Shown here: positions 1-64,000 of the stretch, piece after piece
Numbering within the stretch: the stretch's first letter is position 1
How the letters are laid out: each line of letters opens with the position of its first letter
NCBI GenBank assembly: GCA_027604185.1
Contig: JADGKB010000059.1
Span: 1 to 64,000 of the forward strand
DNA: 64,000 nt
DNA from: Boothiomyces macroporosus
Taxonomy: Eukaryota > Chytridiomycota > Chytridiomycetes > Rhizophydiales > Terramycetaceae
Reading direction: 5' to 3'
Translations under genes and position numbers: made by a program
Notes under the pieces: model-generated
The model's database searches: none
What the model was told of the DNA's origin: nothing
The model's input: the letters and a program-made list of their open reading frames with translations, nothing else

Positions 1-117
1 TGGGTGGGATTTAAAGGAGAGAAATTATACTTTTTTGTTGTACAGTTTTAAATTTGTTCAACTTTGAAACCCCCCAAAAATTTACACTATAAAACATTAA
101 AATTTACTATTAAAAGT

Positions 118-2553
118 TCAAGTCCTTACTCCACAATAATCTTTCCCAAAATAACTTGAATTGGGATTCAGCGGATAAAATGGAATTTCATCCGTGATGT
201 CTATTCGAGTCAACCCTTGAATGGTGAATACAATCAAAGGAATTAAGGCAGCCCCACAGTCCAGTGCCGCAGATAGGATATAGTTGTACCGGTCATACCA
301 TCTGCGATGATATTTCCTGCAATAAACTTGTGAGATCAATACTACAACAATTGTTGAAAGGATAGCATTGGAATATCCTACGCCAACATAAACTGTCGAG
401 ACAAATATGATTGGCCAATTCACGTACTGCAATCCCAAACGAGGAAAGTGTTTTGCCAAGTAAAACGTAATCACAGGCAAGACAGCGCCAGCCAAAACAA
501 ACCAATACAACGCAACATAGGGTGTTTCATTTGTATCGAAAAACTTTTTAGGACCAATTAATCCCCAAATTTTAGTTGCAGAATTCAGCACCAGAGCTTG
601 CTGTCCGGACCAGTCCGTATAACCTCCAGTGCCATGAACTGATTCTCTAATTTGCGGCACATTTTCAATCATGTAGTCCATCGTAATGTAATTGACAATC
701 GCGCCAAGCACACTTCCATATATTTGATAAAAGAATACTTGTTTTGGAGGGAGTTTCATGTAGTAAGCCAGTTTTAGTTGCGCTAGGTAATTCAAACTTT
801 GGTCTAAAGTGGTGGTAGTATACGCTTTGAATGCTGCGTTTGCGATTGGATATCCTGGCTTTAAATAACCCATGACCATTTCAGATATGACATTAAGGCT
901 GATTGACTGATTTGCAACAGCTCGAAGAATACCAACAGGGACGATAAAAACTACTGCCATAGCGATAGACAGCGGGATCACCCAGAAATCTCCTAATAGC
1001 TGGAAATCGGAGGTTGAAACGTTTAATGCAAACATGGAGCATAAAAGCATAACCAAAAGAAAGCCAATGTACCAGACATATGGAACTTTCTCGTACTTTT
1101 CCATCATTTTAGTATGAATATCAGTTACAGAATCTTTCTGCTCCATCCTCTTCCTTAGTCCTTGATAGTAGTGTAGGAAAAAGTGCACAATTACCGAAGT
1201 TAAAGCAGCAAACCCACATCCATATGTAAGAGCAAGATAGATTGAAATCCGCATTGGAGGTGTTTCAGCTGACTGCATTATGAAATCTGTTCTTAAAGAC
1301 GTGCGGGAAAGATTGTAAAATTTTCCATGGTCATCAAACGTAGCAGTGGAATACATTGGGAATTGCTTTGAACCCCAAACGTTCAGATGATAGAGAATTG
1401 GAACCACAATCCATGCAAGCGCAACATTTGACAATAACACATTCATTTGTGCCCAAACTGGAGTGATCATTGGAGAGAATACCGAAATAGAATTCCAGTC
1501 AAATGACAGGCTGAATATTCCACCGCCCATTCTTGACCCCATTTGTGCTAAAATCGGATGTACACTCCGCAAATTGGTACTAGTTCCCCCTGCAAATATA
1601 CAAAGTAAAGAAATACACTGCAATAGTGGCATAAACACCTGAGGGAGGAATTGGTATAAGGACGCGATGAGCAAAAAGAATCCAAATGCTTTTAACCGAA
1701 GTTTTGTGATTTTCTTGTTGAATACACTATGGAAAGTATGTATCAGATTGGCAGGGACCAAATTTTCTGGCCACCAAAATTCAGCTGGATTAATCAATAG
1801 TTTGTGGAACAGTCCTCCAAGCCCAAAACCAAGACACTGTACAGATATGAGAAATAGGATTGCGATTGGATATCCAACGTTGATTCCGCCAGGTCCCCCA
1901 TAAAACAATCTTTGAACAACTAGTAATATTATTCCATATGCCTCTCCTGATGAAGTTGCTGCAATAAAGATCATTGAATGTTCCTTGTAATTGAAAGGTC
2001 CAGGATTCAAATGTGTCCATGATCGAGGGATTTTGGCAAAAAGCAATCCCAATGGATAAGAAAGAATAATAACAGCGATATCTATCATTAATGTCAAATT
2101 ACAGCTAATTGGCACATTATTCAATCTAAAAAAGAAGAACTGAGAACAGAAAGATACAAAAATAATGAGTATGGTTGATATTGTCAGAACTCGGAAAGTA
2201 GAAATGGTCATTTTGGGATCATCGGCAGTAGGAATGGTAGCCGCTACTTCAGGTATACTTGAATTTGCCCCTTTGTTTTCATGATCAGGGCTGTAGTTGT
2301 CAATAAAGTCTTCTGGATCGCTATCAGAAGAATAAGTTTCCAATCCAAAGAAATGCTTTGAACTATTGTTGCTCTGATCAAATATATTCTGCGGTGTTGA
2401 ATCGATCGTTGAATTGGAGTTTACTGGTGATTGCGGACTGTAATTTTGTTTTGTTGGCTGTAATTGATTCATTGCTAATGACAGGTGAATATTTTCGAAT
2501 CTCCCCAGTTCGCCCGGGTCTTTATTTACAGTCTCTAGTGAAATCTTTTCCAT
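118..2553 (-). CDS. OPT-family oligopeptide transporter 1
   Basis: Plasma-membrane proton-coupled oligopeptide transporter of the fungal OPT (Isp4-like) family. A single uninterrupted frame gives 811 residues from the chosen start. The frame stays open 35 codons further up (to 2658), but the ATG at 2553 (MEKISLE) resembles the N-terminus of the neighbouring paralogue, so I prefer it. Visible features are an acidic cytosolic N-terminus with SSDSDPED, the family NPGPF motif just after the first membrane segments, about 14 hydrophobic segments, a GLQYVNWP motif near the end and a short polar tail. It is transcribed away from a second OPT gene starting at 3258, and both share a roughly 700 bp intergenic region. 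No intron is needed. Family is clear; substrate is unknown. Confidence 0.93.
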   Translation of the reverse strand: MEKISLETVNKDPGELGRFENIHLSLAMNQLQPTKQNYSPQSPVNSNSTIDSTPQNIFDQSNNSSKHFFGLETYSSDSDPEDFIDNYSPDHENKGANSSIPEVAATIPTADDPKMTISTFRVLTISTILIIFVSFCSQFFFFRLNNVPISCNLTLMIDIAVIILSYPLGLLFAKIPRSWTHLNPGPFNYKEHSMIFIAATSSGEAYGIILLVVQRLFYGGPGGINVGYPIAILFLISVQCLGFGLGGLFHKLLINPAEFWWPENLVPANLIHTFHSVFNKKITKLRLKAFGFFLLIASLYQFLPQVFMPLLQCISLLCIFAGGTSTNLRSVHPILAQMGSRMGGGIFSLSFDWNSISVFSPMITPVWAQMNVLLSNVALAWIVVPILYHLNVWGSKQFPMYSTATFDDHGKFYNLSRTSLRTDFIMQSAETPPMRISIYLALTYGCGFAALTSVIVHFFLHYYQGLRKRMEQKDSVTDIHTKMMEKYEKVPYVWYIGFLLVMLLCSMFALNVSTSDFQLLGDFWVIPLSIAMAVVFIVPVGILRAVANQSISLNVISEMVMGYLKPGYPIANAAFKAYTTTTLDQSLNYLAQLKLAYYMKLPPKQVFFYQIYGSVLGAIVNYITMDYMIENVPQIRESVHGTGGYTDWSGQQALVLNSATKIWGLIGPKKFFDTNETPYVALYWFVLAGAVLPVITFYLAKHFPRLGLQYVNWPIIFVSTVYVGVGYSNAILSTIVVVLISQVYCRKYHRRWYDRYNYILSAALDCGAALIPLIVFTIQGLTRIDITDEIPFYPLNPNSSYFGKDYCGVRT

Positions 2554-3257
2554 AATAAATGAAAATTCAAAAGGGAGAATGTGATTGTTACATTTGTGGC
2601 GTAGGGCTCTTGAAATACTGCGCATTGACATTTCGGATGAAGGCGCAAGTACCAGCATAGTATATTAAACTAATGACAGGCTATGGCTTTTATTAAATTG
2701 CCGATCGCCTCTGCACCATGGAGCGGATCTGCTTTGATGTGCAAATGATGGATGATTTTCCACAATTCTGATAACGGTGCGGTAAGCCCCCGCCCTACGA
2801 TATCTATTTACACCTGTGAGTAGACCTTTAAATGAACATCAAAGTGATTAATTTAATCACCAATCAAGAGTGATATTCATGAACCAAATACATTGAATTG
2901 ATTTTCAATTCATCATTATTTGATTGGCCAGTCATGCTGTTCTCGCCGACCAGATTGGCAAGCAGCTTGCGAAACCGAGAATGGAATTCGATAGCCAAAA
3001 TCCAAATCCGCAGCTCAAAAGGTCGAATTGACTTTCAACTATAAAATCGATCCCAACTTGCAGAAATTCAACCTTGCCAACATACGATCGGGTTTTCGCT
3101 GCGACTCGATTGGGTTTTCACTGCGAATCCATCAGCGATATTGCAAAATTAACCTTGCTCCTATTTCTTGTTTTACTCTTGTTTTAAGTTTGGTTGGTGT
3201 TTCATCAGTGAGCCATTGAATCAGCTGACCAGAAATTATTTTCCAAAACAAGCAGAA
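2554..3257. other. intergenic region between divergent OPT genes
   Basis: About 700 bp separating the two divergent transporter starts, the longest gap in the first 8 kb. It should hold both promoters. I see no further coding potential, no clear repeat and no motif I can assign; the part at 2940-3130 is slightly GC-richer than its surroundings. Confidence 0.5.
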
Positions 3258-5887
3258 ATGATAGAGGAAAACAGTTTAAACACTGCAGCTGTTGAATTAC
3301 GGAAATCCGAGGATACGATAAATAATTTACCAATCAGTCCGGCAGTCAGTACTCTTGAAAGCGCAATGACCATCAATGAAGACACTCCATATCAAAGAAA
3401 AGAACAATGTCTAATTAAACAAGCATTGGGGAATAAACAACTATTTGAAGGGGAGAATACGAAAAAATCCAATTTTTACGGGATAGAGACATACTCTTCT
3501 GACGATGAATGGGATCCCAATGACAACAAGAGGGACTCTGATTTCTATGGATATGGACCAGAAATTAGTTTTGAAAAAGAAAATTCAACCATCCCCGAAG
3601 TTGCTGTTACAGTGCCTATTGAAGACGATGTGACGATGTTGGCCTTTACTTTTAGAATGCTATTGATCTCCACTGTTGTAGTAGCCACTACCACATCCAC
3701 AGCCAATTTCTTTTTCTTCAAGCTGAACAGAGTCTATTTGGATGGTACTTTATATTAATTCTAGTTTTATCTGTAATCATATGTGCATATTTTATTGGTA
3801 ACGGAATGGCAAAATTACCGAAATCTTGGACTTTGTTAAATCCAGGACCATTTACTCACAAAGAGCACACTCTAATTGCGATTGCTTCTATGGCGGCGAG
3901 CAACAACATTGGAATGAATGTAATTTCATTGCAAAGATTATTTTATGGAAGAGGAAACGATTCTAATTATGTAAATAGTGGTATTGATATCGGAAACTTG
4001 AGCTCTATTCTGTTTCTTATATCTACGCAGTGTATTGGAATTGGCTTGGGTGGAATTCTAAACAAATACTTGGTTTTACCTGCAGCTTTTTGGTGGCCCG
4101 AAACCATCACATCAGCAAATTTAATCCATACTTTCCATAGCACCGTCAGCCATATTATTACAAAATACCGAATGCTGGCCTTCTTTACTGTATTTGGAGT
4201 CGGGTTTGTGTATCAATTCCTTCCGCAATTCTTCATGCCAGTATTACAGTCAATATCAATCTTATGTTTGGCAGCTGGTGGTGCATCAGGAAAGTTTAAT
4301 CCTCCAAATGAACCAATTGTCAAACAGCATTATCGACAGCCTCTTTTAGGGCAAATGGGATCTAGTCAAGGTGGAGGCATTTTGTCATTATCGCTTGATT
4401 GGACTGCAATATCTTTTTTGGATCCACTGGTAACCCCAATTTGGTCTCAAGCAAATGTTCTTTTCTCCAACTACTTTTTGGCCTGGGTTGTAACCCCTAT
4501 ATTATATTTCATGAACACTTGGAATGCTAAAAACTTTCCATTGTATATGCCTGCCAATTTTTACCTTAACGGGACAAAGTACCGTCTTCAACAGTTTCTG
4601 GTGAATAACACCCTTCCTGCTAACGAGGCAGTGCCGCCAATGTGGATACCTCCATATTGGGCAATTTGCTACGGATGTGGTTTTGCAGCCCTTTCATCAG
4701 TAATCGTTCACTATTTGGTTCATTATGCTGCCAACTCTTACAGTGTCTTTTTCCAATCAACTGATGATCTAGCTCAAAAAGATATTCACAGTAGATTGAT
4801 GAAAAGATACGAGCCTATCCCCTTGGTTTGGTATGTCGGATGTACCTTGACTATGCTAATGGTTGGTGTTTACGTTACAACTTTCAACTCTATTGGATTC
4901 CAAATTTCAAGTGATTTTTGGGTTATTCCTTTGGCACTATTTATTGCAATTGTGTTTGCTATACCAACTGGTATTATTAGGTCAATTTCAAATCAAACAA
5001 TCGACCTTTCTATTATTACTGAATTGATCATGGGTGTACTCAAACCAGGATTTCCACTAGCGAATGCAACCTTTACTGTGTTTACTAATGCTGCATTACA
5101 ACAAAGTTTAAGTTGTGCAGCACAAATGAAGCTGGCTTACTACATGAAAGTACCTCCAAAAGCAGTCTTTGTTATGCAGCTTTATGGAACTATCTTGGGA
5201 TGTATAGTCAACTACTTTTCCTTTGACTATATGGTTCGAAATGTGCCTCAAATCTGGAGAGCCACCCATTCAATGTTTAGTACCAATCAATGGAGTGGGA
5301 GATCTGCGACTATTTTGCAAACAGGCTCTGAAATATTTGGTGCGATATCCCCAAGCAGATTTTTCGATGGCAGCAACACTCCATACAGTTTGCTATTCTG
5401 GTTCTTTTTAATCGGTGCTGCACTGCCTTTGGTATTTTACATTGCAGCTAGATTTTTCCCAAGAGCTGGATTGCAATATGTAAATTGGCCAATTATATTC
5501 CAATCTGCAGCTGTAGTTGCTGGCGGGCATGGAAACGCGATTCTTTCAGCAACCCTGGTTGTTATTGGTACTCAATATTTTTTGAGAAAATACAAAAGAA
5601 GCTTTTATGACAAGTATAACTATATCACTGCTGCTGGTTTGGACTGTGCTGCAACTGCAGTACCTATTCTACTCTATCTGCTATCTCAACTGAAGAGGAT
5701 TACAGAAGGTGAAACTCACTATGGATGGGACGATATTTCTGACTTGATCCCATACTATGCTCTGAAACCCAATCCAACTACCTTTGGTCCTGACTACTGC
5801 GGCGGGTTCAAATTCTTTAAAGGGAATCATACGGGCTATTTCAACTCTACCTCAACTAATTATACCAGAGGTCATACTTGGCAGTGA
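3258..5887 (+). CDS. OPT-family oligopeptide transporter 2
   Basis: Second OPT transporter, 869 residues, exons 3258-3744 and 3765-5887. The 20-nt intron (GTAC... TTAATTCTAG) removes an in-frame stop and restores the frame. It shares with the first transporter the tyrosine/serine motif ETYSSD, the phrase TIPEVAVTVP before membrane segment 1, NPGPF, GLQYVNWP and the overall order of hydrophobic segments, so the two arose by duplication. Splicing makes the region before NPGPF about eight residues shorter than in paralogue 1. A one-base frameshift instead of an intron would give a better length match there, but the intron fits the local consensus exactly. The C-terminal tail has N-x-T sites and is longer than in paralogue 1. 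Confidence 0.9.
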
Positions 5888-6045
5888 CCAATTCGAACAA
5901 AGATCCTTTGGTTTTCATCTATTTATACATAATATATCTATTCTATTATATTTCGTAATATATCTATTATATCCTTATTGTCAAGCCTGGATGCCTAATG
6001 AGAAATGCTTTGGAACAGAATTCTTTTTTTTGTTTTCCAATCAAA

Positions 6046-6682
6046 ATGACAAAACCAAAAATCGTAGTATTCATTTCCGGTAGCGGAACCAACCTTCAAG
6101 CTCTCATCGACGCTACAAAATCAGGTGATTTAGAATGCGAAATTGCTCTCGTAGTCTCAAACAAGCCAGGTGCGTATGGCTTAAAGCGAGCTGGTAAATT
6201 CAACTAATCCAGAACAAAACAATATCCCTACCCTAGTAAAGACCCTCAAGCAGTACAAGGACCAGGGGAAAACAAGGCTAGATTATGACATTGATTTGGC
6301 GACAGAAGTTATTGAGAAATTGGAGTGCACACCGTCGCTTATCGTCCTCGCTGGATTCATGCATATCCTTTCTGCTGATTTCCTACAACTATTCCCAAAA
6401 GACAGTGTTATTAATTTGCATCCTGCCTTACCAGGAGCATTCGATGGCGCAAAGGCGATTGAAAGAGCGTTTGAAGCATTCCAAAAAGGAGAAATTGAAC
6501 ATACCGGAGTAATGGTACACCGCTGTATTCCTGAAGTTGATAGAGGAACTGTGATTGTAAAGCAAATATGTCCTATTGAAAAAACTGATACATTAACTGA
6601 CTTGGAAGAAAGGATCCATAAAATTGAACACGAACTGATAGTCCAAGGAACTGGATTGGCGTTAATGATGGCCAACAAGTAA
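6046..6682 (+). CDS. ADE8: phosphoribosylglycinamide formyltransferase
   Basis: Third step of de novo purine synthesis: transfers a formyl group from 10-formyl-THF to GAR. Exons 6046-6193 and 6213-6682 give 205 residues, the usual size of the monofunctional bacterial/fungal/plant enzyme rather than the trifunctional animal protein. Visible are the N-terminal FISGSGTNLQ phosphate-binding loop, the catalytic HPALPGAFDG segment and the HRCIPEVDRG motif with the catalytic Asp. The intron is 19 nt. It ends 27 bp before the stop of the convergent exosome gene. Confidence 0.95.
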
Positions 6683-6709
6683 TAATATATTTCTTTTTAT
6701 TAAATAGTA

Positions 6710-7647
6710 TTAGCGGAATCCAACTGGCTCTACGAGGTCAATTATTCTTCGTTCTTCTTGAGCTAAAAAGCTATCCATTGCAGATATCACCTCCTGCCCT
6801 TTATTTTGGCAATGCTGAGTTAGTGGTATTTACCTGAATCATATTAATCAACAAGCTGGTTTCCAATGATCCTTTTAGCCCTTTTTGTACTCCACAAAGC
6901 TTTCCGTGTTTGTTTACCATTACAGACACGGAGGAATCAGAGCATTGCTCTTCTAATGGCATAGCATCAATTACATGGTTTTTGTCAATCTGGAAAGCAG
7001 TCACAGCAACTGGCACATTTTCTCTTCCCTCAAGAACTTCTGTTTCGTCATCTTCCACTTCAAAATCAAACGCACCATCTGTACTTTCAACCTTTACTTT
7101 GGCAAGACGAGTGTTGTGAATAGCGCCTTTGTTAAAATCATTTACCTCTTACTGCCATAAATATCGCATCAAATACACTGCCGCCATAGTTTAATATCAA
7201 CACATCAATGTTCAGGATCCAGCATACTGATCCAGGAATGATACAGAGCTTATACAAGTCCAATCCTCCCTGCGGACCATTCAGTGTACGATTCAGAATC
7301 TGCGTATATAATATACACATTTCTTCTATCTGACGTTTGTCCAGCACAATTTTAGCAGAAGGTGAACACTCTACTGAACACACAATTCTACCCACATCTG
7401 CTCTGTTTTTCATTGCTTCCTCTTCTTCATCGCGGGTATCCAACTCCTGAATATCTCCAACAGATACTTTGATGCCGACTAATACTTCTGTTCCACCACG
7501 AACTGAAACTCTGCATGAACCTGATGCTTGGTTGATAATCCCGGTTTCTAATTCCAGTTGCCGTGACTCATTCGGCCCTCTTCCATCGTTTCTTATCCCT
7601 GCAGCTATTCCTTTGGAAATGTAGTCCTTTTCTACTTTCGAAATCAT
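6710..7647 (-). CDS. RRP42: exosome core subunit RRP42 (RNase PH-like)
   Basis: Subunit of the nine-protein RNA exosome ring (EXOSC7/Rrp42), acting in 3' RNA processing in nucleus and cytoplasm. Exons on the minus strand: 7647-7146, 7126-6834, 6814-6710; 299 residues. Family features are the NDGRGPNESR start, the ELETG and GSCRVSVRGGTEVLVGIK strand pair, PGSVCWILNIDVLILNYGG and the DAIFMAV helix. Both introns are 19 nt. I use the ATG at 7647 (MISKVEKDYISKGI), which matches the family start; an upstream in-frame ATG at 7668 lies in the gap before the divergent TFIIS gene. Only 32 bp separate the two start codons. Confidence 0.93.
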
Positions 7648-7679
7648 TTCTTTTTTTTCCAAAAACAAAAAAATTCACA

Positions 7680-8607
7680 ATGACATTGGAAGCTAATGAA
7701 ATCCCAATGATCAAGGTTCAAATATCCAAGGCACTGAAAGAGAAGGATTGGAATGTATAGTCTTGCTAACGTAGAATGTTGCAGATCTGCTAACTCAATT
7801 GGAGGATTTTAAAGCCTCGACAGAAACTTTAAAAGTAATTTCGGTGCTAATCAAGTCAACTCGAATTGGAGTATTTGTTACTGACATCAGAAAGCATCCT
7901 GATGTGAGCCAAGATATCAAGGATCAAGCGAAGGCGTTGGTAAACAAATGGAAGCATGATATTGGAAGAACTGTAGAAATCAAGAGACAAGACTCTGTAA
8001 GCTCGCAAGTCTCTACTCCGACATCTCCGGTAGAAAGAAACGTATCAACGGACAACATTAAAGTAAAAAATCTGGGTGACAAGGTTCGCATGAAATGTAC
8101 AGAAATGATTTACGGTGCTTTGGCAACGGGATCTAATGAAGGTAAATAGCTCCTTATCTAGAACCAAAGGACGTTTTAGATATATGCGAAATAATCGAAA
8201 AGACTGTGTTTGGAGAATATGGCGCAACCAATGAGCAATACAAAAAAAGGTTCCGTGCACTGGTATCAAACCTAAGAGATAAGTCTAACCCAACCCTTAA
8301 AGCCAAAGTTGTCACCCGAAAGATTGAACCGCAGGTGTTTGCTTTAATGTCCACAGAAGTATTCTTGTATTAAATCTAGGATATGATGTCGAAAGATCGA
8401 AGAGCTGTAATAGACGAAGCGGCCAAAGAAGCCTTGGAAGAAGCTACTTCTGCGCAGCCAGTTCTTCAAACTACAGACATGTTTAGATGTGGAAGATGCA
8501 AAGAAAGGAAAACTACTTATTACCAGATGCAGACCAGAAGTGCTGATGAACCAATGACAACTTTTGTTACTTGTGTAAATTGTAATAATAGATGGAAGTT
8601 TTGTTGA
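7680..8607 (+). CDS. DST1: transcription elongation factor TFIIS
   Basis: Rescues backtracked RNA polymerase II by stimulating transcript cleavage. Exons 7680-7754, 7775-8141, 8162-8358 and 8380-8607 encode 288 residues. Order: N-terminal LW/TFIIS-N helical domain (about 5-80), serine-rich linker, central domain (about 125-235) and C-terminal zinc ribbon with CGRC and CVNC pairs. The cleavage-inducing acidic pair is present in RSADEP of the ribbon hairpin. Introns are 20, 20 and 21 nt. Divergent from RRP42 with 32 bp between starts. Confidence 0.96.
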
Positions 8608-9080
8608 ATCTGGAAATAAACTTGCTTTTGATCATTACGCCATGTCCCAGCTTGTCTCCACAAAGTTCTTGAAACAGTATAATTAGACTGAACTGCGTGG
8701 AGGGGATGTACTCTCTCCTTGATAAGCACAGGCTTCCTTGAATTTAGCAATTTTGGTTATGTCATTAGGCTCAGTTAGCATAGAGGATATTTTGGGTGGA
8801 GCTTGGAGGTCATATCTGAAACTTGATATACTGTTATAGTGCCTCCCCAGAGCAAAGACTGCGATGAGCTACCTTCAAAAGGCAAGGACTGACGACCAAT
8901 TCTATTGTACTCAATGAATGTCGGTTCCGGCCACCTATTTAGGATGTATTATTTGATTGCCTCCTGTTTGTACAACCAACCTTTTGCAACAGGGGGCAAA
9001 TGCAGTTCCCTGGCGCAATGGTGGCTAATCGAAAAAAAGACTTAAATATTGAAGCCCTTCATTAACCTGATATTCTCATA
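8608..9080. other. intergenic region, nothing assigned
   Basis: About 470 bp between TFIIS and a small predicted gene. It holds only short frames on either strand, none with family similarity or plausible exon chains. I see no repeat or RNA gene. Confidence 0.5.
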
Positions 9081-9371
9081 ATGTCAAAAGTCGACTTGTC
9101 CCTATTCGATGAGCTGATAGCTGATATGCCTGCCACGCTGGCACCACCTAAACAGAAAAGACACAAATACCAACAAAAGAATGACGATTTATACTATCTC
9201 AACGTCAATCCAAATCCAGGAAGGAATTCTTCAAACTGCCCTGTTGTAAAAAGTCCGCTTACAAGATATTCTGCTCATGTATTATATGTCCACTATGAAA
9301 TGGAAGAAATTGAATGTCCAAAGAGTGCACCATTGCCTAAACAGAGGGACAGCGGTGTGTACATGAATTAA
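9081..9371 (+). CDS. small hypothetical protein
   Basis: Single-exon frame of 96 residues starting MSKVDLSLFDEL. It has an amphipathic acidic start, a basic stretch (KQKRHKYQQK) and two tyrosine-rich patches. I do not recognise it. No signal peptide or membrane segment is visible. An A/T-rich run precedes the start by about 25 bp. Plausible because compositional bias resembles neighbouring coding DNA and it sits alone between unrelated genes, but it could be a chance frame. Confidence 0.45.
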   Translation: MSKVDLSLFDELIADMPATLAPPKQKRHKYQQKNDDLYYLNVNPNPGRNSSNCPVVKSPLTRYSAHVLYVHYEMEEIECPKSAPLPKQRDSGVYMN

Positions 9372-9792
9372 TAATATCCTATATATCTCATAATATATTT
9401 AATCTAATGTTTAGCATTTCTATTTTGCTTTGGGTTCTGAACTTTGCCTTGAATCGTAACCGGACGACACTGGTTGCTCGACTCGCATTTCACCCTCAGA
9501 CTACACTTGCAAATCTCTACTAAATATAATCAATTGATTACAAAGGATTGTTCAGCCTGTGCGGTTAGAGTTGATTCGCCGTTTCACAAAGAAATTTAAC
9601 AATCAGTCCATAACAGGCACTGCATTTAGAACCCTCTAACAGGAAGTTTGAAAACAGTCCGATTTGGACTACAACCCCTTCATCAAAAAAAAGTGAGACA
9701 TGGCTAGTCACTTTTTGTTTCATGGTTGCTCTGGCTGTTTGCCCGCATTCGACTATCCAAAAGAAGTCCCAGCCACACTTGTGGTTTTATAA
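9372..9792. other. intergenic region, nothing assigned
   Basis: About 420 bp between two small hypothetical genes. Only short frames and no recognised motif or repeat. Confidence 0.5.
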
Positions 9793-10101
9793 ATGAAGGC
9801 GAGTTGCAACCTTGCTCTAATGGCAGACGGAAAAATTAAAGGACGCTCTTCGAAAAAGCCAAATTTAAGAGTATTTATACCAACAGTAAATTCGCTGGAC
9901 CAGAAAAGTTTAACTACGAATTCGATAGTTAAAAGGAAGAGTTCTGTTGACGGCTATTCTGCAACCACTCCAAAATCAGTTCACACTATTATCAAATCAG
10001 CAGCTCCCGAAAGGCGCTCGATGAACACCATACTCTCGCTAATGGATACGCTGCTGCTGGAAATAAACGGAGACTTGAATGAAAAAGTACTGCCATGCTG
10101 A
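9793..10101 (+). CDS. small basic hypothetical protein
   Basis: Frame of 102 residues; the second Met (at 9820, MADGKIKGRSSKK) is an equally likely start. Basic and Ser/Thr-rich with RSSKKPNLR and VKRKSS, then a hydrophobic/amphipathic C-terminal helix (TILSLMDTLLLEI). No family recognised. It ends 73 bp before the thioesterase gene on the same strand. Moderate confidence because it is short and intronless. Confidence 0.45.
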   Translation: MKASCNLALMADGKIKGRSSKKPNLRVFIPTVNSLDQKSLTTNSIVKRKSSVDGYSATTPKSVHTIIKSAAPERRSMNTILSLMDTLLLEINGDLNEKVLPC

Positions 10102-10174
10102 TTTAATTATATATTACCAAATAATTTAGATATAATAAAAACCCCTTGTCGAGAATTTTTTAACTTTCCTGAAA

Positions 10175-11095
10175 ATGCTAATCACGAGCACTTTGCTTCC
10201 TATTGTTTTTTGGCATGGAATGGGAGACTCTTGCTGCGATGGAATCAGCAGAGTAGAGGGTGAGATTCAATCTTGGTATCCAGGAACTTTTACTTACTCT
10301 GTTAGAATCGGAGATGATAAGGAATCTGACAAGAAAGCGGGGTTTTTCGATAAAATAGATCGACAGGTAGATTGAACTAAGTTAGATTGAATATGTTTGC
10401 CAGGAATTGAGTGCTATCCCAGAGCTAAAGAATGGATTTAACGGGATTGGATTTTCTCAAGGTGGACTATTCTTGAGAGGATTGGTTCAGAAATGCGATT
10501 CCATAAAAATGGTAAATCTGATGACGTTTGGATCTCCTCATGCTGGGGTTGCAGATATTCCTAATTGCGAGGAAGAATCTGCAAACTGTTCGTTAATGCG
10601 ATCAATTGTTAAAACGGGTGTTTATTGGAGCTGGATTCAATCAAGTGTAGTTCAAGCGCAATACTACAAGGACTGGAAAAACCTTGATAAATATCTTGAA
10701 TCCAACATCTTTTTGCCTGATTTGAACCAGGAACTGGAAGATATTAATCCAGATTACACAAACAAAATGAAATCATTGAAGCGGCTGGTTTTGATTAAAT
10801 TTGAGCAAGACCATATGATTGTACCTAAAGAAACGGCGGTAGAAAGCTTATTAATCTAGTGGTTTGGTTTTTACGATGAAAAAGGCCAAGTGGTTGATTT
10901 GAAAAATCAAGAGTGGTACAAATCAAATAAGCTTGGCTTAAAGGACATGGATAGCCAAGGAAAGCTATACTTTGTGTCGCTGCCTGGCGAACATGTAATC
11001 AATATTAATAGCAGATGAAGTTTGACATTCAGGATCTAAAGGCGTTAATTGAAGAATACTTCCTGTCCGTGAATCTTTTAAATATATTTAAATGA
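10175..11095 (+). CDS. PPT1: palmitoyl-protein thioesterase
   Basis: Lysosomal/vacuolar alpha/beta hydrolase that removes palmitate from cysteines. Exons 10175-10366, 10386-10838, 10860-10994, 11015-11095; 286 residues; introns 19, 21 and 20 nt, all phase 0. Diagnostic features are a short hydrophobic start, the oxyanion segment PIVFWHGMGDSCC, nucleophile GFSQGG, TFGSPHAG, the catalytic Asp region (EQDHMIVPKE) and catalytic His in LPGEHMKF. The length matches the PPT1 family. The N-terminal hydrophobic stretch is short for a signal peptide, so an upstream start cannot be excluded. Confidence 0.93.
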
Positions 11096-11823
11096 GACCG
11101 TTGTTTTTGAAGCCGTTGTCTTTCAATTTTGACAGATGATCCCGCCCCACTCACGGCCTCTGACTCACCAAAAAAGACTCAGGGGGTCGGTAGGTAATAG
11201 ATCTACACTGATCTTGATAATGGAATTTCATCCAAATAACTACCACAGTAATTCGCCTAGTATAATGAACACAAGAAGTCATTGTAAACCAATGTTCCTT
11301 AGGATTTCTTCGCTTTGGCTCACTTGTACTTCGCCTTTATCCGAAATGGAAAGGCCCCACATGTTTCTTAATGTGGGGGCAATGTTGGTCATATTTTTCC
11401 GAAGATTGCTGTATCTAAATCGGCTATGGAAATTTCCTTGAAGGCAAGCAAGGTCCTTTTGACTGCAATTACATATTCAAAGCTTTCATCAATCTTTATA
11501 CAGAGCTTCCACACTCAAGTTCATTCACGCCTATATTTGGACCTTTCATGAGCGAATTTCGGAAATCAGCTGCCTTCTGTACCACATAAAAACCCATTCA
11601 TTCAGACGACTGCATCGCATTGAAAGGGTCCAGGTAACTAGATTTAAATCCAAAAAATTATTCGACACGCAATCGCTTTGTACTTTGTGTTGATCGTCCA
11701 TTATATTCAGAGTAATGAATTATGCACGTTTGGTAATGACATCCGTGCGCTTCAGTGCCCCTTCTTGTGTAACCGAGAAGGTTTAAAAGGAGGAAAAATG
11801 AATAATCACCAATTAAATTAATC
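11096..11823. other. intergenic region, nothing assigned
   Basis: About 730 bp upstream of the zinc-finger gene. One frame of about 100 codons (11136-11441) exists but shows no domain, has odd composition and cannot be extended through plausible short introns. It is probably the regulatory region of the transcription factor downstream. Confidence 0.45.
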
Positions 11824-12280
11824 ATGATTTCAATCGCATCTCTATTAAACGAGGAAGTAGTAACCAAGGCTGAAGCTGTGCACTATTCCCCATACCCATA
11901 TCCCAAGTCAAAGCCAAGAACTTCTAGTATTGGTACATATTAAATTGACATTAGAAAATCTACTTCATGCAAGCGATCTAATCGCAACCCAACCACAAAG
12001 ACTCGCACCTATCAATACCAACTTGAATTCTTTCCGCACCGACTACTTTAGTGATGGAACTAATTCGCCAGTATCTCCAAATGGAAATCGACCTTTCCCA
12101 TGCAATCGTTGCGATCAAACATTTTCCAGAAAGCATGATTTAATTAGACACGAGCGTATCCATACCGGAGTGAAACCATTTCAATGTACTAGATGCGGGA
12201 AAGGGTTTGTTCGCAAGGACGCCTTGAAGAGACATGAGGCTATGGATGTTGAAATCAGGAGATTTCGCTGTGTAGTTTAA
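11824..12280 (+). CDS. C2H2 zinc-finger transcription factor
   Basis: Small nuclear DNA-binding protein, 144 residues, exons 11824-11932 and 11955-12280 with a 22-nt intron. It starts MISIASLLNEE, a motif common at the N-terminus of fungal regulators, followed by a tyrosine/proline patch and a disordered linker. Finger 1 (CNRCDQTFSRKHDLIRHERIH) is complete, joined by the TGVKPF linker to finger 2 (CTRCGKGFVRKDALKRH), whose second zinc-binding His is missing at the expected spacing. The protein ends soon after, with a Cys near the C-terminus. Confidence 0.82.
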
Positions 12281-12438
12281 AGGATGGACTCCATTGTACC
12301 ATAATTGCATCTTAATATATTGTTTTATCTAGCCTTATCACTCTGATAACCCTCTTAACTGATCTTGGATCATTGACAATGCAATGATGAGATGGCGTAT
12401 TTTTGTCAGGTGCAATTTAGACTTTACAAAAAACAATC

Positions 12439-13925
12439 ATGTCCCTCTTGGAATTTCCTCTTCCTCCCACAATACAAACTGGAGATCAGCAGTGGTCATT
12501 ACCGGAACCAAACACTTTTGTTTCCCCAAATAGCAGTGACACATCAGACTCTGAAATTGAGCAACTTGTAAATCCCGAAGAGCCAGCAACTCACTCATTT
12601 TACATCAAACCTCAGCATCGACCAGTGAAGGATATATTTTTCTTATTTTTGTATGCGGGTTGCCTGTTGATTTTTATTGCAGTAGGATTTTATCAAGTAT
12701 TTTCAAACACATCAAATATCGCAATCACCAAATCTATATTTTACCTTCTTGTCAAAAATGCAGGTAACTATATAACTGAGAAAGGTTTGCTTTCCACACT
12801 TTCATTCCTATCGATTGTTGGATCACTAATATGGCTGTTTTTGCTCAAGCAATTTTCAAAGGTAAAAATCAATTAACAAGGCAATCATCGTTGCTACCGG
12901 GATATTTGTCCCAGTAAGTATCATCTCTATATCCATTTTCAGCTTGGCACAATTCATAAAGGAGGGGAGATCCAAAGACTCGATTTTCGAACTTAACATG
13001 ATGTCTGTTTTGTCTGGATTTGGGATCTTGCTGGGTATCTACACTTCATGGCTTACATGGAAAAATCGGAAACTTGCCACTATTCTGGATAGCATAGTCA
13101 AGTTGTCTATGGTTATTCTAAGGGCAAATCCAAGTTTGATCTTACTGTCTTTCTTTTTAACTGGGGTGCATATTCTGTTTTCTTTGTTCTGGTTTTGGGT
13201 ATTTGTCCACATATTCCTTCACGGCACACCAGTCTCTGACGGAAACAAGATTTCGATCGTTTTGAATGATTCAGCACCTTGGATTATCTTTTTATTCCTT
13301 CTAATGTACTTTTGGACATCATCAATATTAAAAAATCTAGAAAAGGTAACGGTATCTTCAGTAGTTGGGGAATGGTATTTTGACAGGTTTGATAATGCTA
13401 CACCTGTTGATAACACCTGGTGGCATTTTGAATATGTTTTCTGTAGGAGTCTTGGTACAATTTCATTTGCTTCATTGATTCTTGGTATCATCAAATCCAT
13501 TCAGTATATGGTCAGACAGATAGAGGTTCTTCCAAATTTAATGTTAGCGTTTTTCTAGCAAAAAGTTTTTGTCCAGAAGATTTGTACTTGCTGTATTGGG
13601 ATTCTTGGAAAGAACAATCAGCAATTTCAACTCTTATGTTCTGGTATATGTTGGATTAGCAGGCGAATCACTGTACGCTTCAGCCTATCAATGCACAAAG
13701 CTCTTTCGAAGGAATCTCGTTCTTGGATTAGTAACAGCAAATATCTCCAGATTATTTTCTCTTGTTGGAAAGTTATTGGTATCATCATTCATTGGTTTAG
13801 TGTGTTTCTGGAACTCATATTCTATCATTGACGCAAATGGAGGAGAATGGATAACTGCAGCAATCTCGTCAATCATTCCGTTCTATGTGATGGGAATATT
13901 GACCCATGTTCTTGAAACAACGTAA
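12439..13925 (+). CDS. choline-transporter-like (CTL/PNS1) membrane protein
   Basis: Polytopic protein of the CTL/PNS1 family, 481 residues, exons 12439-12861, 12881-13525, 13548-13925. A disordered N-terminus of about 60 residues precedes roughly ten hydrophobic segments. Family signs are VVGEWYF followed by a loop and R-S-L-G-T-I-x-F-A-S-L-I (the conserved gate/helix region), then a basic stretch, FNSYVLVYVGLAGESLYASA and a terminal membrane pair. Introns are 19 and 22 nt; the second uses the nearer AG, because the AG 11 bp further on breaks the frame. Transported substrate in fungi is unsettled. Confidence 0.88.
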
Positions 13926-14077
13926 ATTCTTGAATAATTTAGAATTGACACCACATTTGTATGCTATTTGATTGATTTGGATCAAAACTCTTGCCACAAT
14001 GAAAATGCACATCGTATATTTTCAAGGTCATTAAAGTAAATATTGTACAATGAATAATGAATATATTGATAATTAGT

Positions 14078-15561
14078 TTAGTCATCAGTTTCGTAAATTT
14101 TTTCAGGTAGTTGAAACGGAACGGTCTGCAGCGAAGATTTGCTTGGAGAAATCGGCAGCGCCTGAAGTGTTTCTGATTTAGATCGCTGATGGATTTCTGG
14201 TATATATGGTGAATTGACTTTGGGTGTAGATTCAATTGTCGAATTTTCATACTTTCTAGTAGAAAAACTCTTTCTGTGTAGCATAGGTGCAAGAGCACCA
14301 GGTTTTTCATAAGTAAATATACTCCCAATGTTTAAACTTGGCTTTTCAACCGCCAGCATTTTATGATATTCTTTCAAGGTAAAAACCACATAGCTTTTAT
14401 CATAGTATATACTGGATATTTCTTTGTCTTTCTTTTTTAAATCAGGCATAATTCTTGGTGGGGGTTCTGTGAATGAATCGTTGACCCACTTATCTTCCCG
14501 CAATTCATTCATAGAAGCTCTTTTATTCGGATCCTTCACAAATATTTTCTGAAAAAGATGAATCAAATCTCCAATTAGCAAAAATCTACCCTCAGAAAAT
14601 CTTTTTAATGGTCGATATCGTATCTCTTTGATATTTCTGTAAAGAAGTGTTAGTGTTGCCCCTTGAAAAGGTGTATTTCCTGTCAACATCACCCACAATA
14701 TAACTCCCATTGACCAAATGTCTGCTTTGGTGCCAACATAGGGAATTCCTGAAATTACTTCTATTGCTGCATAGTTTGGAGTTCCACAAAATGTCTAATT
14801 TAAAAAGGCCGTACAACCATATAGTCTTCTATTTTTGAATTAAACATTCTGCTAAATCCAAAATCTGTAATAAGAATATTTCTTTGTTTATCCAACAGGA
14901 TGTTTTCTATTTTTAAATCACGATGGACAATATTAGCAAGGTGGAAATGATCGATTGCTGATATTAACTGACGAAAATATTTTCTGGATTCCGCCTCTGA
15001 CAAGTATTCAGATTTTTTAATATAATCAACCAGCTCTCCTCCTTCAGCGTACTCCCTTCTATTAACAAGAACCAATACATAACAATCAAGCTTTCCTCTT
15101 CAGTATCAAATACTTGAAAAATCTTGATAACATTGGGGTGACTAAGTTGCATTAACACTTTAACCTCCGCCAAAGTAAACTACTAACTACCTGCAATTTC
15201 CCTTGGATCCCTGACTCATCGTCATCCTTCCGCAGGTAGCTGACTGAAGGGATATTCTTATTAGCTGATAAGTCAATTAACAATTTAGAAAATTCCGAAT
15301 CTTCCTGATTGAGAGGATTCCTCTTTTTTCTGCTTGTATCCAATGCCGCAATTCTTTGTTTTTCCATTTCCTCTCTATTCTTCTTACTTTTATTTAATCT
15401 CTCTTGCATAATTTTCTTGTTTATAATCTTTATCGCGACCTTAAATTAAAAATACCACTGACTTTACATCCTGAATGTATGTGTATACCCATTTTTACTT
15501 TTGAAAAAGAGCCTTGCCCCAAGGTTCTTCCAATTCTATATTCGCCCACAATGTTGTTCAT
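14078..15561 (-). CDS. Ser/Thr protein kinase, SNF1/CAMK-like
   Basis: Protein kinase of 465 residues. Minus-strand exons: 15561-15463, 15439-15191, 15170-15079, 15058-14818, 14794-14078. Motifs: glycine loop LGQGSFSKVKMG, VAIKIINK, HRDLKIEN, TDFGFS, CGTPNYAAIEVI (APE-like) and WSMGVILWVMLTG, typical of the CAMKL/SNF1 branch. A charged insert of about 75 residues lies between the catalytic Lys and helix C. Intron 2 is best read as 15171-15190 ending in TG, which keeps the helix-C glutamate (AEVKVL); the nearest AG gives a 26-nt intron and replaces that Glu by Gln. The C-terminal 150 residues are Ser/Pro-rich and likely regulatory. It shares a 39 bp gap with the divergent MFS gene. Confidence 0.88.
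15171..15190 (-). other. apparent GT-TG intron in kinase gene
   Basis: Twenty bases between exons 2 and 3 of the kinase, starting GTAG and ending TTTACTTTG. Removing exactly these bases keeps the conserved Glu of helix C. The alternative AG six bases downstream makes a 26-nt intron, longer than any other in the window. Confidence 0.6.
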
Positions 15562-15600
15562 GATGCGAACAGAAAATTATGTCATTTTTTCTTTCTCATA

Positions 15601-17249
15601 ATGGTTGAGTACGATCCTCAAGAACAAGAGCTTGTTAAACGTATAGATTCGAAAGTCATTCCATCGCTAGTTCTAGTAGTGTCCCAAGTGTCTCTTTACA
15701 GATTAATCAACTTACACACAATTTCGCCACTCTACGAGTACGCTGGAGTGGATGCATTTTTCTCAGATAGCAGCAGTTTAATGAATATTTTCCTAAATAT
15801 CACGTACTCTATTCGTAATAATTTATTGATATAAAGCTTCGCTAGTTACTACTGGGTTGTTAGTATTTGCAACACGAAAGTATAATCCAAAAATAGTTTT
15901 GGGGAGGTATAGCTCATTGATAATCGTAGTCTAATTGCAGTATCAGCAGCCGTCCTCTTTTTCTGTTCGTTTGTTCACGATAAAACAGGATTAATTTTCC
16001 TTTGGATGATTGGAGGCACGGCCAACTCAGGGTAAGGAATAGTTAATAGAAGTATATATCCATCTTCAATAATGTATCTTCAATATTTTTATACGAAAGA
16101 AGAATCAGCAGTACGATTTGCCGGAGTCTTATGTGTATCATATGTGTTCTCAAATATCATCTCCGAGTTAATTCTAAATTTTATTGGAGATATATCTAAA
16201 AGTATGCAAGCGTTTGGTATTTGGCACACGTATTTTTTTAATTAAAGTATAGGCTTCTACTAATCCACTCAATTATAAGTGCCTTAATTGCAATTGCAGT
16301 ATTTGTAAACCTCCCTCCATATCCAGAAAATTGTACATTCTTGAATACTGCTGATCGAATTCTTGCAAATGCTCGTGGTCGAGACGGATTTGGAAATGAA
16401 GATGAATCTATCAGTAGGAGTTCTCGCGGGAATTCCCCATCGAATTTGAAGTTTGTTACAATTCAACTCAAAGATATCCTATTTGAGTCTAAAAATTATA
16501 TTGTAGGACTACTTTTCCTGCTTTTCTATTGTAATCTAGACAATTTGTCAGTAATTACTCCAGCTATATCGGAGCAAGCCTATAATATTAGTTGTATCGT
16601 TAATTGTGATTACTTGGAGTTGGAACACGATAAAGGGGAACAGTTGGTTGTTTTGCTTCTGACATTGGCACCCATGGCAGTGGGCTGTATTCTCTCATAT
16701 ATATTCTCAGTCAAAACTGATAAAACAGGAAATAGAACATTCCAAGTTGCGATCGGTCTATCACTTACTACATTTGGTTACTTGGTGCTGTCAATATCAG
16801 AATTACTATTATCAAATTTAGGGAAATATTTATTTGGATTATTTCCAATTGTAATAGGAATGATGATTGCACTCCCAGCTTTACTTGCACATGCTATGGA
16901 TAATACTCAAAGTGACACCTACAGAATCAGTGTATCAACGTTGGTTATAGGTATTGAATACAATTTTAGTCCAATGATTGTGTCGCTATTCGGTATTCAT
17001 GGCATTAGTGAACGAAATGTCGTATCTTTCTTTTTGTCAGTGATATCTTTAGGGTTGCTGTACTTTATCCACCGTCAAACTCAACAGCTAGAAGTTGCCC
17101 GAGGCCCTGGACTTAGAAGGCTGTTGAATGATGCAGACGAAGCGAAAGCGTGGGAAGATGGATTTGAAATGGAACTTACAGATATGGACTTTAAGAAGAC
17201 TGCAAACGTAGAGGGTTGGAGCAGCAATGACGATTTAGGTAGTATTTGA
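15601..17249 (+). CDS. MFS transporter, anion:cation symporter-like
   Basis: Major facilitator carrier, 520 residues. Exons 15601-15814, 15837-15906, 15930-16031, 16050-16229, 16253-17249; introns 22, 23, 18 and 23 nt. The start EQELVKRIDSKVIPSLVLVV matches the ACS (Dal5/allantoate-type) N-terminus, and NLPPYPENCTFL matches the characteristic central-loop phrase. About 12 hydrophobic segments are visible. The family signature around helix 4 is degenerate, so this is a divergent member. The 18-nt intron (16032-16049) is one of the two shortest found here. Substrate cannot be predicted. Confidence 0.82.
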
Positions 17250-17284
17250 TTATATATAACTTATATATTTATTTTTTTATATTT

Positions 17285-18556
17285 TTAAGGTCTCCAGGTG
17301 ATCACATCGATCGCTTGTTTGGCTGCAACTGCAACAAATTGATGAGGTGATTCTCGAGCTAAACTTTTAAGTTTATCTAGAGATTGATGAAGCTGAAATC
17401 GACCCCTGTAATCCTCCGCACAGTTCGTTATAGCCTTTGTAAGGTTTAGTTTACCTTTATCGAATTTAATTGAACTAGTTCGTTGTCGTCATCTAATAAC
17501 CTACTAAGAATTCTTACTACATTCTCCCTCACCAATATTCTTTTTGCGTCGCAATCTATACTAATGCTATAATCAGCTTTTCTTACCTCATCAATGCTCC
17601 AGCTGCTGCTGCCCTGACTGAGCTTTTTGAATTTCCCAAAAGTGAAATCAGTGTAGCAATTACTTCTGAATTACAAGCCAATCGTTTGCAATCATGATAG
17701 AAACTTGGTTAGAACAAATATACCAAAGTACCATGATACATTGACAGGTTGCTACTTGAACTTCAACCACTGGACTTGCTTTTGCGACTTCAGAAAATAC
17801 ATCTAATGCATTTGAAGCAATCGCAATTGATGGCATATAAAGCGCGTCTCCTTTGCTAATGCAATTATAACAGGTAGTTAAAATATTGACTTGAACATCT
17901 AGCCTTTCGCCTGGTAGTCTTTTAATCAATCTTTCGAAATTCTTTGACTCCAACAACTGTGCTACACCTGGAGAATTTAATATTTTACATACCTTCGTGC
18001 TGAGTGGTGATGTTGGCTAGTGTTTCGTGAATATTCTTGCGAACGATATCGCTGGAATCATTAAGCTATATTTTAAACCAAAGATACATTTCTTGCAAGT
18101 TTTTCCATATTCATAGGAGATGCCAAAATCGCATTTCTTCCAATCGCATGGTTAGAAATAGTGGAAAGAGCTTCACTAGCTTTTTGCCTGCAAGTAATGT
18201 TTTCAGAAGGAAGAAATCCAACAAGATGATGGATAATATTTTCAGATATTCCTTGAGAAATATTTTCTGGTGAGTGAAAAAGCTCGTTTAGACTAATCAG
18301 CGCTTTCTGTTGTCTTACTAGTTGAGCAGTTGATAAATCAGCAACCTTATTAACAAATACATACTAGATTTGGAATAGCTTTTCTTCCATAAGATAATTG
18401 ATTATTAATTGGAACTGCATTCGAAGGAATTGTGGATAACAGAAGCGCAGAGGCCTGTCCCGGATTTCTAGGGAGCGATGGCGTGCTACCTAGCGTATAC
18501 ATTGGATGTTTTGTGGTAATTCCATTGAATTCCTCAGTAGGTTTTATATCAGTCAT
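17285..18556 (-). CDS. RSPH14: radial spoke head 14 homologue (armadillo repeats)
   Basis: Armadillo-repeat protein of the axonemal radial spoke. Minus-strand exons: 18556-18365, 18345-18088, 18065-17993, 17967-17724, 17703-17587, 17566-17455, 17434-17285; 381 residues versus about 350 in animals. Matching landmarks are SYGRKAIPNL, VRQQKALISLNELFHSPE, the SNHAIGRNAIL helix, VRAAAAGALM and the terminal QAIDVITWRP. Six introns of 19-25 nt are required, and each restores the frame. Its presence implies a motile cilium at some life stage or very recent loss. It converges on the MFS gene (35 bp apart). Confidence 0.85.
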
Positions 18557-18647
18557 AGTTGGCAAAGTGCAATTTACGTCACTCTCCCTAGTAAGCAACC
18601 ATACAGAAGACTTGTATATGAATATGTCTCTCAAAGTTTTTCTTTAA

Positions 18648-19513
18648 ATGAATCTCATCAGGAAGATTTATAATGCAAGTACAATACACAGTGTTAATGG
18701 ACAAATTAGACGGTTCAGTTCTGCGTTTCATTTCCCAGAGGCTATAAAGACAAAGGAAGATGCCAAGAATTTTGTGTCTCTTCAAGAAGCAAAGCTGATT
18801 GACAATTTCAACAAAGCGGATATTGCAGTGTTGCAAAATTCATCAGTAGAGATTCATTCAGCAATTCGGTCAACATTTGCTAATATACCGTTCTGGAAGC
18901 TTTTCTGGATGGGAGATTACCTGGCTTCTCATCTTTACGAAAAGTTGAAGAACCACAACTTTATAAAAGCAGAATATCAGGTAACGCATTTCAGTAACTC
19001 AGATGGCATATGCTGTCGGGAAAGCGGAAGGTGCACTGGATCAGACTGTTTTCATCATTCAAAAGAGCTTGGACGAAGAAAAAGTGAAATCACTACTAGA
19101 AATGTCTTACCATGCCTTTGATCCGTTTATACTTAGAAATCAAATAGCTGCTGAGGATAATTCCCAGTATTTTACACAGTTGTCAAAACAAGTGAATTCT
19201 TTGGTGAGGAATCAGATCGTTTATCAAGTAATTGCTACTAACTTAGTTTGGGATAATGACTCTTGGATTATTAAGCCTGCACTTTGGAGTACCGCTTGTG
19301 GTTGCACTGCCATCTTCACTATTGGGGTCTGTTATTGGATTGCAATGGATGAACTTGAGATATTCGGGTTTCCAGCGAACATTCATCGCCTCCTTTAGCG
19401 AATCTCACCAAAAGCTATCTATGAGGCTGAGAGTAAAATTATACTAATAGCAGAGCATTTTTGCCAACGAAATTCAAGAAAGGACAAAAATCATTCAATC
19501 AGTGTTGAACTAA
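18648..19513 (+). CDS. mitochondrial two-helix membrane protein, unknown family
   Basis: Reconstructed from exons 18648-18980, 19003-19227, 19247-19432, 19451-19513; 268 residues; introns 22, 19 and 18 nt. The start MNLIRKIYN with Arg and no acidic residues for about 28 positions looks like a mitochondrial presequence. A helical domain follows, then a hydrophobic hairpin (about 185-225, GIMTLGLLSLHFGVPLVV plus a second segment), then a charged, probably coiled C-terminus. I do not recognise the family; the layout recalls inner-membrane proteins with a matrix-facing coiled tail. Without the second intron the frame ends early at 19398, but the spliced version ends cleanly 4 bp before the convergent uS13m gene. 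Confidence 0.75.
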
Positions 19514-19517
19514 TATA

Positions 19518-19919
19518 TTATTTAGTCAATCTCCTTAAGGTAGAAAACGCTCTCGTCGCGGCGCTCTTCAAAAATTGACCATTCAGTCTTTTTGCAGTTT
19601 GTGCATTAGTATGTGTACGTTGATGTTTAACTGGCTTTCCTGTAGCATGTCTCATACCTCTGTACGAGCCCATGTTAACTAGATTCTGAATTCTGTTTTC
19701 TGTGCTTCTTTTTAATTCAGCCTCAATATGCATAGTGTTTAGCAGCTGAGATAGTTTTGTGAGTTTCATTTCCGACAAGTCTGAAAGCCTACACTGAGGA
19801 TGAATCTCCAATTGATGACAAATCTTTTCCGCTGTCTTTCTTCCTATTCCATAAATTGATGTGAGGGAGATGCGAACCAGTTTTTCGTCAGGTAAATTTA
19901 TTCCCAGAAGGTACAACAT
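19518..19919 (-). CDS. SWS2: mitochondrial ribosomal protein uS13m
   Basis: Small-subunit mitoribosomal protein S13, 133 residues, single exon. It starts MLYLLGINLPDEKLVRISLT, then the helix-hairpin-helix SIYGIGRKTAEKIC, the basic RNA-binding RGMRHATGKPVKHQRTHTN segment and a C-terminal tail. The size equals that of organellar/bacterial S13. Tandem with NOP58 upstream on the same strand (88 bp apart). Confidence 0.95.
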   Translation of the reverse strand: MLYLLGINLPDEKLVRISLTSIYGIGRKTAEKICHQLEIHPQCRLSDLSEMKLTKLSQLLNTMHIEAELKRSTENRIQNLVNMGSYRGMRHATGKPVKHQRTHTNAQTAKRLNGQFLKSAATRAFSTLRRLTK

Positions 19920-20007
19920 GAGAGATGGTTAAAAAAAATTGGGAATCAGAAAGAGACAAAGTGTGGCGCAGTGGATTTCTTGAAATGAAAATTAGTTTTA
20001 TTAAGAA

Positions 20008-21528
20008 TTACTCTTTGGATTTCTTCTTTTTCTTCTTTTCTTCATCTTTTGATTTCTTTTCTTCCTTGTTTTTCTTTGCCTGCATCAGCGTTCACTTTAC
20101 CTTCTTTTCTTTCTTTGGTTTGACTTCCTCATCGTCATCCGCCTTTCTCTTCTTGTCAATTACAACATCAGTGGTAGTATTATAGGCAGGTGCGCTATTA
20201 TTAGAGAATGGTTACATTGAGTATTCGACCTTGGAAACTTCCTTTTTAGATTTGCTTGTATTAGATTTCTGAACAGCTTTTCCTTCCAACTGCCTTAATC
20301 TGTTTTCAATCTTTGTACGAAGTTCAACACCCACTTCAGGAGTTTCGGCATCACCAAGAGCATCACATCTAATAGCAAGAGCAGCCTTAGTGGCTAATGT
20401 ACGAGCAATCTTTCCTTTGATTTTAGGTCCGGCTTGACCAACTAAGGAAGCATGGTAAATAAGACCATATTTAGGAGTATCGTGTTTGGATTTGAGTGCC
20501 CTGAAAAGTGCTTTTTCAGCACCCAAGATTTGAACAGTAGACGCTGGCTGTTTAGAGAGATTCATTAGGGATCCCGCATGTGAAATTAATCTGGCACCAA
20601 CCAATTCACCGACAAGACAAGTCAAATTTGGAGCAATTGCAGCCATGCGATTCTTCAAATAGTCATATAATTGTGCACGGTATTCAGAAATAGAAATAAT
20701 TTGGTCACATAAATAGGTAATGTTTTCAATATCTTCTTCGGAAATTTCAGTTCCCATGGATACTTCAGCAGCTTCTTTCAATGCAGTTTCTAGCTCTTCA
20801 GGCAAGATATCAGAAAAATCCGTGGTGGAAGCGTTTGTTCTGAATCCCATTGCTTTGATAGTCTTGGCAAATGCAACATTGTCAACGATAAGTTTTGCAA
20901 TTTCTGGAAAGTGCCAGCCATACCTACGGTAAAAAAACGATTACCATTCCTTTACCCGCATGGAGTAAGTGTTCAACTCCTTGTCCAAGTCATCTAATAA
21001 AGCAATGGCTTGAATAATCATAGTGTCAACCTTGTCTGGAGAGAACTTCAACTTATAACGAGAAAGCGAATGTGACAAACCCAAGACCATTGCGTTCATG
21101 TCGGATTCAGCCAAACCAGCAATTAAATTGGACAGTTGTCCTCTAATTCCACGGAATACTTCATTGACAGCTTGATCGGAAACCACTTTAATACCCAGTT
21201 TCTTTGCGATTGCAGATCCCAACTTTGCATCAGCTACAGCAAGTGTATCCTTTAAATCCTTGTCTGTGAATTCAGTGGTCAAGAAAGATTTCAGATTTTT
21301 ACTGATTTTGCCTTCCACTAATGCAGTAACTGCTGATAATGCTTCAGTAGTATTCTCAAATTTGGCAAATGCCTTGAGTTTTACACTATTTTTAGGATCG
21401 AATTACGCTTTGTTTGCCTTCTCTGCTGTAGCAAAATGCTTGTGAATATCATCAGGCTTTTCCAAAGAGCCGTCATCCAATAATTTGAACAGTGCATACC
21501 CCGCTGACGTTTCGTATAAAATCAACAT
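20008..21528 (-). CDS. NOP58: box C/D snoRNP core protein NOP58
   Basis: Nucleolar scaffold of box C/D snoRNPs guiding rRNA 2'-O-methylation. Minus-strand exons: 21528-21407, 21385-20945, 20923-20216, 20194-20101, 20079-20008; 478 residues; all four introns 21 nt. The N-terminus [20 protein letters not shown] is diagnostic of NOP58 rather than NOP56. Further landmarks are [26 protein letters not shown], the Nop domain [32 protein letters not shown] and a Lys/Glu-rich tail (KKKKSKE end). The start at 21528 is preferred over upstream Met codons in the same frame. Confidence 0.97.
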
Positions 21529-21593
21529 TTCTACAAATTCAAAATTTTTTATTTTTTTTTCAACGATTTTTTCGAGCAAAGCCACATCGACTT

Positions 21594-23134
21594 TTAAGAG
21601 AAAGCTTCTTCCCTACAGGACTTTGTAACAGTTTCCATTGCTTTAATGAACAACATTCTAGATTTCGAAGCATCATAGCCGGTAAATTGAACAGTGAATG
21701 AATTGGATGCAAGTTCTTTTGCGCTTTGCGAAATATCCGAAGGTGAGGTTGTATTTGTTGGTCTGTTGGAGCCAACTGGCGGCGATGACAGGGTAATCCT
21801 GATGGTGTTAGGAACAGTGTCATGCAAATCAGTTATATCAGTTTCTAAAACATCCAGCCATCGAATAAACTTGAATGTGTAGTCAGCACCACTGCTTCTT
21901 GCGAAAGCATTCAACACAGTCTTCTTTTCGGCCAACGCAATCATTAGTAAGTCGGAACAAAGCGTAAGTCTAATATTTCTCTTTGAAACCGCGCATACTG
22001 CGTCAGAGTTAAGAATCAATCGACGTTTGTGAGATATTAATGGTGGCGGACAATTCTTTGTTTGTTCGAATGCCTCAAAAAGACCAGTAGCTTCCTCTTC
22101 TTTTCTCTTTTTGTCATTTACAGAATTCGCAAGACCCAACACTGATTCAAAGGCGGTTTCCAAATTAGACATATCTGGATGGTCCTTTGGAGTTTTCGCA
22201 ACCAATTCTAGGTAAGTCGTAAATATACCTTTCAAATACAGGTGATATCTCGTGGTTCTCTGGACGGGAAATACAAGCGAATCTTTCAAAGATTGTCGGT
22301 TGGTGTCGACTTTACTTTTAGAGGCCTCCAAAATGAACTGATTGTACTCATTATTGTCCTTTTCTAAACCCTTGATCGCCCTTTGAGAGGCGCTGTAGTT
22401 ATCGATAAATCGGCTGTATAGCTTCTCCAATTCTTGAACATGTTTAATAAATAACGAGCCTATCAAAGTTTCTGTTGTTGACCAAGAATTCACGACTTCC
22501 TCCAGCTCATTTGAAAAAGAAAGATGAAATTGCAATAGCTCAGCTGGGGTTTAGAAAGTAATTACGGATTCCAAAGAAAATCATGTTTGCCGTATGCTCA
22601 CTAATGTAACCCCTTTGCACCAATTTCTTTCTATAATACTCTGGTTAGTATATATTTACATTTTCCAGTACTCCTAGCTGCGCAGTGTAATTCTTTTCCG
22701 TTTCATACATATCCCATACAATTGCACCTCGTTTTTCCACAACCATCAAATCCTTTGCTGATTCTGCCAGCGTTCTTCCATCCACACTATCGTTTTGTTG
22801 TGAAGCTTCAATTGGCCCAGAGTAATGATCCCAGGCATCTGGCGGAAGAGCACCTGCGTTAAAGAACCGTATTACCGGCAATTGAATCCATTAACAATGG
22901 CATAAAAGTGCCTTCAAGTTCAACGTCTACTAGCGGGCCATACATTTCTGTTGCCCTTGCAAGCGGCGGGACTTCCCCAAACTGAATTTCATTGTACATT
23001 TCCAATTTCTCCAAATCCCAAGGTTCATGCACTCCTCCCATTACAAACGGACCCAAATATTCGTTGACTACTTTCCATTCAAGGATTTTATGTTGGGCAT
23101 TGTTTTGCAGTGGAGATTCCCTCTCTGAGTTCAT
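21594..23134 (-). CDS. RhoGEF with DH-PH module
   Basis: Guanine-nucleotide exchange factor for Rho-type GTPases, 491 residues. Minus-strand exons: 23134-22876, 22853-22660, 22638-22566, 22543-21594; introns 22, 21 and 22 nt. The DH domain (about 130-325) shows VWDMYETEKNY, IFFGIPELLQFH and FPVQRTTRYHLYLKGI; the PH domain follows (about 345-485). An unusual N-terminal 125 residues carries no domain I know. Intron 2 must end at the second of two overlapping AGs (CCAGAG), since the first leads to a stop. It lies 65 bp upstream of NOP58 and is divergent from coronin. Confidence 0.9.
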
Positions 23135-23232
23135 TGAGAAAAATGAGAAAACCGCAAGCAGGAAAATTGAAGGATCGAACAACCAGATTTTTCATTTCAG
23201 TTTTTTAAATACTTGAGGCTGTAAAATTCTTC

Positions 23233-26086
23233 ATGTCTTTTCTGCAAACAAGCAAGTACCGAAATTCAATTTTCACTGCGGCAAATAAGAATGTACAAGA
23301 TTCTAATATAGGACTGGATCTCTTTCAGCAATCAATCATCCACCAACTTGACTGATCTCGTTCCGATCAAAGCATCGCGTTCAACAATTGCAATTCGAGA
23401 CGGGACAAGCAATGTCGCTTTAACTGGCCTTTCAAACAAAGGAAGAGTCGAGCCAAGTATCATCAGTCATTCCTCAACAGTCTTGGATTTAGACTGGTGC
23501 CATTGCGAAAGTGAAGGCTCTTTATTAGCGGTTGCAGGAGATCGACAATCGTCTGTATATTTGATTGACAATGAATCAAAGTCAAACGTAGTATCTACTT
23601 TTGGGAGCTCTAGAATTGACAAGATTTCCTTTCACCCTTCCGCGAAGCAATTGGTATTAACAGCATCTGGCACCACTCTCACAATCTATAATTTTGATAC
23701 ATCAGCAACGCTTTATGAGTGGGAAAGCTCTGGAAAGGTACAGTCTGTCAGCTGGTATTTGTTTCTTATTATAGGAAAGCAGCGGGGGATTTGTTGAGTG
23801 CAATATCCGCGGACAACAAACTAAATATCTATGATCCGCGAAAATCAATTGCAGCGGCTGTTGTAATTAGCGATAACATTAGACATTCGATTCGCATAAC
23901 GGTGTCAAAGAGTCAGTGGTCCAATGGTGCGGAAATTCCAATCATTTGCTCAGTGCTGGATTTAATTCACGCCGAAACAGAGGTTTATTAGTGCTTAAAA
24001 CTAGAAATATCATTGTGGGATATAAGAAACACGTCTTCATCTGTGACAACTTTAATGATCGATAATGGGCAAGGAATCATGTCTCTGATGTACGATGATG
24101 ACAGTGGAATGGCATTTATAGCAGGAAGGGGGGATTCGAAAATATCATGGTGCGAATTCAATCCTACCAATCCAAAATTACCACTGGACACCCAAAGACT
24201 TCCTTTCTCTTTCAGTTCTACATTCATCGGAGCTACATTAGTCCCAAAACTGGCATTGAATGTTATGGAAGGGGAAGTAAACCGTATTCTAGCAATTACA
24301 AATGATGCAAGTATTGTTCCAGTGATTATTCGGGTCCCAAGAAAGTCATACCTAGATTTCCATGCAGATATTTTCCCTGATACACTAAAGGGGATTCCAT
24401 ATCTTTCTCCTGAAGACTGGAACAGCGGGAAGGAACCAGTATTAGAAAGAGTTAGTTTGGATCCTAAAAAAAGCAAGACGAGCGAGACGCAACCCCAAAC
24501 TACCCCTACTTCTGGAATTGAAAGAGCTGGATTCAATGGGGTTAGCACTCCTCCTAGTCTGCAAACGCTTAGTGTTAAAGAAGTTAAACAGCCACCTGCT
24601 TCTAAACTTGATTTGCCAAAGCATTCTTCGTTCAAGCATTTAGCTGTAACTCAAAAGTTGCTCTTGGATGATTTAAAAACCGGGCCAGTGACTGCTTCAA
24701 ATGAATCAAATGGATTTGAGGTAATTTATCTCTCACAAGATTAATTCAAAATATTTTGCATTTAGAATGGCAGGAAGTGGGGGCAGAGTCGGCATATATT
24801 CTGTAAAAGCAACTGGTAGATTTGCCACAAAAATTCCCACCATCATCAATGGTATATTTTGAGTTAACTAAGGCGTTGAATTGTGTGATTTCAAATTTCA
24901 TCCGTTTAATGATAATCTATTGATAACTGGATGTGAAGATGGTAAAATTAGAGAGTTTTCCATCCCTGAGAACGGGCTGGAAGATGATTTGACCAGTGCT
25001 CGCCGTGTATTTTCTGCGCATAGCAATCGAATTACGCTTATACTTTTCCACACTCGTGTGACCGATTTACTTTTAACTAGCTCCCCGGAAAACGGAGTAC
25101 CAGCTATAAAGATCTGGGATTATGCAAAAGAACAATGTCTTCAAAATATCACTGTCCCGGATATGGTTTTCATTCGCTTATATAGGTTTTAACTGTCGCG
25201 TTTAAGAATGACGGAAATCTATTCTCAGCAATTACAAAGAACTCAGAAATTTTAGTTTACAATCTTCAATCTGCAAAATTGACATCTAAAGGTCCTAGTC
25301 ATAAAGGGTCCAAAGCTGCAAGATTAATGTGGTCCAATGACCAATTAATTTCGGTCGGATATTCAAGGTTAGTTCGGCATAATTTTAGTGGCTCTCAAAG
25401 AGAAATCCTGGTATATAAAGATACTGACGTTACTTCTACCATTGGAAATGTCATAATCGACTCTTCTCCTTCTTTCTTGATTCCTTTCCTTGACGAAGAT
25501 ACAAATGTACTCATTCTTGCTGCTAAAGGAGAAGGAGTAATGATGTTTTATGAAATCGACGGCTCTACGCCAGTGTTCCTAAACAAAGCTATTTTACCTC
25601 TTGGGAATACAGTTGCGTTTGCCAACTTACCAAAAACATCCGTTGATGTAAAAGGTATCGAAATAATCAAGGGATATAGGCTGACCCAAACATCTATCAC
25701 CCAACTATCTTTCGCCGTACCTCGTTTGCGTAAAGAATACTTTCAAGATGATATCTACCCCCCTACAATTGATTACACTGCTTCTTTGAAAATCTCTGAT
25801 TGGCTTCAAGGCAAACCAGTATCAGAGAAGCGAACCAACCTTTGTCCTTCAGGAATGACGCCTTGTATGTATTATCTAATCTAGTATCCAAAGCGCCCGT
25901 CGAGACTGTCCAAAGAGCCCACATTCCAACTTTTGCTGAGGTTAGGTCAGAAGAAGATCAAAAGCAGGCAGTAATACTAAATTAATTTCATAGTCCATCA
26001 AGGCAATGTTTGAAATGGCCAATCAGGAGAGCAAAGGCCCACTTGTTCAAGATATGCTTGAAGGAGTTGCAGATGATGAATGGTAA
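23233..26086 (+). CDS. CRN7: coronin-7-type protein (double WD40 propeller)
   Basis: Actin/Golgi-associated long coronin, 889 residues. Exons 23233-23292, 23312-23754, 23775-23862, 23883-23982, 24005-24720, 24740-24851, 24873-25165, 25186-25864, 25885-25970, 25994-26086; nine introns of 19-23 nt. Propeller 1: short SKYRNSIF start, QWCGNSNHLLSAGF and ISLWDIRN. A linker rich in Ser/Pro and Lys is followed by propeller 2: FHPFNDNLLITGCEDGKI. The protein ends with the acidic DDEW tail typical of coronin-7. Most fungi carry only short coronin, so the long form is a useful lineage marker. Nearly every exon boundary was fixed by frame plus coronin motifs. Confidence 0.92.
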
Positions 26087-26166
26087 TAATAAAGCATCAA
26101 AGGCACGGCTTTGCCGAATATCATCGGGAATCCCGCGTACACATTTTAATTTCTTTTTCAAAAATT

Positions 26167-26859
26167 ATGAAGCGGATAACTTTGTATTATGATGTTGTTT
26201 CTCCATATTCATGGTAGGGTCAATCTTACACAGGTTTGGCTTCGTTGCGATCGTAAAGTACAGCAAGTTATGGAATGTTGAATTAGTCTTGAAACCAGTG
26301 TTCCTTGGAGGGATTATGAAAGGATCGGAAAATCAACCGCCAGCTAACAATCCAGCTAAAGGTGCGTATATGAATAAAGGTAACAGGAAGCTAAAGCTAA
26401 GATCTCCTAAGAAATTATCCATTGTATGGGATCGAAAAGTTGAGTTTTCCAAATGAATTCCCTGCTAATTCGCTTCCAGCAATGCGGATCTTAACAGTCA
26501 TCAAATCCAAATCCCCAAGTGACCTTGTTCCAGCATCTCTTGCTCTATGGAAACAGTATTGGGCAAACGGCAAGGTGTTCAACTTGGAAAACATGGTGGA
26601 AAGTCTATCACCTATTTTGGGAAAGAACACCAAATCCATCTTTGAGGAATCTACCACAGGGCCAATTAAAGCTGCGTTGCAAGATGCAACCAAAGAGGCT
26701 CTGGATTCAGGCAGCTTTGGTGCTCCATGGTTTGTAGTTGAAAAGGATCAACAGAAACAAACCTTCTTTGGCAGCGACAGACTAGAAGCCATTGCGTGTT
26801 TCTTGGAAGAGCAATATGTCGGATTGAACCCTGACCAGCCATTGAATTCAAAGCTCTAA
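26167..26859 (+). CDS. GSTK1: glutathione S-transferase kappa
   Basis: DsbA-fold GST of mitochondria/peroxisomes. Exons 26167-26213, 26234-26379, 26402-26859; 216 residues; introns 20 and 22 nt. Features: ITLYYDVVSPYSW with the active-site Ser, KPVFLGGIMKGSENQPPANNPAK, the KDLLRNYPLYGI helix, GAPWFVV with cis-Pro and FFGSDRLEAIACFL at the end. No clear targeting signal. It follows coronin on the same strand by 80 bp. Confidence 0.95.
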
Positions 26860-26948
26860 GATTTAAATAAATTTTGATGCAAGTTTGACTGGCTGAATGG
26901 AATGTCACATGTCCAGTTTGCCTTGTGCATTTTTTACCAAGTGAAAAA

Positions 26949-27790
26949 ATGGATTTGGATGATGATTATTTGGATGGTTATAGCCTATTAATTTTAGATG
27001 TGTTGGATGAATTCAATGAGAAACCGTCAGCACCACCAGCGTCCGAATCTATGGATGAGGATTTTATGAAGTTGCTGCAACAAAACATGTCCCAAATGAT
27101 GGAGAGTGAAGAATTGGATTCCGCAGCGCTTTTGGAAGGATTGCAAAAGGCAGTCCAAACACAGGCGAAACCAGTCAATACAGAAAAAGTACTCTATGCT
27201 GATCATAGGAATTTCAAGACACAATTTCTGATACGATAAACAAGCTAAAGAGCAGTTCAGTAGCAGTTGATGTATTTCTGCTTTAAACTAGGCGCAAGTA
27301 CAGGATGATATCAAAAACAAAGCAGACCTTCTAAATGGAGAGAATTTGGAATCGCTAATGAAGGAATTCGAGGGCTTGCTCGACTCTGAGGATTTTGACA
27401 AAGTATTTGGGAACGTTTTAAACAATTTGGTGACAAAGGATCTCTTGTACGAGCCAATGAAGGACTTGGCTGATAAATATCCGAAATACATCAAAGAAAA
27501 CCAAGGAAAGGACTCGCAAGATGATTTAGACAGATATAAAAAGCAATATGAAATCGTTCTCAAGATTATTGTAGAGTTTGACAAGTGTCAATCTAATGAA
27601 CCAACTGAAGAAGAGAGCAAACGAATCATGGACTTGATGCAAGAGGTTTTTCTCGTTAATGTAGATGCAAGCACTAGGAAACCCTCCGAACGGACTCATG
27701 GATGATATGGCACCGGGAATGAACCTTGGAGAAGGAATACCAAACATGCCAAATCCTGCTGATATGCCACCGGAATGTAAAAACATGTAA
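26949..27790 (+). CDS. PEX19: peroxisomal membrane-protein import receptor PEX19
   Basis: Cytosolic chaperone and receptor for peroxisomal membrane proteins. Exons 26949-26976, 26998-27188, 27209-27271, 27292-27645, 27665-27790; 253 residues; introns 21, 20, 20 and 19 nt. It has the acidic PEX3-binding start (MDLDDDYLDDVLDEF), FMKLLQQNMSQMM, the C-terminal cargo domain with LLYEPMKDLADKYPKY and LMQEMQALGNPPNGLM, and ends CKNM, a CaaX-like farnesylation site comparable with CKQQ of yeast. The first exon is only 28 nt. It converges on NAD kinase with 8 bp between stop codons. Confidence 0.97.
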
Positions 27791-27798
27791 AATTTCTA

Positions 27799-28882
27799 TT
27801 AATGTGTTTCTTTTGAATTAATAAAGGTTTGATTCCATCTCAGAGTATTCTTGATCCCACGCATCCAGTCTATATTTACGGATTTCACAGATGGGATAAA
27901 GTATTTAGAGACCATGATTTCTAGGCGGCGGCATCTGGTCAGTTGAAACATGTCTCTTCCATCCATAGAAACATCCAAGTTTCCTTTACATCTACTGGAT
28001 AGTGTAAGCGAAATAATAACATCTGAACCAAGGATTATTGGCCGAAAAGAGAGAGATCTTGGGCAAATAGGTGTAAGTATTATCGATTTCACCAATGGAT
28101 GAACGATAGGACCCCCTGCAGAGAGTGAATACGCAGTTGAGCCTGTAGGTGTTGAAACTATCAATCCATCAGCCTATTATTAGGATCATTTACGATCGCG
28201 TCTGTTAGATGTTCAGAATTGCAATAAATGTCTATGCCTGCAAGTTGGCTGGCTCTCCCTCGATGCACTGTAATCTCATTCATTATTTTAAGGGCTAGCG
28301 TTAAAGTGTATTACGATGATATTCTGGAACTAGCTGCTCATTTTCGTACAACTTGTAATCCAAGCGCATTCTTTTTAGTATTGGGATTTCTTTGTGGAAT
28401 ACACCATCAAGCACCTGTACATAGTTGCTGAATGCTGAATTAAGAATGATTACCAAATGGAGTTAGAAATCCTAACGAGCCAAGTGAAAATGATACAAAT
28501 GGTGGGACTTTGGCAGGGAACAGCGATGAAGTGTGTAATATAGTGCCATCCCCACCCAGAGTAATTACCAAATCAGTTGTTCTTGAATATTCTGCCAAAT
28601 CATTCTCTGGTATACAGTACAACTTTGAATCCTTAAAGTATTCGTAATCTGGAGGCTCCAGTATGATATTTGCTCTATCTTTCAAATACGAAATCAATTG
28701 ACCCATTGCTTCTGTTGTTTGTTGGTCGCCTGGTTTCTTTACTACCAGTATATTTTTCGGTATATAAGGGTTGATGAAGGTCTGGTTACTATCTTAAATA
28801 TTGGTTACAGAGTGAGATCGTTCCTGAACGTCAATCGCTGGGAATTCGCCAGCAGTTTGGTGGAGAGATATCTCCTAATCAT
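27799..28882 (-). CDS. POS5: NAD(H) kinase, probably mitochondrial
   Basis: Phosphorylates NAD(H) to NADP(H). Minus-strand exons: 28882-28809, 28788-28454, 28434-28315, 28294-28194, 28173-27799; 334 residues; introns 20, 19, 20 and 20 nt. The catalytic GGDGT motif, the [17 protein letters not shown] segment and the conserved [15 protein letters not shown] are intact. The N-terminus [20 protein letters not shown] is Arg-rich without acidic residues, as in yeast Pos5, so a mitochondrial location is inferred. Its start codon is only 24 bp after the stop of ATP3 on the same strand. Confidence 0.93.
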
Positions 28883-28906
28883 CAAAAAAGTGGAAAAAAG
28901 ATCTCT

Positions 28907-29819
28907 TTATTCAAGGGCACTAGCACCAGTGATAATATCACACAAGTCGTTGGTAATGACAGCTTGACGGGATCTGTTGTAAACCAAAGTAAGTTTCTTG
29001 ATCATTTCATCGGCGTTCTTGGTTGCATTTTCCATAGCAGATCTACGAGCACTGATTTCAGAAGCGTAACCTTCAGCTAGAGCCCAGTATACGGAGTTAG
29101 CAAACATGAATTCGTGATAGTCAGCCAAAACCTCTTCATCCAATTCGTATGCGGATAATTTTGCTAAATTAACAAATAATTTACGAGCATCAAGGATAGT
29201 CTTAAATTGTGGCACTGGGAATAAAGTAGTTTCGAATGCAACAACAGATTTGAATGAATTGTAGACAATGACAGAGCCTTCTTTTGTCAATTTTTCAGTG
29301 AGGATGGTATCAGCTACCAATGCAGCTTCGTACCAAGATGGAGTGTATTTACAAACACCATCGAATGAAACAGCGATTTGCTTTGAAAAATCATATTGTA
29401 ATTTTGAACGGGCTTTCAATCCCAAAACTGCTGTGGTTGATTCCGGATGTTCAATCAATTGTTTTTTAGTTACTTTTGCAAGTGAGGAGTGAATACCACC
29501 GCAAAGACCACGATCAGATGAAACAGTAACGTAAACTGGTTTTGTTAATTCCACATTAGCGGTTTCAGTGTGTTCCAACAATGCTGTAATTAATCATTAG
29601 TTACCGGTTGATGCTTTTCCGTAGACACGAGCATTCTCCATGGTTCTTTGCGCTTTGTTGACTTTGGTGGATGCAATCATTTTCATGGACTTGGTAATCT
29701 TTGCAATATTTTGAATTGACTTGAGACGCAATTGAACTAGAATCAATGATTTAAATACTTTCTTTCAAAGTCGCCATGCCTCTAGTTTGCTGAACAACAG
29801 GAACAATTCTCTTGAACAT
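28907..29819 (-). CDS. ATP3: mitochondrial F1 ATP synthase gamma subunit
   Basis: Central rotor shaft of the F1Fo ATP synthase. Minus-strand exons: 29819-29759, 29736-29605, 29583-28907; 289 residues; introns 22 and 21 nt. Presequence [17 protein letters not shown], then the conserved [19 protein letters not shown] helix, [13 protein letters not shown] and the C-terminal helix [12 protein letters not shown] through [19 protein letters not shown]. Length is standard. Tandem with NAD kinase downstream. Confidence 0.97.
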
Positions 29820-29891
29820 TTTTGAGATTTTCAGATGAAGCTGTAAAAAAAAGAATTTTTAGAAAATTTTAAAGTTGGAAAAAATATTTAG

Positions 29892-30354
29892 TCATTCAAA
29901 CTCTAGGAAAATGGATTCAGTAGGTCCAAGCAATTCGTACTCTGGAACAATAGGATTAAACGGTTTGGGTTTCCTTTTATCTGGTAATAGGTCAAAGCTT
30001 GGCTTTAGTTCCTGGTTTTGAAGCCAAACGGTGCTAGTAGATTTCCTTGATTTCACTGTCTTGAGTTTAATCTCTTGTTCTATTATATTTCCAAACACTT
30101 TGTCGCGATGAGTATAGTTTAGCGCCTAGCGATTAGTTTTCCATCACTTTATTAGCGACCCTTAAATCCATCGTTGCTAATTCTACACTTGGGTCGAATA
30201 TCTCTGAGTTTATCCGGTTGATTTCGTTCAAGACAATTTTAGAAGAATTTAGCGTTGGTTTGATGTCTGAATCTGAGCTTTTCTGTTCTTTTATTATTCC
30301 CAATTTGATTCTGGTTCTTGGATCTATAATTATTTTCTTGTCTAGTTTGGTCAT
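29892..30354 (-). CDS. hypothetical basic protein
   Basis: Minus-strand exons 30354-30148 and 30125-29892 give 146 residues; the 22-nt intron ends CTAATCGCTAG, a good local match. Basic and hydrophilic, no signal peptide or membrane segment; phrases such as DPRTRIKLGIIKEQ and a Pro-rich KPKPFNPIVPEYELLGP patch near the end suggest a short partner-binding protein. Family not recognised. It sits in a run of five minus-strand genes between the USP gene and ATP3, with 45 and 72 bp gaps. Confidence 0.65.
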
Positions 30355-30399
30355 TAGATTTTAAATTCAAAAAAAGTTAAAAACAATGTTCATTACAAA

Positions 30400-32325
30400 T
30401 TACTTTGGAGTCTTGCCGGGCTTGTTAATCTTGCTAAACCAGTTCCAACTATTTGAAGATTCCTTATTTTCAGACTCCTCAACAAAGCTCGCAGTCATTG
30501 GGACGGGAGATGTTGGCAAGGCAACATTATTCACATTTAGCATAGGTAAAGATGGCCTTTTGGAATCTGCAGGCACACGAATATTTGTCTGTATAGCAGG
30601 GCGAAGGATATTCATTCTTGGCCTTAGTCTTGGTGAGGGTATATTTCCTCCAGAATCTGTCTTTACGAGCTGAGCTGCAGGAGACATTGGAATATCATCA
30701 TCGTCTAAACATTCTTGGCTAGCTAGTATGGATGGAGTGGGTGGCTCAACTTCGTAATTATGTTGGGAGTTGGAGGAAGTGTCGATGGAAATTGGTGGCA
30801 TAACTGCTTCGGGCTTTACAGTTTCCACCACAGGTGGTTTCCAACCGTCTGGCATCATCTGCTGTATCATTTCTGTTGCTGAATATGTAGAAGAGCTGTA
30901 GATAAACAAGTATCCTGTCCCAATATTACTTTCCCCAAAATACTGTGCTAAATCTGATTCATCCAGTGGCTAAAATTAACTATATGTACTGTAACTTCTT
31001 CATCGTCCAGTAATATCCACTGCTGATTACTTTTTACAACAGCTACGTAGTGTCCTTGGTGTGGACCGCTTAATATCAAATAAATTTACCTTCCAATATG
31101 AACGATAATTCCAGTCAGATCGTAAATTGTTTCAGGATTTTCAGTTTCGTCTGCCTGAGGTTAAAATATCGTACGGTATTGAACAATCCCAGTTTTTCTG
31201 TGAAACAAACCCGGTAGGATAGCTTTGAAAAACGGCCTAGTTGTTCCTGGTATTTAAATCTCTTCAAGTGTACCGCAAGTACATTTGGAAGTTTTTTGAT
31301 CTTCATTCTATATTAGAAAAAGGCACCTCTTTTCTGCTTCTTGTAAACTGTTGCATGTATCGCAAAAGAATTTATCTTTATGACACAATACTTCAGATTT
31401 TGAAAATTGTCTGAGACATGTTGACAGAGACGTGTGCTGATCAATGTCAAGCGACAAGTCTAGGAACGGCTCATCTCTATTTGTAATGCTTTCACAATTC
31501 AGGCATTTAGTTTCATTAGTTAGTTGGCCCTCAAACAGCTGATGTATCCAGGTTTTCATTGGTTCTTCCTGCTTACTAAAAGTTGATGGATCTAGGTCTT
31601 TGAAGCTTTCATAGAGTTCTTTCTTTTGTCTAGTTAAAGTGTCCGCAATATCATTAATGAGGTAATTGAACATTTCGTGGGCATCCTGTTGTTGCGTGCT
31701 ACTAAAGATTTCTATATTAGTCTTGTTTAACCATTTTCCTGCTTCAACTTTGTTATAAACTGCTTTGGGCCAATTACACCTGTTTGTTTCTTTTGTGTTG
31801 AAATCGAAACAAACAAATTCTGAAGCGCACTCAAGATTGTGTCATTTTGTCTATTGTCAAGAGCCAGTTTATTGACAAGCGCATCTATTGGAGTTCCGCT
31901 CCATAATTCAGTATTCTTTTTCAAAGTATCCACTTGTATCGATCCGACAAAAGAGCCTTCCAAAGGCGCATCCAAGTCCCTCTTTGAAGGCATATTTGTT
32001 GTAGAAGGCACTCTCTGGCTTGCCGGGTTTGGAACCAAAGCTGTTACATCCAGTTTGTTTTCTAGCGCAACCATTTTTGCAGCAGAGTGCGGATATGTGT
32101 ATAATATGGTACAGTCTCTGAATGGCTTACAGAAATATAGTGCTTGCAGTACTGAATTAGAGTAGCATGTGTTTCCAAACTGCTATTAAGATTAAATTAC
32201 ATTTTCAAATCCATAGAACCGCTCTCCTGGTGCTGAATTTGCTAACCACTCTCCGTCTTTGTTTTTCCCTTGTCCCTAGTTTAAAAGCGCCGTACTATTC
32301 CCTCTATCCATTTCAAAAATGGCAT
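30400..32325 (-). CDS. UBP9: ubiquitin C-terminal hydrolase, USP12/USP46 type
   Basis: Deubiquitinase of the USP12/46 (fission-yeast Ubp9) group, normally activated by WD40 partners. Minus-strand exons: 32325-32296, 32275-32201, 32179-31732, 31711-31327, 31307-31175, 31154-31090, 31068-30990, 30969-30400; 594 residues; seven introns of 19-21 nt. Cys box [31 protein letters not shown], zinc-binding CLNC and CDTC pairs, [16 protein letters not shown], His box [11 protein letters not shown] and the closing GYLFIYS are all present. A Ser/Pro-rich tail of about 150 residues is extra compared with animal USP46. Confidence 0.93.
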
Positions 32326-32390
32326 TTCAAGATTTCAAGATTGCCACAATGGAGAAAATCCAGTTGGAAATTATACTATTTATTTTTATG

Positions 32391-35116
32391 CTACATATTC
32401 GATTCTATATCTAACGATGAGTTGCTTTCAATGTTTTCGAGCTGTCTGGAGGATGAAGCCATCACTGATGTACTATGAACTTTTCCTACATTCAGAGTGC
32501 CAGATGACTGATTGGATGCGCTGACAGGCCTAATGCGGGATTTCGGATTATCAGTGCTTGTAGGGGCAGAGATATTTCCATTAGATTTCGAAGACAACTC
32601 GGAGCTGGACCCTTTTATACTGACAACACTATGCTCAGAAGCCAGCAACATGTGATTCCCTACATCCAAGAAGCCCGCCCTTTTGTCTGTGGATCTTCTT
32701 TTGATACTGAGTGGAAGAATTGGCTCAAACAAGGACGACCGCCTTCTATCTTCTGTTGCTATCGTATCATTTCCTTCAGACTCTTTGTAGTAATTTGTAG
32801 ACTTTCTCGAAAACTGTGTAGCACCACGCAACACTTTTGAATTATGATGCTCTAAAAATCTTAATGGAGAGACTTGAACAACGGGTATCTGGATTCTCGG
32901 AACAGGGTTGCCACTTTCTGCTACAGATTTCCAATGGGCTTTGTTTGCCAGTAGGTTATCAATATGGCCCTTTACAGCATTTGAATAAGCGTGCCAGCTT
33001 TCGTACAATGGAAGGACAATATAGTCTATGAAACCCTGTTGTTAAGTATTCTTACCAATTGGCACTTTGGTATGTCTGTCGAATTTCTATCCATAAACAT
33101 TGAAATTGGCATCCCTCTTGCTTTTTCTTGATCTCCTTGCTTGAAAAATTCATCCATTATGAGTTGAGTCCACATTCTCGATATTGCTGGTGGTTTGGTC
33201 AAGTTATTTACATCCGAACATTTTAATGCCATATTCAGTACCAACTTTTTATCATTCTGATTATCGAAATTGAGGGAGTTTGTGGACACCTTGTTTTTAA
33301 ATTTACTGAGCCATTCAAAGTGATAGGCCATGTCAGTTGCTAAAATCATTGAAATCACCATCTCGCGAATATAGAGCCTTTGGTCCTTCTCTAGACCATC
33401 CAGTATATCATATTCTGGCATTTGGAATATTTCGTACAGCGAAGCTGCATGGAAATGCTCCAAAACAGATTGATCATTGTATCGCAGAGCCAGAGGATTT
33501 TTCGACGCAATCAGGAATGCATTTGTAAATCCTGGATGCATGTAATCATGCGCAGCAGCAGCAATAACACATGAAAATACATCCTCTGGAGTTAATTTGT
33601 CCCGTAATCCATCCCGAGTTATAAGATAGAAAAGACAATGCATTACGTCTGCTGCATGAATAGAGTTGTGATACGTGTTTCCTCTTTCATATCCATTTTC
33701 AATTTTGCCCATAAAGTGTCTGAATACCCTTTCATTTGTTCCCAAAGAAGATTGAAAATCTTGATCTTGAAAGATCCTTGACCCGACATAGAACAATGCG
33801 TGCCCTTCAGAAACTACATCCAGCTGAATAACATCAAAGAATGGATTCGTGTAATCATCGAGTAATTGTATGATTTGCGTAGCAATGATATGTTTGGGAG
33901 ACTGTTTTACTATTGTTTGTTTGTTTTTCACATGGCTCCAGATGGAAGTATTCTTTCTTGCTTGTAATACATCTTGCAAGAAGTTTGTCACATCTGTATC
34001 GTTGGTGATTTTCAGAAACTCTGGTTCAAACAGCTTGTCTTCATTCAAGATTTCGAGGATTATTTGAATATCATCCCTAACTGTTTGTTCCAGTTTTTCA
34101 TCTTTTTGTAGTGATATTAGTAATTCCGTAGCCCTGGTCAATGGTGCTGATATGTCTCCTTCTTGCGGGCTGATTTGGGCCACTTTCAACTGCCTCTGTA
34201 GATCCAAATTGATGTACACCAAGCTTTTCACACCTGCTTCTTCAGCTACTAAATTCAATTGATTTCTATGAATGGATTTTTCAAAGTATAACACAACCAT
34301 CAGCGATAGTATCCCAACCACGCCAATGAATATCTCTGATTGAAGGTTTTTTGGAGTGTAGTAGTTGTTGTAATACTGGTATAGCTTTGCCCCAACATAA
34401 AACACGACTGCAATGGCAAATGAGGTTATCAAATGCGTATTTGACCTAATATTTCCAGTTTGTATGAAATTCGAATACCACCAGACTATCCACAAAAACA
34501 AGATTGTATGAGAATCACTGACTTTAGATATTGATAATTGCGCGAATCCAAAGAATAGTAGGAATATGTATGTAGACGAGGTATCATCGTCTTCGTTTGC
34601 TAGCGACACCAGTCTAGTTATATCCGCAACAATGCATATGCTGAAAAAAAGCATGATGGTCAAATGTAATACGTTCGTTGGTTGATATATATCTCTGACT
34701 GATATTGCTGAATAGACTGCAATATAAACACACAATACAAACATTGAAAGTAAAGAGCCTCGATATCTCCACTTTGTTTTTTTCTTCATTTCTTCTCTTA
34801 TACTTCTATCCATCCATGTGTTGTCTGGCACTGAATTCTGCTTTTCAGGCGGGCTGATTGTGATTATATCCTTAAAGTCATTATTTCCAATTTGTACCAC
34901 GGAGCCCAATATAATTCCCGCACTGTTACTTTTTCCTTTTATCAGATATGAAATACCTCCTTGTTTAATGTTCTTTTGATTAAACGATGTACTTTTTGTC
35001 CAACCTCCTTTTCCCCCGTAAGAGCTTCTCCTCTTTTGCGAATCAAACCGCTTATCTGGTTTAACAGTGCTCATATCTATCCTTTCGTCTGTCTTGCTCC
35101 TGGGATAGTCGTTCAT
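32391..35116 (-). CDS. membrane-bound 3',5'-cyclic nucleotide phosphodiesterase
   Basis: Class I PDE of 901 residues. Minus-strand exons 35116-33056 and 33035-32391; intron 20 nt. A basic, probably cytosolic N-terminus (about 1-110) leads into six to seven hydrophobic segments (about 115-290), then a linker helix and the HD-type catalytic domain: TYHNSIHAADVMH, AAAAHDYMHPGFTNAFL, ALKCSDVNN and, across the intron, QLGFIDYIVLPLYESW. The last 150 residues are Ser-rich. The membrane domain fused to a PDE catalytic domain recalls zoospore cyclic-nucleotide signalling in flagellated fungi, but cAMP versus cGMP preference cannot be read from sequence. Confidence 0.92.
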
Positions 35117-35475
35117 TAGATTTTTACGAGTTCAAAAATTATGACGTATAGCACGCGTCAGCTTGAATTTCGAGCCTTTTTGAAATGAATGATAACAAAT
35201 GGAAGCGGAATATAACTTACAATTCAGTTTACACTCTACCTCTGTTTCTGTAAAACTCGTTGATGGTTTATTTATTAATTTACTCTCAAAGTGTACCGGA
35301 AATCAAGCCGCCAGTGCTATTCGGTCAAACAGCTCCATTTACCATACCAGTATTAAGATTATGAATATTTTCAAAGATGGGGAATTCCCAGTTTAGAATA
35401 CGATGGCTCGTACCCGGAAAGTATTAAATATCTAGTTTGATTCCATTGAAAATTTTTCCAAGTAAAAACTTTGTG
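35117..35475. other. gap with possible small unresolved gene
   Basis: About 360 bp between the phosphodiesterase start and the WBP11-like start. A plus-strand frame 35199-35396 (65 codons, starts MEAEYNLQFSLHSTSVSVKL) could be the first part of a small protein, and an intron-like end (AAATATCTAG) occurs at about 35424-35433. I could not chain these into a convincing protein. Confidence 0.3.
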
Positions 35476-36304
35476 ATGGGCAAGAAGAGAGGAAAAGATT
35501 CTGTTCAGGACTTTAGAAAGCAAGAAAAAAGAAAGCAGCAAAAGAAGGAAACTTATCTCTAATATCTAGAATAAAGAAGGATCAAGAAGGAACAGACAGA
35601 ACGAACTTTTACTCAGGGAAAACAGACAGTTCCTGCAGGAATTTCAAGAGATTGTAAACCAAGGAGGAAGCAAATCCGTGTTGATTGCGAAATTGAATCA
35701 GATCAATGAGACCAGGTTGAAGCTAGGGCTTCCACCAAAGAATTTGGAAGAAATGGATTTGAAAAAAAAGACAGAATTAACAGTTGAAAACAAAGAGAGT
35801 GATGAATCAGAAGAAGAAATAGAACAAGAAGAAGAATTTAGTAATCAATGTTTGATAGTAGCAATTGAAGATTTATCCCATATTCCTATTCCCCCAGGAA
35901 CTCCGCCAGAGACAGAGGGACAGATATTCAAGAGCTTAAAGCAACTACCGCTAATCAAATGCAAAACCACAGTTATTTCAAATGATATCCCTCCGCCTCC
36001 GATTATCTATTCATCTAAAGGTCCTAGCTTGCCAATTGAACTTGCGAAATTACATCCATCTGAACTGCCTGTTCCGAAATACAGGCCACCAACGGAACTA
36101 CCAGTTCCTAAATATGTTCCACCAGAAGAACAATTAGATTACGAGCAGATATATAAAAACATTCAGCAAACAATTAATCCTCAAAAACAAGCCAAACCAA
36201 TAATACCAATCAATAGAGAAGCAACCATCAGCCAGGCACCCGTAATGCGGGATTTAGTAAAAGAAGCCGCAAAAATAGTTCCATCCAATCTAAAAAAGAA
36301 ATAA
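35476..36304 (+). CDS. WBP11-like mRNA-processing factor
   Basis: Short relative of WW-domain-binding protein 11 / Npw38BP spliceosome-associated proteins, 268 residues, exons 35476-35547 and 35570-36304. The N-terminus is very basic (MGKKRGK, RKQEKRKQQKKNKE) as in the WBP11 N-terminal domain. A coiled region, an acidic stretch and Pro-rich motifs (IPIPPGTPPE, twice LPVPKY.PP) follow. The 22 bases 35548-35569 must be removed to keep the frame; they end CTAATATCTAG like other introns here but start GAAACT, with no GT available. Family assignment rests on N-terminal layout, so moderate confidence. Confidence 0.7.
35548..35569 (+). other. apparent GA-AG intron in WBP11-like gene
   Basis: Twenty-two bases with a canonical local 3' end (CTAATATCTAG) and an in-frame TAA, but the 5' end is GAAACT. 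No GT lies close enough to replace it while keeping the frame between the basic N-terminal exon and exon 2. Confidence 0.55.
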
Positions 36305-36363
36305 AAACGGAAGCAATTTATGCGGTCGATATTAAAAAGGCAATTTTCTTTTTTTCTTTTCAA

Positions 36364-37086
36364 ATGAGCAACTGGATCACCATTACAAAAGAGAATACTT
36401 ATCCGTGCCAAGTACTCGCTATTAACCCAGCAATTTGTCATTCCCGAGCACTATAAAGAGGATCTGGACAGTGTCTTGATTCCATACGGGTTTATCCAAG
36501 ACAGGTTCATATTGCTAATACTAGAGTAGAGAAACTCGCCCACGATATCGCAAAGCAAGTAAACAACCCTGTAGTTGCTTGCTGCGTATTAAAAGGTGCT
36601 TATGGATTCTTTTCTAATTTGACTGACCATTTGAAAAAGATGATTAATGCAAAAGGAACTACTAGTAATTATAGTTAACCTAGTTCCGCTTAGTGTAGAA
36701 TTCATCAAAGTGAAATCTTATGAAAATGATTCTTCAACTGGAAAAGTCAAGATTTCACTTACTGAGGAAGAATTGAAAGGATTCCGTGGAAAGGATTTGC
36801 TTATTGTTGAAGATATCGTTGATACTGGTAATTAAAGCTTATTGTAGGAGCAACCATGGTAGCTTTAATTGACATGTTGTCAAAGTATGAACCCTCGTCA
36901 ATCAAAGTAGCTAGTTTGTTGTTGAAGAAAACTTCAAGATCGAATGATTATGTACCGGATTTTGTCGGATTCTCTGTTCCAGATTTGTTTGTTGTTGGTT
37001 ATGGGTTGGACTATAATGAAATCTTTAGAGATTTACAGCACATTGCCGTGATTAACGAAAACGGGAAAGCAAAGTATGCCAAATAA
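36364..37086 (+). CDS. HPT1: hypoxanthine-guanine phosphoribosyltransferase
   Basis: Purine salvage enzyme using PRPP. Exons 36364-36411, 36431-36504, 36525-36664, 36684-36827, 36848-37086; 214 residues; introns 19, 20, 19 and 20 nt. Landmarks: [35 protein letters not shown], the flexible-loop segment, PRPP motif [32 protein letters not shown]. Full length for the animal/protist-type HGPRT. Converges on the REX1-B gene, 21 bp apart. Confidence 0.96.
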
Positions 37087-37107
37087 AAGAGATTTTTATT
37101 ATTATTT

Positions 37108-37605
37108 CTAATCGCTGTATTCATCAGCTAGTATACAATGTAAATCTTGAATCTTTTCATTAATCTCCATCTTTAATTCTTCCAATTCTTTTTTTACATT
37201 ACTAATATCTTGCGAATAGTCTACTTGTCCATAAACAGTCTCTGTCATTAAAGACTGATACTTGACTACCTTTTCCAGCTTTGTTTTCTCCAACTGCTGG
37301 ATCTGCTTGATCAATTCAAACTGGTGCATCTTTAGAATTTCTTTGATTTGATAAGAAATCGAACTAAAAGTTTTTGTACAGATATCTACTAGTTGAATGT
37401 ATTCTTGTTCTGTTGCTTCCTTGTTTATGAACAAATCAAAGCCCTTGTCAAAGTCATTGAAAGTCATGGTTCTCTGTCCTTGAAGATCGATAAATACAAG
37501 TAAAAGTTCCTTTTCTTCTTGTTTATTTTGTTGAGCTGAAATCATTAGAGATTGGAAAGAAATGATTTTTGACAATGGTGAGAAAATACTTATAGAACCA
37601 ATCAT
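37108..37605 (-). CDS. REX1-B domain protein
   Basis: Helical protein with the REX1-B domain (named after the Chlamydomonas DNA-repair locus; human REX1BD). Single frame, up to 165 residues. The domain core is LLLVFIDLQGQRTMTFNDFDKGFDLF, then CTKTFSSISYQIKEI and QQLEKTKLEKVVKYQSLM, followed by a coiled, acidic end. The first ATG (37605) and its next five codons lie in a 34-bp tandem repeat, so the true start may be the second Met at 37545 (MISAQQNKQEEK), giving 145 residues. Molecular function is not established. Confidence 0.75.
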   Translation of the reverse strand: MIGSISIFSPLSKIISFQSLMISAQQNKQEEKELLLVFIDLQGQRTMTFNDFDKGFDLFINKEATEQEYIQLVDICTKTFSSISYQIKEILKMHQFELIKQIQQLEKTKLEKVVKYQSLMTETVYGQVDYSQDISNVKKELEELKMEINEKIQDLHCILADEYSD

Positions 37606-37708
37606 ATACTTTAAGCAAACTACTTATAGAACCAATCAAATACTTTAAGCAAACTACTTATGGAACCAATCATATACTTTAAGCAAACTACTTATAGAAC
37701 AAATGATA
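37588..37708. repeat. 34-bp tandem repeat, about 3.5 copies
   Basis: Units at 37588-37621, 37622-37655, 37656-37689 and a partial copy to 37708, each starting ACTTATAGAACCAATCA and differing by one or two bases. It fills the gap between the divergently numbered REX1-B and OPA3 genes (both minus strand). The first unit overlaps the 5' end of the REX1-B frame, supplying its upstream ATG. Confidence 0.95.
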
Positions 37709-37719
37709 CAATTCGGTAT

Positions 37720-38224
37720 TTATTTGATTCTATTTTCAATCAATTGTTTAAGTTCAAGTATCTCGTTGGACTGAATTGTAACTGTATGGTTCAACATTTC
37801 CAATTCACCAGATTTAAGAGCCAATTTGGACTTTAGCTCCATCAATTTCTCTTCAAGTTCCAAGATATCTTTTTCCATCTCATGCCTCTGATTACTCTTG
37901 CTCCTACTCGATCTCCAAGTTTCTCCAAGTATTGTTAATACACCAACGCCAAATATAATAATTTCAGAGAGAAAGTTTGCCCCCAATTCAACCGCTTTCG
38001 CTTCCGACAAGGGTTTAATCGGCTCTGTTTTATAATCAAAAAAAGTCATTTTTAAATTCATATCTGCCCTGTTGTAGGCTTGCGCCAGATTGATACAAAA
38101 TGATTCGAATTTAGGGTTAGATTGAGCCTGAATTAATTCTAAATACTCTTCGCTTTAATGTATTAGCGAGTGGCTTGGATAAAGTCTTTACTAACAGCGA
38201 ACCCAATTTAATTGAAGCCGACAT
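37720..38224 (-). CDS. OPA3: OPA3-like mitochondrial protein
   Basis: Member of the OPA3 family of mitochondrial membrane-associated proteins. Minus-strand exons 38224-38147 and 38127-37720; 161 residues; intron 19 nt. Family phrases: LVKTLSKPLANTLKRRAQSNPKFESFC, then IKPLSEAKAVELGANFLSE and the hydrophobic IIIFGVGVLTIL, then a long coiled coil in place of the usual short tail. It is divergent from NDUFB7 with only 26 bp between starts. Confidence 0.93.
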
Positions 38225-38250
38225 TGTGATGATTTCAACTTGCAAAAAAA

Positions 38251-38557
38251 ATGGTTAATCAACAAGATTCGCAACCTCCTCAAATGTATATTACTCAAGA
38301 AGAGTTGAACAAGACCCAAATCCCTTTGGCTTGGAGAGACTATTGCGCTCATTTATTACCGGAACTCAACAAATGCAGACATGAGAATTTTTATAAACCT
38401 TGGAAATGTGAATTGGAACGATTGACTTGGCAAAAGTGTCAGTACGATGAGTAATACTTTTTAATGTAGTTATCGTCGAAGAATGAGGAAATTAGCTAAT
38501 AGAAAAGCATTGAAAGAGTCTGGATTGGAAGATTCTGCCATGGAGGAATTACATTAA
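38251..38557 (+). CDS. NDUFB7: complex I subunit NDUFB7
   Basis: Accessory subunit of mitochondrial NADH dehydrogenase on the intermembrane-space side. Exons 38251-38450 and 38470-38557; 95 residues; intron 19 nt. It carries the two CX9C cysteine pairs (CAHLLPELNKC and CELERLTWQKC) and the phrase QKCQYDDYRRRM expected of the family. Its presence shows that the organism retains respiratory complex I. Confidence 0.95.
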
Positions 38558-38592
38558 TAAAGAGATTCAAGTCTATTTTTAATTGCAAAAAG

Positions 38593-41311
38593 TTAATTGT
38601 CTTCATCTTTTAAATCAAAGATGGTTGGCTCTCTAATCTTACCCAACTGAGCTAGGCCAGTTGGCGACTTTGCTCTATAGGCTTTGCTTTGATTACTCTG
38701 TGTGCTAACTGCCCTTGATCTGGTCTTTAACCAGTCAAGTTCGTGGTCTCCGTTTTCATTATCTTTTGGTGGACTACTTGCTGGGCGAGATCTACATTAA
38801 TGATAAATACCCAAATGCTGCTGTAATGGATTTCAACAAGTCATTTACTTTTGGTGACTCTACCGGCGGTTCAGTCTTTACATCTGTAGAAACCCCAAGT
38901 GATTCTTTTAATTCCGAAACATTTACAATCCCTGATGGCTTTTCAGAGCGCTAATATTAACATAAAGTACTGATGAGATTGCGGATGTAGAGCGCTTGTG
39001 AGGAAGGTTTGATTGTTTCTTTATAGATTTTACTCTTGAAACTACTACTGTTACTGGAGGAGGGGATTCTCCGCGTACTTCCTGAGATGTAGCTATATCA
39101 GTGCTTGATAGCAAATCTAATTTAAATAGGAATTACTAGGATCAAATTCAGCCTCCCATTCTTTAATCAATTCCGATACTGTCTCTGGCGATTCTTTTTC
39201 AACGTTGGATTTGATCAATTCTTTGATTTTTTGTATATCCAACTCCTCTGGAATGTTTAGTGGCTTGCTACTGACTTCAGTATCATCAAACTGCTTGTCT
39301 TTTAATGCAAGGACTGCCTTTTCGCTTAACTCTACACCGGGAGACCATTGCTGTTTTTCTAATCTTGAATTCTTTACATTGGTCATGTATGACTGCAATT
39401 CACTATTCGAACTCATTTCGGCAAAAGATAACAGTAATTCCACAGAAATACTTGCTAGGGCTCTCTTTTGAGAAACAGATGTCTCTGAGTTGGCAACTTT
39501 TTGCTAGATTAGAATAGTTTTACATGAAGATTAAACAGCAAGGCGGTGGATTTACCTAAATTCTTATTAACATCAACTAGAGTCATTGTGTTCAGCAAGC
39601 TTCCAAAGATAACATAGTCCACAGGAGTATTGCTTTGAGATAATGCCAATAAGAATATGCTTTTTCTAATTGTGTCTAAAAATTCATTTCTGTAGAAATC
39701 ATCTTTCGACACAAGCCTGACATATTGGATAGCCCGTACAAAAATATTATACAATACCAATCGAACTTCAGGATTTTTCGATTCAAGGAATGGCACAATG
39801 GCAGTGAAAATATTGTAAGAAAGAGTAGCAGGCATGACGGATGATCTTTTTTGAGAAGATGAGGAATTTCCGTACTTTTCCATAACTGCACCTATACATT
39901 CCAGCAAGCAAAGCACCAGCTCGTTATCAGTAGGTGAGAATGACGAATAAGAATGGTCTCGTTGCATTCTATTAACCAAGAATGCAACCATCTCATTTGC
40001 TTGGTTAGGATATGCAATATTTTGGGATAGACTTCCAATTGTGTTGACTATTGCAGTTTGGAACAAACGCCTTTCCGATAATTCTGTTTTCTGTTGGATA
40101 GTAATCTCTTGCATATGTTTAATCAAAGTATCCAGTAGTTCTGGTATGGTTAATCCACCCAAAAACCCATCTGAAAACATTGTTCCTAAAACATTTACAA
40201 CCGTAGTTTTAATTAGCACGCTAGGTTCGTTTTCAAGCCTGTCAAGTAGTTGGGATACAGCCGCGTAATGATATTGCGTCTATGTTATCGATTTGTTACT
40301 TCGCAATTGTTGACCACCATTTGAACTAGCCGCTGTACATAAGTGGAGTTGTCCCAGTATTTCAATTGATCCAAATTTCTAAAATAAGTTCAAGATTACT
40401 TTAGCAAACCTGTCATCAATGGTTTAATAGTGGTTGCATTCGATTTTTGGAATATACTTATCAGACATCTCTCCGCTGTCTGTTTCAACTCATCATCCGT
40501 GATCAATTGATCTGTGATCGACTGTCTCTTATCGACTGGAGACGGCTTCAATTCGGCCATCTTTGGGAAATTATGACTGTATTATTGTGTGATTACCTCA
40601 TACCAGAATCTCTCTTCTTGTTCAAATCCAGATTCGTAAATATTGCTACAAATACATTATCCATTGACGACTGAATATGAGACAACTCGTTAAAATAATT
40701 TGTATCACAGAGCGACTCCAATGCTTTCAATCCTGACAGTCGTGACCTGCGATTATGATTCAAATACTTGTTTTTATCCACACTAACCGCAGTTTCGCGA
40801 GTCGCTTCCACACAAAACTTTTTGATGAGTTGATTATGTAAGATATTGAATTCCGGGTCGATATTCTCTTCGTTATTTCGAACACTTGAAAACAAAATGA
40901 ACTTTGATTAAAATCGATTACTGTATTCGTTGCCAAGAGGACTAAATCAGCGTCAGGGCAATTTAGAATTACTAATACGATCCTTAAAATACTTTTTGAA
41001 ATTAATGAGGAATGCTGCTGGCATTCACTAGGTCAAATACGCAAATACTTTAAGATACAGTTGATTATATGTAAGCTAATCTTGACGTGTCTATAAATTA
41101 GCATTGAGCGATACCCAAATCGTCCTCTTCGTAAATCCTGCTCCACTCTGTTTTCTAAATAGGCTCCGATTTTAGGCAGCTTATGAGGTTTGGAAGTTGA
41201 ATAGAATATCAGCAGTGAGAGCGCGGAGCTCTTTGGTCCCTCTTCTCCTGGTCCGCTTGGATATACGTTGTTGATGAGTGTTGAATGGTTATGGCAAAAC
41301 GAACACACCAT
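38593..41311 (-). CDS. EFR3: EFR3 plasma-membrane PI4K scaffold
   Basis: Palmitoylated helical-repeat protein anchoring the phosphatidylinositol 4-kinase (Stt4) complex at the plasma membrane. Eleven minus-strand exons: 41311-41115, 41090-41049, 41027-40922, 40901-40597, 40576-40400, 40378-40300, 40279-39524, 39503-39137, 39116-38971, 38950-38811, 38791-38593; 837 residues; introns 24, 21, 20, 20, 21, 20, 20, 20, 20 and 19 nt. It begins MVCSFCHNHSTLINNVYPSG, with Cys3 and Cys6 as likely palmitoylation sites, then KLPKIGAYLENRVEQDLRRG as in fungal Efr3. The C-terminus is Ser/Pro-rich with a VNVSELKESL motif. Confidence 0.9.
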
Positions 41312-41573
41312 CCTTATTTGAAGAAGCAAATTTTACAGCGCCTTTCGTGACTTTTTTACGTTTCAAGTCCACCAATGGAGAAATAATTTATGCATTGAGG
41401 GGTTTCTGATTGACATATCATTTGTCAACCACTAGCTGTCCATAATTTTGGGAGAATTCTGAAATCTTTTTTACCGCTAATTTGAAAGCCTCAAACGGTA
41501 GGAATCTAGCTTCCCAAGATTCTTTCATTATGAAATCCTTAGTATCCAGTGTTGGATCTGGTTTATTTTTTTC

Positions 41574-42536
41574 ATGTTGCTCATCAGGACTTGTGCGAAA
41601 TTTTACTCTTCAGCTCCGTTCAAATTAAATGTTGCATTGGTGGGTAAATTAAGGAAAGAAATGGAATGTTCAATTAGCAAAGCCAAAGATGCATTGACCA
41701 GCACAAAGAACGATTACGATGCAGCCATCGAATGGCTAAAGAATGACCAACTAGCAAGCGCAGCAAAAAAGCAGGAAAAACTAAGTTCCAGAATCGCAGT
41801 CGAAGGATTGATTGGAATCAGTGTTCACGAAGCAGGAATCAATGCGTCATTGGTAGAGTTGAACTGTGAAACCGATTTCGTAGCGAAATCACCTGCATTT
41901 GTAGATTTGGTTTCCAGAATAGCGAACACTGCAGTGCTGTATGAAACCGGAACTGGACAGGAGATTATTTCGCCAATCGACATTGAATCGCTTTCCAAAA
42001 GAAATATTGTTGATTCTGAAGAAAGTTTAAAGGCTGCAGAGGAACAAAAAACAATCCAAGAAGCATGTACTCAGGTAATTGGAAAACTTGGAGAGAATAT
42101 CAAGCTTAGAAGAGGGTTCATTGGCCATCAAGTTGGTTTGGAACCATTGATTTTTGGTGGGTATGCTCACACATCAGCTGGTTTGCCTTCTGGTTTAGGA
42201 CGATTAGGAAGTTTGGTTTGCTTAAAATCCTCTGGAAAATTGAGCTTTGATCAACGTAAAGAACTGGCTGGGTTTGCGAAAAAGATTGCCCAGCATGTCT
42301 CTGGCTTTGCTCCTCAGTCAATTGGTCCAAGCGAAGGTGTTCCAGAAGAATCAGTCTTGCTCAATCAACCATATTTATTTGGAGGCGGCACTATTACTGA
42401 AATTCTACAAAAGCAATCTGAATCTTTGAATACCAAACTCAGTATCATTGACATTAAGCGATATGAATGCGGAGAAGGCCTGGAAAAGAAAGTAGACAAC
42501 TTTGCAGAAGAAGTAATGGCACAAATCAAGAATTAA
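41574..42536 (+). CDS. TSFM: mitochondrial elongation factor Ts
   Basis: Nucleotide exchange factor for mitochondrial EF-Tu. Single exon, 320 residues. Presequence MLLIRTCAKFYSSAPF, UBA-like helix VGKLRKEMECSISKAKDAL, then the core motif ELNCETDFVAKSPAFVDL and the C-terminal subdomain ending FAEEVMAQIKN. No intron needed. It converges on ferredoxin with 7 bp between stops. The 262 bp upstream hold a short minus-strand frame (41418-41528) that I do not call. Confidence 0.95.
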   Translation: MLLIRTCAKFYSSAPFKLNVALVGKLRKEMECSISKAKDALTSTKNDYDAAIEWLKNDQLASAAKKQEKLSSRIAVEGLIGISVHEAGINASLVELNCETDFVAKSPAFVDLVSRIANTAVLYETGTGQEIISPIDIESLSKRNIVDSEESLKAAEEQKTIQEACTQVIGKLGENIKLRRGFIGHQVGLEPLIFGGYAHTSAGLPSGLGRLGSLVCLKSSGKLSFDQRKELAGFAKKIAQHVSGFAPQSIGPSEGVPEESVLLNQPYLFGGGTITEILQKQSESLNTKLSIIDIKRYECGEGLEKKVDNFAEEVMAQIKN

Positions 42537-42543
42537 TAAACAA

Positions 42544-43020
42544 TTAATTGTCCTTTAGTTGCATATTTCTAGTAGCAGATGGCATGGTAACTGTCATTCC
42601 ATCCAACTCTTTGGTCAATGTTACTTGGCATCCTAACCGGGAACTATATTAATTAATGAATACGTTTCAGTCAATCCAAATGCTAAATCCAGCATATCAT
42701 TCTCCTCATCTGAAGGCTCTTCCAATTTATCATAGAATTCTGGTTGAATAATCAAGTGGCAAGTGGAGCAAGCCAAAGAACCTTCGCATGCACCTTCCAA
42801 ATCGATATTATTTCCATGTGCGATATCCAAAAGGTTTGTATTTGGCTTTGCATATACAGTAATCTTTTCTTTTTGTGGTGTGATGAATGTAACAGAGAGT
42901 TTTTCAGCGTCGGTTGGTTTTTCGAATGGCTTGTGTAATGCGGCTATGTTAGAAGAGGTTACTGAGTGAGGAATGGAATTGTCTTGGTTTTAATTTAAAT
43001 ATATTTCGGATTAACTTCAT
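42544..43020 (-). CDS. YAH1: mitochondrial [2Fe-2S] ferredoxin (adrenodoxin type)
   Basis: Electron donor for Fe-S cluster, haem A and ubiquinone synthesis. Minus-strand exons 43020-42963, 42943-42664, 42643-42544; 145 residues; introns 19 and 20 nt. Presequence [18 protein letters not shown], then the cluster loop [11 protein letters not shown] with further Cys at LGCQV after LTETSR, and the acidic partner-binding helix [12 protein letters not shown]. The end [16 protein letters not shown] matches adrenodoxin-type ferredoxins. Confidence 0.97.
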
Positions 43021-43098
43021 TTTGGAAAAAATTGAAACTGGAAAAAAAATAACAAGGACATAAGAGTGCTTATTGAAAGTGATGAGTGGGATGCTTTA

Positions 43099-44513
43099 TT
43101 ATTGATAATTTTCGACTTTCATGTCGTTTAATCCATAGTTTTCGTTTTCTTCAAAAGAGCGTTCAAACTCTTCAATAGTCATATTTGGATCTGGATCTGG
43201 AGCATAAGGATTTTGCAAGTGTGAGTTTGCAAGAGGGTCGTACAATATCAATGTTACTGGGAACATTTCTCCTTTTAAAACCTACTATCAATTCATAGTT
43301 ACTTTTTGAAGGCGGTCTAAAAAGTCTCTAAACTTGGATTTAGATTCAGTTTCAGCAGAATCACCAGCCAAAAACTGTGCCTTTCCTTCCAATTCTTCAT
43401 ACACCTGGGTCAATAACCCTTCAACAGTAGTGAATCTACCTCCCAATGTACCAGTAGTTAATTGCAAATCAATTTCGGGAATAGTCAATCCGCATGATTC
43501 TGATTTGAGGATATCTCGAGATAAATCATCCATTTCAGTCATTAAAAGAGATATTTTTCTGCCTTTTGCTGCAACTGCTCCTCCTGCTTTCACTTCATTA
43601 CTCTTGTAGCCACAAGCATCGCAGTCAGTAGACATGATGATAACTTCCTTGAAATGAGGGATATCAAGCATATGCATTCTTGTATCACTAGAATCAAACA
43701 AGAATTACCTAGGAGCACCACATCTGGAGCATGTGGAATGGAAAACATGTACCTGTTCATTCAAGTCAAATTCTTCCTCTTCCTTTAATGGTTCTTCCTG
43801 CTCTTGCATTCCCAATTGCAAATTCTGCTCTTTGGTTCTGGTGTACAATGTAGTTTTAATTTGCGGATCTTCCTTTGGAGCGCACAGATTTTCAATATAA
43901 CTGTTTCCTGCTGGATCATCGATCGCAAAAGTAAAGTGGGTTTTGTTGTCATAGTATTCTTGCAGTACTTCAATTACACCTTCAATTTTCTTGTAGAGCT
44001 CATAATCAGCCAGTAATCTTGCTTGCTGCTCTTGCTTGAGACCTTCAATAGCTCGGTCAATCATTCCATCCACACTAGCATTAATTCCAATTACGTTGAG
44101 AGAATCCCGCTTTGAGAATTTGGAGGAATTTCAAAATCCAATTCTTCAAACCGTACAGTTGCTGATTCTGATTTTACAACTTGTCTATTCAAATCCTTTT
44201 GTCCAGCAATTCTAACAACCTGTTTGATTCCCTTTTCAGCAATAGTCTGAGCTGGTTGGATTTCATTATTTCGCAATCCACAGTGAGGGCATTCAAATGC
44301 CATCAAAATAATTTCTCTAAAGTGTGGTACTTTGGTCAATAATAATTTCGTTGTTCCATTCTCACCGCATCCCATACAGAGAGATTCTACTTCGGTGATT
44401 GCTTGCTCCCCATCAATATTTTCAAACAGCGTTTCAGTTCTTTTAATTCCTTGATTTGGATCGACTTCCATTTCTTCAGAGAATTTAACTTTTTTTTCTG
44501 CAGGTTCAGTCAT
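43099..44513 (-). CDS. ZPR1: zinc-finger protein ZPR1
   Basis: Essential eukaryotic protein that chaperones eEF1A and shuttles to the nucleus. Minus-strand exons: 44513-44095, 44074-43709, 43687-43303, 43281-43099; 450 residues; introns 20, 21 and 21 nt. Two ZPR1 modules each begin with a zinc finger (CMGCGENGTTKLLLTKVPHFREIILMAFECPHC split over two parts; CSRCGAP then CDACGYK). The start at 44513 (MTEPAEKK) fits the family; the frame extends further up but the gap before it contains the next gene's 3' side. The last intron skips an earlier AG that would give a stop. Confidence 0.95.
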
Positions 44514-44684
44514 AATTTTTTTTCCAATTTGTTCTGGAAAAAACTGAGACTTAATGTGAGCTACTATTATCAGATAATCGAATGAATTGAACGACTCACC
44601 AGATTCATGCAAAGGTTAAACGCGAATAATGTTTGTTATCTTGAAATAATATTCATGCTTTTATTACAGCACGTTGTAATTAGC

Positions 44685-45116
44685 TTAAACAACAGTAGAA
44701 CTGCTTTCTTGTTTAACCAATATACCATCCCTTTCAGATATCGAGTTTATCCACTCCAACACTGTAGAATTGCTATCTGGTTTATCAGTTACTTCTTTCT
44801 CAGGAACAATCCAGTATTGGAAATCATCTTCTACAAGGAATATTTTGTTCCTAAAAATGTCGGCCTTCTTTCCGTTGTTAATTTCGTTTCTTCTTTGCTT
44901 GCTCCTCTACATCATCGTCCTTGCATTCATCTTCACCATCAAAAGGGTCCAAGATAGTCATATAAATCAACTTTGAAACCATTAACCACAGCGTCCAACT
45001 TGGTTTCTCTTTCTCAATCTATAGCAAGTTTCACCTTCCAAACATTCGTGGTCATACCAGCATTCATTGGCCAAAACTGCAGCGAAAAGAACAGAAAGGA
45101 TAGCAGTAAAATTCAT
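44685..45116 (-). CDS. small secreted Cys-containing protein, structure unresolved
   Basis: The minus-strand start at 45116 encodes a clear signal peptide (MNFTAILSVLFAAVLA) followed by NECWYDHECLEGETCYR. The direct frame stops after 44 residues. Removing 20 bases that start GTTGG and end TTAATG, or 29 bases ending at the next AG, continues into an acidic frame (LDPFDGEDECKDDD...). A further open frame with DDFQYWIVPEKEV and an acidic, Ser-rich end runs to 44685, but I could not join it with a convincing intron. So the gene is real at its 5' end, and its 3' structure is open. Family unknown. Confidence 0.45.
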
Positions 45117-45371
45117 TCAAGATGTTTAGATGTTGAAAAACGCGAAATATATATAGTTTTTGGATTAGTACAAGCTTTAAGCGTTTAGTACAAAGGCTGT
45201 GCAACAAATCCACATAATAACAAACCAATTAGTACAAAGATTGTATAAGTTTTACTAATTTCTGCACGAATAAATCTACAAACTGCGGTGAATTTCTACC
45301 AAATTTCGCTTATATTTTACCTTTAATAAAGAATAGTTTAGTGAATTATCTTGTCTATTTTTTGATTAATA

Positions 45372-46139
45372 AATGTTGATAGAACCCTTGAATGCCCCTC
45401 GAAATCCACAAACTACAACCACTTCAAGCACAAAAATCTTTGAAAGGTAAACCATGCTAGGTTCAACAAAGTATACGGCCTTTGAAAGTGCACTAAAACA
45501 TCGAGACTGGTTCCAGAATGGAAACCCTACGCTCATCAATTATCTATTGAGCACTTGAAAAACTTTTACAGTTATAGCAACCAGTGGGCCAGAAACAGCA
45601 AGTTTCCAATTGCCGATTATGATAACCCAACTGACGAGGAACTCCGCGCACATTACAACAAATACAAGTTTTGGCATATAGATTCAAATTCATTACTAGC
45701 TGGAACGTTATTTGATTGGTCTATTTTTGAAAATGCTCTTACTTTGACTAATCATTTGGATGTCAAAAATCCACCTCGAATTTGTTTGTTGCTCTTTTGG
45801 ACTACGTTTTGTGGGGCATCTATTCCGCATTTTGACAATATTGTTAAAGTTTTGAAAGAAGATTCCGTAATTGGAGATAATATATCTCTTGTTACCATCA
45901 ACTTTGATACTAAAAGCCCTCCTAACTATGATACGGAGAAGATCAAGGCAAAGGTGGAAACGAGGGAATGGCCGTATCCGTGCTATGTTGACAAGCTAGA
46001 AGACGACAAGTTTTACCAGCTTTATTTGAAGGCTGGAGGAAGATTGACGCCTGTGACGATGTTGGTGGTTGACGGCAAAATTGAACACTTTGGGTTCGAG
46101 GAAAAGTGCTTTGATCGTGTTTATGATATTTGTCAATAA
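45372..46139 (+). CDS. thioredoxin-fold protein with CGAS active site
   Basis: The certain part is the frame 45500-46139, encoding a thioredoxin/TlpA-like domain: LLLFWTTFCGASIPHFDNIVKVL, then SLVTINFDTKSPP, REWPYPCYVD and GRLTPVTMLVVDGKIEHFG with the expected cis-Pro. The active site reads C-G-A-S instead of CxxC, so a monothiol or non-redox role is likely. The N-terminus is uncertain: ATG 45372 with introns 45447-45471 (AG) and 45490-45511 (ending TG), or ATG 45454 with a 35-nt intron. Both give an open frame. Family role unknown. Confidence 0.6.
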
Positions 46140-46790
46140 ACCTCTGCGTCATCTATATGGTAATAAAAACACAAATTAGCATACATTGAACTTTAATCGG
46201 GCATCAAGCCCTTTCCCTCGCAAAGGAAAAAGAGATTGTCATATTTCTCCTCTGTGAAACTTATCTACTTCCGGAGGAATCTTGTGGCCTACCCAGATCC
46301 AATATTCCAGGGGTAGTATGTCAAATGCGGCCCAATCGTGAGCTTAAACGAACTAGACATGGGCAACATCTCAACCTCTTTGATGGAAGTAACTTGCATC
46401 TAGTGTTCATTATTGAAGACTGTATGTCGCTTTCATCTATTGGAACCCTACCATGTGCTGCTCAATAGAGTGACCGCATTTCTATCGTTTCGTCTCTGAC
46501 AGTAAAAGTCGTCTTCGTATCGTTTCTTGTGGCTTTGTATTCGTATCGTATCCTAAGACTTCATTTTCGTTCCGTATCGTATCCTGACTTCACTTTAGTA
46601 TTGTTTCGTGTACGAAATTCCAAAGTCTTATCGTATCGTACAATACGCAACGATTTTATGTCTGTACCAAGAGACGACGGCCAATGAGGGAGACCTACAG
46701 AAGATGCTTCAAAAATAACCAAAAAACGTTCTAAACGAAAAATCTTATTAACCACTGGTAATAATAACGCAAGGGGATGACATAATCTGT
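46140..46790. other. intergenic region with degenerate CGTATCGT repeats
   Basis: About 650 bp without genes between the thioredoxin-like gene and the convergent cysteine synthase gene. Its second half holds degenerate repeats listed separately; the first half shows nothing I can assign. Confidence 0.5.
46482..46642. repeat. degenerate CGTATCGTATC-type repeats
   Basis: The core (T)CGTATCGT(A/T)TC recurs near 46516, 46542, 46574 and 46631 with related TATCGTTTCGT forms before and between, spaced roughly 26-57 bp. Spacing is irregular, so this is a decayed minisatellite rather than a clean array. Confidence 0.75.
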
Positions 46791-47972
46791 CTAGACAGAT
46801 GTATCAACTGGCGAGGCTTGTTTGATAAAGTCTAATCCTTCAGTTGGTGCTTCAATCCCAACTTTTTGCAGAAATTCGTCGCTCCAAAACTTTGTTAAAT
46901 GGCGAGACCCTGAATCGCATAGTAAAGTCACTATAGTATGGCCAGGACCTAATTTTCTAGCCAGCTTTACGGCAGCGACGCAATTGACAGATGAAGAGCT
47001 TCCAACAAATAATCCATCATTGTTCACCAGATATCTTGACATTCCGACTGCTTCCTCGTCTGTAACTTTTACTGCATCGTCAATGTATTCTATTGCCTTT
47101 GCGAAATTAGCTGTTAAACGATTGATCCCCACACCTTCGACAATCGTATCTATCTGATGTCTTTTTCTTGTGCCTTCTGCCTCATGTGAGGTGTACATCA
47201 AGTTATATCGGATCTTGTTGTACAGTCCACTTCCTTGAGGATCCGCTAATACTACTTTGATATTCTCCAGCCTGGACTTTAAATATGCAGACACTCCACC
47301 TATTGTTCCACCTTGTTTAATTCTATGTTTACCGGTTCCAGCACCCATGACAAATGCGTCTATTTTCCCTCCAGTTTGTTTATATATTTCTGGTCCAGTA
47401 GTACGGTAATGAATATCAAAGTTTACTAAATTTTCAAATTGATTGCAAAATAATCCATGAGCATCTGAATTGGACGAGTTCATTTCTTCTGCTCTCTTTC
47501 TTGCCAAGTTTACGAAATGATTAGGGTCGACGATTGAACAAGGCTTGACCTTTTCAACTGTCGCTCCAAGCATAAGCAATAGGTTTGACTTTTCCTGCGC
47601 AACATCGTCAGGCATAACTATATGGCACTTGTATCCTTTTGCCCTGGATATTATAGCCAATGATATTCCAGTTGAACCAACAGTTCCTTCAAAAATAGTG
47701 CTTCCAGTATTAGGTTTAATTAATCCCTTCTTTTCTGCATCTTCAATTACAGCCAGAGCCACTCTGTCTTTAGAACTTCCTCCGACATTCATGAATTCTG
47801 CCTTTGCCAATATTGTGCATCCAGTGGCTCTGGAAAGCGAATTGATTTTTATCAAGGGGGTATTACCAATCAGCTGCTCTATTCCTTTAGGCTCATCCTT
47901 TCTTCTAGTTAAATAGTATATCGACAAGGCCAGTCCAGCAATTGTTGCTGAGACTATAAAAATTTTTCCCAT
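46791..47972 (-). CDS. MCY1: cysteine synthase-like PLP enzyme, membrane anchored
   Basis: Fold-type II PLP enzyme of the cysteine synthase/CBS family, close in layout to the fungal mitochondrial outer-membrane protein Mcy1. Minus-strand exons 47972-47333 and 47311-46791; 386 residues. N-terminal anchor MGKIFIVSATIAGLALSIYYL, IGNTPLIKI, PLP lysine in GGSSKDRVA, substrate loop EGTVGSTGIS, phosphate loop GAGTGGTIGGVS. The 21-nt intron has no stop and keeps frame, so an intron-blind call inserts seven spurious residues exactly in the phosphate loop. The ATG at 47972 is chosen over a longer upstream frame because of the anchor. Confidence 0.93.
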   Translation of the reverse strand: MGKIFIVSATIAGLALSIYYLTRRKDEPKGIEQLIGNTPLIKINSLSRATGCTILAKAEFMNVGGSSKDRVALAVIEDAEKKGLIKPNTGSTIFEGTVGSTGISLAIISRAKGYKCHIVMPDDVAQEKSNLLLMLGATVEKVKPCSIVDPNHFVNLARKRAEEMNSSNSDAHGLFCNQFENLVNFDIHYRTTGPEIYKQTGGKIDAFVMGAGTGKHRIKQGGTIGGVSAYLKSRLENIKVVLADPQGSGLYNKIRYNLMYTSHEAEGTRKRHQIDTIVEGVGINRLTANFAKAIEYIDDAVKVTDEEAVGMSRYLVNNDGLFVGSSSSVNCVAAVKLARKLGPGHTIVTLLCDSGSRHLTKFWSDEFLQKVGIEAPTEGLDFIKQASPVDTSV

Positions 47973-48176
47973 GAAATTAAAAGTTTTTTTGAGAAAAGTT
48001 AAAATAGAAAAATAGGGAATAAAGTGTATAAAGTCTCCGGAAAACAGTATCTTGAATATCAGATGAAATGTCCTTGTAGCAGCACAAGCCCTTTTATCTA
48101 CCAGATGGTTACGTGAAACAATCAGCACTACCAATGAGCAGGCTCTGGACAGATGCTCGGCAAACGATTAACCTTT

Positions 48177-50463
<2,287 letters not shown>

Positions 50464-51066
50464 TGAAATTATCAACTGTCAGCAATCTCAGTGGAATGTT
50501 GTCATGAAATAGACAGCCTTTCAGTTAGAGTAGTACTCCAACTAAATCTCTTTAAAAGTGCTGATTGTTTACATAAATAATCTAGTAATATAAAAGTGAA
50601 GCTTTAAAAGGAATCTGGAGAGATCTCGATTAGTGCTATGAATTTTAAATAATTCAATCTAACGGAATGTGTTTCCTTTGCATTCGAATTTATGCTATCT
50701 CAAATATCCTATCAATGCCTATTTTCTAGGGTGGTTGATAAGATCCAGCTCACACCAATTGAGTCCAAGATAACGACTTGTAATGAGCCGACCAATACTT
50801 AAATGCTGGTATGGTAAAGATGGAATTCCTTCAGCAAAAGTAACCATTGAAGCTCAGGCTGATTTACTGGTTGATAAGGGAATCGTTACCTAGCACAATA
50901 AAATCAATACAATATGCAACCAATTCATCCTACCGATTCTAATTACACTTGCGCTGGATATATACCAATGAGCTGTGTGATAAACTGGTATATATAGCGA
51001 ATTTTTGCATTGTCCAGTCAAAAAATACGTCACCGTATTCAGAAGGTAATAATCTTATTTTTTCAA
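50464..51066. other. intergenic region with small inverted repeat
   Basis: About 600 bp between divergent genes. No coding signal. It contains a 10-bp perfect inverted repeat, ATATATACCA (50958-50967) and TGGTATATAT (50986-50995), about 70-110 bp upstream of the membrane-protein start; this could be a palindromic regulator site overlapping a TATA-like element. Confidence 0.5.
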
Positions 51067-51922
51067 ATGGTTAATTCAACAGATCCAGCATTAATCAGCC
51101 AAGTGTATTCAGACATTAACCAAGGGTGGGAGGTAATAGTGAAATAAGGGTAGGCTGTCAAAATTTTGGAAATGATAATTATTCCTTATGGCTACTATTT
51201 TCTCCGACCCAGTAAAGTCGCGACTGTTTTGCTATCGATTGCATTGGTAAATGTCTTGCACAATATATTTGCCTATACTGCGTTTTATCTTGGAGATATG
51301 TATCCGGGGTTCAATGGCCAAAACTTGTGGACTGCCCAAGCAGCTTCTGCAGCAGCAGTAAGGTCTTTGGAACTATATTGTAACTTTTTGATGGTCGCTG
51401 CTGTAGCAAATCGAAATCAAATTAGATTGCTCCAAGTAATTACATTAATTGCAATGGTGGGAGTATGGGGAGGAAGGATATATGATGTATACGGTGCTTT
51501 TCTCGTTGAATCTAATATCCGAGTTGGTATGGCTATTGTAGCTGCTTTTGGTGTATTTCAAAGTTGTTTCGGACTATATACAATTCGATCTGCAATGACT
51601 GTATTAGGGCCAGAAAATGCAGGAAATGGTCAGGTGCGAAAGCTGCTTCTAAAGAGCGCTGTCCGATTAACGTTTATCCAGTTTATCGATATTTTTGAAT
51701 TAATCGGTAAGTAGTCCTAAAATAGGCGCAATATGGATGAGAGGATCAATTTACACTCTGTGGTGGGATATGATTGCCGGCAACTTGGATAACAGTCGCG
51801 GACTGTTTATGTTTGTTGATTTATTGATGACCCGGATTGAATACATGAAAGGAGGTTCCAAAGATCCCAGTGCTGGCCAGTCCGCTCAGTTTGAATCTAA
51901 TCTACACCAATCGAATAAATGA
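51067..51922 (+). CDS. polytopic membrane protein, paralogue A
   Basis: Exons 51067-51132, 51154-51706, 51726-51922; 271 residues; introns 21 and 19 nt. After a polar start with N-x-T (MVNSTDP) come about six hydrophobic segments, with signature phrases IPYGYYFLRPSK, YLGDMYPGFNGQNLWTAQAA, GVWGGRIYDVYGAF and GSIYTLWWDMIAGNLDNSRGLFMF. The C-terminus is polar. I do not recognise the family. It is clearly paralogous to the gene at 52895, with identical exon phases and an exon 2 of the same length (553 nt). A RAD51D-like gene lies between them. Confidence 0.85.
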
Positions 51923-51963
51923 TATTGATTTTCTGACTTAAAAAAAGAAACTTGCTGCATCTC

Positions 51964-52704
51964 ATGCAGGAGTTTTGCTCATTCGACTGGAAAGGAATTA
52001 CGGAATTCGCAGGTCCATCAGCATCAGGAAAGACTCAAGTAACCATATATTAATCCTGTTTGCCCATCTATGCGTGTTGAAGGCGGCCTCTAAAGGCAAG
52101 GCGATCTATATAGACTCTGGTAATCAGTTTTCCTTTCGGAGGTGCAAAGACTTGATTTTAAATTCAGATCACTTGGATATGGATTTAAAGAGTCTTGGAA
52201 ATATTCATCATTACAACTGTTTTCAAATATACGATTTGTTTACAATCTTGTACGACTTGCTAGAGTCGATATCTAAAGGGCTAAAGGTTGAATTGATTAT
52301 AATCGACTCTATTGGGGCTTTGCTTATCCCTTTCTTGGGCCCAGGACAAAAGCGAGGATATAAATTACTATCCAAGATAGCCGAATTGCTGAAACAAATC
52401 TCTAAAAATATACCCATAATAGTACTTGCGTTTAAACTAGACAATAAACTATTCAGTATCGGCAAAGAAGGATGAATCAAAATCGCTTTTAACAGATACA
52501 AAGCCAGCATTGGGACAATATTGGTCAAAGATTCCAACGTGCCGCTTTTATTTCACAAGATCAGAGGATGAATTAAATCATGCTAGTAGGATACTGCAAG
52601 ACAAGCTGATTGACGATGACATTTTGTCGTACGAGAACAAAAAGGGAGTTATATTCAAACTCGTTGAATTTACGGTGGAGCATTTTGGAAAAGTATATTT
52701 GTAA
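51964..52704 (+). CDS. RAD51D: RAD51D-like RecA-family ATPase
   Basis: RAD51 paralogue, 233 residues, exons 51964-52038, 52059-52421, 52441-52704. Walker A GPSASGKTQ, AIYIDSGNQFSF, Walker B VELIIIDSIGALLIPFLGPGQKRG and the KPALGQYWSKIPTCRFYF segment correspond to RAD51D. The N-terminal helical domain of RAD51D is absent: the protein begins a few residues before the Walker A strand, so it may be truncated or its first exon was missed. Intron 1 ends in TG (20 nt); the next usable AG would make a 44-nt intron and shorten the Walker A to strand-2 spacing from 15 to 7 residues. It lies between two membrane-protein paralogues. Confidence 0.8.
52039..52058 (+). other. apparent GT-TG intron in RAD51D-like gene
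   Basis: Twenty bases starting GTAACC and ending TTAATCCTG with an in-frame TAA. Removal gives GKTQ-FAHLCVLKAA, with the usual spacing of RAD51D proteins between Walker A and the following strand. Confidence 0.6.
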
Positions 52705-52894
52705 TTTACTTAGGGTCAAAGTGCAAATTTCTATGTAGGCAAGTATGATATTATTGTGCCAAAATATTCCCCCGATTCCTCTGCTTTATCGCAGTAGTTA
52801 ATTTAACAGTCCTTGATATTAATTTAATGTTATAAAAAAGATATGTTGTAAGCCACCCTGTATTTGTTTCTTCTTTTGAGACGCGTATAGTTGA

Positions 52895-53685
52895 ATGTTT
52901 GATTCCACTTCATCAATACTGATTGGGCAAATATACTCGGATATCAACCAAGGATGGGAGGTATCATAAACTAACACTTTGGCAGTTAAACTGTTGGAAA
53001 TTATAATGATACCGTACGGATACTTTTTCCTGCGTCCAAATAGAATTGTAACTATTTTACTATGGATATCAATGGTAGACATTTTGCACAATATATTTGC
53101 TTATCTTGCGTATTACCTTGGGGATATATACCCAGGCTATTATACGCAGAGTTTATGGACAGCACAGGCAGCAGCAGCGGCTACAGTGCGTTCTTTGGAA
53201 TTATATTGCAACTATCTGATTGTTTCCGCAGTATCAAGTCCTCAACAAACCCGACTACTTGGATTGGTTACAATTCTGTCTGTTGTTGGGGTGTGGGGAG
53301 GTAGAATATATGATGTCTATGGGTCATTCCTGATATCTTCGAGTATCCGTATTGGGATGGCCATAGTTGCAGCATTTGGAGTTTTTCAAAGTGGATACTG
53401 CCTGTATATTATTCACCGGGCAATGAATGCGATTTCCACAAAGTCTCAATCTGGTAAACAGGGTCAAAGGTTGTTGGTGAAGAGCGCTTTGAGACTTGCA
53501 TTCATCCAATTCATAGATGTATTCGAATTCATAGGTAGTTGAATGCTAAACAAGGCGCTATGTGGATGAGAGGATCAATTTACACTCTATGGTGGGATAT
53601 GGTCGCTGGTAACTTGGACAACTCTCGAGCACTATTCATGTTTGTTGATTTGCTAATGACAAAAATCGAGAATATGAAATCGTAA
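52895..53685 (+). CDS. polytopic membrane protein, paralogue B
   Basis: Exons 52895-52960, 52982-53534, 53555-53685; 249 residues. Closely similar to paralogue A: QIYSDINQGWE-AVKLLEIIMIPYGY, YLGDIYPGYYTQSLWTAQAA, GVWGGRIYDVYGSF, GSIYTLWWDMVAGNLDNSR. The C-terminal polar tail is about 20 residues shorter. Intron 1 must be 21 nt and ends ACTTTG; the first AG (25 nt) shifts the frame, whereas the 21-nt removal reproduces the WEAVK junction of paralogue A exactly. Function unknown; about six membrane segments. Confidence 0.85.
52961..52981 (+). other. apparent GT-TG intron in membrane paralogue B
   Basis: Starts GTATCA, contains CTAAC and ends ACTTTG. Both flanking frames are fixed (ATG upstream, paralogue homology downstream), so the intron length must be a multiple of three; the nearest AG at 25 nt is excluded. 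In paralogue A the matching intron is 21 nt and ends in AG. Confidence 0.75.
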
Positions 53686-54101
53686 CTCAGCATTAATCAA
53701 GACAAAGGAAGAGTGTAAGTAAAACAGCTAAATGATTAAATATTGTTTTTTTCAAGTTTAGCCAAATCAATTGGCAAAAATCTGCCGCTTTCAAATAGGC
53801 TATTTTTTAACCTGAGGATTTAAATGAATTCATTCTCCTGAAACATTTTGAATGTAGTAGAATGATGGAATACTAGCCCATGAAACTTTTCACTTCCAAC
53901 ATGAGGATGATGTGAAGGCACTATTTTGAAATCAAACTCGTGTATTATCTTTTACAAGCAACATTACTTGCGGGTATTATTTCCATAGCATTTATCATGA
54001 ATTCTTGAAATCCATCATTTTCAAGTACAGATTCGCGGCCATCAAGATCTCCTGTGGCGTGAACTTACTCATAAAAATCATCGCCCATCATCCTTATCAA
54101 A
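53686..54101. other. intergenic region, nothing assigned
   Basis: About 415 bp upstream of asparagine synthetase. No coding frame of note, repeat or RNA gene seen; likely holds its promoter. Confidence 0.5.
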
Positions 54102-55926
54102 ATGTGTGGAATATTCGCAGTATTTGGATTTGCAGAAGGGCAAACAGAATTTCGCCAAAAGGCAACGCAACTATCTAAAAAGTATTCCCAATCTTAAACT
54201 AGAATTCGTCATCGTGGACCTGACTGGTCTGGTGTTAAACTAGCGGGACAAAATATATTATGTCATGAGCGTTTAGCAATTGTCGGAGTTGGTATTTCAT
54301 TTTAATTCCTAGATTCTGGTGCACAACCATTGACCAATGAAGACGACTCTGTTATCTTGGCTGTAAACGGTGAAATCTACAATTATTTGGCTTTAAAGAA
54401 ACAATTGAAGGGCAAATACAACTTCAAAACTCATTCTGACTGTGAGGTGTTGCTTTACTTGGTAATTAATGTGCTAAACGCAGTGGCAAGAGCAAGGGCC
54501 AGATATGGTCAAAGTTCTAGACGGAATGTTCTCCTTTGTGTTATATGACGTAAAGAAGGATGTATTTTTTGCTGCTAGAGATCATGTTGGTATCACCACC
54601 ATGTACCAAGGATGGAGATCGTCAGATAATTCGGTGTGGTTCTCTTCTGAAATGAAGAGCTTGAATGAAGACTGTGATAGAATCATTGCATTCCCGCCAG
54701 GGCATTATTATCTCAGCAGCACTAAAGAAACTGTGCAATACTACAGCCCAAAGTGGTACGGGGATATTGCAAACGGAATCCCTCCACTTTCAGACGAAAA
54801 CAAAGTATTAACTCCAAAAGAAGACGAAGAAATGTATACTGCTATTCGAAAAGCGCTAGAAGCTTCCGTCAAAAAGAGACTAATGTCTGAAGTACCTTAT
54901 GGTGTTTTGCTTTCTGGCGGGCTTGATTCTAGTTTGATTGCTTCGATTGCAATGAGAATGCGCAGTGCAGAAAATGGTGATGAGGACGATTTTGATATTA
55001 AATGTAATTTTAAACTAATTATTAGCCAGCGTCTCTGCATGGCCATCATTGCACTCGTTTTCAATTGGGTTGCCAGGATCTCCTGATTTAGCTGCAGCAG
55101 AAAAGGTTGCAAAGTTTTTGGGAACCATTCATCATGCGTTCACGTTTACAGTGCAGGAAGGTATTGATGCTATCTATGATGTTATTCATCACCTTGAAAC
55201 CTATGATGTTACCACTGTTAGAGCTAGCACTCCAATGTACCTTTTATCACGAAAGATTAAGGCTATGGGAGTAAAGATGGTACTTAGTGGTGAGGGATCA
55301 GATGAAATATTTGGAGGTTCATTATATTAATCATAGGTTATTTGTATTTCCACAACGCTCCATCTGCCCAATCGCTACATCACGAATGTATTTCCAGGAT
55401 TCAAAATCTGCATACCTCTGATAACTTGCGTGCAAACAAATCTACAATGGCTTGGGGTTTGGAAGCTCGTGTACCTTTCCTTGATCGCCAATTCTTGGAT
55501 GTGGCAATGGAAAAAGTACCAGCTAACCACAAGTTAACTGGAAGTGGCCCGTATAAACATACTATGGAAAAGTATGTACTTCGCAAAGCCTTTGACACTC
55601 CTGAATCTCCATACTTGCCACATGAAGTGCTATGGAGACAAAAGGAACAATTTTCTGACGGCGTCGGCTACTCTTGGATTGATTCCGTAAAGGAATGGTC
55701 TGAAAAGAACATTACTGATGCTCAAATGGCCGGTGCTGCCCAACGCTTCCCACACGACACTCCAACGACAAAGGAAGCCTACTGGTTCAGAGATATCTTT
55801 GAACAGCACTTTCCTCAGAAGGCATGCTTGGAAAGTGTTGTACGCTGGATTCCAAGAAAGGACTGGGGTTGCCCAGAAGACCCATCTGGAAGAGCTCAAA
55901 AAGGACACATTGCAAAGTATGAATAA
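54102..55926 (+). CDS. ASN1: asparagine synthetase (glutamine-hydrolysing)
   Basis: Converts aspartate to asparagine with glutamine as nitrogen donor. Exons 54102-54181, 54203-54291, 54313-54461, 54484-55003, 55026-55316, 55337-55926; 572 residues; introns 21, 21, 22, 22 and 20 nt. MCGIF gives the Cys nucleophile after Met removal; RHRGPDWSG and LAVNGEIYN belong to the glutaminase domain; [13 protein letters not shown] is the ATP pyrophosphatase loop; [11 protein letters not shown] and [10 protein letters not shown] complete the synthetase domain. Length and motifs are standard. Confidence 0.97.
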
Positions 55927-55954
55927 TATAAAACGTTATCATATAATTTTATAA

Positions 55955-56720
55955 TTAAGTATACTTTGGAATAGGGGTTTTGTAGCTAGTAGGTGCTTGT
56001 CCGTTATTGTGCAATCCACTAGCATTTGCCAACTCTGCAAATCCTTTTTGTTGTTTCTGCACCGCTCCCAATTTGACAGCCTTTTCTGCAAGCAAGCGTT
56101 CTAAGATTAACTAATAATGTACCTGACTCTGTTCCGTGTCTTTCACCTTTCCCGTCTTTCTTTAGCGCATACTGAACAACAATGCTCCTGTTCATCAAGA
56201 ACTGTCCGTTCATGGCTTCAATAGCAGCATCAGACGATGCAAAATTATCATAGAATATAAATGCGAACCCTTTTCCATCTTTAGTTCCTTGCACATCTCT
56301 AGAAATTTTAGGTGTTTGTGTGAGTACTCCAAAAGCACCAAAGGTATCAAACAACAACTTTTCGTCCACCATCGGATCCAAATTCCCAACAAATAACGTG
56401 GCTCCAACTTCAACTACCTGGTTATCCTTTTCATTCGTAGCTTTGTTTACTCTAATTGGTTTCCCAAACAATTTAACCATATTTAATATTTTAATTGCGT
56501 AATCTGCATCTTCCTCCGACATGAACTCTACAAATCCGTATCCTTGGTGGGCTTGGGATACTCTGTCTTTTGGCAAATGAACATTTACAACTGGACCAGC
56601 TTGAATAAACACTTCCCATAGCAGTGGCTCTGTAGCTCTTTCATCCACGTTTGCGATATACACTGTTGCTTCTTGGTTACGATCGTCGCCAAGAGGTAAG
56701 GCTGCTGGTTGTTGCATCAT
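55955..56720 (-). CDS. SF3B4: splicing factor 3b subunit 4
   Basis: U2 snRNP SF3b protein (yeast Hsh49) contacting pre-mRNA upstream of the branch point. Minus-strand exons 56720-56123 and 56100-55955; 247 residues. Two RRMs: [19 protein letters not shown]...GYGFVEF and [17 protein letters not shown]...GFAFIFY, then HGTESERLLAEK as in the family. The long Pro-rich tail of the animal protein is missing. The 22-nt intron contains no in-frame stop, so intron-blind translation reads through into a wrong frame. Relevant because SF3b defines branch-point use, which must be unusual here. Confidence 0.94.
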
Positions 56721-56762
56721 TTTGCAAGATCAGAAAAAATTTCCAGAGTTTAATGGACTTTA

Positions 56763-59027
56763 TTAAAATTCAAACTCGTTTCTGAATGCGTCCAGGTTGT
56801 GTGTATCACAAGCTTGAGCCAAATCATCTCGTTTAACTAGAGTTAATGCAATATTACTGTAGGTATTGAGAAGCATTCTTAATGCAGTCCACACACACTC
56901 ACTCTGGCCAATATGCATTTGAATCATTTCATCCTTATTGAATTGTGTCTTTTCATTTACAGCCTTCATGCTTGCTTCTTGAGTTGCTAAAGCCCCCAGC
57001 AAATAACCAGCTGCTTCCCTGTATTGCCCAAATTGTATACATGCAATAGCAAGGTTATACCTGGCCCTAATGTATGACGGGTTGATATTTAGTGCTTGAA
57101 AGTATGCATCTAGTGCTTTTTCTGCTTCTCCAGAATTCGCAAGTGTAGCACCAAGCTTATTCCATAGTTCATAGTTATCTGGTGACTTTGAAAGGGCAGA
57201 TTGGAAACAGTCAATAGCTTTTTTGTATTCCATCCCTATATTGAACAAAACACCAAGAGCAGTTTGGACATCTGGATCCAAATTATCTCCTGGTCTAGAC
57301 ATTGCAGCTTGAATGAAACGTTCAATGAGATTTTCATATCTTTCCATGCTAGACAGTGTACCTTGCTTTGAGGGAATACGATTATACTCTGGGTGTCTTC
57401 CTAGCCATTGATTCAAACACTCGTAGGCTTCATTGTTAAAGTTCTCGTTTGTGTGAGACACAGCTAACGGAATGTAGCTATCAAGGTTTTGAGGATCAAT
57501 ATCGATGGATTTTCGGAAAGCTGAAATAGCAGCAAATTCATTTTCATTTTCTTGTTGCTTTTTACCTAATTGATGCCAAGCAGTTGCATTTTGCGGATCT
57601 TTCTGAACCATGGCTTCCAAAGCTAAAATAGATTCTGTGAGATTGTGGTTTGAAACTGAGCGTTGCAATTCAGCTTCAGAGAACTTAAGATAAGGATTTT
57701 TCGGAGAAAATTGGTACTGGCTGCTTCTAGGATCCGTAATTACATGAGATGACTGCATTTCTCTCCACGAAGCTTCCATTTGGTCCATTTGATCCTTCAA
57801 GGCCCGAGTTTTTTCATCAATGCTCATTGAATTCAAGTTATTTGCCAAATCCTGTTGATATAACTCTTTTTCTCGTTCATCATTAGCATCAATGAATTGC
57901 TGCGGCCAATCCATATCATGAGATACATCACTCGAGTACTGTGGTTGCCAAGTTCCAGTTTCTTCTTTACTCTTGGTTTCGATAAACTCTTTTTGCCAAT
58001 TTCTTGGAGGTGCATTTTCAGCTTCTTGAACAGCTTTAAACTCTGATTCCCATTGGATATCAGTCTCTTTGGAAGAGATTGTGTTTTTTGGCAATTGTTG
58101 CATTGAAGGCTGGAATCCCATGTTCAATGGCTCATGGAAATTCATTCCAGGATTCATCATTGGCTCCATCATATCCTGTGGTTGATATTCCATCTTGCTC
58201 TGTTCGGTATTTCTAAAGTATTCATTCCATGAGTTTGCTTGCTCAATATCATGGATATTGCTGATATTAAAATCCTCTTCCCAACTAGTAGTACTGATCT
58301 TTGCTCCAGTAAATTCCATGGCTGTCTCATGTGAAGAAGCAGGTGTAATTTGCTCCACCATCTTGTCACCTTCAACTGCTACTTCTCCATCACGAAGCTT
58401 TTCCATCATCTCTAGGAATTTGCTATTCTTGAATTTTGGATTTTCTGAGCTTCCTACAAGTTGAGCTACGATAGCAGCAGTCTTTGCCAATGCATCTTTT
58501 GGGTTCCCTTCTTCAACCTTGAATTCTTCAGCCCAGTCTTCATTCTTCTGAAATTCGTTTGCCCAATCCTGATTTTCCTTGAATTCTGTAGCCCATTCAC
58601 TCTGTTTGCTAAACTCTTGTTCCCATGTCTTTTCATGAAATGCTTTTTCAAATCCATTATCATTTGGTCGACTATAAATCTGTTCAAATTGATGAAATTC
58701 CTGTTGATACACTTGTTCAAAATGGTGTTGCTCTACAGCTGGGTGAAATTCATTTGCCCAATTATTTGCAGGAGGATGAAATTGTTTAAATTCTCCAGCC
58801 CAGTCATCCTGAGGTGTCATCATTTGCGGTCCATTTACTAGTGGACCATTGATCATTGGGTTATTCATTCCCATCGGATTTAATTGAGGGACAAGGCCAT
58901 TCATTTCCTGTGGAATTTCCATTCTTCCTTTCTGCTTGATGTTAGTGACTATACGATCATTCTGCAGTGAAATATCTTTTTCGAAATGCTTTTGTATTTG
59001 ATTTATTGCTGAAGACGAGCAGTCCAT
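56763..59027 (-). CDS. PEX5: peroxisomal PTS1 receptor PEX5
   Basis: Cycling receptor importing SKL-type proteins into peroxisomes. Single exon, 754 residues. The start MDCSSSAI has the conserved Cys used for export-linked monoubiquitination. The N-terminal half carries eleven WxxxF/WxxxF-like motifs (WAGEF, WANEF twice, WEQEF, WATEF, WAEEF, WEEDF, WNEYF, WESEF, WQKEF, WPQQF), more than in yeast. The C-terminal half has TPR repeats (ATAWHQLGKKQQENENEFAAISAFRKSI; ELWNKLGATLANSGEAEKALDAYFQAL). Tandem with SF3B4, 42 bp apart. Confidence 0.97.
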   Translation of the reverse strand: MDCSSSAINQIQKHFEKDISLQNDRIVTNIKQKGRMEIPQEMNGLVPQLNPMGMNNPMINGPLVNGPQMMTPQDDWAGEFKQFHPPANNWANEFHPAVEQHHFEQVYQQEFHQFEQIYSRPNDNGFEKAFHEKTWEQEFSKQSEWATEFKENQDWANEFQKNEDWAEEFKVEEGNPKDALAKTAAIVAQLVGSSENPKFKNSKFLEMMEKLRDGEVAVEGDKMVEQITPASSHETAMEFTGAKISTTSWEEDFNISNIHDIEQANSWNEYFRNTEQSKMEYQPQDMMEPMMNPGMNFHEPLNMGFQPSMQQLPKNTISSKETDIQWESEFKAVQEAENAPPRNWQKEFIETKSKEETGTWQPQYSSDVSHDMDWPQQFIDANDEREKELYQQDLANNLNSMSIDEKTRALKDQMDQMEASWREMQSSHVITDPRSSQYQFSPKNPYLKFSEAELQRSVSNHNLTESILALEAMVQKDPQNATAWHQLGKKQQENENEFAAISAFRKSIDIDPQNLDSYIPLAVSHTNENFNNEAYECLNQWLGRHPEYNRIPSKQGTLSSMERYENLIERFIQAAMSRPGDNLDPDVQTALGVLFNIGMEYKKAIDCFQSALSKSPDNYELWNKLGATLANSGEAEKALDAYFQALNINPSYIRARYNLAIACIQFGQYREAAGYLLGALATQEASMKAVNEKTQFNKDEMIQMHIGQSECVWTALRMLLNTYSNIALTLVKRDDLAQACDTHNLDAFRNEFEF

Positions 59028-59285
59028 TTTTTGCGGAGATTTTCAAAGATTTTCATGTGGGTGTTTTACCCCTTGATTTCGTCCGAATCGGAAAGTCTTT
59101 AAATACTAGAAATAAGGTTTTAAAGTTTCCATTTAATTTAACAATTAATACTCCCAACTATTCAAATTGAAATTGAATGAATTTTGAAAATCTTTAGTTG
59201 ATAATATAATCTAATTAATCGCAGTGATATACAACTGACAAGTTATCAAACATATTCTAATTTCGAATTTTGTTTTCTCAAAAAG

Positions 59286-59772
59286 ATGCAATCTCAAAAG
59301 GAAGGTAAAATAGCGGAAGCCTCGTTCGACTATCTGCTGATGGAAATTTCGAAAAGCAACTACGAGCCACTAGATCAAATGGGATTCAGAATCGGCTATT
59401 CTATTGTAGAGAAGATGACCAAAGACAAACCACGAATGGTGGATATACTCGACAAGGTTAAATTCATTTGCAAGGATTTCTGGATGGGAGTATTCCAAAA
59501 GCAAGTGGATAACTTGAAAGCGAATCACAGCAGAGGAATATACGTATTGACTGACAACAGTTTTAGAATTATTTCAAAATTGAGTAGTGATAGTATTAGT
59601 GGTGAACAAGCAACATTATTTTATTCCCAGTACCTAGCCCTACCATGCGGAATCATTAGGGGTGCGTTGTATAACCTTGGATTGCCTTGCTCAGTAATGG
59701 CTGAAGTGACTTCCTGCCCATCATGTAATTATTATTAATCTAGGTACATTTCAATTAAAAATAAAATCTTGA
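59286..59772 (+). CDS. TRS33: TRAPP complex subunit TRAPPC6/Trs33
   Basis: Tethering-complex subunit acting in ER-Golgi traffic. Exons 59286-59724 and 59744-59772; 155 residues; intron 19 nt. FDYLLMEISKSNYEPLDQMGFRIGYSIVEKM, KFICKDFWMGVFQKQVDNLK and GIYVLTDNSFRIISKLS match the TRAPP/Bet3-like fold of this subunit; the last exon supplies the final beta strand CTFQLKIKS. Confidence 0.94.
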
Positions 59773-60139
59773 TGCAGATTTCACTCTTTTAAATTTGTTT
59801 CAGGTGTACTTTAACTGCATCTACGAGCGCGATTGCTTCAACTTGAACTGAACTGTCATAATGCCACGTTCAGAATTTTGCTATTTGGAATGGAGCAAGC
59901 TTCATTTTCAGAAGTCAATCATCATTTAGATCACTTGTTCATATCTAGTTGGTTTAAACTTGCAGATTTTCAGTCCATTTCCTCATAAAGTCAAACAATT
60001 TGAAGGCTTGAGATACTAAAAAACGCCATCTATATTTTAAATTGAATTTATTTCTATCTGGGATTCTATGCCTCATAGTTCATGCTGCGCCACTCTGTCA
60101 TAAAATATTGTTATAACAATAACAGACAAAAAGATAGAT
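59773..60139. other. intergenic region, nothing assigned
   Basis: About 370 bp between TRAPPC6 and the initiator tRNA. No frame, repeat or motif noted. Confidence 0.5.
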
Positions 60140-60210
60140 AGCTTCGAAAGGTTTCGATCCTTTGACTTTCGGGTTATGAGCCCGACGAACTTCCGCTGTT
60201 CCACGAAGCT
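60140..60210 (-). tRNA. initiator tRNA-Met(CAT)
   Basis: A 71-nt cloverleaf on the minus strand: 7-bp acceptor stem AGCTTCG/CGAAGCT, D-stem GAAC/GTTC, anticodon stem TCGGG/CCCGA with loop CTCATAA, and T-arm AAAGG-ATCGAAA-CCTTT. Initiator identity is shown by the A1:U72 pair, three consecutive G:C pairs below the anticodon loop and A instead of T at position 54 (loop ATCGAAA). No intron. Confidence 0.95.
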
Positions 60211-60360
60211 GTGATATACTGTGTTATTGGCTTCTTTTATTGAGTCACTTTGTGAGTCACTTTTGGGTGTTCAATAAGGTGTCTGAGCAAAGAAATAGTA
60301 AAACTAAATTAGCTTTTGCAGACTTCCAAATGGGTAAGATAAATATATTAGATTAACAGC

Positions 60361-60420
60361 TTAGTTGGTTAGCAGATTAGCTGGTTAACAGATTAGCTGG
60401 TTAGCAGATTAGTTGGTTGG
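60361..60420. repeat. 16-bp tandem repeat at 3' end of PAN gene copy 1
   Basis: Units TTAGTTGGTTAGCAGA (60361-60376), TTAGCTGGTTAACAGA (60377-60392), TTAGCTGGTTAGCAGA (60393-60408) and a partial unit continuing into the coding end. The unit is the reverse complement of the gene's last codons plus stop (NQLIC-stop), so the array seems to have grown from the coding terminus. The second PAN gene lacks it. Confidence 0.9.
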
Positions 60421-60913
60421 CTGCGGTGAGGAACGCCATGCCAGACATGCAGTCGTCGTCTGGCGTGGTGGAGTTGAAGCGAGTGCACTGCGGAACGTTG
60501 GCTCCCATCTGTGGGTTGTTGTTGTTTGCGACAAGCTTGTCGTTGTTGATGTTTGCAGTTGATTTCTGGATGTCAAAGGCAATGCTGACTTGCGCTGGGA
60601 GGTTAAAGTTTGAGTATAGAGTGCAAGTGCGGTGGGCTGGATCAGTGGTGAACTTCCAGACCCAAGACACGCAGGTAGCTGGCGATTGAGCGCACCGTTC
60701 GAAGCAGTCTTGGGCAGACCTGATTCCGTCGCGGAAGGCGAGATCCACTTCGGTAGTAACGCCAGTGATGTCGAAGCCTTTGACGTACCTGGTGCATCCA
60801 TGCGGAGCAAGAGGCGACTTGAACAAGACTGGAATGTCGTCGCCATCGCGCTTGGCAACTGGGCCGGCAGATACGAGTGAGGCGACTAAGAGAGCAGCAG
60901 AGACGGGTTGCAT
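60401..60913 (-). CDS. secreted PAN-domain protein, copy 1
   Basis: Single-exon secreted protein of 170 residues. Signal peptide MQPVSAALLVASLVSAG, then a Kex2-like site (VAKR-DGDD), then a PAN/apple-type domain: GCTRYVKGFDITGV, SAQDCFERCAQSPATCVSWVWKF, HRTCTLYSNF. Eight cysteines remain in the mature part. PAN domains bind protein or carbohydrate, so wall or host-surface binding is a guess. Base composition is distinctly GC-richer than neighbours, and there is no intron. Near-identical to copy 2, in opposite orientation. A TATA-like TATAAAAA lies at 60948-60941, about 28 bp before the start. Confidence 0.88.
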   Translation of the reverse strand: MQPVSAALLVASLVSAGPVAKRDGDDIPVLFKSPLAPHGCTRYVKGFDITGVTTEVDLAFRDGIRSAQDCFERCAQSPATCVSWVWKFTTDPAHRTCTLYSNFNLPAQVSIAFDIQKSTANINNDKLVANNNNPQMGANVPQCTRFNSTTPDDDCMSGMAFLTAANQLIC

Positions 60914-60940
60914 TTTGATGTCGCTTGGTCTTTCCTGTGC

Positions 60941-60948
60941 TTTTTATA
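60941..60948 (-). promoter_or_regulatory. TATA box of PAN copy 1
   Basis: TATAAAAA on the minus strand, 28 bp upstream of the start codon; the same element precedes copy 2 at the mirrored position. Confidence 0.65.
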
Positions 60949-61294
60949 CACATTTGCTACTTTGATGGCGGAGTCAGCCACGAGACTGAGGATTTGGAGA
61001 CAGCAGAGCTGCCTGCGTCATTATAGACACGCTATCAGCCAGCGTAGAGAGTGTGTAGTATGCAATTCTGTCTGCAGTTACTCGGTATCTCATTCTCTAT
61101 CGCAAGTGTGTTGTAATATCACCGCAAGGACACGCTTGCATGGCTGGCAATGCAGCCACTATACTCTCATCTTCAAATACCAGACCACACTACCTCTCTT
61201 ACGTCATGGCAGTACGGATGTGTGCAGATGCTTATCTGGGCAGTGGAAGTTTCTTCAAAACTGTGGCGGTGATGAGGTAATGGTTGGCAGTTGC
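60949..61294. other. spacer between inverted PAN genes
   Basis: About 346 bp of mixed composition between the two TATA boxes. Frames present are short and run out of the duplicated arms. Likely a bidirectional promoter. Confidence 0.5.
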
Positions 61295-61302
61295 TATAAA
61301 AA
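61295..61302 (+). promoter_or_regulatory. TATA box of PAN copy 2
   Basis: TATAAAAA, 28 bp upstream of the start codon of copy 2; conserved with copy 1. Confidence 0.65.
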
Positions 61303-61329
61303 GGACAGGAAAGACGAAGCGACATCAAA

Positions 61330-61842
61330 ATGCAACCCGTCTCTGCTGCTCTCTTAGTCGCCTCACTCGTATCTGCCGGCCCAGTTGCCAAGCGCGATGG
61401 CGACGACATTCCAGTCTTGTTCAAGTCGCCTCTTGCTCCGCATGGATGCACCAGGTACGTCAAAGGCTTCGACATCACTGGCGTTACTACCGAAGTGGAT
61501 CTCGCCTTCCGCGACGGAATCAGGTCTGCCCAAGACTGCTTCGAACGGTGCGCTCAATCGCCAGCTACCTGCGTGTCTTGGGTCTGGAAGTTCACCACTG
61601 ATCCAGCCCACCGCACTTGCACTCTATACTCAAACTTTAACCTCCCAGCGCAAGTCAGCATTGCCTTTGACGTCCAGAAATCAACTGCAAACATCAACAA
61701 CGACAAGCTTGTCGCAAACAACAACAACCCACAGATGGGAGCCAACGTTCCGCAGTGCACTCGCTTCAACTCCACCACGCCAGACGACGACTGCATGTCT
61801 GGCATGGCGTTCCTCACCACAGCCAACCAACTAATCTGCTAA
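61330..61842 (+). CDS. secreted PAN-domain protein, copy 2
   Basis: 170 residues, differing from copy 1 at two positions only (Ile to Val in FDVQKST, Ala to Thr in FLTTANQ). Same signal peptide, dibasic cleavage site and eight mature cysteines. The 3' flank differs from copy 1: no 16-bp repeat follows, and an A/T-rich tail begins right after the stop. The high identity implies recent duplication or gene conversion. GC-rich composition opens long frames in other phases, which I treat as shadows. Confidence 0.88.
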   Translation: MQPVSAALLVASLVSAGPVAKRDGDDIPVLFKSPLAPHGCTRYVKGFDITGVTTEVDLAFRDGIRSAQDCFERCAQSPATCVSWVWKFTTDPAHRTCTLYSNFNLPAQVSIAFDVQKSTANINNDKLVANNNNPQMGANVPQCTRFNSTTPDDDCMSGMAFLTTANQLIC

Positions 61843-61905
61843 CTTAATAAACAATTTCTCTACGATAAGAAGGAATTCAATAGCGATAATTTTAGAAAAA
61901 GTGCC

Positions 61906-62018
61906 AAAAAAACTGCCCCATATGGGGTATCCTCTCAAGTATTGCGTGTCATCCTTGCACAGGGAGCCATGCTAATCTTCTCTGTAATGTTCCATTAAAG
62001 TATGAGCTTTTACACTCG
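61906..62018 (-). ncRNA. U6 spliceosomal snRNA
   Basis: The minus strand carries the invariant U6 core: ATTACAGAGAAGATTAGCA, the AGC triad, GTGCAAGGATGACACGCAA and a 7-T terminator (61912-61906). The 5' stem-loop AGTGT...ATACT starts about 62016. Before the T-run there is an extra perfect hairpin CCCCATATGGGG (61927-61916) not usual in U6. The 5' end is estimated to within a few bases. Confidence 0.95.
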
Positions 62019-62041
62019 AAAGGAAAATCAAAATTTTTGAT

Positions 62042-62051
62042 TGATATAGTA
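62042..62051 (-). promoter_or_regulatory. upstream TATA element of U6
   Basis: ACTATATCA on the minus strand, about 25-30 bp before the estimated U6 5' end, the position of the external TATA of Pol III type 3-like U6 promoters. Confidence 0.55.
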
Positions 62052-62174
62052 CAATTTTTTTTCCAGCTTTTTGTCAGCTACTTCAAGCCACACGAAAATT
62101 AGCATGATAGATGGATCAACTTAATCTTCAATGCAATAATTTTGGAAAGAATAAGGAATATAACAGAAAAATTT

Positions 62175-63822
62175 TTATTCTTCTCTTCGGCTAAATTGAA
62201 TATAGGATTCTCCTTCAGGGACTACAATCAATGAAGTGTAATCTGCCTTTGGGAATTTCAGTTGGTTCTCGTTGTCCTTTACTAGTTGGAGGCTAAACTG
62301 TCTTAAAAAGATGGCAATAATGGTTTTGATCTGGACGTAGGCAAAAGCTTCACCAATACAACGATGTCTTCCAGCACCAAATGGTAAAAAGTGTGATCTT
62401 GCTGATTTCTGTGCAATATTAACACCATTGATAGTCCTAAAATTAAGTGATGTTACCATTCTCCATTTCCTTCAGTGTCATTCAAAAATCTGCTAGGTTC
62501 AAACTTTTCTGGATCTGGGAAACGTACAGGGTCAAATTGAGAAACTGCTTGAGACCCACACAAAAAGTGTCCTTTTGGAATCTCGAACCCTTGGTAAGTT
62601 ACATTCTTTTCAACTTTTCGCATAACAGTGTGAATTGGTGTATGAAGTCTAAGAGTTTCTTTCATTACACAATCCAAAAACTCCATCTTTCGCAATTGCT
62701 CATAATCAAATTGAGGCAAATCCTTTGCTGGAGTGTCTGGTTTACCGGTCAAAATCATTGATTGTTCTTTCATGATTTCTTCAATAACATCGGGTCTGCG
62801 AGCTAATTCAAACAAGATCCATGAGGTAGTAGTGGAAGAAGTGTGTTGTCCGCCCATCAAGGTAGCAATCATTAAATGCGCAATAGCATCGTCAGACATC
62901 TACACATGAGTTTATATTACCTTGGTTCCGTTTTTGTATTCAGATTTCATTAATGTGCTCAATACATCAGTGTATTCGATATTGTTTTTTCTACGTTCAG
63001 CAATAATCTTTTTGAAAGTCTCTGTCATCAAGTTGTGAGCGCGATCTCTTGCGAAATAAGTTGGTAATGGAAGCCATCTAAAGAAAACATTGATTGGAGC
63101 TAATCCTCGGTCCAAGTCATGATAGAGTTGAGCAACGTTAGAGTGAAGTTGAGATCTGATTTCTTTTCCCATTAAACATGCAGCAGCAGTACGGATAGTC
63201 AATTCAGACATTTCTTTAAAGATCAGAGCAGTTCCTTTCTTTGGGAAAGTGTTGAAGAATTCTACACTTTCTTCCCAAATCAATGGTACATACTTTTTAA
63301 ATGCATCACTGGTGAAGGTATCCTTTACGAATCTGCGTTAACTAAAAAGTACTTTTTCTGTTCCATAAATACTGAATTATGAACATCGTAAACAACTTCA
63401 GTTCCAAATACAGGAACAGTTAGCGTTCTATATGCACCCTCAGCAGAGGCGTTGGCAATTGGGACGTTAAAAACAAAGTGGTTTCCATCTGGGCCAAGGC
63501 AAAATGTCATCTTTCTCCCCATCATCATAAAAGTAAAGCAATCTCCATACTACATTAGTTTCAAGTACTTTGGCACGGCAATCTTGCAAGAACTTGATAG
63601 GGTCGATACCATAAGGGATCGCACTTCCTAATAATGGGATTGTATATGGCACCATTGGCGGTTCATTTGCAGAGGTAGCTTTGGTCTTGAATTAGTGATT
63701 GTTACCTTGAACAATAATGTTGACGCGCCGATTACGGCAATTGCCAATAATATTAAAGTGGTGTGGTCAGCGGTTTGTAAAAACTCTGAAATAGTGTTGT
63801 ACAGATCTACAGCTACACCCAT
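62175..63822 (-). CDS. ERG11: lanosterol 14-alpha-demethylase CYP51
   Basis: ER cytochrome P450 of sterol synthesis and azole target. Minus-strand exons: 63822-63706, 63685-63569, 63549-63353, 63332-62921, 62899-62457, 62436-62175; 515 residues; introns 20, 19, 20, 21 and 20 nt. N-terminal anchor TLILLAIAVIGASTLLF, P-rich PPMVPYTIPLLGSAIPYG, I-helix MIATLMGGQHTSSTTTSW, KETLRLH, and haem loop PFGAGRHRCIGEAFAYVQ. The Tyr-rich substrate-recognition region reads VFGTEVVYDV. Wording is fungal CYP51. All motifs are intact. Confidence 0.97.
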
Positions 63823-64000
63823 TGGTTGGTTTTTTGAAACAAAACTTTCGTTTTATGCTCTCTTAATCCCAGCCACACATGTCAGTGGTAATTTAATATT
63901 CATTAAATATTGATTCAAGATTTATGGAAATTAGTAATAGCTGAGTAGAGCTACAATGTCAAGATTAATTATCTCTATCCCATATCAGTGTGAAATCGGG

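What the first reader, a model, noticed from the sequence alone, without database searches (positions are those of the whole stretch)
3745..63705. Uniform ultrashort introns (18-25 nt) in almost every gene
About 118 introns were located in roughly 37 genes by frame and protein family; nearly all are 19-22 nt and none clearly exceeds 25 nt. They start mostly GTA and end with TAAT/TAAC plus 2-6 nt and AG. Known fungi usually have introns of at least 35-40 nt; comparable sizes are known from chlorarachniophyte nucleomorphs and some ciliates. A free-living-type fungal genome with a whole intron set at this limit would be remarkable and requires a spliceosome that tolerates almost no distance between 5' site, branch point and 3' site.
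Basis: partly seen in the sequence, partly recalled or inferred. Interest (0 to 1): 0.92.

Follow-up and report, generated by a model that had tools for sequence, protein, structure and literature searches.

The report
Twenty-letter introns in a chytrid fungus
In this chytrid fungus most genes appear to be interrupted by introns only about 20 letters long, much shorter than introns usually are, while the parts of its splicing machinery that were looked at seem ordinary; this makes the minimum size of an intron a question that can be tested.

Summary
The window lies in a 15.2 Mb genome of Boothiomyces macroporosus (Chytridiomycota). A gene finder with a flat intron-length prior (10-300 nt) and no branch-site model put 94 of 247 introns at 19-22 nt. 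With learned signals and a 26-nt ceiling the window gives 37 genes and 118 introns, 111 of them 19-22 nt; with twenty 10-kb stretches of other contigs the total is 412 introns of 18-25 nt in 264 kb. The inferred branch A sits at nucleotide 14-15 in 354 of 412 and 5-6 nt from the 3' end in 366 of 412. Deposited Boothiomyces proteins agree at most joins compared and go wrong at others. U1, U2 and U6 recognition sequences are canonical, and all eight spliceosome proteins sought were found; Cwc25 keeps the GGG plug that Stentor lost. Such introns are known from nucleomorphs, mikrocytids and ciliates; ten searches of an open-access library showed none in a fungus outside microsporidia, though I read only parts of the papers listed. 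No RNA evidence was available. At least one of my 118 calls is false (8573-8591).

The parts
118..2553 (-). OPT-type transporter gene (named by eye); intron 2082-2102 (21 nt)
   Evidence: same aligned column and phase as the intron of its paralogue
3258..5887 (+).
6046..6682 (+). formyl transferase (GAR transformylase by eye) gene; intron 6194-6212 (19 nt)
   Evidence: Pfam PF00551 over residues 5-194 of the spliced protein
6710..7647 (-). gene with introns 7127-7145 and 6815-6833 (19 nt each)
7680..8686 (+). TFIIS gene; introns 7755-7774, 7835-7855, 8142-8161, 8359-8379; the further call 8573-8591 is false, the gene should end earlier in the unspliced frame
10220..11095 (+). gene with introns 10367-10385, 10839-10859, 10995-11014
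14078..15561 (-). protein kinase gene (by eye); introns 15059-15078, 14795-14814, 14569-14589; 15440-15462 and 15142-15164 uncertain (59- and 68-nt alternatives)
15601..17249 (+). transporter-like gene (by eye); introns 16032-16052, 16230-16252; 15815-15836 and 15907-15929 uncertain (126-nt alternative)
17446..18556 (-). armadillo-like gene (by eye); introns 18346-18364, 18066-18087, 17968-17992, 17704-17723, 17567-17586
18648..19513 (+). gene with introns 18981-19002, 19228-19246, 19433-19453
20008..21528 (-). NOP58 gene; introns 21386-21406, 20924-20944, 20195-20215, 20080-20100 (21 nt each)
21594..23134 (-). RhoGEF-like gene (by eye); introns 22854-22875, 22639-22659, 22544-22565, 22208-22228
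23233..26086 (+). coronin-7 gene; ten introns 23293-23311, 23755-23774, 23863-23882, 23983-24004, 24721-24739, 24852-24872, 25166-25185, 25368-25388, 25865-25884, 25971-25993; 25368-25388 is a stop-free 21-mer read as coding in the deposited JEL0838 protein
26167..26859 (+). glutathione S-transferase kappa-like gene (by eye); introns 26214-26233 (uncertain), 26380-26401
   Evidence: PF01323 listed for the two fused deposited models
26949..27790 (+). PEX19-like gene (by eye); introns 26977-26997, 27189-27208, 27272-27291, 27646-27664
27799..28882 (-). NAD kinase gene; introns 28789-28808, 28435-28453, 28295-28314, 28174-28193
28907..29819 (-). ATP synthase (gamma subunit by eye) gene; introns 29737-29758, 29584-29604, 29164-29184
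   Evidence: PF00231 over residues 17-281
30400..32325 (-). ubiquitin protease gene (by eye); introns 32276-32295, 32180-32200, 31712-31731, 31308-31326, 31155-31174, 31069-31089, 30970-30989
32391..35116 (-). phosphodiesterase gene (by eye); introns 34936-34956, 33036-33055
35753..36304 (+). gene with intron 35841-35861
36364..37086 (+). phosphoribosyltransferase gene; introns 36412-36430, 36505-36524, 36665-36683, 36828-36847
38593..41311 (-). EFR3-like gene (by eye); introns 41028-41048, 40902-40921, 40747-40767, 40577-40596, 40379-40399, 40280-40299, 39504-39523, 39117-39136, 38951-38970, 38792-38810
42544..43020 (-). ferredoxin gene; introns 42944-42962, 42644-42663
43099..44513 (-). ZPR1 gene; introns 44075-44094, 43688-43708, 43282-43302
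46791..47972 (-). cysteine synthase-like gene (by eye); intron 47312-47332 (low confidence)
48177..50379 (-). lymphoid-specific helicase (SNF2) gene, called Lsh here; introns 50224-50247, 50195-50214, 50075-50094, 49769-49787, 49621-49639, 49390-49409, 48765-48784, 48628-48647, 48449-48467
51067..51922 (+). gene with introns 51133-51153, 51707-51725
52179..52797 (+). gene with introns 52422-52440, 52693-52713
53006..53735 (+). gene with introns 53535-53554, 53682-53701
54102..55926 (+). asparagine synthetase gene; introns 54182-54202, 54292-54312, 54462-54483, 55004-55025, 55317-55336
55955..56720 (-). two-RRM protein, SF3B4-like by eye; intron 56101-56122
56763..59027 (-). PEX5-like gene (by eye); intron 56837-56857 (low confidence)
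62175..63822 (-). cytochrome P450 gene (by eye); introns 63686-63705, 63550-63568, 63333-63352, 62900-62920, 62437-62456
61918..62023 (-). U6 spliceosomal RNA gene, ACAGAGA box intact
   Evidence: Rfam RF00026, 62.2 bits

Best explanation
The segments are ordinary U2-type spliceosomal introns (GT-AG, rarely GC-AG) that have shrunk to a floor of about 20 nt in the chytrid Boothiomyces macroporosus. From the sequence: two nearly independent short spacings make up each intron, about 14-15 nt from the first base to the inferred branch A and 5-6 nt from there to the end, the first AG after the branch point being used as a rule. Inferred: the U6-paired 5' site (about 6 nt) and the U2-paired branch site (about 6 nt) leave a linker of some 3-4 nt, so the length is set by the smallest loop that the two snRNA duplexes can share at the catalytic core. 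Inferred: introns are recognised as a unit (intron definition) by a canonical spliceosome; deletion pushes introns down and loss of splicing below about 19 nt stops it. Unexplained: how early complexes, which in humans hold the two duplexes far apart, assemble on such an intron.
For: Flat-prior, signal-free prediction peaks only at 19-22 nt with an emergent branch motif. 399 of 412 introns are 19-22 nt; the window and each of 20 other contigs have them. Branch A at 14-15 in 354 of 412, tail 5-6 in 366 of 412, first AG used in 391 of 412, loop/tail correlation -0.18; on the 347 introns with a single TAA/TGA candidate 303 are at 14-15. Eight chosen window proteins all match a Pfam family over its cut-off once spliced, and 19 of their 27 introns fall inside the listed best stretches. 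Two divergent OPT paralogues (376 identical of 875 columns) carry their 21- and 20-nt introns at the same aligned column and phase. Deposited B. macroporosus proteins are identical to mine across 2 of 4 NOP58 and 6 of 9 Lsh introns; JEL0838 proteins support NOP58 introns 3 and 4 and Lsh intron 9; the two Lsh joins that both skip (a 43-residue exon with the DEGH box) are upheld by Gorgonomyces, Homolaphlyctis and Globomyces proteins. U1 (AUACUUACCUG), two U2 (GUAGUA) and U6 (ACAGAGA) are intact. Prp8, Slu7, Prp18, SF1, U2AF65, Cwc25, Yju2, U2AF35 found. Of the seven of these that I modelled, six carry 19-24-nt introns themselves, Yju2 none.
Against: No transcript was mapped; branch points are inferred from motif, and the motif search was trained on such introns, which narrows the distributions. 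One intron call is shown false, and 13 of 118 have margins of 2 or less. 25 of 437 calls with a 300-nt ceiling are 41-241 nt; by my count, 13 of them lie in models that split into separate genes, 4 become short parses, 6 cost an end exon and 2 are not replaced, so a few real longer introns are not excluded. Deposited models disagree at several joins. Human data put the smallest workable 5' site-branch distance near 50 nt (PMC6692369, passages) and C. neoformans splices introns under 40 nt poorly (PMC11913375, passages); I cannot explain how 14-15 nt works.
Confidence: 0.92

Rival explanations
1. The deposited annotation is right where it differs: some genes have longer introns that include what I call short exons between two ultrashort introns.
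For: Deposited Lsh (P0121, P0122) joins the donor of one 19-nt intron to the acceptor of the next; a 300-nt ceiling keeps 25 of 437 long calls.
Against: The skipped Lsh exon encodes the conserved [10 protein letters not shown] segment present in Gorgonomyces, Homolaphlyctis (with one change) and Globomyces proteins. The same deposited models are identical to mine across other 20- and 24-nt introns of that gene. No length peak above 25 nt appears up to 100 nt or 300 nt.
Confidence: 0.04
2. The segments stay in the mRNA and are skipped during translation, or are removed by a non-spliceosomal route.
For: No RNA data here exclude it.
Against: GT/GC...AG ends with a U2-complementary motif 2-3 nt before AG in most introns, in a genome that holds U1, U2, U6 and the eight spliceosome proteins sought.
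Confidence: 0.02
3. Assembly or sequencing errors break frames and the gene finder repairs them with chance GT-AG pairs.
For: One false call found (8573-8591); flat-prior calls outside 19-22 nt look like such noise.
Against: Errors would give no length peak and no branch motif; two divergent paralogues share an intron position; the 21-nt stop-free coronin segment recurs in JEL0838 with one residue changed, and JEL0838 joins match elsewhere.
Confidence: 0.01

Closest known systems
Bigelowiella natans (chlorarachniophyte) nucleomorph introns
   Same: 18-21 nt, dense (about 3 per kb coding), uniform (PMC6461891, passages); here 399 of 412 are 19-22 nt, at 2.15 per kb CDS.
   Different: Nucleomorph introns lack a 5' motif beyond GU, and its U1 is shortened to 102 nt, said to parallel the tiny introns; Boothiomyces has a clear donor motif and a 163-nt U1. 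The nucleomorph is a 373-kb relic nucleus; this is a 15.2-Mb fungal genome.
Mikrocytid introns (Mikrocytos, Paramikrocytos)
   Same: All-tiny, uniform length (16-17 nt), conserved sequence (PMC10245619, passages).
   Different: 224 introns in M. mackini, a parasite with a reduced spliceosome (17-19 proteins identified in mikrocytids); here an extrapolated 23,700 introns, and all eight spliceosome proteins sought were found.
Stentor coeruleus 15-16-nt introns (and Paramecium/Nyctotherus, about 25 nt)
   Same: Whole intron set at the size floor, AU-rich, branch A 5 nt from the 3' end (PMC9505925, sections 2.1 and 2.6; PMC5014332, passages); here 5-6 nt and 71% AT.
   Different: Loop 10-11 nt in Stentor against 14-15 here; Stentor has no strong branch consensus and has lost the Cwc25 GGG motif; here [CT]TAAY and a Cwc25 start MGGGDLNLKKSWHP identical to the CWC25 homolog of 5yzg (human, recalled).
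Microsporidian introns (Encephalitozoon cuniculi, 22-76 nt)
   Same: Short introns in fungi in the wide sense (PMC3629993, passages).
   Different: 37 introns, wide length range, reduced parasite.
Short introns of Cryptococcus neoformans
   Same: An intron set called ultrashort, in an ordinary fungus (PMC11913375, passages).
   Different: There ultrashort means under 60 nt, the average is 56 nt, and introns under 40 nt are few and poorly spliced; here 20 nt is the norm.

Membership tests
Major (U2-type) spliceosomal introns | GT-AG (rarely GC-AG) ends | tested here: met
   GT and AG were required by the model; A at +3 was not, and is in 81 of 94 flat-prior introns and 372 of 412; GC-AG 3 of 412 short introns when allowed.
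Major (U2-type) spliceosomal introns | Branch motif complementary to U2 near the 3' end | tested here: met
   TAA near the end in 73 of 94 introns found without a branch model, 39 of 134 longer and 3 of 19 shorter calls; U2 GUAGUA intact.
Major (U2-type) spliceosomal introns | U1, U2, U4, U5, U6 snRNAs in the genome | tested here: inconclusive
   U1 (68.8 bits, just under the 69.5 gathering score), two U2, U6 found; U4 and U5 were not searched in the genome.
Major (U2-type) spliceosomal introns | Removal from mRNA through a lariat | not testable with these tools
   No RNA data held.
Minor (U12-type) introns | U12 snRNA | tested here: inconclusive
   No U12 match, but the control genomes rang nowhere either, so absence is not shown.
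Nucleomorph-type ultrashort introns | Uniform 18-21 nt length | tested here: met
   366 of 412 introns are 18-21 nt (2 of 18, 364 of 19-21); 46 are 22-25 nt.
Nucleomorph-type ultrashort introns | Shortened U1 and no 5' motif beyond GU | tested here: not met
   U1 163 nt, aligned to positions 1-166 of the Rfam model; donor A 0.90 at +3, A 0.57 at +4, T 0.57 at +6.
Stentor-type ultrashort introns | Cwc25 without the GGG motif | tested here: not met
   N-terminus MGGGDLNLKKSWHP.
Mikrocytid/microsporidian reduced spliceosome | Loss of many spliceosome proteins | tested here: not met
   8 of 8 proteins sought were found; only these 8 were sought. U2AF65 scored below its cut-off in six frames and some control genomes also rang with this RRM family.

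The most novel reading that the evidence does not exclude
A spliceosome with canonical parts splices some 24,000 introns whose 5' site and branch point are only 14-15 nt apart. Early complexes of this fungus therefore cannot hold the two snRNA duplexes at the separation seen in the human B complex: the 5' site would have to be handed to U6 only after the U2/branch helix has moved in, or the B-complex geometry is compressed. The trait would belong to a whole group of Rhizophydiales (Boothiomyces, Terramyces, perhaps Globomyces and Kappamyces), where it corrupts deposited protein models.
Probability: 0.45. Interest if true: 0.85.

Novelty: new variant of a known kind. Interest (0 to 1): 0.74.

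Why it matters
Work on human spliceosomes puts the needed distance between 5' splice site and branch site near 50 nt, because the two snRNA helices sit 15 nm apart in the B complex (PMC6692369, passages). In the known exceptions that I looked up, some part is altered or reduced: shortened U1 and U5 in the Bigelowiella nucleomorph, few proteins in mikrocytids, a changed Cwc25 and Isy1 in Stentor. So tiny introns could be blamed on odd machinery. Here the parts that I examined show no such change: full-length U1, Cwc25 plug intact, Slu7, Prp18, SF1 and both U2AF subunits kept (U5 and Isy1 were not examined). If splicing is confirmed, this fungus would offer a system for asking what limits intron length. 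It also means that some deposited proteins of this fungus and relatives lose or gain pieces at these introns, which affects users of those proteomes.

Tried and rejected
Prediction that Slu7 or Prp18 would be lost, since short branch-to-AG distances make them dispensable in yeast (recalled): refuted, both present. Prediction that U2AF or SF1 would be lost for want of a polypyrimidine tract: not borne out. Prediction that Cwc25 would lack its plug as in Stentor: refuted. U12 search: uninformative. 18S rRNA for taxonomy: not completed, so the species rests on a NOP58 100% identical over 89% of the query on an 85,898-bp deposited contig, an Lsh protein on a contig of the same length (91% identity over all, with the gaps described), and the sizes of neighbouring contigs, 88,956 (C58) and 85,702 (C60). 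Relatives' DNA: one scan of viral contigs with P0011 found no relative; metagenome scans were capped at zero; the genome-contig scan (prokaryotes) was not used. 3n introns carry an in-frame stop more often than others (79 of 102 against 183 of 307, Fisher p = 0.0012; introns of genes open at the 5' edge left out), but the gene finder misses stop-free 3n introns more easily, so I do not build on it. My first impression that the two OPT genes have their introns at different places was wrong; they coincide.

Full report
WHAT THE WINDOW IS. The window is contig C59, bases 1-64000, of a 15,203,306-base assembly in 216 contigs. Its NOP58 protein is 100% identical over 89% of its length to a deposited Boothiomyces macroporosus protein on an 85,898-bp contig; Boothiomyces sp. 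JEL0838 matches at 95% over the whole query, then Globomyces at 87%. Lsh hits a B. macroporosus protein on a contig of the same length. The species is in Chytridiomycota, Rhizophydiales, Terramycetaceae. I could not obtain 18S rRNA (nine unanswered requests, listed under Tried and rejected).

CHECKING THE OBSERVATION. I wrote a codon-aware gene finder and let it choose introns of 10-300 nt with a flat length prior, requiring only GT, AG and an open spliced frame. On the window plus 20 stretches of 10 kb from 20 other contigs it kept 116 genes over the score cut and 247 introns; 94 are 19-22 nt, 19 are shorter and 134 are scattered over 23-300 nt. A TAA near the end, which the model did not ask for, is in 73 of the 94. 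Signals learned from these and iterated three times gave 439 introns, 399 of 19-22 nt, on a set that also held the Prp8 locus L001. With a ceiling of 26 nt the totals without L001 are 155 genes and 412 introns of 18-25 nt; in the window 37 genes and 118 introns. With GC donors allowed and a 300-nt ceiling: 437 introns, 412 of 18-25 nt, 25 of 41-241 nt. By my count, of these 25 long lie in models that split into separate genes when the ceiling is lowered, 4 become short parses, 6 cost an end exon and 2 are not replaced. Three calls that were 38, 59 and 142 nt before became 20-22-nt GC-AG introns. A pattern count independent of the gene finder shows a clear excess at 19-22 nt only.

HOW RELIABLE SINGLE CALLS ARE. 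Forbidding one intron at a time in the window costs more than 2 log units for 105 of 118 and more than 4 for 92 of 118; five cost nothing because the model with the 300-nt ceiling prefers another parse there. One call is wrong: the last TFIIS intron (8573-8591), where the unspliced frame reads the family's usual zinc-ribbon end (the family ending is recalled). Eight window proteins, chosen from 37, were given to Pfam; all eight matched a family over its cut-off, and 19 of their 27 introns lie inside the listed best stretches. The two OPT paralogues (376 identical of 875 alignment columns) have introns of 21 and 20 nt at the same column and phase, as expected of an intron older than the duplication.

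INDEPENDENT ANNOTATION. Deposited B. macroporosus NOP58 (P0002) is identical to mine across the first two joins and then runs into the third intron and stops; JEL0838 NOP58 (P0001) agrees at introns 1, 3 and 4 but drops 24 residues at intron 2. Deposited B. macroporosus Lsh agrees at six of nine joins, skips the 43-residue exon between introns 4 and 5, which holds the conserved DEGH segment, and drops 14 residues at intron 9, where JEL0838 agrees with me; JEL0838 also skips the 43-residue exon and a three-residue exon between introns 1 and 2. In coronin, the JEL0838 protein, which starts late, agrees at five of the six joins that it covers and reads the sixth, the 21-nt intron 25368-25388, as seven residues, RLVWHNF; that stretch is absent from the Terramyces and Spizellomyces proteins, and in this genome it is stop-free and would read RLVRHNF. 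So short introns are already in the deposited gene models, and models go wrong at them. Whether those models rest on RNA I do not know.

RELATIVES. In Terramyces coronin, three of four internal deletions of three or more residues lie within 3 residues of a Boothiomyces intron position; the fourth does not. In Lsh, Kappamyces and Globomyces lose 16 and 14 residues starting within 2 residues of the same intron position, but six of eight Kappamyces and seven of eight Globomyces gaps of three or more residues lie 13 or more residues from any intron. Kappamyces NOP58 has a nine-residue insert where Boothiomyces has no intron, which could be a retained 27-nt intron. This hints that the trait is wider; it does not show it.

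ANATOMY. Donor: exon A-A-G, then GTAATT (A 0.90 at +3; T 0.44 and G only 0.17 at +5). Branch: mostly [CT]T[AG]A[CT]; the listed TAAY pentamers make up at least 271 of 412. Loop 14.75 +/- 0.78 nt, tail 5.55 +/- 0.78 nt, total 20.3 +/- 1.0 nt, correlation of loop and tail -0.18 (-0.24 on the 347 introns with one candidate). Introns are 71% AT. Density 2.15 per kb coding; 122 of 155 genes have at least one; by extrapolation about 23,700 in the genome, with no correction for duplicate contigs.

MACHINERY. U1: one copy, 68.8 bits against a gathering score of 69.5, full model length; U2: two copies; U6: in this window. Gene models: Slu7 introns of 21, 20 and 23 nt; SF1 24, 22, 21; U2AF65 21, 19, 20, 19, 19; Prp18 21, 21; Cwc25 21; the Prp8 stretch 20 and 19; Yju2 none; U2AF35 not modelled. 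Cwc25 is identical over its first 14 residues to the CWC25 homolog of 5yzg (human, recalled). Slu7 aligns with SLU7 of 5xjc (human, recalled) in two long stretches. U12 was sought without result and without a working control; U4, U5, Isy1, Smu1, RED were not sought in the genome.

MECHANISM. In the human B complex the U6/5' site helix and the U2/branch helix are 15 nm apart and at least about 52 nt are estimated to be needed (PMC6692369, passages). With 14-15 nt the two helices here would be joined by about 3-4 nt (inference). This fits the catalytic core, where the two sites meet, but not an early complex of human geometry. So either the order of events or the geometry differs, with parts that look conserved in sequence. 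This is the open question.

LITERATURE. Ten searches of an open-access library, which lacks most subscription papers, gave no report that I saw of such introns in a fungus outside microsporidia. I did not meet in it the paper that I recall as the source of this genome (Amses et al. 2022). Seen as passages: PMC10245619, PMC12316389, PMC5014332, PMC6692369, PMC6461891, PMC3629993, PMC13391722, PMC11797018, PMC6733946, PMC5364385, PMC11913375; as abstract, outline and two sections: PMC9505925. The rest as search listings only. The nearest fungal report is C. neoformans, where ultrashort means under 60 nt and introns under 40 nt splice poorly.

Noticed in passing
window 60400-60948 and 61295-61843: Inverted repeat with 549-nt arms, 99% complementary, 346 nt apart; each arm holds an intronless 170-aa ORF that looks secreted by eye; U6 lies just beyond.
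   Followed up: partly
L037 (C49) and L038 (C100): The two Cwc25-bearing stretches of 3288 bp are identical, so parts of the assembly are duplicated across contigs.
   Followed up: partly
window 23233-26859: Deposited coronin-7 models of Boothiomyces sp. JEL0838 and Terramyces are fused with the downstream glutathione S-transferase kappa-like gene; here the coronin frame stops at 26086 and the next gene has its own ATG.
   Followed up: partly
window 118-5887: Two divergently transcribed OPT-type transporter paralogues whose single introns (21 and 20 nt) share position and phase.
   Followed up: yes
window 51067-53735: Two similar membrane-protein genes (51067-51922 and 53006-53735) flank a third gene; looks like a local duplication (by eye).
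   Followed up: no
window 45447-45505: A 59-nt intron call that the short-only model cannot replace without a large score loss; possibly a genuine longer intron or a frame error.
   Followed up: no
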